From the IMG/VR virus record IMGVR_UViG_3300021093_000182, positions 1-37,610 of that record: a stretch of DNA of 37,610 bases. One strand, 5' to 3'. Shown piece after piece: positions 1-37,610 of the stretch. Source of the stretch: a virus. The position numbers and the translations under genes were made by a program. The notes below the pieces were generated by a model, which searched no databases, was not told the DNA's origin, and worked only from the letters and a program-made list of their open reading frames with translations. Position 1 is the stretch's first letter; each line of letters starts with the position of its first letter.

Positions 1-671
1 ATAAAAAAGGTGGTAATATTAATAACTATGCTCCGGGAGGAGAACTATCTCCTAAAGATTTAGACCCAGCTACTCTAGAAAAATACTTATCAGATTTAAG
101 AGGTTTGGAAAACTCTATTAAAAAAGGTTACAAAAATAATAAATGGTATCCTCATGCAAGTGTTGAAGGTGGTGCTAATACCATAGCTTATGGACATAAA
201 TTACAACCTGGTGAATCATTTGCTTCAGGTTTGACTGAACAACAAGCTAGAGACTTACAGAAAAAAGATGTATTAGCTCATCAGACTAAAGCAGAAAAAT
301 ATGTAGATGACAAATATGGTACAGGAACTTATGACAAGTTACCTCAAAATAGTCAAATGATGCTTACTGATTATGCATATAATTTAGGTAGCTTAAATAA
401 GTTCCCAAGTTTTGTAGAAGGAGTTGTAAAAGGAGATAAAAATAAAATGCTCCAGCAATATGAAAGAAGAGGATTAACACAAAGAAATAACTGGACTAAA
501 GATGTAATAAATACTACTGATTTCTCTAAAGGTTCAGATGAAGGTTTTTTTGGTTGGCTTAAAACTGCTTTGTCAAACAAGAAGAATGGTGGGGCTATTG
601 AAATAGATATTAAAAATAAAGAAGACCTAAAAAGATATGTTGATCAGGGTTTCATTATAGAAGAATTGTAA
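1..671 (+). CDS. C-terminal part of a virion protein with a phage-type lysozyme domain (5' end outside window)
   Basis: The reading frame is open from the left edge (codons start at base 3), so this is the 3' end of a longer gene; a TTG at 105 inside it is not a convincing start. About 222 residues are visible. A lysozyme-like domain (GH24 / T4-lysozyme superfamily) is suggested by EGGANTIAYGHKL, which corresponds to the TIGIGH region of that family, followed by a helical stretch (LTEQQARDL), the motif DYAYNLGSLNKFPSF and a late ERRG helix. It would cleave peptidoglycan, probably during DNA entry since it lies among virion genes, though a lysis role is not excluded. Upstream of the domain are Gly-Gly peptides (KKGGNINNYAPGGEL). 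The C-terminus, EDLKRYVDQGFIIEEL, resembles the C-terminus of the next gene's product. No cysteine is present. Domain call fairly sure; exact catalytic residues not. Confidence 0.75.
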   Translation, partial: KKGGNINNYAPGGELSPKDLDPATLEKYLSDLRGLENSIKKGYKNNKWYPHASVEGGANTIAYGHKLQPGESFASGLTEQQARDLQKKDVLAHQTKAEKYVDDKYGTGTYDKLPQNSQMMLTDYAYNLGSLNKFPSFVEGVVKGDKNKMLQQYERRGLTQRNNWTKDVINTTDFSKGSDEGFFGWLKTALSNKKNGGAIEIDIKNKEDLKRYVDQGFIIEEL

Positions 672-729
672 ATTTTTAAAGTTTATTCATTAAATTAAAT
701 TTTAGTATATTAGTATATAACACGTTATT
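669..729 (+). promoter_or_regulatory. AT-rich leader with near-palindrome starting in the upstream stop codon
   Basis: This is one of only two real gaps on the + strand. Starting at the TAA stop, the first 19 bases match the gap at 7839 at 17 of 19 positions. They contain a near-palindrome (AAATTTT/AAAGTTT, 670-684) and run into ATTAAATTAAATTTTAG-like sequence. It could hold a promoter or operator for the gene at 730. I see no clean Bacteroidota TAnnTTTG -7 box and no terminator-grade hairpin, so the role is unproven. Confidence 0.3.
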
Positions 730-3700
730 ATGAAAGTAAGAATAACTAAAGCACCAGATGGAAAAGGAAAGTTTGTAAGTAAACTACAAAAATTTACAGC
801 ACAAATGGGTGGAACAGCTCCTTCTTCTCAACAACAATTGGTAAATTTTATAGCAAATGATATTGCTTCAGGAAAAGCTAAAGAAGAAACTATGATTAAA
901 CTCTTTGCTATTTTAGGCAATGATTTTAATTCTGCTAATAGTTACTATGATCAAGTGTATCAAATGTATGCTTCTCAAAATAAAGAAGAAGATGAAGAAG
1001 AAGAAACAGATGAAGCAACAGAATCTAATAAAGTAGAAATAGCAAATAGTCCTGTAACACAACCTGTTTCAGAACAGAATGAAACTAAAATTTCTAATGA
1101 TCTTATAGCTGAAGATAGAGACGACTCAGACTTTGATGCAGAAATATACTCTGACTATGAAGATCCTAATGCAACTACTCAAGCTAAATTAGGAGGTAAC
1201 TTTAAAAAGGAAAGAAGAAAGTATGTAAACAATATTCTTAAACTGGCTAAAAAAGAACTTGGTGGAACAACACAACTAACTCAATCTTCTACACCAGATC
1301 CAACTGGTGAAGAAGTTAGAAATAATATGAAAGGTTCTTTTGTAAATAATCTTAAGAATAATGCTCAGTTAGCTGTAATAAAAGAACAAGCAGAAAATCA
1401 GTTTGATACATACATGCAAGATGGTGGTCAAGAACAACCATATGACTTTACTCATTATACTCATGGTGATACTGATGTGTTTCATGATCCTATGAATGAG
1501 TTAGTACAAGCAAGATTAGGCTTTAATAAAAGAAGAGGTTTTAGAAACAATCCTTATTACATGACACCTTTTATGGGTCTTACTCCTGATATGTTACAAA
1601 TGGGAATGATGGGACCTATAAGTAAATTAGATGTTACAAGATCCCATTGGTTAACAGGAAGACCTTCTAGATACTCTATGGAATTTAGCCCTATGCCAGG
1701 AATGGGTATGGGTTATTATTTACCTGGTTATGGATACGGTATGAGAGCTACTGGAAATAAAACTCCGGGTAGACTTGTAACTGAACAAATCAGTAAAGAT
1801 GTAAATAATGAGAGTATAAAAGAAGTAGCAAATACAACTAACTCTGAAGCTGCAAATAATGCTACTGGTCCAAAAAATTGGAATGAGGCAGATTATAATA
1901 GTGATAATGTTCCAGATTATTTACAACCAGATGGTGCAGGAACAGAAGATCTAGCAATGGGTAGAAATTTACCTGTAGGTCCAGTAGAAAATCCTAATGA
2001 TCCTACTGAAGAAATACCTACAGAAAAAGTTATTACTAAACCTAAAAAGAAATCTACTCCTAAAACAGTTACTCCAGAAGTTACTCCAGTAGTTACTCCT
2101 CCTTCAGATCCATTTGGTATTGGTGCAGGAATTGAGAATCTTATTAGAGGAGGTGCTGAGTATCTAGACCAAGGTATTACAAAAGGAAAAGATTGGTTAG
2201 TAGAAAATTCTAAAAAAATGCAAAATGATGCTAAATGGGAAAAGTATAGAACTGAGTCTGGCGCATTAATGTCAGGACCATATGTTCCAAGTTATCATTA
2301 TTATGGTTCAGTAGGTATGGGTCCTCAAGCAGCACAAGCAGATGATGATTTAGTGCAAACACTTGCATTAGGTGTACCTAACTTAGTTAGTGGTGCAGCT
2401 AATTTGTTTAGAGGTGCCGCTGGAAATGCAGCACAACAAGCAGCTGGAAATGCAGCACAGAGAGGTGCTAACAAAATTTATATAGACTTTTGGAAATCTA
2501 TAAAAAATAATCCAAGATCTTTAGATGGCTATCTTAGAAATCCAAAAATGCAACAAGAAGCTAATAAGTTATTTAAAGATTATTGGAAAGCTACAAATAG
2601 AAAAGGTTTACCTGAACCTCCATCTGGCACTCAATTAAAATTTTCATTTCCTGGAATGGAAGTAGGAGGTATAGTAAATGATCCATTTATGGATCCTTAC
2701 GGAAACTTACAAAAGTTTATTTATGGTGGTAATGATGTTTTTACTCAAGCAGATTTAGATGATACTTATTCTAAAGATACAACAGATGCTTACTTTGCTG
2801 ATGGTGGTTTAACTAAATATCGAACAAGAGGAGAAGTAGGTAATGATTATAGTTCTTATGCTAAACAAATAGGAGATAGATTAGGTATGTCTTTAAGAGA
2901 TGATCTATCTGCTAAAGAAATGTATGAGTTAGCTCAAAAGGCTGGTATGGCTAATTCTCAAAGTAATACAAGAACACAGACTAATGTAAACAGAAATGCT
3001 TATCCTAATTATTTTAACGCAGGTTATAATAGAGGGCAGTTTCCTGGAATGTATTATGATCCTAGATTAGGAAACAGAGGTCCTGGTATATTTCCAGGGA
3101 GATTTGCTACTTATGCGGGAACATGGGCAAAACCAATGGGTATGCGTGTAGCAGGAACTAATCAACCTTACACAGGTATGTTTGATCCTTCTAGTATTGC
3201 TAAGATAAATGTTACAAAATCTAATTGGCTAACAGGAGCTCCTAGAAGATATACTATAGATTATAATGTAAACAGAGATGCTTCTGGAAAACCAATGATT
3301 AATCTACCTACTTCAGGTAGTTTAGCATCCGCAGGTAATACATCTGCCGGTAGCAATGTACCTAAAGGAAATGATCTACAATCTACTTTACAGAGAGAAA
3401 CTCAAGGTTTATCTGGTAGAGATTTGAGAGTTAAAGAGCGTGATATAAAAAGAGCTTTTAATCAAGGTTATGGTAGTGATTATGCATATGATGATAGTAG
3501 AAATGGAAATTTTTCATCTACTCCATCATCTACTGTAAAAGCACCTGGAGAAGATAAAGAGTATATTGCAGAATTCCAACAAAAACAAAAAGATAGAGGT
3601 TTAGTATGGAATGAACAACAAAAGAAATGGGTACCTAATGCACAGAATATGGCGGCTATTAATGCTGCAACTGATCCAAACTATGTAGCTAATCAACAAA

Positions 3701-5628
3701 CTGCAGGTAATGCTTTGGAGCAAATGGTAAATAATCCATCTAATCTTTTTGATTACTCTAATTCCCCTAGACAATCTAGTGCTCCTGATGTAAAACAATC
3801 TGCACCTACTGGACAAACACAATCTCCAACAGCTTTAGATTATTTACAAGGGAAAGCTCAACCAACAAGTAGAACACAAAGTGGTACTACAGTAATTAAT
3901 GCTGCTGGAGAACCAATAACAGATGAAAGTTTTACAGAAGCTAATGCACCTTCTGCAGCAAATCCAGTATCTGCACCATCTAATCCATTAGCAGCATTTA
4001 TACAATCTGCTATGGGTTCACCAAGTAGCACATCTACTGAAAATTTATTTAATGCTGTGCAACAAATGAAAGCTAATGCTTCTCCTCAAAGTTCAGCAAA
4101 TGTAGAAACCGGTAGACCAGGTTTTGATTTACCTACAACACCAAGTGCACCAGAAGCAAAATTTGAGATTGACAAAAACAATCCTTATAATGAACAAAAG
4201 GAAATGTACTACTATCTCCAAAATATGAGGAATGAAGCTTATCCAGAATGGAGAAGAAATACAGTTCCTTTTAAAAAATTTGGTGGTTATTATCAGCCGG
4301 GTGGAGAGAAGAGAAGAATAATGCCTCAATTATTTGACCGCTTAGATAGACTCAGATCTTTTCTTGGTAACAATGATGAAGAGTCTGTACAAATGCCTCA
4401 ACAAACATTTGAAGAAGAAATACCTTTAGAAGATTTTTATAATCAAAGTAACTTCTATGATTTTAACTTTCAAAATACATTACCTGTACCAGAAGAAGAA
4501 CTGATGTATCAAACAGAATATACTCCTGAACAATTGGGTTTAGTTGAACCAGTTAGTAAACAATCAGAGTTTAGTAATACGAAAAAATCTACTAAACCAA
4601 AATCTAATTCATCTGGTAAATCTAAATCTACTTCATCTACTAAACCTAAATCTACTACTAGCTCAAATGTATCAGCTGATGATTATGATAAATATGTTTC
4701 TGAAAATAAAAATAATTATAAGCCACTTTCATCTGAAGAATTAAAAAAAGCACAAGCTGCTAAATTAAAACAGGATGAGGCTAGATATCGTAATAGAAAC
4801 TATAATAGTTATACTGATGCTAAGAATGCAGCTAGACAATTTTCTGATGTTTCTACACAAGATGATCTTATTTTTAGAATGAACAATCAGCTAAAAACTT
4901 TGAGAGACCAAGAAATGACTTTATTATATAAATCTAATAAAACAGCAGCTGAAAAGAAAAAGCATGCAGAGTTAAATAAACAAGCAAATGATTTAACACT
5001 TAAGATACAAGCAGAAGAAGCTAAACTTAAAAAGATAGTTGATGCAAAACTTGCTGGTAAAAAAAGATTTGGCGGAATACCTCAAGCTAATTATGGTTTT
5101 CAAACTCCTGTTACTGAAGATGACAGAACTAAACCTGCATTAGATAGAATGCAAACTATGTCTTCTAAAGATGCGGGAACACAATTACTGAATACTCAAT
5201 TAGATAAAATGAGAGAAGAGTATGGTGAAAAACCTGGAGTAGTTTCTGTAGATTACAGAAATAAAAATATGTGGGAATTAAATCCAGAAATAGGTAATAT
5301 TCAATTTAATACTGCTTTAGCTGGAGCTACTGGACTTAAAAATATAGGAGATACAAAAGGTGTGCAAGCAGATTTATATAATGCATTTAAAGGTGATGCA
5401 TCTGCTCCTGAAACAGCAATGATAGATGAAGGAAACTATGATACTAATACAGGTACATTTAAACCAAATCAACAAGGTTTTGAAAAAAGAGTTCAATATG
5501 GTGGGCCTATATATGAAGATGGTGGAAGTGTGTATGATGATATGGAAGAAGGAGATGAAGTAATGATGACACCAGAAGAACTTCAAGAATTTTTAAATAA
5601 TGGTGGTGAAGTAGAATATATATACTAA
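730..5628 (+). CDS. Large Gly-Gly-motif virion protein of crAss-like phage (1632 aa)
   Basis: Function not recognised with certainty; it reads like a conserved crAss-like structural or cargo protein. The N-terminus MKVRITKAP resembles that of the next product (MIKVKIKKVP). Residues ~85-140 are acidic. A peptide repeats inside the protein: VTRSHWLTGRPSRYSMEF (~302-319) and VTKSNWLTGAPRRYTIDY (~828-845), each after a Gly/Pro/Met/Tyr-rich stretch. Around 570-590 is an Ala/Gly segment with repeated AAGNAAQ. A Lys/Ser/Thr-rich linker lies near 1284-1313 and a charged, coiled-coil-like helix near 1390-1460. Short aromatic-Gly-Gly peptides recur (FKKFGGYYQPGG, RVQYGGPIYEDGG). The C-terminus, EELQEFLNNGGEVEYI, resembles the end of the lysozyme-domain protein upstream. 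There are no cysteines and no catalytic motif. Much of it is probably disordered. The ATG at 730 follows an AT-rich leader without a Shine-Dalgarno. Confidence 0.8.
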   Translation: MKVRITKAPDGKGKFVSKLQKFTAQMGGTAPSSQQQLVNFIANDIASGKAKEETMIKLFAILGNDFNSANSYYDQVYQMYASQNKEEDEEEETDEATESNKVEIANSPVTQPVSEQNETKISNDLIAEDRDDSDFDAEIYSDYEDPNATTQAKLGGNFKKERRKYVNNILKLAKKELGGTTQLTQSSTPDPTGEEVRNNMKGSFVNNLKNNAQLAVIKEQAENQFDTYMQDGGQEQPYDFTHYTHGDTDVFHDPMNELVQARLGFNKRRGFRNNPYYMTPFMGLTPDMLQMGMMGPISKLDVTRSHWLTGRPSRYSMEFSPMPGMGMGYYLPGYGYGMRATGNKTPGRLVTEQISKDVNNESIKEVANTTNSEAANNATGPKNWNEADYNSDNVPDYLQPDGAGTEDLAMGRNLPVGPVENPNDPTEEIPTEKVITKPKKKSTPKTVTPEVTPVVTPPSDPFGIGAGIENLIRGGAEYLDQGITKGKDWLVENSKKMQNDAKWEKYRTESGALMSGPYVPSYHYYGSVGMGPQAAQADDDLVQTLALGVPNLVSGAANLFRGAAGNAAQQAAGNAAQRGANKIYIDFWKSIKNNPRSLDGYLRNPKMQQEANKLFKDYWKATNRKGLPEPPSGTQLKFSFPGMEVGGIVNDPFMDPYGNLQKFIYGGNDVFTQADLDDTYSKDTTDAYFADGGLTKYRTRGEVGNDYSSYAKQIGDRLGMSLRDDLSAKEMYELAQKAGMANSQSNTRTQTNVNRNAYPNYFNAGYNRGQFPGMYYDPRLGNRGPGIFPGRFATYAGTWAKPMGMRVAGTNQPYTGMFDPSSIAKINVTKSNWLTGAPRRYTIDYNVNRDASGKPMINLPTSGSLASAGNTSAGSNVPKGNDLQSTLQRETQGLSGRDLRVKERDIKRAFNQGYGSDYAYDDSRNGNFSSTPSSTVKAPGEDKEYIAEFQQKQKDRGLVWNEQQKKWVPNAQNMAAINAATDPNYVANQQTAGNALEQMVNNPSNLFDYSNSPRQSSAPDVKQSAPTGQTQSPTALDYLQGKAQPTSRTQSGTTVINAAGEPITDESFTEANAPSAANPVSAPSNPLAAFIQSAMGSPSSTSTENLFNAVQQMKANASPQSSANVETGRPGFDLPTTPSAPEAKFEIDKNNPYNEQKEMYYYLQNMRNEAYPEWRRNTVPFKKFGGYYQPGGEKRRIMPQLFDRLDRLRSFLGNNDEESVQMPQQTFEEEIPLEDFYNQSNFYDFNFQNTLPVPEEELMYQTEYTPEQLGLVEPVSKQSEFSNTKKSTKPKSNSSGKSKSTSSTKPKSTTSSNVSADDYDKYVSENKNNYKPLSSEELKKAQAAKLKQDEARYRNRNYNSYTDAKNAARQFSDVSTQDDLIFRMNNQLKTLRDQEMTLLYKSNKTAAEKKKHAELNKQANDLTLKIQAEEAKLKKIVDAKLAGKKRFGGIPQANYGFQTPVTEDDRTKPALDRMQTMSSKDAGTQLLNTQLDKMREEYGEKPGVVSVDYRNKNMWELNPEIGNIQFNTALAGATGLKNIGDTKGVQADLYNAFKGDASAPETAMIDEGNYDTNTGTFKPNQQGFEKRVQYGGPIYEDGGSVYDDMEEGDEVMMTPEELQEFLNNGGEVEYIY

Positions 5629-5633
5629 AACAA

Positions 5634-7841
5634 ATGATAAAAGTAAAAATTAAAAAAGTTCCTGGTTTAAAACAAGCTAGAACTGGTTATCAAGTTCAAG
5701 GTGCATTAGCAAATGACGTACCTGCCTTTGGTGGTGCTGACTATAATGCTTATATAGGAAAACCTCAAACTAAAGTTAATAGAACTTTGCAACCTATTGC
5801 AAGAGAAGGAGCTAATCTAGAAGCTGAAAAGAATGAAACAGTTGTTACTAATGATGGTAGTAATATGCCTGCATTTTATACAATTGGTGGTAAAAGACAT
5901 TATGAAGGAGGTACTCCTTTAAATTTACCAGATGATAGTTTTATTTTCAGTGATACTAAGGCAATGAAAATAAAGGATCCTGCTATACTTAAAAGATTTG
6001 GTTTATCACCTAAAGATGGTGGGTATACTCCTGCAACTATATCTAAAAAGTATGATTTAAATCCTTATAGAAAAATTCTACAAGATCCTGACTCAGATAA
6101 ATTAGAAAGAAAGACTGCTGAAATGATGCTAAAAAACTATACAATGAAGTTAGGAGAATTAGCATTAATTCAAGAATCTATGAAAGGTTTTCCACAAGAC
6201 ATACCTTTGATTTCTAAACCTTATATGGAAGCAAATGGTATTTCTGAAGAGGAGTTATTACCACAAAAAGCCCAACCACAGCAGCAACCTACTGAAGAGT
6301 ATGCAGATTATGAAGAAGTAGAACAAGAAAATCAGATGCCTTCAGAAATGCCAAGTGGAGAACCTATTGCTCAACCTATGCAAGATGAACAAATGATGCA
6401 AATGGGACAAGAGCAAATGATGGCTTACGGAGGATATCCTATGGAAGATTATTTCTTTCCTTACAATCCTGTTGAAATGGCTTATGGAGGTTACTTACCT
6501 GAAGCTGCTACAGGAGCTATAACACCATATGAGAAAGCTAAAACTAAACAAGGTAATGTTACACCAACTGGTCAACAAAATAAGTTTAGTGATAGAGGTC
6601 AAAAGCTTGAGGATTATCTAGGACAATGGGAAGCTGATATACCTGGTATTAAAGATATGTCAGAAGGACAAGCTCAAAAAGCTATCTATGAATGGTCTTT
6701 AAAAAATAATCCAGATGCTATTAGATCAATGTGGAAACAATTTGGTTTAACAGCTAAAGGAATGAAAAGCTCTAAACTTAAAGGACTTAGCCAAAATAAA
6801 ACTGGTCAATTTACAGAAGAAATGCTTAAAGATCCAGAACTATTAGAGAAATTACAAGAAGCTTATGTAGATAATTATTTTGGAGTTAGACAATTAGATC
6901 CTTTAGCTAAAAGGAAAGAGGATCCAAAAGTTATAGAAAATCCTAACGCTCCTGTTCAAAAATGTTATTGCCCTGATGAAAATGGTAATGAAGTTGAGAC
7001 ACCTATGGTAGATGGTAAATGTCTATGTGATGAGTATACTGCAGAGTCAGAATATGATCCTGGTTTTGCTCCACCAAGAAGAAGATCAGGCTTTTTTTTA
7101 CAAGATACTATAAATACTGCTAATGCATTTGCAAATCTAATGGGATTAAAGAAATACTTACCTATTACACAAAGAATGCAACCTATAGAGTATGGAGTAA
7201 ACTATTTAGATCCTACAAGAAACATTGCTGCACAAAATGAAGCTACTGCACAATTAGCTAAGGCTGTTTCTTCAACAGCTGCTGGTCCTGCAAATAGAGC
7301 TACTTTAGCTGCAATGCAAGGTAAGTTATCAAAAGGTGTTTCTGATGTATCTAGTCAATATGATAATGCTAATGTAGGTATTGCTAATCAATATGAACAA
7401 GGGTTAGGTGCTTTAAGAAACCAATATAACATGATGAATAATCAGTTGACTAAACAATTAGGAAATGAGAATGCTATTGCTAATCAAAATTATGATAATT
7501 CTGAAAGGCTTTTTAGAGGTGATGTTGCTAAAGGATATACTACAGGAATTACTAATGCAGCACAAATAGATGCTGTTAATCAACTAAATGAAAATTATAA
7601 AGTTGATCCTGAATCAGGTGGTTTTGTAGATTATGTAGCAACTGATAAAACTGTTGATCCAGGTACTAAACAAAAAGATGCCTTAGATTTTGCATATGAA
7701 TTACAAGGTTCTGGTCTAAGTCCAAAGATGCAAGAAATGTTATTTAAACAAAATTATGGTCTGGGTAGATATGGTGGACAATTTGCTAATGGTGGAGCAT
7801 ATGTAATGGGTGATACAGTTTTTCCATTTATGTTTTATTAA
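5634..7841 (+). CDS. Conserved crAss-like virion/cargo protein with CxC...CxC cluster (735 aa)
   Basis: Starts 5 bases after the preceding stop, so it is probably translated with it. The N-terminal third (IKVKIKKVPGL, then LQPIAREGANLEAEKNETVV and GGKRHYEGGTPLNLPDDSF) looks like a conserved N-terminal region I associate with crAss-like phages. The middle is Gln/Met/Glu-rich with YGGY peptides (MAYGGYPMEDYFFPY, EMAYGGYLPEA). Four cysteines, C444-Y-C446 and C463-L-C465, form a compact cluster that could bind zinc; they are the only cysteines in the protein. The C-terminal third, from about 520, is Ala/Gln/Asn-rich and predicted helical, like internal or ejected phage proteins. The end has YGGQFANGG and a hydrophobic tail FPFMFY. 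Likely a packaged or tail-associated protein; the exact role is unknown. Confidence 0.8.
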   Translation: MIKVKIKKVPGLKQARTGYQVQGALANDVPAFGGADYNAYIGKPQTKVNRTLQPIAREGANLEAEKNETVVTNDGSNMPAFYTIGGKRHYEGGTPLNLPDDSFIFSDTKAMKIKDPAILKRFGLSPKDGGYTPATISKKYDLNPYRKILQDPDSDKLERKTAEMMLKNYTMKLGELALIQESMKGFPQDIPLISKPYMEANGISEEELLPQKAQPQQQPTEEYADYEEVEQENQMPSEMPSGEPIAQPMQDEQMMQMGQEQMMAYGGYPMEDYFFPYNPVEMAYGGYLPEAATGAITPYEKAKTKQGNVTPTGQQNKFSDRGQKLEDYLGQWEADIPGIKDMSEGQAQKAIYEWSLKNNPDAIRSMWKQFGLTAKGMKSSKLKGLSQNKTGQFTEEMLKDPELLEKLQEAYVDNYFGVRQLDPLAKRKEDPKVIENPNAPVQKCYCPDENGNEVETPMVDGKCLCDEYTAESEYDPGFAPPRRRSGFFLQDTINTANAFANLMGLKKYLPITQRMQPIEYGVNYLDPTRNIAAQNEATAQLAKAVSSTAAGPANRATLAAMQGKLSKGVSDVSSQYDNANVGIANQYEQGLGALRNQYNMMNNQLTKQLGNENAIANQNYDNSERLFRGDVAKGYTTGITNAAQIDAVNQLNENYKVDPESGGFVDYVATDKTVDPGTKQKDALDFAYELQGSGLSPKMQEMLFKQNYGLGRYGGQFANGGAYVMGDTVFPFMFY

Positions 7842-7905
7842 ACTTTAAAAGTTTATTAAACTTATAAAATTTTGATAGTTTTACAATAGATAATAAGAAT
7901 CAATT
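7839..7905 (+). promoter_or_regulatory. AT-rich leader with palindrome AAACTTT-A-AAAGTTT at the stop codon
   Basis: This is the second + strand gap, ahead of the run of giant genes. The perfect palindrome at 7840-7854 begins inside the TAA stop and is followed by ATTAAACTTATAAAATTTTG. The first 19 bases match the gap at 669 at 17 of 19 positions. A shared promoter or operator for late gene groups is plausible. The single-base centre makes a stable RNA hairpin unlikely. Confidence 0.35.
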
Positions 7906-10900
7906 ATGGCAACGTATTTACAAGGCGTCACAGATTATATACCTCAGTTTCAACCCTTTCAACCTGACTTAAATTTTTATGCAAATGTTTTGCAGACAAA
8001 ACAAACTCAGTATGATAATAATTGGAAGGCATTAAATAATATGTATGGTAAATTATACCATGCAGATTTAACTAGAGACGGTAATATTAATAAAAGAGAT
8101 ACTTATTTAAAACAAGCTGAGTTTGATTTAAAAAGAATTTCTCAAATGGATTTATCATTAGAGCAAAATGTAAATCAAGCTACACAAATATTTAAACCAT
8201 TATATGAAGATAAAGGCTTAGTAAAAGATATGGCCTGGACTAAAAATTATATGACGGAAAGAGCTAAAGGAGAATCTTTTAAAAATGCTTATGATGAAAA
8301 ATTGCAAGATAGATATTGGGATGTAGGTTTAAGAGAACTAGATTATAAAAGAGAAGAATTTAAAAAAGCAGATGATGCAACAGCTATGAGTTTTGGAAAT
8401 GCTACATATACTCCATATGTAAATGCTATGTCTGTAGCTCAAGATGTAGCTAAAGAAGCTGGATTATCTATTGAGTCAGTAAAGTTTAGTCCTGATGGTA
8501 GATGGATTATTAAAAACAAAAATGGTGAACAATTAATAGAACCATTAAGTAAATTATTTGAAGCAAGATTAGGTAATGATCCTGCAATACAAGCTGTATA
8601 TAATACACAAGCTTATGTTGATAGAAAAGATTATGCTAAGTCTAATGCTGCTTTATTTAATAATGATGAGAATGCTGCAGAAATGAAGTATCTTGAAGAT
8701 AAGTTTACAATACTTAAAAGACAAAATGAATTAAGATACAAAGGTTTACAAGCACAAAATACAGTATATAATAATAGAATAGATGATTTAAAGAAACAGG
8801 TTGCTAATAAAACAGCAAACCCTGGAACAGAGCTAGAGATAGCTCAATTAGAAATGAACCGGGATATTAATGCTAAAGTATTAGCATCAGTAGAACAACA
8901 AGGCAAGACTCTAAATAATGGTATGTCAAGTACACCATCTACTGAAGGTGGATTTAGAAATCCTTATGGTGATCTAAATACTTTAAGATTTAAAGTAGAT
9001 TCTGGTGTAGCCAGTATGCTTATGTCAAAAGACTTAAATGAAGCTGCTCAAATATTTGCTTATAAAGATGCTAAAACAGATTTAGAGTCTAACCCATATA
9101 AAGTAATGGAAGACAAGCATATGTACAATCTTAAAGAGATTGGTGCAAAAGAAGCTTCTGCAAAGAGAGTTGCTGAATATAAAGCTGGACTTGCTAAAAA
9201 AGAAGCACTAGATAAATGGTTAGTTGAAGACAGAGGTACACATACATGGGAACCTATTACTGATGCTAATGGTAATATAGTAGGTAGAGTAGCTAGAGAA
9301 AAAGAAAATGAAACTACTGGTGTAACTATAACAGATAGAGATGGTAATGTTACAAATGAAATTAACATGCTGGACTTTGCTAATCAAGTTAAGAAAGATC
9401 AGTTTGCTAAAGTAAAACAACTTTTTCAAAGTAGTCTTCCTCTTATTGCTACATTAAATGGTAATGGTCATATGACTAATAAAGAAGTAGCACATATATT
9501 ACAAGAACAATTAGTAGCTATTGATAGATATGAAAAAGGAAAATTCTTTTTTAATAAAATACTTACAAATGATATAAGAGCAAAATATAATATAAAAAGT
9601 GATATGTCTTTGTATCAAGCAGTACGAGACGGTAAAATTCCTGCTAAAGAAGCTACTACACTTTTAGCTGGTTTTGATGATAAAGTTTATTCAGAAATTG
9701 CTAGTGCATCTCAAGATGTATTTAAAGGGGCGTATACAGGTACAGGTATTACAACACTTAAATTAGACAATATGTCAAATAAGTTAAATGAATTTATTGC
9801 TCAAAATCCTAACTTATCAGAAATTCAAGTTGGTGGTAAACCTACAGCTTTATATTCAGCTTTTAGAAAAAATAGTTCTGCTCTTACTGGTTATATAGAA
9901 TATGATAAATCTCTTAAAAAATGGAAAGAAGATGCTATAAAAGGTGTAAAAGCTGAAATGATAAGACTTAATCCTAATTTAAGAGGAAAGACTTCTGTAA
10001 CTGATTTAGTAAAAAGTCAATTGGATCCTAGTAATTATACCCCAAGTTCATCTATTGTAGATTATTTATTTGATGAAAATGGTAATATAAGATCACAAGA
10101 AGAATTTTATAAAGCAGTTCCAGATGATTTAAAAAGTAAATATATTAAAGGTCCAGGAAAAAGTACAGGACAAAAGATTATAGATTTTGTATTTCCTGGT
10201 TATAGTCCAACTAGTGTTAGTAGAGAGGGTATAGATAGAAGTAAAGGTAGCTACGCATCTTCAGGAAGAGTTGAAGTTTATAAGGGATTAGGAGATGATG
10301 CAGGTGGTCCTTTAAAATATTTTGAATTAGTTAAACAAGCCAATAAAGCATTTACAAATTCTTCTGTAATTAAACAAGCTCCTCCAGGAATTGATGCAAT
10401 TACAGATGCGGGTACAGGACTTTATACTAATAAAATGAAGTACTATAATGTTAATACAAAGAGCATGGGACCTGTTGCAGCTAAAGGATATGAAATGTTA
10501 AATACACTAAGTAACTTAGATTTAGGTGATACCGAAAATATTAGAGTATCTACTTTTGGTTCAAGTGCTTCTGCTTGGGCGCATGGTCATGTTGCTGAAG
10601 GTAAAGATGTCCCTCTAGCACAACAAATACTTACAGATCTTAAAGACGCTAAAGGAAAGTATACAAAAGAAAATACTCTTACTGAATTTGGTATTGCTTA
10701 TAAACCAATATCTGCAGGTGATATAAAATATTCTGGAGTAATAATAAAACTACCAGATGCTTATATTAAATCTCTTAATGTTAGTGATGAGAAAAAAGCT
10801 GAGCTACAGCAAAATGGAGTACAGTTTATGATACCTAAAGAACAACTATCAGGAACTACCTTGTATCAAGAATCTACAAAAGATCCAATATCAGCTGTAA

Positions 10901-11181
10901 TAGATTATACAGGTAAACCTTATATTTATACTGATCCATTAAATCCAAAAAATACATTAACAATTTCAAAAAATGATTTTGGATTATCCCCTTATTCAGT
11001 AGAAATAACATCTGGTGTATATGACCCTAATACAAATACAGAATTAGAAAATAGATTAGTAGATTATGAAACATCTTATGGTAATAATCTTACAAGTTTT
11101 GTATTTGATAATATTACAGGTGAAGGTGGTTTCTTTGATCAATCAAGAGCAATAAATAATTACAATTATAATAATAGATAA
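7906..11181 (+). CDS. Conserved internal/ejection protein of crAss-like phage (1091 aa)
   Basis: The N-terminus (MATYLQGVTDYIPQFQPFQP, then LNFYANVLQTKQTQYDNNW) matches my recollection of a strongly conserved crAss-like protein encoded just before the giant proteins. No enzyme motif was found. Residues ~1-200 and ~250-480 look helical and charged. D54-x-T-x-D-G-x-I-N-x-x-D65 resembles an EF-hand calcium loop. The C-terminal half is mixed, with Gly/Ser/Asn-rich stretches, and ends in NNYNYNNR. There are no cysteines. It opens the coupled run and its stop is 2 bases from the next start, so it is probably made with, and packaged with, the nuclease- and polymerase-bearing proteins. A structural or chaperone-like role in the capsid or tail cargo is the best guess. 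Confidence 0.75.
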   Translation: MATYLQGVTDYIPQFQPFQPDLNFYANVLQTKQTQYDNNWKALNNMYGKLYHADLTRDGNINKRDTYLKQAEFDLKRISQMDLSLEQNVNQATQIFKPLYEDKGLVKDMAWTKNYMTERAKGESFKNAYDEKLQDRYWDVGLRELDYKREEFKKADDATAMSFGNATYTPYVNAMSVAQDVAKEAGLSIESVKFSPDGRWIIKNKNGEQLIEPLSKLFEARLGNDPAIQAVYNTQAYVDRKDYAKSNAALFNNDENAAEMKYLEDKFTILKRQNELRYKGLQAQNTVYNNRIDDLKKQVANKTANPGTELEIAQLEMNRDINAKVLASVEQQGKTLNNGMSSTPSTEGGFRNPYGDLNTLRFKVDSGVASMLMSKDLNEAAQIFAYKDAKTDLESNPYKVMEDKHMYNLKEIGAKEASAKRVAEYKAGLAKKEALDKWLVEDRGTHTWEPITDANGNIVGRVAREKENETTGVTITDRDGNVTNEINMLDFANQVKKDQFAKVKQLFQSSLPLIATLNGNGHMTNKEVAHILQEQLVAIDRYEKGKFFFNKILTNDIRAKYNIKSDMSLYQAVRDGKIPAKEATTLLAGFDDKVYSEIASASQDVFKGAYTGTGITTLKLDNMSNKLNEFIAQNPNLSEIQVGGKPTALYSAFRKNSSALTGYIEYDKSLKKWKEDAIKGVKAEMIRLNPNLRGKTSVTDLVKSQLDPSNYTPSSSIVDYLFDENGNIRSQEEFYKAVPDDLKSKYIKGPGKSTGQKIIDFVFPGYSPTSVSREGIDRSKGSYASSGRVEVYKGLGDDAGGPLKYFELVKQANKAFTNSSVIKQAPPGIDAITDAGTGLYTNKMKYYNVNTKSMGPVAAKGYEMLNTLSNLDLGDTENIRVSTFGSSASAWAHGHVAEGKDVPLAQQILTDLKDAKGKYTKENTLTEFGIAYKPISAGDIKYSGVIIKLPDAYIKSLNVSDEKKAELQQNGVQFMIPKEQLSGTTLYQESTKDPISAVIDYTGKPYIYTDPLNPKNTLTISKNDFGLSPYSVEITSGVYDPNTNTELENRLVDYETSYGNNLTSFVFDNITGEGGFFDQSRAINNYNYNNR

Positions 11182-11183
11182 TA

Positions 11184-14100
11184 ATGGCTGAAGAAAATCT
11201 TTTTAATCCTCTAGATGATTTAGGTCCAGAGTTTGGTGGTATTAATAGACCTGGTTCAGATGCTAATAGTTATTTACCTTTTGAAGGTGATAAAATAGAT
11301 ACTCCTAAAATTAATTTTCCACAGGCACCTAATCCTTTTAGTATGCCTGGTGTTAGAGATTTAACAAGACCTAACTTTAACATTAAACAAAATATTGTAA
11401 ATAATCCTGGTATAATTAAATCTGCACCTAAACCTGGAAAGGTAGATGTAAAAGGTTTAATGAATGCACAACAAGATTATTTAAAATCATTAATACAAAG
11501 TAAACAGTCAAATGAAGATTATGCTAGAATATATAGTTATAATGCTGGTCCAAGTGGAGGAGCATTCTATGATAGATATGCAGCATATGGACAAGAAACA
11601 TTTGATAAAGTAGGCTTTCACCCTTTAAGGGATAATGAAGCCCTATTTAATGCAAGAACTACTAAAGCAGATGATTGGAGTAGAATGATGTCACACTCAT
11701 TTTTACCAATGGTGTGGAAAGGTTTTACTGATGGACCTAAGAGTTTATGGAAAATGATTCAAGGTGACTTTACCGGAACAGACCTAGAAGGAGCAGAAGA
11801 ATATGAAAGATTAGCTGCTATAGGATCATCTAGTAAAGGAGGAGCATTTGGATTTGTAAATAATACAGTAATGAACTTTGGTTACACTGCTGGTATTATT
11901 ACTGAAGCTATAGTAGAAGAAGTAGCTGGTTTAGCATTAGCTCCGTTAACAGCAGGTACTTCAGCAGCAGTTACTACTGCAAATAATGCAAGAAAAATAC
12001 CTTCTTTATTTAAAGGTATAAAAGGTTTTGAGGCAGCATATGATGCCAGTAAAGCAGTAGGTAATACACTTAAAGCTTTAAATAATTCTCAATCAGCAAG
12101 AAAGTTTTGGAATGCAGCTAATGCTGCAGGTACTAGTAAAATAGGAAGATTCTTAAATCCTTTAGAAAATACTGTAGATGCAATAACAGGTATAAGAGCT
12201 ACTGATAACTTAACGGGTCTTGCTAAGACATTTAGAACTGCCGGAGGTTTCTATAGAGATGTAAGAAACTTAAATATGGCTTTATCTGAAGCTAGGCTTG
12301 AAGCTGGTATGGTAGAAAACAAAGTTTATAAAGATGGGTATAATGCTCACTATGAAAAATTTGGTACAGCTCCTACTAATGATGTACAAGAAAAATTAAT
12401 GGCTACAGCTAAACAAGCTTCATTAGATACTTTATATTGGAATACAGGATTAATATATGCATCAAATAAAATAACCTTTAATAATATTACAGGTCCAAGA
12501 GGTGGTATAAGAAACTTTGTAAGAGCTAATATAGATGATGTAATGAAAGCCGGTAACGGTAAGTTTGGTACTGTAGGTAAGATTGTTTATGATAATACTA
12601 AAAAACAATTTGCTAGACAGTCTAATGATTTTATGTCATGGGCAAAAGGTTGGGCAAAAGATCCTATATATAAAAGTGTAGGTAAGACTGTAGGTTATTT
12701 TAAATCTAATTTTACCGAAGGTTTACAAGAAAATGCTCAAGAAATAATTGCTGGAGCAAATGAAAAATATTATACAGATGCTTTTAAAAGTTCTGTTTTA
12801 AAAATGAATCTATATTCAAGAGGTGTAACTGGTTATGCAAATAAAACTAAGTTTGACTATTATGAAGATGAATTTGGTCAACAGTTTACTGAACAAGGTG
12901 CTGAAACTTTTGCATCTGGTTTCTTAATGGGTACACTTGCAGCACCTTTAAATAGTGCAGTACCTATGTTATCTATAGGATATAACAGATTATTTAATAA
13001 TGCAGAATACCAAGAATATAAAACAAGAAAAGAAGAAATGCTTAATGGCATTGTAAAAAATTTAAATAGTCTTGGTCCAAAGCAATTTTATGATTCTAGA
13101 ATATTTAATGCTGCTGTTCAGGATATGGCCGCAGATGTTAAAAATACAGGTTCAAAAAGACAAGCTTATGATGCTACAGATGAAGCTTTTATAAGTCAAG
13201 TAACTACTGCTATGGAAACAGGTAGTTTATATCTCTTCAGAGAAAGGATGACTGATATGAAGAAGATGACTCCTGAAGAAATAGAAAAAGAAGTTCCTGG
13301 TATAGAAAAAGGTGAGGGTCAAAAATATTTAAATAGACTTGATGATATAATTAACAGAATAGATACTGTAGAAAAAAGATATAATTACTATAAAGAAAGA
13401 TATCCTAATCCAATTTCTCTAGAGACATTAAATGAAAAAGATCCAGAGTTTAATGCTAAAGTACAACTTTATACAGGTTGGAATGTAGCATTAAGAAATG
13501 CTGTATTCTTTAATGAAGCTTTTGAATCTGCTTTAAAAAGAAAAGCAGGAATTAAAAATAAACTTACAGCTAATAAACCATTTGCATCTATATCAGATAC
13601 AGAAGTTAATAGCTTATTAGACAATTTAGTATTAGGAAAAGAAATAAGTAATATCAGAAATGAAATTAAATCATTAGAAGATTTAAAGAAATCTGGTACA
13701 TTAAATCCTGAGTTAAATAAAGAGTTAGAAAACAAAAAGAAAAAATTAGAAGCTTACACAGAGTTATTTAATGAAACAGAAACATTTAATAATTTCTTTA
13801 ACAGATATGAAAATCTTGAGTTGATTAAAAAATCAATGAAAAAAGAACTTGAAAAAAGAAATATTAAAACTGATGAATTAACTGATGAAGCTGTTATTGC
13901 AGCTATAGATAAAAATTTAGGGGCTTTTGATGATGTAAATAAAGCTGAAAGAATACAAGCATATAAAAGAAGTGTAGACAAATATTTAAAGTCTATTGCT
14001 GATGTTAGTAATGATAATGTATTTGATGAAAAATTAGATGACTTATTTAATGATTTATTAGATCACCAAAAACTAGATTCAGAATCTAAAAAGTTAGTTA

Positions 14101-17100
14101 GGTATAATAACCTACTACATAACCCGGAAGAATTTTTAAAACTTGTAGAAAGAAATACAGAATGGTTAAAGTCACTCTATGATAATAGAGAAAATATTTT
14201 TAGAGATATTGTAACTGAACAAATAGGTATTGTAGAAGCAAACTCTTTACTAAATGCTTTAGCAGATAGAGGTATCTACATGAGTGTAGATGACTTTGCA
14301 GAGTTTATTAAAAATGGAACTAAACCAAAAGAGTTCTTTAATGAACCTGCTAATGAAGTATATAGAGAAGGTACTACTGAATATGATGAAATTTTTGAAG
14401 AGTACTTAACTAAGTTTAATGCACTTAGACCTGAAAAACCAGTAAGCCAAGAAGAAGATGAACTCTTTGGTCAAGACTTAGATCTTGACATGATTTTTGA
14501 AGATGAAGAAACAGCACAAAAAACTAAAGAAGAACTTTATAAATCATATACTCCAGAACAAAAAGCTTCTATTAAAAAGATTGAAGAGTTAATTAAACTT
14601 CAGGAAAATGTAAAAGCAGGAGAAACACTTAAGGTAGATGACCCTACAACAGGATTAAAGGCCGGAGAAAAAGCTTATTTAATAAATGATCTTTTCCATA
14701 GAAGGGTTACTAATGCTATAAAAGATGTAGAAGCAAGTGATTACCAATATACAGATAAAGCAGTTTTAGAAGATATATTTCAAATTGCTTTTGGTGGTAA
14801 TGTTCTTAAAGAAAATACTGGAGCAGAAGACTTTACCTTTAAAGGTAAAAACTATGTTAAAGATTTAGTACCTACAGAAGGTGGTTATAATATTAAAGTA
14901 TCAGAAAAATTAGAAGATGGTACAATAAAACCTTTATCAGAAACTGAGTCTTCAATACTAGGTTTTATTTATTTAGCTAAACAAGCTGATCTTGCTGGAT
15001 TTAGAGATGTGTTATATGAAGAACTAGCAGATGAATTAACTAATATTTTACAACCAACTACAACTCCTGTTTCTAATAAAGCTAATATAGAAAGATTAGA
15101 AGCTTTAAATTTATTAGATAAGGAATCTACAGAGTTTTTTAAAGATGGTATAGATAAAAAAGTAACAGATATAGAAAATGAATACTTAGAAAGATTATTA
15201 AATTTAGAATATTTGTCAAAACCTTTAGTTTTAAAAGATATATCTCAAAAAGAATATAATGATCAAGTTGCTTCTATAAAGAAAAGTTATGAATCTAAAA
15301 TTAATAGTGTTGGTAAACGTAGATATAGAATTAATCTTGAAAGTGCAAGAGATAAGGAATTAGCTGATTTAAAAAGAAAATATGATGCAGAACCAGCTGT
15401 TTCTACCAGTCCTGTTTCTGATAAGAAAGCTGATATAGAAAGAAGAAGACAGGAAGAATTAGATAGAAAACTTAATAATAGAAAAGGCGCATTAGAAGTA
15501 CAACAAGAATTTGAAAATAACTTAAAAGAAAATCAAGAAATACCAGAATATTCTAAAGTTGGGGTTAAATATAATGAAGGGTCAGAAGTAACAGCAACTT
15601 TTCAAGATAATACATCTGAAACATTTAAAGGCGAGCCTTACCCAATAGTTATAAATGTTATCAAGCCAGCAATTATAGAAAATGGAAAATTGATACAAGC
15701 TGCTGTATTACAAATAGGTATGTTTGATTCTAAAGAATCTGCCGATAATTGGGTTTCTGGTATAAAAGATAGAAATGCTAAGCAACTAACGCAGCTTGAG
15801 CAGGAAATCAATGCTAAATATGATGCAGAACTAGATGCTTTAGAAGAAGCTCCAGTAAGTACTGAAGAACAAACTACTAGTGCTCAACCTGTAAACATAA
15901 GCAATGAAGATTTATATAATAAGATATATAAGTTTGTATCAGAAAAAACATATGAAGATGGTAGAGAAGCTGGTAATTATATAGATCAAGCTGCAAAAGA
16001 TTTTTTGGGTGAAGGTAAAATGCCGGAGTTTGATCCTAATAAAATTACTAAAAAAGCTTACTTAGATTTATTTGGACCAGATGGACACCTTACCCAAATA
16101 AAAAGAAGAATTGATAATGGTGAACTTTATATAGTAGCTAAAGGATTAGTAGTATATGATTCTAATATAGAAAAGCTTGATGGTACTACAGATAGGATTG
16201 CCGGAGAAATTGACTTAATAGCAGTAGATAGAAAAGGTAAAATACATATCATAGATATTAAAACAGGAAATGAGGATAAGTGGTTTAAGTTTAATAAAAT
16301 TAAAAAGACTAAAAAAACAGCCACCACAAAAGATGATGGTATATATTCTAAAAGAGAAAACTATACTTTACAACAAGCTACTTATGCTACCTTATTAAAA
16401 AGAATGATTGGTGTTGATGCTAGTATATCTATATTACCCGTTCAAAGAAGTTCTGATCCACAAACTGGAAAAATTTTAACTGCAGGAAAACCTACAGCTC
16501 AATACATATATCAACCTTTAATTTATAGAAGAACACCTGATGGCAAAATATCAAAAAATTCTATTGGTATTAAAGAGTTTGAAGTAGATAATTCACCACA
16601 AGTTTCAGAAATGCTTATTCCTCTTTATATGGCTAGTGTAAGAGATGAGATGAATACTCTTTTCCCAATCACAAGATATAAGGATGCAACAGGTGAGTAT
16701 GTTGAAGAAATGATAGATTTATCTGGTGTATCTAAAACTGTATCACCTAAAGATAAATTAAATACCCTTACTAAAAAATATGAAAATAGTACTAAGAAGA
16801 TAGACTCTCAAATAGAAACTATTCAAGAAAGACTTAGTAAATTTAATATTACTCAGAACTTTGATAGTATAGACCTATCAGAAAACTCTGACTTTGTACA
16901 ACAACAACTAGAAAAAGATGAAGCTTTTGCTAATGTATTTAAAGTACATAAAGATAGATTTGTTGGAAAAGTTGCTTATGCACCAACTCCCGGACAATTA
17001 TTAGCAATTGACGCATTATCTACAGGAGTATTAACTCCGGAAGAAATAGATTTTGTACAAAATAGTAATCCTAATAGAGAAGAAGTATCTGAAATAATAC

Positions 17101-17882
17101 ATGAAGCAGTTAAAAGAATACAGTATTTAAAAGTTAATACAACCAGTGATGTTGCTGCTAGAGCATTTTCAGATTATCAAAGAGATGTCTTTAATTTAAT
17201 TAGTTTAAATAATACTAATGCTCAAGATAAAGCTATCTTAGAAACATTTGTTAATGCATCTCAAGCTACAACACCTCAAGAAATACAAGATGCTGTAAAT
17301 AGTTTAGATACATTGCAGAGTAGTCTAGAACAGCAATTAAGTAACAAGTTTTTAAAAGATAATGTTATACAAAAAATACAAGGTCAACTTAAAGATGTTA
17401 AAGATTTTAATGCTAACTTTAGATTAGATTCAGGCTTTGTTGATGTAGTAGATATTTTTGCTGATCCAATAGATTCTACAATAGATGGAGAAAGTGTTGT
17501 AAAAGTAAATGATATTTATTATCTTAATAAGGATGGTAACCCTAAAATGGTGGTAACAGAGATATTAGAAAATGGAAACATTGTGTTAAAATTAGCTACT
17601 AAACAAAATACACCTAGAAAAAATGCAAAAGAAATGGTAGTCTCTCCAAATGAATTGTCAAATAATTTTGTTAAAGAGTCAGAGTTAAATAATGTCTCTG
17701 ATAAACAAACAACATATACAACATCTCCTGCTGAAAAAGAAATTTTAGAAGAAACTTTTGATGCTCAAGATGTTTTCCTTGCATCTGATGAAGCTAAACA
17801 AGAAGCTTACAATATTGGTATGGAAACAAATGTGGAGGATATAAAGAATGATTTAATTAATAAATTTAAAAACTGTCAGTAA
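11184..17882 (+). CDS. Giant ejected protein with PD-(D/E)XK nuclease domain (2232 aa)
   Basis: Mostly helical and charged. Two weakly hydrophobic Ala/Gly segments, ~233-262 (YTAGIITEAIVEEVAGLALA) and ~576-600 (FASGFLMGTLAAPLNSAV), could touch membrane. Coiled-coil-like stretches lie around 810-900 and 1380-1480. At ~1600-1770 is a RecB/Cas4-like PD-(D/E)XK nuclease: AGEIDLIAVD with D1677, then IIDIKTG with D1691 and K1693, then LQQATYATLL with Q1730/Q1731 and Y1734. This core would bind Mg2+ and cut DNA; delivered with the phage it could attack host or rival DNA, or process the incoming genome. The only cysteine is C2231, one residue before the end. Its stop overlaps the next start by one base (TAATG), so translation is coupled. 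Nuclease call good; the rest is unassigned. Confidence 0.85.
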   Translation: MAEENLFNPLDDLGPEFGGINRPGSDANSYLPFEGDKIDTPKINFPQAPNPFSMPGVRDLTRPNFNIKQNIVNNPGIIKSAPKPGKVDVKGLMNAQQDYLKSLIQSKQSNEDYARIYSYNAGPSGGAFYDRYAAYGQETFDKVGFHPLRDNEALFNARTTKADDWSRMMSHSFLPMVWKGFTDGPKSLWKMIQGDFTGTDLEGAEEYERLAAIGSSSKGGAFGFVNNTVMNFGYTAGIITEAIVEEVAGLALAPLTAGTSAAVTTANNARKIPSLFKGIKGFEAAYDASKAVGNTLKALNNSQSARKFWNAANAAGTSKIGRFLNPLENTVDAITGIRATDNLTGLAKTFRTAGGFYRDVRNLNMALSEARLEAGMVENKVYKDGYNAHYEKFGTAPTNDVQEKLMATAKQASLDTLYWNTGLIYASNKITFNNITGPRGGIRNFVRANIDDVMKAGNGKFGTVGKIVYDNTKKQFARQSNDFMSWAKGWAKDPIYKSVGKTVGYFKSNFTEGLQENAQEIIAGANEKYYTDAFKSSVLKMNLYSRGVTGYANKTKFDYYEDEFGQQFTEQGAETFASGFLMGTLAAPLNSAVPMLSIGYNRLFNNAEYQEYKTRKEEMLNGIVKNLNSLGPKQFYDSRIFNAAVQDMAADVKNTGSKRQAYDATDEAFISQVTTAMETGSLYLFRERMTDMKKMTPEEIEKEVPGIEKGEGQKYLNRLDDIINRIDTVEKRYNYYKERYPNPISLETLNEKDPEFNAKVQLYTGWNVALRNAVFFNEAFESALKRKAGIKNKLTANKPFASISDTEVNSLLDNLVLGKEISNIRNEIKSLEDLKKSGTLNPELNKELENKKKKLEAYTELFNETETFNNFFNRYENLELIKKSMKKELEKRNIKTDELTDEAVIAAIDKNLGAFDDVNKAERIQAYKRSVDKYLKSIADVSNDNVFDEKLDDLFNDLLDHQKLDSESKKLVRYNNLLHNPEEFLKLVERNTEWLKSLYDNRENIFRDIVTEQIGIVEANSLLNALADRGIYMSVDDFAEFIKNGTKPKEFFNEPANEVYREGTTEYDEIFEEYLTKFNALRPEKPVSQEEDELFGQDLDLDMIFEDEETAQKTKEELYKSYTPEQKASIKKIEELIKLQENVKAGETLKVDDPTTGLKAGEKAYLINDLFHRRVTNAIKDVEASDYQYTDKAVLEDIFQIAFGGNVLKENTGAEDFTFKGKNYVKDLVPTEGGYNIKVSEKLEDGTIKPLSETESSILGFIYLAKQADLAGFRDVLYEELADELTNILQPTTTPVSNKANIERLEALNLLDKESTEFFKDGIDKKVTDIENEYLERLLNLEYLSKPLVLKDISQKEYNDQVASIKKSYESKINSVGKRRYRINLESARDKELADLKRKYDAEPAVSTSPVSDKKADIERRRQEELDRKLNNRKGALEVQQEFENNLKENQEIPEYSKVGVKYNEGSEVTATFQDNTSETFKGEPYPIVINVIKPAIIENGKLIQAAVLQIGMFDSKESADNWVSGIKDRNAKQLTQLEQEINAKYDAELDALEEAPVSTEEQTTSAQPVNISNEDLYNKIYKFVSEKTYEDGREAGNYIDQAAKDFLGEGKMPEFDPNKITKKAYLDLFGPDGHLTQIKRRIDNGELYIVAKGLVVYDSNIEKLDGTTDRIAGEIDLIAVDRKGKIHIIDIKTGNEDKWFKFNKIKKTKKTATTKDDGIYSKRENYTLQQATYATLLKRMIGVDASISILPVQRSSDPQTGKILTAGKPTAQYIYQPLIYRRTPDGKISKNSIGIKEFEVDNSPQVSEMLIPLYMASVRDEMNTLFPITRYKDATGEYVEEMIDLSGVSKTVSPKDKLNTLTKKYENSTKKIDSQIETIQERLSKFNITQNFDSIDLSENSDFVQQQLEKDEAFANVFKVHKDRFVGKVAYAPTPGQLLAIDALSTGVLTPEEIDFVQNSNPNREEVSEIIHEAVKRIQYLKVNTTSDVAARAFSDYQRDVFNLISLNNTNAQDKAILETFVNASQATTPQEIQDAVNSLDTLQSSLEQQLSNKFLKDNVIQKIQGQLKDVKDFNANFRLDSGFVDVVDIFADPIDSTIDGESVVKVNDIYYLNKDGNPKMVVTEILENGNIVLKLATKQNTPRKNAKEMVVSPNELSNNFVKESELNNVSDKQTTYTTSPAEKEILEETFDAQDVFLASDEAKQEAYNIGMETNVEDIKNDLINKFKNCQ

Positions 17883-17893
17883 TGATCCAATGT
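17874..17893 (+). other. First junction cysteine pair (2232-aa / 4674-aa proteins)
   Basis: The stop-start overlap TAATG is flanked by the only Cys codon of the upstream gene (17874-17876, residue 2231 of 2232) and the first Cys codon of the downstream gene (17891-17893, residue 4). In peptide terms the ends read ...KNCQ-stop and MIQC.... Their meaning is discussed under findings. Confidence 0.7.
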
Positions 17894-20800
17894 GCTATAA
17901 ATGATCCAGAGATAATAAAATCACTTTATTCATATGTTGTTGCAAATTTAAAAGAGGCAGAAAAAAAAGGAAGTTTTGATCCAAATGAGTTCATGCAAAA
18001 TTTTTATAATGAACTTAAAGCTAATGGTTCACCAGAAGCTGCAGCAAAATACATTGCATCATTACCTAAATTAATATCAAGTGTATATACTTCATATTTT
18101 TTTGAAAGTAATATTAATATTGATGTAAATAAATTAAAAGAATTAAACATATCTTTTAGATCAGAAGATGGTATCAATAATGTACTAAAAGAATTTGACA
18201 AGCCTATAGATGCTGATAAAATTAATGCTAGTATAAATACAGATGATATATCTGAAAATGAGATTGAAATAAAAGAAACAGTAATTAATGAACCAGTTAT
18301 ACCTTCAAGAAGATTTAGAACATTTAGTCCTTTAACAGGTACAGGTCAATCATATGTTAAAATAAAACCTTCTGCAAAAAATTCTAAAGAACTTGTTGTA
18401 GAAAGAATAGATCCAAATAAAATACATATTGTTAATACAATGGCTTCTATAAGCAATAGTATGAACAATCAAAGTATTACAGATGGTGTAATATATCAAG
18501 GTAAAAAACTATTCTTTAGAGCTTATAATTTAAATGATTTTGCTACTGGAAATAGACAACAATTATTTGATAAAACAACTGAAGATGAAATTATAAAAGC
18601 TAGATCAATTGGTGATAAAACACCTAAAGGAGTTTTAAAAATTAATGAAAGAGTTGTATTAATATTATCTGATGAAGCAGGAAATCAACTTTACTTTGAT
18701 GATGCTGGTAATATTTCTAATGAAAATGAAGGTAAAATTGTTTACCAATTCTTAAGACCGGTAAGAGTAGTTGAGAATAAACTTGTAACTACTAATATTT
18801 ATAGTGATGAGAATGCTATTCTTACACCAAAAGAAATTGCTAGAAGTACTTATAAAGAAGAATTTGGAGATAAACAAGCTTACTTAGATTCAATAATAAA
18901 AGAACAAGAGGAAGACTTAGCAACTCTTAAAAAAATACAAGATGCTGCTTTAAGAAGAAAGCCTTCAGATGCTGCCTACTTATTACCTATTACAGGAATG
19001 ACTAATGGTATAACTACTCTAGATTCTGCTACAACTATATCTCTAGAAAACTTAATAACATTTCCTAATCAGTCTAAAAAAATTATATCTACAATTGAAA
19101 CTCAATCAAAAGAAAGTGGTGTTGTAAAAAAAGGTGGAGGAACTATAGAAATAAATAGTGAAAGGTTTCCTATTGATAGGATGAGAATAACTAATGATAT
19201 AGCAAAACAAATTTCAGAAATTATTATAGAACCAGGATTAACTGTTCAACAAAAATATGATTTTATTAAACAGTTTATTCCTATAGGAATGACAAAAAGT
19301 GTTAGAAATTTTGACATAACATATAATTTTGAAAAAAACTCATTGTTCTTAACTATATATGAGAAGCCTAACCTAATAAACCAAATAGCTCAATACAATC
19401 TATCTAATACTAATCTAAACAATGTAAATACAGCAAAAGCTTCTGAAGACTTATTTAATGCTTTAACTGAAGGTTATAATGGCTATGCTACTTTTATAAG
19501 TTATGATAATGATGCACTAAGAAATAACTCATATAGAATTTATAAAGGTGGTAAAACATTTGAAAAAGACAGTTATTATAATTTAATACTTGCTCAAAAT
19601 CCTAATATTTCACTCATAGAAAATAACCCAGGTTTCTTTAACTATTCATTACAGTTTGATGTTCCTACAGGTCCTACAGTTTCTAATATAGTTACAGTAA
19701 AAGCATTTAGAACATCTGGTACTTTTTCTTCTAGAGTAGGTTATGCACAGAGAGGCTCTGGTTTATATTATGCATTAGATAAACCTTTTCAAGAAGTTCT
19801 TTCTAATGATCCTGTAGAAGAAGTAACCGTATCTTATGATCCTTCTAAGACTTTAGATGCAACAACAGAAGAAGGTCAAACTAGATTTATGGATATTAAA
19901 AGATCTGCAATTGAAGGCAAATCATTTAAGTCTATGCAAGAATCCAATGATGCTGTAACAGAAGCTATGATTGCTAATGGCTATGAATCACTAATTGGTT
20001 GGATTGAACAAGATGTAGAAGAAGCAGGTAGAGAACTTGTTTTATATAAACCTATTGCTGAAAAAAGACAAGAACCTGTTGATGATGAATTCATACCTGT
20101 AAATACTACTACTGCAGCTGATATAGAAGCAACAAGATTATATAATATAATAACTTCACCAGAATATATTGATGAGATGGCTCGTCAAGGTATTTTGGCA
20201 AGTGAGTCATGGCATTTAAATAAATTATTAAAAAATGAAATACAAAAGAATTCTCAGTACACTAAAGAATTTGCTAGAGAAGTACTTGACAGTTTAATAT
20301 TAATAACTAACTTTTCACAAAAACAAATTAATATTATAAATAACATTATAGATAGTAAAGTTGATAGTGCTGAAACTAAAAGTGGTACTGATATAATACA
20401 AAATATTGTTAAGCCAGAAGCTCCTCAGCCTCATAATAATCCAACTAACTCTAATAAACCTGATGATTTAATAGATGGATTATTTAGAAGAGCAAAAAAC
20501 TTAGATGAAAAAATAAGTGAAAAGAAAATAAAACAGTCTATTGATTGGTGGAATAGTCCTGGAATGAAAGCCATGAGAGATGCAATAGACTTGAATCCTA
20601 TAATGAATATAGTAAATTCAGATATATATGCTACTTTTATTGTAAGTGCGGGAACTTTAGCAAATCCAGATAGACTTGGTAAGATAAATTATAATGTTCA
20701 GAAAGGTAGTGTATTCCAAAATCTAACAATATATCATGAGGCATGGCATGCTTTCTCACAATTATTCTTAACTCCTCAACAAAAGACTGATCTATATAAT

Positions 20801-23800
20801 GAGATGAGATCTTTAAAGGGAACCTTCACTTTAGAAAATGGGGAAACCTATAGTTACTCTACAGCAAAGATAAGACAATTAGAAGAAAAGTTAGCAGAGG
20901 ATTTCAGAAACTATATGAAGACTGAAAAACCTGAAACTAAAACCCCGGTTAAAAATACTATATTTAGACAAATATTAAATTTTTTAAAAGCTTTATTAGG
21001 TAAATTTCTTAAGAAGTTTAACAAAAAAGATGTTACTATAGATGCATTAAATTCACCAATGGCAAAAGAATTGTTTAACAATTTGAGAGTTGGTAATTTA
21101 AATAGTTATAAACCTCTTATATCTAATGCTGAACTATTCTCTTTAGATAGAGGTGTAAGAAATGTAGAAAACCCTAGAGAAGATGTACTTAGTAAACAAG
21201 ATAGTACACAATTAGTATCTGCAATAGATTCTATAATTGCTGAAATTATAGATGCAAGATATAAGAAATATAAAAATGTTCCCGGAGCTAAAGCTATAAC
21301 AATAGCTACTCTTGTTGAAACTCAAAGAAGAGAAATACTATTAAATGAAGTTAGAGAGGTTTTAGAAAAAAAACTTAAAACAGAAAAAGATAAACTAAAT
21401 AAATTAAAACCAAATTTTGATTTTAATGGGTTATCTACTTTACAGAATATAAAAGACTATGCATCTGCCAAATTAACTAATAAAAAAGGTGATCATAAAT
21501 ATGTATTCTTAGCTTCTCAAATTTTAGATTTTTCTAAACTTGATCCTTCTTTAAAGAAAGGTGAAAGAGTAAAAGGTGAATCATATGCAGGTACTATAAA
21601 AATTGTTTCTGATTTTTATAAGCATAAAGAAATTAAAAATGAGAATGGTAAACCTGTAGATATAATTGTAGTATCTAATTTAGAGGATGCTGAAGTACAA
21701 TATAATAACTATGTAAAAGGTGAGGCAAAAGCTTATACAGGATTTGAGCTTAATCAAAAAGCTTTACAGCCTAATTTAAATTTATCTGAAGATGAAGCTC
21801 TAATACTAGATAATATTAGAATACTGCAATTAACTCTTAGTAACTGGGGAGATAATAAATCTGGTGTTATTAAATACTATTTAGAAAATACTGACTATGA
21901 AGTAGCAAAGAAAAAGTATGAAACAGATTATACAGAAACAGTAGATGCTGATGGTAATACAATTGACCAAACAAAAGTTGGTGATGGTGTTACAAGCCAA
22001 CTAGAAATAAATAATGATAATTTAAAGGGCAAGGTTTCTCTACAACAATTAATGAGTAAAGAAACAGCTTATATATTAAAGAGTTTGTTTAAAGTAGATT
22101 CTCAAGGAAACACTCCTGTAGATAGATTTGGATTTAAACAAAGAGCTGATTTTTCTAAGATATTTAATATTGTAGCAAAAACTATTGGTGGTATAAGAGA
22201 TAGACAAAAAGCTTATGATGCTCTTGTTAGAGAAGCAGAAAAGTTTCCGGAAATTAAACAATTAATTGAAAGTAAATATCCTGAACCAAATACAAGAAAC
22301 ACTTATGAATTTGATATAAGTAGACAATTCTTACAAGACTTTGGTAAAGCTAAAGTTAAATACATGCAATTGTTTGCTACACTAAGTGATAATGGTGAGT
22401 TTGATTTACAATCTGTACAAGCTTCTTTATCTATTAGTTCTATACAAGGTAGATGGATTTCTGAATTTAAGAGTTCTCCTAAAACTCCATATATAAATAA
22501 GAGTGCAAATAATGTTTCTTCTTTAAATTTAAATGCAATTGTATCTGAGTTTAGAGAAAAAAGCGGGAACTTAAAAAAATCTAAATCTTTAGAGTTTGCT
22601 CAAGCTATAGGTATTGGTTTAGATACAAACAAAAATATAATTTCTGAACTTGATAAAAACTCTGATTACTATGGTTTACCTTATATATTTGATGCTGTAA
22701 TAGAGTTTAATGAACTACAGTTACTTGAACAAGCAGGTCAAACATTAACCCCACTTCAAAAAGAATACTTAGATAAATTTAGATTAAACCCACTTGAGAC
22801 TTTAAAAACAACTGTACCAAAAGATGTATTTACAGGAATAATAAAAGAGGACTTTAATGAGAATACTCAGTTAAGAAGACTTGCTGAATTACAAGGTAAA
22901 TATGGATATGATTCAGCTACAGCAGGTGTAATTAGATCTAATGGTAATACAGGATATGAAGACATAAACTATAGTACTTATTCTGCTAGATTAGATGCTC
23001 TTAATAATGTAGAAAAAATAACAGATCTATGGCAAGAAAAGCAGTATTCTTATATGAGTTATCTTGACCCTACTATAAATACTTATACTAGACATTTAAA
23101 AATACTGAATAGTATATTTGATAGATATGAAAAAAATGGTGATAGAAAAAAAGGTAGATATATTGAAGCTATTGCTGTAGATGGTACTAATATAAATGAT
23201 GATCTAGGTAATACTACTACTGAACTAGATGATAAATCCAAGTTCCTACAAGAGATTCATAGTATGCTTCTTGCAGGCTGGGCAGAACTACCGCGTATTT
23301 CTGAGAAAAAGTTTTCACAAGGTTTTAGAGTTATAGGTGGAATAGAAAATGGATTAGTTCTTGAGAAGGGTGCTGATAAAAACTTGTATGTAGATATCAA
23401 TATGTTCTTTGAGGGTAACAAGGGAGAAAATTATGCTATAGTTGAATATCTTTCTGGTTACTTAGAAGGAGAGTTTGATAGAATAAAAAAGTTTAAAGGA
23501 TCACAAAGAAATGAGCTTTTAAAAATTACAGGTTATAATAGAGTAGTAGATGAAGTTAATGGTAAAAAGATTTATGCCGGAGAAGTATTTAGTGCATTTG
23601 ATACTGTACTGAGCCCGGAGACTAAAACCAAATTATATAATCTTATTGAAGAAAATATAAATGTTAATTTAAGAACTTCATTAAAAACTGATAGAGAGTT
23701 AGCACGTCTAGTATCTAATGATTTTAAAAATTATTTTAATGAATTAGTTTCTGATTATTCTAAAACTTACTATCAAGATGTTCCTTATTTATCTGAGTCT

Positions 23801-26800
23801 CTTTTAAGAAAAGCTGGTGTTAAACTTTCTGAGTCACCTACATCAGAAGAACTTAAAGCAATAAGAAATAATAAGACTATAACAGATAATATTATTAAAG
23901 CTTATGCTTATAATGATTGGATACATAAGTTTGAAACATCTATAATAATGTTTGGTGATTTTGCTCAATGGGATCATGCAAAAGAAGATTGGTCTAAAAG
24001 GATTCCAGGAGCTACATCAGATGGTACAGGTTTCTTATATGATCAAGGCACTCAAGATTTTATTAATAATACATTTAATGCACCTTATGAAATTAAAAAT
24101 GAGTCAGGTCAAAAGGTAGAAAAGCTAAGAACATATGCTGCAATAGAGACTGCAAAAACTAATGGTAAAATAAACTATGATAATTATGTTTTTTCAGACA
24201 TATTAAATACTGCTGTTATTCAAGATATAGAAAGAAAAAGTATATATCTAGATGATATGAAAGCTGCTTGGAAAGAAGAGTTTTCTAAAACATATGATAA
24301 TGAAACTGCAGAGTATTTTACAAAACTAAATGCTGAAGCATTTGAGAAAATGACTGAAGGTGATGGTATGGCTTATATGACAATAGATGCATATAGAGCT
24401 TTACATAAAACAGGTAGAGGATGGTCTATAGCTCAAGAGAACTTATATCAAAAGATTATAAATGGTGAAAAAGTTACTCAAGCGGAGGCTGCTCAGTACT
24501 TTCCTATTTATAAATTACATTATTTTGGTGCACTAAAGAATGACTTAATTGCTACTACAGCAATGCATAAGTTTTCTGTTATGCCTTTAATTCCAGGTGT
24601 TAATGCTAAAGAAGGTTCTCAATTAGATAAGCTTCATAAAAAAATGCTTAGAGAAAATGTACAATATGTTACATTTGGTTCTGGATCTAAAGCTGCTAAC
24701 TTAACTTCTACAGGTAAACTAGATAATATATTTGCTTCAGATCAACAAAAAGCTATCTCTGATGATGTAGAATTTACATTAAATCCAATTTACTTAGCTA
24801 ATTTAAAAGAAGTTACTGTAATTAATGATGAGTTTAAAGGTGAGCTTCCAATAGCTACACAAACAAGAGCTATTATTTTAGATAACTTGTTTGAAAATGG
24901 TAAGATAAAAAATGAAAATAATAAACAGATAATAGATAGTTATTTAAATACTATTAAAGATTACACAAAGTTATTACAATCAGATCTATTAAATGAAATA
25001 GGTTATGTGTATAATGAAGAAACTAAAAGATATGAAGGTAATCTTAAAAACTTTGTTGAATTTATAAGAGAAGAATTAGCAGCAAAAGATATACCTAATC
25101 ACTTAGTTAAATTAATAAATACAACTGAGGATGGTCAGTTAACAATGGATCTTTCTATTCATCCTGAGTCTCAGGATATTGAACAGTTGTTAATGAGTGT
25201 AATTCAAAAAAGATTAATTAAACAAAAAACTAATGGTGAACCACTGGTGCAAGCACCTACATCATTTACAAATGGTTGGTGGGACACACAATTTAGTAAT
25301 GTAACAGATCCAGAAGAAAGAAAAAAATTATTAGGATCTAACACTCTACCTTTTTATTTAAGAGGAGAGATTATAAATAAAGAAACTGGTGAAAGAGCAG
25401 CTACAAAAATGATGAAAGTAGCAATTAGTTTACAGGGTTCTTATAATAATCTTTTAAACCAAGTATATAAAGGTCAAAAAATAGGTACCATTGAAAGACT
25501 TAATGAACTTATTAAAGATGAGGAATGGTTGAATACAGGTAATAATAGAAAAGCAATTACTATAGGTGGACCAAGAATTCCAAATGATGCTACAAATACT
25601 ATAGAAGGTGCTGAAGTATGGCATTTTGTAGATCCTGCATTTGGTAATACTGTTATTGTTCCTACAGAAATAGTTGCTAAAGCTGGTTCTGACTTTGATG
25701 GTGATAAACTTTTCTTTGCAATGGCTAACATTGATAAAGATGGTAATTACATTAGTAAAGGAATTTCTGATTTTGAAAATAAATTAAAGAAAGCTCAAGA
25801 ACTTGAGAAACAGTTTGAGGAAAAGAAAGCTTCTAATAAAAAATTAACTAAAGAAGATTTTGAAAAACTTCCTGAAATAAGTTCTGAACAATTAATAGAG
25901 CAACAGAAAAGATATTTACAAAATAAATATATTGAAACTCATACATCTTTGTTAGCTCTTCCTGAAAACTATGCATATCTAGTTACACCAAACTTGACTC
26001 ACTTGGTAGATAAATATATACCGTATTTAGAGAAAACAAGAAGTGGTTATGATAGATATAAAAACCCAGGAAATATTGAGCCTAATAAATCAGCTCCTGA
26101 TAAAGATGGAAAAAGAAAAACAGTTATAAGTCCTACAAGATTATTAGAGGCAACCTATAACTTGTATAAACATGCTGCTAATTTATCTTTAGAGCCTTCA
26201 TTAGGTATACAAGCTAAAATAACAAAGAACCATACTATATTTAAAACCATTGGAGCTAAAATGCCTAATACATATAAAGATGAGTTCTTTAATTTAGATA
26301 CAGGTGAGTTAATTATAAAACCATTGGAACTACCTTTAGTAATGAGATTTTTACATAATGTAGTTAGAAATGAAAAAGGTGAATTAGTAATTTCATTATC
26401 CGGAGAAAAAACACAGAAGGGTAGTAGAATTACTGACTTAAACTCACATAATCTTAATGGTATATTAGATAGAGCAAAAAATCCTTTTCCTTTTGATCTA
26501 CAGATGACTCCAGAAGGTATTAATGTAATTAGTTACTTAATACAAGCAGGAGTAAATGAAGAAGAAGTATTCATGTTTGTTAATCAACCTTTGATTAAAA
26601 AATACATGGAAGACCAAAGATTAATGAATAGTGCATACTATACTATTATAAATGGTCAAAAAGCTTCTAAGGTTAAGAGTACAGCTCTATATGATATTGC
26701 AATACCTATATTAGACACATTAAATGATGGACAAAAAACTGATTTACTAAATAAGGTAAACCGTGAAAAACTAAGAGCTGCTATTAATACAGTTAGAAAG

Positions 26801-29800
26801 TTAGAAGATCAAAATGTATTTGTTATAACCCCTAATGCAAGTAAAGGAAGATTACTATCAATAAATGATTTAGCAAATGAGTTAAACTCTAAAAAAATAA
26901 CTGAGGTAGATAAGATATTTCTTTATAACAAATCAGAAGATAAGTATAATATAATACTATATAAATCTGCTAGTGAGGTAGGAGATTTATTAGATAATTC
27001 AACAATTCCTTTTACAACAGAAGTTTTATCAAGAACTTATTTACCCGCAGGTGATATTAGGTTAGAAACTTTATATGATGGCATATCAACAAATGATAGT
27101 TCAAGTTTAAAATCACTGGCATTATTCATGAACTTTATTGAGTTAGAAAAACAATTTGAAGGAATGGATAACTTACAACAGTCTTTTGCTCCAGATACTT
27201 CAACATTAACTACAACTCAACAAGTAAGACAAAGAAAAAGTAATTATAAAATGCTTGCTAAGTCTAGTAAAATAGACAATGGAACCTTTGAAAGATTAAC
27301 TAAAGACTCTGTAGTATCTTCATTTAATGTAGATGATTTAATATTAGATTTAATATTACCATTATTTCCTTTAAGATTAAATGTTGACATCAGTACTTTT
27401 ATATCAGACAAAATAGTTCAGGAAAGAAGACTTATAAAATCAAAATTTGGAACAGGTATAAAGGGACAAGAAAACTTTACTAAAGCTTATAATAATGGTG
27501 TAATTAACTTTATATATCAAAACTATATTTCTAATTTTCAAAATGAAGATGGTAAATTAGTTAATGTGGGCCCTGAAGTCGGAGGCTTTCCTACTTTAAT
27601 AGATGATAATGCAGACTTTGATGCTATTGTAGAAAATGGTGTAATGATCATAAATACAAAAGCTATTGAAGATGACTTTAATAATAAAGTATTTTTAGAA
27701 GGAAACACTACTGCTAGAAATTATGCAGAACAAGGTCTAGATGTATTTAAACCTAATCAAAATCCTTTCTTAAATTTAAATAGTTACTATAGATATGTTT
27801 TAGAAAGAGAGGCGTTAAGAGTTAAAAATCCTATTGAATCCTTAGAAAATGATTTAGCATATAAAGAGTTTTTAAGTAAACTAGGTAATATTCCTGAAGA
27901 TGCGTATGAAGCATGGTTATCTGAAAAAGCTTTAAGAGATAGTTATAATAAAGCTTATATAATGGGCTCTACTAAATATAGTTATTCAGATACTATACTT
28001 GATCTTATAAGAGGTTTATCAGATAAAGTAAAATCAGAGTATCCTATATTATCACAGATTGCACCTGCTGAAACAAGAAGAGCTAATGTAAAACTTCTAC
28101 AATTAAATAATAAAAAGCTTGTAAAAGGACAGTTAGCAGAAATATATTACTCTAACTTGCGTAACTTAGGAGATGTTACTATTAAAAAAGTTGATGATCC
28201 AGAATTAAATAAAAGAATATCAGACTTATTTAATGAGTTCTCATTAATGATGTTTTATCAGCATGGGGTTGGACCTACTAAATTTGGATTTACAAAAGCT
28301 TTAGATCCTGAACAGTATCAAAAATTAATGCGTTATGCAGTAGATGATTTCTTTAAAAATTATTTTATATCTCCAGAGGATACAAATAAAATTTTAAATA
28401 GAATATATGATACTGTTGTAAGTGAAGAAATGTTCAAGAACTATTCTGTTCCTTTAAAAGGTTTTCATGCTAAAGAAGTAAAAGATGAATTTATAGAGTC
28501 ATTTGATTTATTAACTGGTTTATCAGAGGGTCCTGTTATTATGTCTGCAGAAGACATTGCTTCTTATAACACATACTTAAGTAAGAGTAATAACATTAAA
28601 CCTAAAGTATTCTTTACTCCAAAAACTTTATTTACAGAATTTTATAATAATGTAACGGGTAAAAGACAAACTATGCCTGAAAGTGCACAGTGGAATCTAA
28701 ACTCATATGGTTATTATGATATGATAGATAATGCCACAAAAGAAGTTTACATACAAAATGTAGACTTAGCAACTGGTAAAAAGATGTTATTAGCTGATGA
28801 AGTATATCCTAAATCTTCTGTTAAACCAGGGAGAACTCCTGCAAGTAAAGTAGTTGGTATAAATATTAGTACTAAATCATCTGATAAGCTGGGTAGAGAG
28901 TTAACAAATCCTAACTGGGGTGCTAAAAATATTATGGATATAGAAGCTGAATATAAAGCAAATGCTTCTAAAATAAAAGCTCCTAATCTTAATGCAGAAG
29001 AAGCATTAAGATATGATATGAATCTTATGTATAAACTTCAGATGAAAAAGTTTAAGGCTCATCCAGAATTGGTTAAAGAAATAACAGATAGAGGTGGTGT
29101 GCCTTTCTTAGAAGCTTCTGAACATACTGTAGGAGTAAAAGGTAGCAGATGGGAAGGTAAAGGAACTGATAGCAATTTTATTAAAGTTCTTATCAGATCT
29201 TATCAAGATTCTTTAAAAGCTAACCAAGCTCCTGTAAGTGCTACAAACAATCCAGCAGAATATACTAATCATTCTGGAGGAGCTAACGGCTCTGATACTG
29301 AGTGGGATGTTATTGGTAAAGAGTTTGGAATGGTAAATAATAACCATTACTATACTGGGGTAAAAAGTCCAAAAAATGCACCATTAGGAAACGTAGATAT
29401 TACAGATGAACCAATAGCTGTAGAAGGAGCAAGTAAAGTTGCTCAGGCTGCTAAACAAATGTGGGGTTACAAGTATAACACAATGAAAGACCAGAGACTG
29501 ATTAGAAATTGGGCTCAGGTTGCTAATTCAGATGCAGTATTTGCTATTGGTACATTAGGTAAAGAAGGTGATATCTGGAAAGGAGATGAGAAATCTGCTG
29601 AACCAAGAAAACTTCTCAAGTTTGCAGTGCAAGGTGGAACAGGTTATGCTGTAGAAATGGCTATACAAGCTGGTAAACCTGTATATGTATTTGACCAAGT
29701 AAGAAATCAATGGTATAAAAATATTAATGGTGAATGGTCTAAATCTGAAGTACCAACTCTTACTAAAAACTTTGCAGGCATAGGCACTAGAGAAATTAAT

Positions 29801-31906
29801 GAAGCTGGTAAACAAGCTATTAGAGATGTATATGCTAATACATTTAAAGCTACTACTCAACCTACTGTACCAGTAGGAGAAGTTAAAGAAGGAGTAGCAG
29901 AACTATTTAAATCTAATCCTGAATTAGCTAATATAGGAACTGCACAACAATACTCTAGATATCTTGACACTATATTCCCTGATAATGCAATAGTTTACAG
30001 AGGTAGTGAAAAAGGAAGAACTGATTTTCAGACAAGAGGGTTTTTTACTGATAAATTAAGTTATGCAAAAGAATATGCTTTTGACAAAGGGTTTGTATCT
30101 AAAAGTGAAAAGGAAATAGTAAACACATTTCTAATTAATACGGCTAATGTGAAGAATGTGGGAGAAATGAATACTGAATCTGTAAAAAATGAACCACAAG
30201 ATTTGGTATTAAAAGGTACAGATAAAGGCAGAACAAAAGAATCAGGTAATGTATATGCTACAACATCAAAAAATTTACATGAATTAGGTAGTAAACAAGA
30301 TATAGAAGGGTTTAAAGAGTTTGTACAAGGTGAATCTTTTATTAAACCAGGAGTATCAGAACTATTTGAATCTAAACCAGTATTAAGTACTATAGGAACA
30401 CCTGAACAGTATAGTAATTGGATTAACTATCTTACTACTCAAGGTAAACTAGCAGGTACACAAGCTACTGATATACTTTATCATGGTACATATGAAGTAT
30501 TTGAAGAGTTTGATGAAGATAAAAAAGGAACAAACACTGGTATAATTACATATCAATCAGAAGATAAATCTGAGCAATTCCTTAGTGATTCAGCAAATAC
30601 TATTTTCTTTTCAGATAGAAAAACAAATGCTATTAGTTATACACTGTTAGGTAGAGATAGATATTTATCTGAAATTTTAGATGCTTTACAAAATGTAAGA
30701 AGTGGTGTAAAAGACTATGTAGAAGATGCTGTAGAAGTTTTAAAAGGAGTTCCTTATTTTAATAATCTTATTGATAAAGCAAAAAAAGAAGGTAAAACTA
30801 CTAAAGAAATAATTGATTTATTAGGAAAAGAAGAAACCAGATTAGCTAGAAAATATAAAGAGGGCTCTAGTTCACTTTTTACAAACACATTAGCTAGTAC
30901 AGAGAATTCATTAAAAACTCTTAATAAGTTTTTGTCTAATATTGATATATTTAAAAAAAATAATGACATTGATTTTACTAATTCAACAAGTAACTTTAGG
31001 ATTTTTAAAAAAGGTAACAGAACAGAATTTGCTAGATTTGATAAAGGAAAAACTGTATTAACGGCAGAAAGGTTTTATGCAGATGAAGTTACTAATGATA
31101 AGATTAAAGACTTTATTAATGCTGCAATTGCTGAAGATAATAATACTTATGCTCAAGTAAAAAAGGATATGAAAAGTGTAGGTTTTGAAGAAAAGGCAAT
31201 GCCTGTTCTTTTAAATTTACAAAATCCATCTGTTCATGATTATGAAGGATCAGCATTTCCTGATGTATACAAAAATACAAAAACAAGAACAGCTGCTTTT
31301 GCTGCAAAACAAGTTGCTGATGCACTTAAAAATGGAAATGATGGTGTTATTTATGAAAACATTGTAGATCCTTTATTATCTAATTCATATGGAGTATTTG
31401 ATGTAAAAAATATATATATACTTGGAGGAACAGAAGATATACAAGGATTTAAAAACTTTGTATCCGGTCAACCTACTGTAGAACCAGTAACATCAACTGG
31501 TGAACCTACAATACAAGAAGAAGATATGAAAGTATTCCAAGCAGCATTAAAAGATAATGATGGAGTATTACCAAATAAATTTATTGTAAGTTTACCTACT
31601 GGTACAAGAACTTGGATTAAAAATTCTAGAAACTTATATGATCTTGTAGATGAAAATACTATACTATTAAGAAATGTAAATATGGAATCTGGTCTAGTTG
31701 AAGAAGCAACTACTACTCCTGTAGATGAAAGTAAAAGAAAAGCTCTAATAGATCAGTTTACAAATTTACGTAAGACTATGCCTATAGATGAAATTTTAGC
31801 TGAAAAAGGTATAGATGCTAATGATGTATTATTAAATTTACAAAAAGCTAAAACACAAGAAGAGTTGTTAAAAATAGAAACTGAAATACTTAAAAAATTA
31901 TGTTAG
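17882..31906 (+). CDS. Giant virion RNA polymerase fused to metallopeptidase, SLOG and ADP-ribosyltransferase-like domains (4674 aa)
   Basis: DNA-dependent RNA polymerase of the crAss/phi14:2 gp66 type, related to two-barrel RNAi polymerases and expected to be packaged and to transcribe early genes in the cell. Seen: second-barrel loop D2604-F-D-G-D2608 (after IVAKAGS) and first-barrel FGSGSKAAN with K2270. Other domains, in order: ART-like ~600-724 (QRGSGLYYALDK, GYESLIGW, ELVLYKP); zincin peptidase H952-E-A-W-H956 with E1006 as candidate third ligand; a cationic amphipathic helix ~1026-1049; polymerase core roughly 1080-3700; SLOG/DprA-like Rossmann domain ~3794-3990 (HSGGANGSD, GGTGYAVEMAI, FAGIGTREI); ART-like ~4035-4150 (IVYRGS, GFFTD); ART-like ~4198-4515 (LYHGT, FFS, DGVI). 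The last two are tandem modules with shared flanks. It is about twice the length of phi14:2 gp66. Its only cysteines are C4 and the final residue C4674. It ends in TAG, overlapping the next start by 7 bases. Confidence 0.92.
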   Translation: MIQCAINDPEIIKSLYSYVVANLKEAEKKGSFDPNEFMQNFYNELKANGSPEAAAKYIASLPKLISSVYTSYFFESNINIDVNKLKELNISFRSEDGINNVLKEFDKPIDADKINASINTDDISENEIEIKETVINEPVIPSRRFRTFSPLTGTGQSYVKIKPSAKNSKELVVERIDPNKIHIVNTMASISNSMNNQSITDGVIYQGKKLFFRAYNLNDFATGNRQQLFDKTTEDEIIKARSIGDKTPKGVLKINERVVLILSDEAGNQLYFDDAGNISNENEGKIVYQFLRPVRVVENKLVTTNIYSDENAILTPKEIARSTYKEEFGDKQAYLDSIIKEQEEDLATLKKIQDAALRRKPSDAAYLLPITGMTNGITTLDSATTISLENLITFPNQSKKIISTIETQSKESGVVKKGGGTIEINSERFPIDRMRITNDIAKQISEIIIEPGLTVQQKYDFIKQFIPIGMTKSVRNFDITYNFEKNSLFLTIYEKPNLINQIAQYNLSNTNLNNVNTAKASEDLFNALTEGYNGYATFISYDNDALRNNSYRIYKGGKTFEKDSYYNLILAQNPNISLIENNPGFFNYSLQFDVPTGPTVSNIVTVKAFRTSGTFSSRVGYAQRGSGLYYALDKPFQEVLSNDPVEEVTVSYDPSKTLDATTEEGQTRFMDIKRSAIEGKSFKSMQESNDAVTEAMIANGYESLIGWIEQDVEEAGRELVLYKPIAEKRQEPVDDEFIPVNTTTAADIEATRLYNIITSPEYIDEMARQGILASESWHLNKLLKNEIQKNSQYTKEFAREVLDSLILITNFSQKQINIINNIIDSKVDSAETKSGTDIIQNIVKPEAPQPHNNPTNSNKPDDLIDGLFRRAKNLDEKISEKKIKQSIDWWNSPGMKAMRDAIDLNPIMNIVNSDIYATFIVSAGTLANPDRLGKINYNVQKGSVFQNLTIYHEAWHAFSQLFLTPQQKTDLYNEMRSLKGTFTLENGETYSYSTAKIRQLEEKLAEDFRNYMKTEKPETKTPVKNTIFRQILNFLKALLGKFLKKFNKKDVTIDALNSPMAKELFNNLRVGNLNSYKPLISNAELFSLDRGVRNVENPREDVLSKQDSTQLVSAIDSIIAEIIDARYKKYKNVPGAKAITIATLVETQRREILLNEVREVLEKKLKTEKDKLNKLKPNFDFNGLSTLQNIKDYASAKLTNKKGDHKYVFLASQILDFSKLDPSLKKGERVKGESYAGTIKIVSDFYKHKEIKNENGKPVDIIVVSNLEDAEVQYNNYVKGEAKAYTGFELNQKALQPNLNLSEDEALILDNIRILQLTLSNWGDNKSGVIKYYLENTDYEVAKKKYETDYTETVDADGNTIDQTKVGDGVTSQLEINNDNLKGKVSLQQLMSKETAYILKSLFKVDSQGNTPVDRFGFKQRADFSKIFNIVAKTIGGIRDRQKAYDALVREAEKFPEIKQLIESKYPEPNTRNTYEFDISRQFLQDFGKAKVKYMQLFATLSDNGEFDLQSVQASLSISSIQGRWISEFKSSPKTPYINKSANNVSSLNLNAIVSEFREKSGNLKKSKSLEFAQAIGIGLDTNKNIISELDKNSDYYGLPYIFDAVIEFNELQLLEQAGQTLTPLQKEYLDKFRLNPLETLKTTVPKDVFTGIIKEDFNENTQLRRLAELQGKYGYDSATAGVIRSNGNTGYEDINYSTYSARLDALNNVEKITDLWQEKQYSYMSYLDPTINTYTRHLKILNSIFDRYEKNGDRKKGRYIEAIAVDGTNINDDLGNTTTELDDKSKFLQEIHSMLLAGWAELPRISEKKFSQGFRVIGGIENGLVLEKGADKNLYVDINMFFEGNKGENYAIVEYLSGYLEGEFDRIKKFKGSQRNELLKITGYNRVVDEVNGKKIYAGEVFSAFDTVLSPETKTKLYNLIEENINVNLRTSLKTDRELARLVSNDFKNYFNELVSDYSKTYYQDVPYLSESLLRKAGVKLSESPTSEELKAIRNNKTITDNIIKAYAYNDWIHKFETSIIMFGDFAQWDHAKEDWSKRIPGATSDGTGFLYDQGTQDFINNTFNAPYEIKNESGQKVEKLRTYAAIETAKTNGKINYDNYVFSDILNTAVIQDIERKSIYLDDMKAAWKEEFSKTYDNETAEYFTKLNAEAFEKMTEGDGMAYMTIDAYRALHKTGRGWSIAQENLYQKIINGEKVTQAEAAQYFPIYKLHYFGALKNDLIATTAMHKFSVMPLIPGVNAKEGSQLDKLHKKMLRENVQYVTFGSGSKAANLTSTGKLDNIFASDQQKAISDDVEFTLNPIYLANLKEVTVINDEFKGELPIATQTRAIILDNLFENGKIKNENNKQIIDSYLNTIKDYTKLLQSDLLNEIGYVYNEETKRYEGNLKNFVEFIREELAAKDIPNHLVKLINTTEDGQLTMDLSIHPESQDIEQLLMSVIQKRLIKQKTNGEPLVQAPTSFTNGWWDTQFSNVTDPEERKKLLGSNTLPFYLRGEIINKETGERAATKMMKVAISLQGSYNNLLNQVYKGQKIGTIERLNELIKDEEWLNTGNNRKAITIGGPRIPNDATNTIEGAEVWHFVDPAFGNTVIVPTEIVAKAGSDFDGDKLFFAMANIDKDGNYISKGISDFENKLKKAQELEKQFEEKKASNKKLTKEDFEKLPEISSEQLIEQQKRYLQNKYIETHTSLLALPENYAYLVTPNLTHLVDKYIPYLEKTRSGYDRYKNPGNIEPNKSAPDKDGKRKTVISPTRLLEATYNLYKHAANLSLEPSLGIQAKITKNHTIFKTIGAKMPNTYKDEFFNLDTGELIIKPLELPLVMRFLHNVVRNEKGELVISLSGEKTQKGSRITDLNSHNLNGILDRAKNPFPFDLQMTPEGINVISYLIQAGVNEEEVFMFVNQPLIKKYMEDQRLMNSAYYTIINGQKASKVKSTALYDIAIPILDTLNDGQKTDLLNKVNREKLRAAINTVRKLEDQNVFVITPNASKGRLLSINDLANELNSKKITEVDKIFLYNKSEDKYNIILYKSASEVGDLLDNSTIPFTTEVLSRTYLPAGDIRLETLYDGISTNDSSSLKSLALFMNFIELEKQFEGMDNLQQSFAPDTSTLTTTQQVRQRKSNYKMLAKSSKIDNGTFERLTKDSVVSSFNVDDLILDLILPLFPLRLNVDISTFISDKIVQERRLIKSKFGTGIKGQENFTKAYNNGVINFIYQNYISNFQNEDGKLVNVGPEVGGFPTLIDDNADFDAIVENGVMIINTKAIEDDFNNKVFLEGNTTARNYAEQGLDVFKPNQNPFLNLNSYYRYVLEREALRVKNPIESLENDLAYKEFLSKLGNIPEDAYEAWLSEKALRDSYNKAYIMGSTKYSYSDTILDLIRGLSDKVKSEYPILSQIAPAETRRANVKLLQLNNKKLVKGQLAEIYYSNLRNLGDVTIKKVDDPELNKRISDLFNEFSLMMFYQHGVGPTKFGFTKALDPEQYQKLMRYAVDDFFKNYFISPEDTNKILNRIYDTVVSEEMFKNYSVPLKGFHAKEVKDEFIESFDLLTGLSEGPVIMSAEDIASYNTYLSKSNNIKPKVFFTPKTLFTEFYNNVTGKRQTMPESAQWNLNSYGYYDMIDNATKEVYIQNVDLATGKKMLLADEVYPKSSVKPGRTPASKVVGINISTKSSDKLGRELTNPNWGAKNIMDIEAEYKANASKIKAPNLNAEEALRYDMNLMYKLQMKKFKAHPELVKEITDRGGVPFLEASEHTVGVKGSRWEGKGTDSNFIKVLIRSYQDSLKANQAPVSATNNPAEYTNHSGGANGSDTEWDVIGKEFGMVNNNHYYTGVKSPKNAPLGNVDITDEPIAVEGASKVAQAAKQMWGYKYNTMKDQRLIRNWAQVANSDAVFAIGTLGKEGDIWKGDEKSAEPRKLLKFAVQGGTGYAVEMAIQAGKPVYVFDQVRNQWYKNINGEWSKSEVPTLTKNFAGIGTREINEAGKQAIRDVYANTFKATTQPTVPVGEVKEGVAELFKSNPELANIGTAQQYSRYLDTIFPDNAIVYRGSEKGRTDFQTRGFFTDKLSYAKEYAFDKGFVSKSEKEIVNTFLINTANVKNVGEMNTESVKNEPQDLVLKGTDKGRTKESGNVYATTSKNLHELGSKQDIEGFKEFVQGESFIKPGVSELFESKPVLSTIGTPEQYSNWINYLTTQGKLAGTQATDILYHGTYEVFEEFDEDKKGTNTGIITYQSEDKSEQFLSDSANTIFFSDRKTNAISYTLLGRDRYLSEILDALQNVRSGVKDYVEDAVEVLKGVPYFNNLIDKAKKEGKTTKEIIDLLGKEETRLARKYKEGSSSLFTNTLASTENSLKTLNKFLSNIDIFKKNNDIDFTNSTSNFRIFKKGNRTEFARFDKGKTVLTAERFYADEVTNDKIKDFINAAIAEDNNTYAQVKKDMKSVGFEEKAMPVLLNLQNPSVHDYEGSAFPDVYKNTKTRTAAFAAKQVADALKNGNDGVIYENIVDPLLSNSYGVFDVKNIYILGGTEDIQGFKNFVSGQPTVEPVTSTGEPTIQEEDMKVFQAALKDNDGVLPNKFIVSLPTGTRTWIKNSRNLYDLVDENTILLRNVNMESGLVEEATTTPVDESKRKALIDQFTNLRKTMPIDEILAEKGIDANDVLLNLQKAKTQEELLKIETEILKKLC
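29891..31471 (+). repeat. Tandem ADP-ribosyltransferase-like modules with repeated flanks inside the polymerase gene
   Basis: At protein level, two consecutive modules share an entry peptide (GVAELFKSNPELANIGT at ~4004; GVSELFESKPVLSTIGT at ~4157, both followed by QYS) and an exit peptide (LGSKQDIEGFKEFVQG at ~4135; LGGTEDIQGFKNFVSG at ~4514). Each encloses an ART-like core, IVYRGS...GFFTD and LYHGT...FFS respectively. The cores differ in sequence and length (about 100 versus 300 residues), so this is a swappable cassette pattern rather than a fresh duplication. Confidence 0.7.
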
Positions 31907-34900
31907 CCTGCCCTAATAAAGATAGTGAAGATTGGAAAAGACTTTTAGCAGAAGCTAATGGTAATGAATCAGCTGCATTTGAAGCTTGGTTGTTAGAACA
32001 AGATCTTCTAGATGATGGTACTCCAGATACACTTACATTTTCAGATGAAACAGAAGACTTTGCTGAAGAAGCTGAAGCTGCAAAAACTGATGAAGAAGAA
32101 TCAGACCCTAGAGATTTTGGTAATTTAGTTGATAGTGTAATATTATATCTTGAAAAACAATATGCTACTCTTCAAAATAAAGTCATTACTAATAAAGAAT
32201 ATAAAAAGAAAAAACTCAGAGATCTTATTGAAGAAGTAAAGGTTGCAGAAGGTGTTAAATCTATTTACTTATTTGTAGATGATGCTTATGAAAAATCCAG
32301 AAAGGCATCTTTAGAAATGGCTTATCTTTTAAAAAATAAAGAAACTCTAGATCCTAAAGAAGTAATAGGAAAATTATCTGCTATAAATGATTTTATTAAT
32401 GGGTATTCTATACTAGATGAAATAAGTAAAGCAGATCTAGATAATTACTTTACAGCAGATAGTATAACTAATAGAGTTCCTGGACAACCTTTGACACCTC
32501 AACAAAAAATTATTGAGATGAAAGGTATACATGAAACTATTAAACAAAAAGTATTAACAGAAGGTATTCCCTTAATTGCAGACTTTTTATTAGAGTATAA
32601 AGGTCCAGATATTACTAACAGGCTAGAATCAGATATGACTGTACTAGATCAAAGAATATCTGATATAGAAAACAGTAACTTAAGTGATGAAAAAAAAGCT
32701 GAAAGAATAGCTCAATTAGAAGAAAGAAAAGAAAAGTTTAAGTCTTTTAATTTAGATAGAGAAGGTTTAATAAAAATGCTTAAAGTAGCAAATAAAGATG
32801 AAGATGTATTTGATTTCTTAGTAGGGCCTTTAATTAGTTCTCATGATGCTTCTCTAGGATTATTTGCTAAAGCTATTAAAGGTGGACTAGAAGAAGCCCG
32901 TCTTAAGGATATAGTAATGGAACGTACTGTAGCAGAAACTTTTGAAGATTATTTAAGAACACAAAGCAATAGAGATAACCCTGCTAAATTTAATGAAGGT
33001 ATTTATGAAACTATAGAAATACCTATTAAAAATAAAGATGGTGAAACTGAATACATAAAGACATATGCTTTTGTACAAAAATATGATGTAACTAAATTTA
33101 ATAAAGCTAGAAATCAAATGCTTGAAGCAATAGGTGAAGAACCTGTTTTAAGTGAGAAACCTACATTTGAAGAAAAACAAGCATTAAAAGCTTGGAGATC
33201 TCAAAGAGCTGCTTGGTATAGAAAGAACACTCAAGCTAAACCTATATCAGAAATAAATAAAATAATTGAAGAAAAACAACTTGAATTATCTAAAAGAATT
33301 ATTACTGATGATGAATATTCAGATTGGTTAAAAAGTGTAAAGCATGAAAGAAATGGTGTAGTCACTTATATGAGAGAGTTATCTGAACCTTCTAATGATT
33401 ATTTAAATGCTAACTGGACAGCCTTATATAATTTAGATGGTACACCTAAAAATGCAAAAGGTGAGTACCATAAGAAAATGTTAGATATATATTTAGAGGC
33501 GCAAGAAAAATTACCGGAAGTACAGAGAAGAGGTTACATCCTACCTTCAGTAGTAAAGACTGATGGTGAAAGATTACAGCAAGAAGGTATTGTAAAAACT
33601 GTAAAAACAAAAGCAAGAGAAGCTGTAAAGATGCAAGCTTATGATACTGAATATGGTTTAGCTGGTTTAGGTATTACAGAAGCAAAATTTATCCCGGTGT
33701 ATTATACACAGATAATGCCTACTGAAGATATGAGTTTAAATATAGCAAGATCTGTAATGTTATTTAACTCAATGGCTAATAGATATGAAGCATTAAATAA
33801 AATAAACTCTGAAATTTCTTTATTTCAAACTGTTATAGGTGATAGACAAGTTTTAAAAACTAATTCTCTTGGTAAACCTGTGTTAGATGCATTTGCAAAA
33901 AAATTAGGTTATGAGGAATATATAAAAAAGAATGGAGAAAGTTTTTCTCAAAAACATGTGGATGCTTTTATAGATATGGTTGTATATGGAGAAATGCAAA
34001 AATCAGAACAATTATTTGGTTTACAAATAGATAAAATTGTAAATAATTTAATGGGTTATTCTGCTATTACTTCTATTGCAGCAGATTTATTAAAGGGTGT
34101 GGCAAATAATATGCAGGCTAATATTCAAGTAATGATAGAAGCAAATGCCGGAGAATTCTTTAATAAGAAAAATCTTATGAAAGGAAAAGCTTACTATACT
34201 AAATCAGTTCCTGGATTTATTTCAGACTTTAGTAAATCTGCTCCAACTAATTTAGCTACCAGGTTATTTGATTATTATGATGCTATACAAGGTAATTTTA
34301 AAGACCAATATGGTAGGAACATTACAGGTAGTATGGCCAACAAATTATTTAGTACAAATACTTTATTCTTTAATCAGTTCTTTGGTGAACATGAAGTACA
34401 GGGTAGTACTATGTTTGCATTAATGGATGCTACTAAAGTATTAGATAATGAAAATGGAGAAATAATAACTCTATTACAAGCTCATGAAAAGTATGGTGTT
34501 GAACTTGATGGTAAAATAAAAATATTACAAGTAGATGCTAACCAAGAACCAATCAAAGATGATACTGGAGAATACATAGCTTTTAATTATGATGAAAAAC
34601 AAAGACTAAACTTTCAGTCTAGATTACATGCATTAAATAAAAGAATGCATGGTGTCTATAATGAATTTGATAAAGGTACAATTCAAAGAGGAGCTTTAGG
34701 AAGATTACTTCTAATGTATAAAAAACACTTAGTTCCGGGCTATAAAAAAAGATGGAAAAAGCTAGGTATGGATCAAGAATTAGGTGCACCTACTGAAGGC
34801 TATTATATAACATTTTATAAAACTTTTGTTAGAGATTTAAGAGACTATAAGTTTAATATAATGAAAAACTGGGCTTCTTATTCTCCATTTGAAAAAGCAC

Positions 34901-35352
34901 AAATAAGAAGAGTTATTGCAGAAGCTACAATAATTTTAACAACTATAGCTCTTATCATGCTAATTAGATCTATGATGGGTACAGGTGATGATGATGATAA
35001 ATTAACTGAATCTCAAAAAGCAGCTAGAGATAATTACATATATAATTTTGTTTTGTATGAGGCTACTAGAATGAGAAGTGAAACAAGTTCATACATTAAT
35101 ATTGTAGATGCATATAGGGTTGTAAAATCACCTTCAGCAATGACAGGTACATTAAACAGAGCAATTAAATTTACAGATCAGTTTATTTTTACTTGGAATC
35201 CTGAAAAATTAAGTTATCAAAAAGATACAGGAGTTTGGAACAAAGGAGACAATAAATCTTGGGCTTATTTTCTAAAACTAATGGGTTTTTCTGGATACAA
35301 TTTTACACCAGGAGAAGCAGTTAAATCATTTGAAAGTACATTCTTTAATTAA
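31900..35352 (+). CDS. Giant-protein partner with one C-terminal membrane segment, polyvalent-protein type (1150 aa)
   Basis: The ATG overlaps the polymerase gene's last 7 bases (ATGTTAG), so translation is coupled. The N-terminus MLACPNKDSEDWKRLLAE resembles the CPN...W motif that begins or joins segments in phage polyvalent proteins; C4 is its only cysteine. Residues ~40-75 are acidic, ~75-300 helical with coiled-coil character. A conserved-looking block at ~700-960 (ADLLKGVANNMQANIQ; RMHGVYNEFDKGTIQRGALG; YKKHLVPGYKKRWKK) recalls the LPD38-type large polyvalent-protein-associated domain. One hydrophobic helix at ~1008-1026 (EATIILTTIALIMLIRSMM) is followed by an Asp-rich loop. It could form part of a channel or anchor the delivered complex at the cell membrane. 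No catalytic motif seen. Function inferred. Confidence 0.8.
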   Translation: MLACPNKDSEDWKRLLAEANGNESAAFEAWLLEQDLLDDGTPDTLTFSDETEDFAEEAEAAKTDEEESDPRDFGNLVDSVILYLEKQYATLQNKVITNKEYKKKKLRDLIEEVKVAEGVKSIYLFVDDAYEKSRKASLEMAYLLKNKETLDPKEVIGKLSAINDFINGYSILDEISKADLDNYFTADSITNRVPGQPLTPQQKIIEMKGIHETIKQKVLTEGIPLIADFLLEYKGPDITNRLESDMTVLDQRISDIENSNLSDEKKAERIAQLEERKEKFKSFNLDREGLIKMLKVANKDEDVFDFLVGPLISSHDASLGLFAKAIKGGLEEARLKDIVMERTVAETFEDYLRTQSNRDNPAKFNEGIYETIEIPIKNKDGETEYIKTYAFVQKYDVTKFNKARNQMLEAIGEEPVLSEKPTFEEKQALKAWRSQRAAWYRKNTQAKPISEINKIIEEKQLELSKRIITDDEYSDWLKSVKHERNGVVTYMRELSEPSNDYLNANWTALYNLDGTPKNAKGEYHKKMLDIYLEAQEKLPEVQRRGYILPSVVKTDGERLQQEGIVKTVKTKAREAVKMQAYDTEYGLAGLGITEAKFIPVYYTQIMPTEDMSLNIARSVMLFNSMANRYEALNKINSEISLFQTVIGDRQVLKTNSLGKPVLDAFAKKLGYEEYIKKNGESFSQKHVDAFIDMVVYGEMQKSEQLFGLQIDKIVNNLMGYSAITSIAADLLKGVANNMQANIQVMIEANAGEFFNKKNLMKGKAYYTKSVPGFISDFSKSAPTNLATRLFDYYDAIQGNFKDQYGRNITGSMANKLFSTNTLFFNQFFGEHEVQGSTMFALMDATKVLDNENGEIITLLQAHEKYGVELDGKIKILQVDANQEPIKDDTGEYIAFNYDEKQRLNFQSRLHALNKRMHGVYNEFDKGTIQRGALGRLLLMYKKHLVPGYKKRWKKLGMDQELGAPTEGYYITFYKTFVRDLRDYKFNIMKNWASYSPFEKAQIRRVIAEATIILTTIALIMLIRSMMGTGDDDDKLTESQKAARDNYIYNFVLYEATRMRSETSSYINIVDAYRVVKSPSAMTGTLNRAIKFTDQFIFTWNPEKLSYQKDTGVWNKGDNKSWAYFLKLMGFSGYNFTPGEAVKSFESTFFN
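31901..31911 (+). other. Second junction cysteine pair (4674-aa / 1150-aa proteins)
   Basis: TGT at 31901-31903 is the last codon of the polymerase gene (C4674) and is followed by TAG. TGC at 31909-31911 is codon 4 of the overlapping downstream gene. The protein ends read ...KKLC-stop and MLAC..., the same arrangement as at the 17882 junction although the DNA and overlap differ. Confidence 0.7.
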
Positions 35353-35358
35353 TATATT

Positions 35359-35499
35359 ATGGCAAAAAGTAATACAACAACAGTTAAAACTTATAAGAGT
35401 AATAAAGTATCCCGTCCAGGAGTACATGCAAAATCTAAGACTTCAAAACTTAAGAAGTCTAAGAACTACAAGAAAGCTTATAGAGCTCAGGGTAGGTAA
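35359..35499 (+). CDS. Small, very basic protein (46 aa)
   Basis: ATG at 35359, six bases after the preceding stop, reads MAKSNTTTVKTYKSNKVSRP and continues to KAYRAQGR, ending at TAA 35497-35499. It has 12 Lys, 3 Arg and 1 His and no Asp or Glu in 46 residues, with no cysteine. The mix of evenly spaced Lys with Ser/Thr, plus SRPGVHAKSKTSK, resembles a short conserved protein I recall from Bacteroidota phages. A DNA-condensing or nucleic-acid-binding role is plausible by charge alone. It closes the + strand run, so it may be packaged with the giant proteins. A longer overlapping frame from 35330 has no such composition and overlaps the upstream gene, so I prefer this one. Confidence 0.75.
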   Translation: MAKSNTTTVKTYKSNKVSRPGVHAKSKTSKLKKSKNYKKAYRAQGR

Positions 35500-35526
35500 A
35501 AAAAAGGGGAACCAAACGGCTCCCCT
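35497..35526 (-). terminator. Rho-independent terminator at the end of the - strand genes
   Basis: On the - strand the stem AGGGGA (35526-35521) pairs with TCCCCT (35510-35505), with an inner GCC/GGT extension, and is followed directly by a run of eight T (35504-35497). It lies 4 bases past the stop at 35531. On the + strand the same hairpin has A's before it and no T run after it, so it would stop + transcripts poorly. Confidence 0.85.
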
Positions 35527-35530
35527 AAAA

Positions 35531-35704
35531 TTATTCATCTTCTTCACAACAGTCACATTTCTCTGACTCTTGTTCTCCATACTGATTATAGAACCAATCT
35601 GCAGCATCTGCTTTAGATTGTTTTTCATAACAACCGCAATACATACTATTAGCACCTGCTAAGTATGCTTCAATCATTGCTTTCTTGAATGCTACTGGAT
35701 GCAT
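35531..35704 (-). CDS. Small Cys-rich protein (57 aa)
   Basis: Not recognised. I use the ATG at 35704 (MHPVAFKKAMIEAYLAG); a TTG three codons earlier is less likely. It overlaps the 3' end of the upstream gene by 35 bases. Five cysteines in 57 residues (YCGCYEK, KCDCCEEDE) could bind a metal. The middle, SKADAADWFYNQYGE, looks like a short helical domain seen in small phage proteins with no known role. It is followed at once by the terminator, so it is the last gene of its transcript. Confidence 0.65.
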   Translation of the reverse strand: MHPVAFKKAMIEAYLAGANSMYCGCYEKQSKADAADWFYNQYGEQESEKCDCCEEDE

Positions 35705-36092
35705 CTGTGTCAACTTTAATAAATTTACTTAGTTCAGGTCTAAAATATCCTGGTCCCTTCAAGATTTTCCCATCCTCTCTTAATACAGGTTTACCATCTT
35801 TATCTAATTTACTCATATTACTTTCTTGTATTTCATTAAATACATCTTCTATAATATGTTGCATACCATGTTTAAGAATAGTTCCGCATAAAATATATAA
35901 CTGGTCACCTAATGCATCAGCAACATCTACTAATGCTTTTTTATGACAAGCTTCTAAGTACTCATCATTTTCTTCTTTCATTAATGTATGTCTCAGATCA
36001 AATTCAGAATGAGATAATAATCTTGGCCATCTACCATTTTCTTGACCAAATGCTTTGTGGAATTTTTCCACTGCTTCAAGTTGTTTTTTCAT
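35670..36092 (-). CDS. MazG-like nucleoside triphosphate pyrophosphohydrolase (140 aa)
   Basis: All-alpha NTP pyrophosphohydrolase fold (MazG / phosphoribosyl-ATP pyrophosphatase superfamily), which would cleave (d)NTPs to (d)NMP and pyrophosphate in the cytoplasm using Mg2+. Seen: E40-E-x-x-E44 in LMKEENDEYLEA, then VDVADALGDQLYIL with D56, D59 and D63, then NMSKLDKDGKPVLREDGKIL followed by KGPGYFRPEL, a C-terminal pattern typical of the phage branch. Length is normal for that branch. The ATG at 36092 sits just below a terminator hairpin that lies between it and the upstream gene, so it depends on read-through or on its own promoter. It ends in TGA inside the next gene. Likely role: cleaning or shaping nucleotide pools, or lowering host (p)ppGpp signalling. 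Confidence 0.85.
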   Translation of the reverse strand: MKKQLEAVEKFHKAFGQENGRWPRLLSHSEFDLRHTLMKEENDEYLEACHKKALVDVADALGDQLYILCGTILKHGMQHIIEDVFNEIQESNMSKLDKDGKPVLREDGKILKGPGYFRPELSKFIKVDTDASSSIQESND

Positions 36093-36100
36093 ACTGCTAA

Positions 36101-36138
36101 AATAAAAAAAAATGGGGATAGCTTTATACTATCCCCAT
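36101..36138 (-). terminator. Intergenic terminator/attenuator between the DUF932-like and MazG-like genes
   Basis: A 10-bp stem, ATGGGGATAG (- strand 36138-36129) with CTATCCCCAT (36121-36112), has a 7-base loop and is followed on the - strand by a T-rich run (36110-36101). It lies 5 bases past the stop at 36143 and about 20 bases before the next ATG at 36092. That is the form of an intrinsic terminator, here acting as a polarity point within the - strand gene group. Confidence 0.85.
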
Positions 36139-36142
36139 AAAA

Positions 36143-37300
36143 TTAAAAGAAATCAGGTGCAGAATCTGAATCATTATCAGTTTCATTAAAGTCAAGATCA
36201 AAATCATCTTCTTCAGCAAATACTGAATCTAAATTGTCAGTAGTTTCTACTGTTTCAAAAGTATTAGCTATTGGATCATTATGCTCAAGTATTACTTCTT
36301 TTTCAAACTGTTCATAATCTTCAGGAGATGGTTGTAAAGATACTACATCTTCATCTAGAGCAAATGGAACTTCCTCAGCTTCATTTGTGTCTTCAATGAT
36401 TTCTTCTGACTGGTGCAAAACTGCTTCTATTTTTATCTCTTCTTGCACCACTTGATTATCAGATAGTTCTGCTTCAGCAATTTGATCTAGAATATTAGTT
36501 TGTCTTGGGTCAGCATATAACGGATCTATTATTTCTAGTTCTTCCTCAACTGGTTCACTAACTACAACAACTGGTTGAACTGGTTGACTAAAATCACAAA
36601 TTGTTCCTATAAAGTAATGTAAGATTCTTTGGTCTTCCATCCAAGTCTTAGGATGTGATAATTGTAATGCATCAGTTACATAATTATAAAAGGCCCATAA
36701 ACTATCTGTATTAGCAAATACATGATTTGGTTTCTTCATTTGGTCTCTTACCATACTAGATTGTTCTGTAGTAAGTATTTCATACTCAGCAAAGAGCACA
36801 CCCAAAAGTTGAGACTGTTTTCTTTTGTTAAGTGTTACTACTTCCATAGCAGCTTTATCAGAACACAACTGATTATAGTACATGTTTGCATTAGTAATAT
36901 AATTATCAATAGTAGCTTTTGTTTCTGTGTCTGCAGAACCTGTGTGTTTTCTAACCCAGCTACCAACTTCTCCAGAAATCATAACACCACCTGTCTTATT
37001 TATATAAGCACCAACTACACATTTAAACTTTACTTGTTTATTATAACTGTTTGTCCAAGCAAACATCATTGACAACTCAGGGTCATTATTAAAATTTAAC
37101 TTATAAATTCCTTGAGCAATCTGTCCATCAGCAGTACATCTGTACTCCTCATCTACAATATTAAACCCTGCAGCAGCAAGGGATTGGTAAGCATAATCAA
37201 TAACAAACTGGTGACTTATAACAGTATAAGTAGCAGCATGATTTGGTAAAGGCACACTTACTAAATGTGCCTTTGTTGTGTTTTGTATTTTCTTTGGCAT
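36143..37300 (-). CDS. DUF932-like phage protein with long acidic tail (385 aa)
   Basis: The first ~255 residues resemble DUF932 / phage-plasmid-like proteins: NHAATYTVISHQFVIDYAY near the start, then MFAWTNSYNKQVKFKCVVGA followed by MISGEVGSW, and late LWAFYNYVTDALQL with TWMEDQRILHYF. The biochemical role of this family is unclear; members are often near phage or plasmid replication genes. Residues ~260-385 are a strongly acidic, low-complexity tail ending SDSAPDFF, which recalls the acidic, Phe-ended tips of single-stranded-DNA-binding proteins. The ATG at 37300 is one base past the stop of the upstream gene, so the two are coupled. Four cysteines, unlike the near-Cys-free + strand products. 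Confidence 0.7.
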   Translation of the reverse strand: MPKKIQNTTKAHLVSVPLPNHAATYTVISHQFVIDYAYQSLAAAGFNIVDEEYRCTADGQIAQGIYKLNFNNDPELSMMFAWTNSYNKQVKFKCVVGAYINKTGGVMISGEVGSWVRKHTGSADTETKATIDNYITNANMYYNQLCSDKAAMEVVTLNKRKQSQLLGVLFAEYEILTTEQSSMVRDQMKKPNHVFANTDSLWAFYNYVTDALQLSHPKTWMEDQRILHYFIGTICDFSQPVQPVVVVSEPVEEELEIIDPLYADPRQTNILDQIAEAELSDNQVVQEEIKIEAVLHQSEEIIEDTNEAEEVPFALDEDVVSLQPSPEDYEQFEKEVILEHNDPIANTFETVETTDNLDSVFAEEDDFDLDFNETDNDSDSAPDFF

Positions 37301-37301
37301 T

Positions 37302-37610
37302 TTAAAATAAACTTAATTGATTTGTATTTGGTTCTAGAGAATTAATTTCTTTATTAATCTTCTCTAAATAGTAATCATAATTAATATCATAGTCTTCAAA
37401 TGCTTTCTCATCAGCATTTATATATAGTTTTTGCAACCATCTTCCAGCTTCTACTTGTATTTCTCTAAGGTCTTCATTATTTTTCTTGATGATCTTACAA
37501 CCCTTATTGGATATATAATATCTAATAGTATTTTGTAATTCTTCTAGTATAAAGTCTCCGGAAACTATTTCATGTTTATAAAATTTCCAATCTCCTTTGA
37601 TCTTAACACC
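37302..37610 (-). CDS. C-terminal fragment of a replication protein ending in a clamp-binding peptide, possibly a DNA polymerase
   Basis: The frame is open to the right window edge; the last ~102 residues are visible. They start GVKIKGDWKFYKHEI, continue through ILEELQNTIRYYISNKGCKI and end YDINYDYYLEKINKEI, then NQLSLF-stop. The final QLSLF matches the bacterial sliding-clamp (DnaN) binding consensus QL(S/D)LF, which typically ends DNA polymerases and other replication proteins. The 'INYDYYLEKINKEI' stretch is like the C-terminus of some phage family B DNA polymerases, but too little is visible to be sure. It is the first visible gene of the - strand group. Confidence 0.55.
   Translation of the reverse strand, partial: GVKIKGDWKFYKHEIVSGDFILEELQNTIRYYISNKGCKIIKKNNEDLREIQVEAGRWLQKLYINADEKAFEDYDINYDYYLEKINKEINSLEPNTNQLSLF

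Follow-up and report, generated by a model that had tools for sequence, protein, structure and literature searches.

Three very large proteins encoded one after another in a viral genome hold their only cysteines at the ends where one gene gives way to the next, which raises the question of what these residues do there. The first-pass annotation of the window (the whole stretch of DNA analysed, 37,610 nucleotides of IMG/VR virus record IMGVR_UViG_3300021093_000182) had listed only C2231, C4, C4674 and C4 in these proteins, and no cysteine at the free ends of the set, that is the start of the 2232-aa and the end of the 1150-aa protein. Exact translation by computer agrees on both points: the 2232-, 4674- and 1150-aa proteins have four cysteines in 8,056 residues, one on either side of both gene junctions, and none elsewhere. 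From the rates in other genes of related loci (0.50% for those of at least 400 aa, 0.85% for those of at least 150 aa), 40 to 68 would be expected, and the chance of four random cysteines landing one in each 4-residue inner end is about 1.5e-12. The features are:

11184..17882, + strand: 2232-aa putative gp47-like RNA-polymerase-associated protein; first in the proposed chain; single cysteine, C2231
17874..17876, + strand: TGT codon of C2231; C-end side of junction 1, outside the gene overlap
17882..31906, + strand: 4674-aa putative gp50-like catalytic virion RNA polymerase; middle of the proposed chain; cysteines only at C4 and C4674
17891..17893, + strand: TGT codon of C4 of the 4674-aa protein; N-end side of junction 1
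20687..21037, + strand: zincin-like domain in the 4674-aa protein, with HEAWH at residue 952
25691..25705, + strand: DFDGD catalytic motif, residues 2604-2608 of the 4674-aa protein
31901..31903, + strand: TGT codon of C4674 on the C-end side of junction 2; it overlaps the start ATG of the following gene, from which it is read
31900..31906, + strand: ATGTTAG, the 7-base gene overlap at junction 2
31900..35352, + strand: 1150-aa putative gp49-like RNA-polymerase-associated protein; last in the proposed chain; single cysteine, C4
31909..31911, + strand: TGC codon of C4 of the 1150-aa protein; N-end side of junction 2

On sequence comparison, the three proteins are the predicted virion RNA polymerase set of a crAss-like phage, gp47, gp50 and gp49 in the naming of crAss001. 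The 1150-aa protein matches crAss001 gp49 (E 9e-58) and phi14:2 g065 (E 3e-33), and its gene lies directly downstream of the 4674-aa gene, as is characteristic of crAss-like polymerase sets; its C4 occupies one of the 6 columns that are invariant in an alignment of 25 gp49 homologues (A3), of which a further alignment of 18 sequences (A5) is a subset and not independent. By blastp, the 4674-aa protein matches phi14:2 g066 (E 3e-14) and crAss001 gp50 (E 3e-6), and its GSDFDGD is the conserved GSDFDxD, with the catalytic DxDxD of crAss-like polymerases. The 2232-aa protein supplies the gp47 homologue through a weak and only local match to crAss001 gp47 (E 7e-8) and a weak match to a 1552-aa protein of Lbo-JY46 (E 3e-6), the zincin part sitting in the 4674-aa protein. 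Searches of PHROGs and Pfam with the three proteins gave marginal matches only, which were not used, and no PDB fold matched the gp49 model at E <= 0.001; a 304-aa linker, with 7 sequences behind the prediction, was modelled poorly (mean pLDDT 57.8). Polymerase-set proteins have been detected in virions of phi14:2, according to its record notes, and of crAss001 by mass spectrometry, according to an excerpt of that report. The window's proteins are known from their genes, and their presence in virions is predicted from these two relatives.

Cysteines at facing ends in related phages

The sets of phi14:2 (g065-g067) and crAss001 (gp47, gp49 and gp50) are homologous to that of the window, with the same order, the same GSDFDxD and the same terminal cysteines; in phi14:2, g067 has only C1797, its last residue, g066 only C3 and C2179 of 2180, and g065 only C3. 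Indeed, cysteines were found at the facing ends in 20/20 named phages, with two start codons re-assigned. Among the matches listed, 116/121 junctions between gp50 and the next gene, in 136 loci, have cysteine at both facing ends. These loci are a sample from those matches and in part near-copies, and the count leaves out L012, L015, L175, L178, L181 and L005, which do not contain the scan motif; five of these are named phages, and all six were inspected separately. The usual sites are residues 3-5 at the N-end and the last 1-5 at the C-end, with positions varying by several residues. For comparison, other genes of the listed loci have cysteine in the first 10 residues in 30/257 cases and in the last 10 in 16/257. 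The free outer ends are different: among the matches listed, cysteine occurs in 0/37 N-ends of fused proteins and in 1/81 gp49 C-ends, the sole case being followed by another break. This survey of ends left out L182 (minus strand), and among its 27 'gp47 N-ends' are some of upstream ORFs other than gp47.

A further 56 loci were examined in a test defined beforehand, in which gp50-based queries with new first sequences replaced the gp49-based query and thresholds were unchanged. Among the matches listed, facing cysteines were present at 49/52 junctions, N-end cysteines in 7/8 split and 0/22 fused proteins, and C-end cysteines in 0/43 gp49 homologues. Conservation of the terminal cysteines in relatives, which the first-pass annotation had put forward as a check, thus extends, with exceptions, to named phages, metagenomic loci and the later loci.

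Fusions, moved breaks and exceptions

That annotation had also proposed to test whether the cysteine pairs co-occur and vanish when the genes are fused, and their loss on fusion was borne out by the 0/37 and 0/22 fused N-ends. The cysteines track the break rather than a fixed place in the sequence. In the window, the first break precedes the zincin domain, which belongs to the gp50-like protein; in crAss001 and Dulem virus 41 the break follows the domain, which belongs to gp47. The break at junction 1 has therefore moved. Breaks shift relative to both the zincin and the gp49 anchors, and the cysteines shift along with them. Among the matches listed, gp50 has an N-end cysteine in 29/29 loci whose break precedes the zincin domain and in 26/29 in which no zincin was found in gp50, taken as a break after it. 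Extra splits follow the same rule: 13/13 ORFs between gp50 and gp49 (12 loci) have cysteine in both the first and last 10 residues, and 11/13 have exactly two, among the matches listed. This list was unfiltered for end cysteines; it leaves out four recoded fragments of L180 as well as L108, L123 and L116, where no gp49 anchor was found. Parsimony requires 10 changes between split and fused states, and in 7 well-supported independent contrasts cysteine changed in the same direction in 6 and showed no difference in 1 (p 0.031), with L014, L187 and L102 re-coded by hand and L151 and L180 left out.

Of the three gp50 proteins without an N-end cysteine, L014 (crAss002) and L187 (cr11) are matters of start-codon choice, homologous or annotated starts giving C3, and L155 is a frameshifted fused gene: the second frame of L155/L074 is free of Met over its first 90 codons and lines up with the fused L067 from its third residue, which indicates a frameshift. 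L276 lacks cysteine at one N-end, and its two frames are contiguous on the fused L272 (2875 then 2901), which points to a frameshift or a new split. L308 has no C-end cysteine and its genes look broken, L116 and L151 look interrupted, L102 is a split with a long N-part, and L180 (cr4_1), which has recoded stops, obeys the rule in the annotated frame. In L108, L123, L312 and L229, intervening genes are followed by a protein with C3 (C8 in L229); L108 and L312 have homologous 162-aa genes (48%, E 9e-50), and a 583-aa protein of L108 has C3 but no C-end cysteine, although another C3 protein lies further on. The upstream proteins of L056 and L139 have a single cysteine 18 and 31 residues from the end. 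Some bodies are richer in cysteine, with 8-21 internal cysteines in gp50 of L098-L101, nine in the fused gp50-gp49 of L114 and eight cysteines in all in gp44 of p-crAssphage; the inner-end cysteines are kept.

A proposed disulfide chain and its alternatives

Across tails and heads, the enrichment of TGT and TGC is confined to the coding frame, and no other residue comes near that of cysteine. The two triplets occur in other frames in 10-29 of 115 tails or heads, versus 115/115 in the coding frame, the latter by construction, the nine loci left out (L116, L180, L108, L123, L187, L014, L184, L186 and L114) including the exceptions. These controls establish that selection acts on cysteine itself, at the protein level. 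Just inside the N-end, 46/115 heads at junction 2 and 3/46 at junction 1 have a C-x-N motif, which is frequent at the former but not general. Across 37 genomes, no partner-specific charge covariation of tails and heads was seen (r -0.31 and -0.37 for true pairs, -0.37 and -0.21 for mismatched ones), nor was the hydrophobicity correlation of true partners clearly stronger than that of mismatched ones.

We propose, with a probability of about two in three, that head-to-tail disulfides couple gp47, gp50 and gp49 into one chain in the virion, to be released in the reducing cytoplasm of the host. The three proteins act like a single virtual polyprotein (gp47-gp50-gp49) that different lineages have divided into genes at different places; nearly every cut seen gives each new end one cysteine in a short tail, and the bodies are Cys-poor or Cys-free. 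The facing pair would most likely form a disulfide standing in for the absent peptide bond, and so join the separate proteins head to tail inside the virion. Cys-poor bodies would guard against mispaired and internal disulfides and allow each protein to unfold on its way through portal and tail; the chain would probably pass N-end first, as gp47, gp50 and gp49, with 1:1:1 delivery, and reduction in the host cytoplasm would uncouple it, the polymerase refolding there. Against the proposal, many hosts are strict anaerobes, and such conditions are less favourable to disulfide formation. For crAss001, an excerpt of the published account describes inter-subunit disulfides in the virion and infers that gp45 is ejected in the N-to-C direction, partly unfolded (PMC10172136). 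The first-pass annotation had imagined the termini meeting through a disulfide or a shared metal site, in a chain threaded in order through the tail. This idea is partly supported: with the exceptions above, cysteines face each other at each break, are missing from free ends and are gone when the genes are fused, and this conservation, co-occurrence and loss are what head-to-tail joining of facing ends predicts; the chemistry of the joint, the threading and the release stay at the level of prediction.

It is unlikely, if worth weighing first, that the terminal cysteines bond to the same ends of other copies, giving dimers, or to another virion protein instead of the neighbouring chain. Sequence cannot say which cysteine pairs with which, like-end bonds may be compatible with the data, and crAss001 gp57 has a homotypic 47-47 disulfide in the excerpted account. 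However, the facing cysteines are jointly absent in fusions and jointly present at breaks, the free outer ends have no or almost no cysteine, and the gene preceding gp47 is Cys-free in 50/52 loci among the matches listed and thus provides no alternative partner.

A shade less likely again is a noncovalent clamp, in which the facing ends share a metal ion such as zinc. Such a clamp equally needs one cysteine per partner, would vanish upon fusion, and functions in the anaerobic, reducing surroundings in which many hosts live, but two cysteines per junction are too few for the usual zinc site with three or four conserved ligands, histidine is not enriched (4% of tails and 9% of heads, versus 9% expected), the cysteine positions vary and the modelled N-ends are of low confidence. 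We favour the disulfide over the metal because no other ligand residue is enriched and the gp49 N-end is modelled with low confidence.

We give still less credence to selection that merely clears cysteine from the bodies, with a minor role for the terminal cysteines in portal docking or capping. Depletion by itself is known in N4-type virion RNA polymerases (vRNAPs), but a general end function would predict something other than the outer-end counts of 0/37, 1/81, 0/22 and 0/43. Very improbable, and rejected as a general explanation, is that the cysteines are by-products of DNA signals at the junctions, such as start-codon overlap or translational coupling. In the window C4674 is read from the next ATG and could, by itself, be such a by-product, but among the matches listed the next ATG overlaps only 8/117 C-end cysteine codons, the homologous junction of L025 keeps its terminal cysteine without overlap, the enrichment is confined to the coding frame, and cysteine is kept at junctions with intervening genes and at gp47 C-ends encoded on the opposite strand (crAss001, cr128, bajarodcaudo, DAC15, cr116 and L321). 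Just as improbable is the second reading in the first-pass annotation, in which a gene break divided an ancestral C-x3/4-C motif. It would account for one cysteine on each side of one given break but not for breaks that occur, each with a pair of its own, at several non-homologous sites, nor for the fusion points of fused relatives, where it is not present (36 internal cysteines altogether in 37 fused proteins, with one pair within 60 residues); that the cysteines follow a break site varying by lineage, and that the pair is gone in fusions, rejects the split motif and supports pairing of the ends.

Significance and known systems

crAss-like phages are among the most abundant human gut viruses and have to get several large proteins through a narrow tail; in the crAss001 reconstruction, the polymerase proteins were reportedly not resolved. 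We think it slightly more probable than the contrary that the early transcription machinery of Crassvirales and their relatives enters the host as a covalent train of Cys-poor enzymes, linked end to end by single disulfides, threaded through the tail as a single chain and uncoupled in the reducing cytoplasm. If present, the bond would constitute a new way of delivering a multi-subunit complex, with its order and ratio fixed and with redox release; any gene break in the machinery would have to gain a coupler, and this would amount to a general rule of design for injected multi-subunit complexes. The coupling rule also aids annotation, of true start codons and true chain members.

What is new is the coupling rule and not the proteins, which, like the Cys-free N4-type polymerases, were already known. 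A literature search, which did not cover the phi14:2 polymerase paper, found no described cysteine coupler at gene breaks, and the word 'cysteine' is absent from the main text of the crAss papers searched. A close likeness is to phage N4 and its relatives (Schitoviridae), whose giant polymerase is ejected with the DNA and likewise has a Cys-free body (0 cysteines in the 3,500 residues of N4 gp50), a lack proposed, in the excerpts available, to ease entry or passage (PMC3715699, PMC2784036, PMC3915230). Unlike the crAss-like set, the N4 vRNAP is, as excerpted, one polypeptide with T7-like RNAP motifs, and so has no junctions to couple; the window has three polypeptides with terminal cysteines in place of a single Cys-free one. 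In the tail and portal vertex of crAss001, a phage of the same order, inter-subunit disulfides also cross-link virion proteins covalently, but in the excerpted account they staple folded structural parts and not the ends of supposedly injected proteins. In wheat, high-molecular-weight glutenin subunits have cysteines near both ends of a Cys-poor body and form head-to-tail disulfides; they differ in being unrelated proteins that make a storage polymer, with neither ejection nor reductive release.

Cysteines and identity of the three giant proteins

Exact translation confirmed the count of the first-pass annotation, which had seen only four cysteines in the three giant proteins, flanking both gene junctions, and had suggested that the facing ends may pair through them. 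C2231 is the sole cysteine of the 2232-aa protein, the 4674-aa protein has C4 and C4674 and no further one, and C4 is the only one in the 1150-aa protein. Since other genes in related loci run at 0.50-0.85% cysteine, 40-68 would be expected in the three proteins. C4674 alone proves little, because its codon shares bases with the start codon of the next gene. The three genes preceding the giant set encode proteins of 1632, 735 and 1091 aa with 0, 4 and 0 cysteines, respectively, none of them near the ends. Features of the window include:

5634-7841: the 735-aa protein, whose only cysteines form a CYC...CLC cluster at residues 444-465
31900-35352: the 1150-aa protein
35670-36092, minus strand: MazG-like nucleotide pyrophosphohydrolase (PHROG 671, E 2e-39)

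A tblastn search with the 1150-aa protein found 75 phage records, and the 60 matches listed belong for the most part to Bacteroides phages and uncultured crAss-like phages; the crAss001 match is annotated as a putative RNA-polymerase subunit and that of phi14:2 as an RNA polymerase associated protein. Pairwise comparison identified the 1150-aa protein as gp49 (E 9e-58), the 4674-aa protein as gp50 (E 3e-6) and phi14:2 g066 (E 3e-14), and the 2232-aa protein as gp47 by a local match (E 7e-8). The catalytic GSDFDxD is kept in the 4674-aa protein, which in the window also contains the zincin-like domain, whereas in crAss001 this domain is part of gp47. Passages of the crAss001 structure paper name gp47, gp49 and gp50 as virion cargo, with six copies each as an example, and propose ejection with partial unfolding (PMC10172136). 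Compared with the PDB, the gp49 model (mean pLDDT 75.5) matched nothing at E <= 0.001, so the protein may have a new fold.

Cysteines at facing and free ends across viral loci

The first hint came from loci at 47-50% identity (L005-L008), where an additional break divides the counterpart of the 4674-aa protein and is flanked by a cysteine pair of its own. Two scans of viral contigs with catalytic-core alignments, together with the named records, then gave 134 unique loci, and two loci were added later. Where gp50 meets the next gene, both facing ends carried a cysteine at 116/121 junctions; three had it at neither end and two at the first end only. The gp50 C-end had one in 118/125, and five of the seven exceptions were gp50-gp49 fusions, where the C-end is a free end. 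The gp49 C-end had one in just 1/81, at a locus where another break follows (L092). Among comparison genes, the first 10 residues included a cysteine in 30/257 and the last 10 in 16/257, and the gp50 interior held 168 in 460,096 residues. The gene preceding gp47 lacked cysteine in 50/52 loci.

At this second junction the cysteine lies 0-8 residues (mostly 0-4) from the end of the upstream protein, and in the downstream protein it occupies positions 2-9 (mostly 3-5); both TGT and TGC encode it. Residue and frame controls used 115 junctions, chosen by leaving out nine loci, so that by construction all 115 have the cysteines. Exactly one was present in every tail and every head, no other residue, His included, was enriched there comparably to cysteine, and outside the coding frame a TGY triplet occurred in only 10-29/115.

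The pairs also recurred in the named phages: facing ends had cysteines and outer ends did not in 20/20 named phages, spanning Steigviridae, Intestiviridae, Crevaviridae and Suoliviridae, together with Flavobacterium phage Fpv1 and Leptolyngbya phage Lbo-JY46, neither of which is assigned to Crassvirales in its record. For this count two annotated starts were shifted to an in-frame internal Met. The annotated start of crAss002 gp33 (MN917146; L014:9003-9100) appears wrong, since a homologous cr107 start and the cysteine rule itself point to MSCTPSN, 32 codons downstream; that of bajarodcaudo XHH63389 (L015:17805-17870) lies 18 codons upstream of the likely true start MAKSCAIIP, given its similarity to the crAss001 and cr128 gp49 starts. 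Although gp47 is encoded on the opposite strand in crAss001, cr128, DAC15, cr116 and bajarodcaudo virus 1, it still has a cysteine within its last four residues there. C4 was one of 6 invariant columns in 25 gp49 homologues, 17-90% identical to that of the window and chosen without regard to cysteine.

With thresholds fixed beforehand (joint cysteines >= 90%, free-end cysteines <= 5%), we examined 56 previously unseen loci, found by starting from new polymerase-core sequences. Facing cysteines occurred at both ends in 49/52 junctions; inserted genes account for two of the misses and the third locus, L308, looks broken. Split N-ends had a cysteine in 7/8, the sole miss (L276) being perhaps a frameshift or a new split, fused N-ends in 0/22 and gp49 C-ends in 0/43.

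Fusions, extra splits and moving breaks

The cysteine pair vanishes on fusion, since 0/37 gp50 N-ends fused to gp47 carry one. Complete gp50 N-ends were classed by the zincin domain, an independent landmark, two more being unclassified. A break before the zincin came with an N-end cysteine in 29/29, and gp50 without a detected zincin, taken as a break after it, in 26/29, the other three being explained. The catalytic-core tree needs 10 split/fused changes; of its 7 independent well-supported contrasts, cysteine tracks the split/fused state in 6 and shows no difference in 1, and the only mismatching row is a frameshifted fused gene (L155). The second break moves too, because the distance from the start of the downstream protein to the beginning of the gp49 landmark ranges from 372 to 2,063 residues (90 loci). 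Fusions of gp50 and gp49, such as those of Lbo-JY46 (2748 aa) and L319 (4520 aa), have their only cysteine at the N-end. Twelve loci have linker ORFs between gp50 and gp49 (13 in all, 169-1167 aa), which carry cysteines in both the first and last 10 residues in 13/13 cases and exactly two in 11/13.

At four loci (L108, L123, L312 and L229) inserted genes, some with several cysteines, separate gp50 from the next gene of the chain, and the facing cysteines skip over them. The 162-aa inserted genes of L108 and L312 are homologues; L108 also has a 628-aa gene whose N-end is shared by the 1161-aa gene of L116.

Proposed coupling of the chain and known systems

Being present where the chain is cut and absent where a peptide bond takes over, the terminal cysteines are, on this comparative sequence evidence, best read as couplers. 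A disulfide would link the flexible tails of neighbouring proteins at each break, the chain might thread in order, and reduction could then release the proteins from one another. Bonding of the terminal cysteines may instead be homotypic; partner-specific covariation was sought between facing ends and none was found. A metal site joining the facing cysteines is less favoured than a disulfide, because each junction offers two lone cysteines at variable spacing with no further enriched ligand, and the gp49 N-end is of low confidence (residues 1-4 below pLDDT 50 in the model).

The disulfide sits awkwardly with anaerobic hosts and with lineages having several internal cysteines (L098-L101, L114, Intestiviridae). 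In gp50 or fused gp50-gp49, internal cysteines number 8-21 in L098-L101, 9 in L114 and at least 5 in L321; all of these loci keep the inner-end cysteines despite them.

Intersubunit disulfides occur in the crAss001 tail and portal vertex, according to passages of its structure paper (PMC10172136). The N4 vRNAP (L188) has 0 cysteines among 3500 residues, and papers on N4-like phages connect the lack of cysteine with entry or with crossing of the tail or periplasm (PMC3715699, PMC2784036, PMC3915230). Also cysteine-free in N4 are gp51 (644 aa), gp52 (150 aa) and the major head protein (401 aa), while gp53 has 4, gp54 3 and the portal 2. The proposed coupler was absent from the titles and abstract openings of the crAss-phage cysteine and disulfide literature, and the word 'cysteine' from the crAss paper texts searched, including the main text of PMC10172136; the phi14:2 polymerase paper (Drobysheva 2021) and preprints, which lay outside this scope, may already describe it. 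The proteins and cysteine-free vRNAPs are known already; a cysteine coupler at gene breaks is, as far as searched, not.
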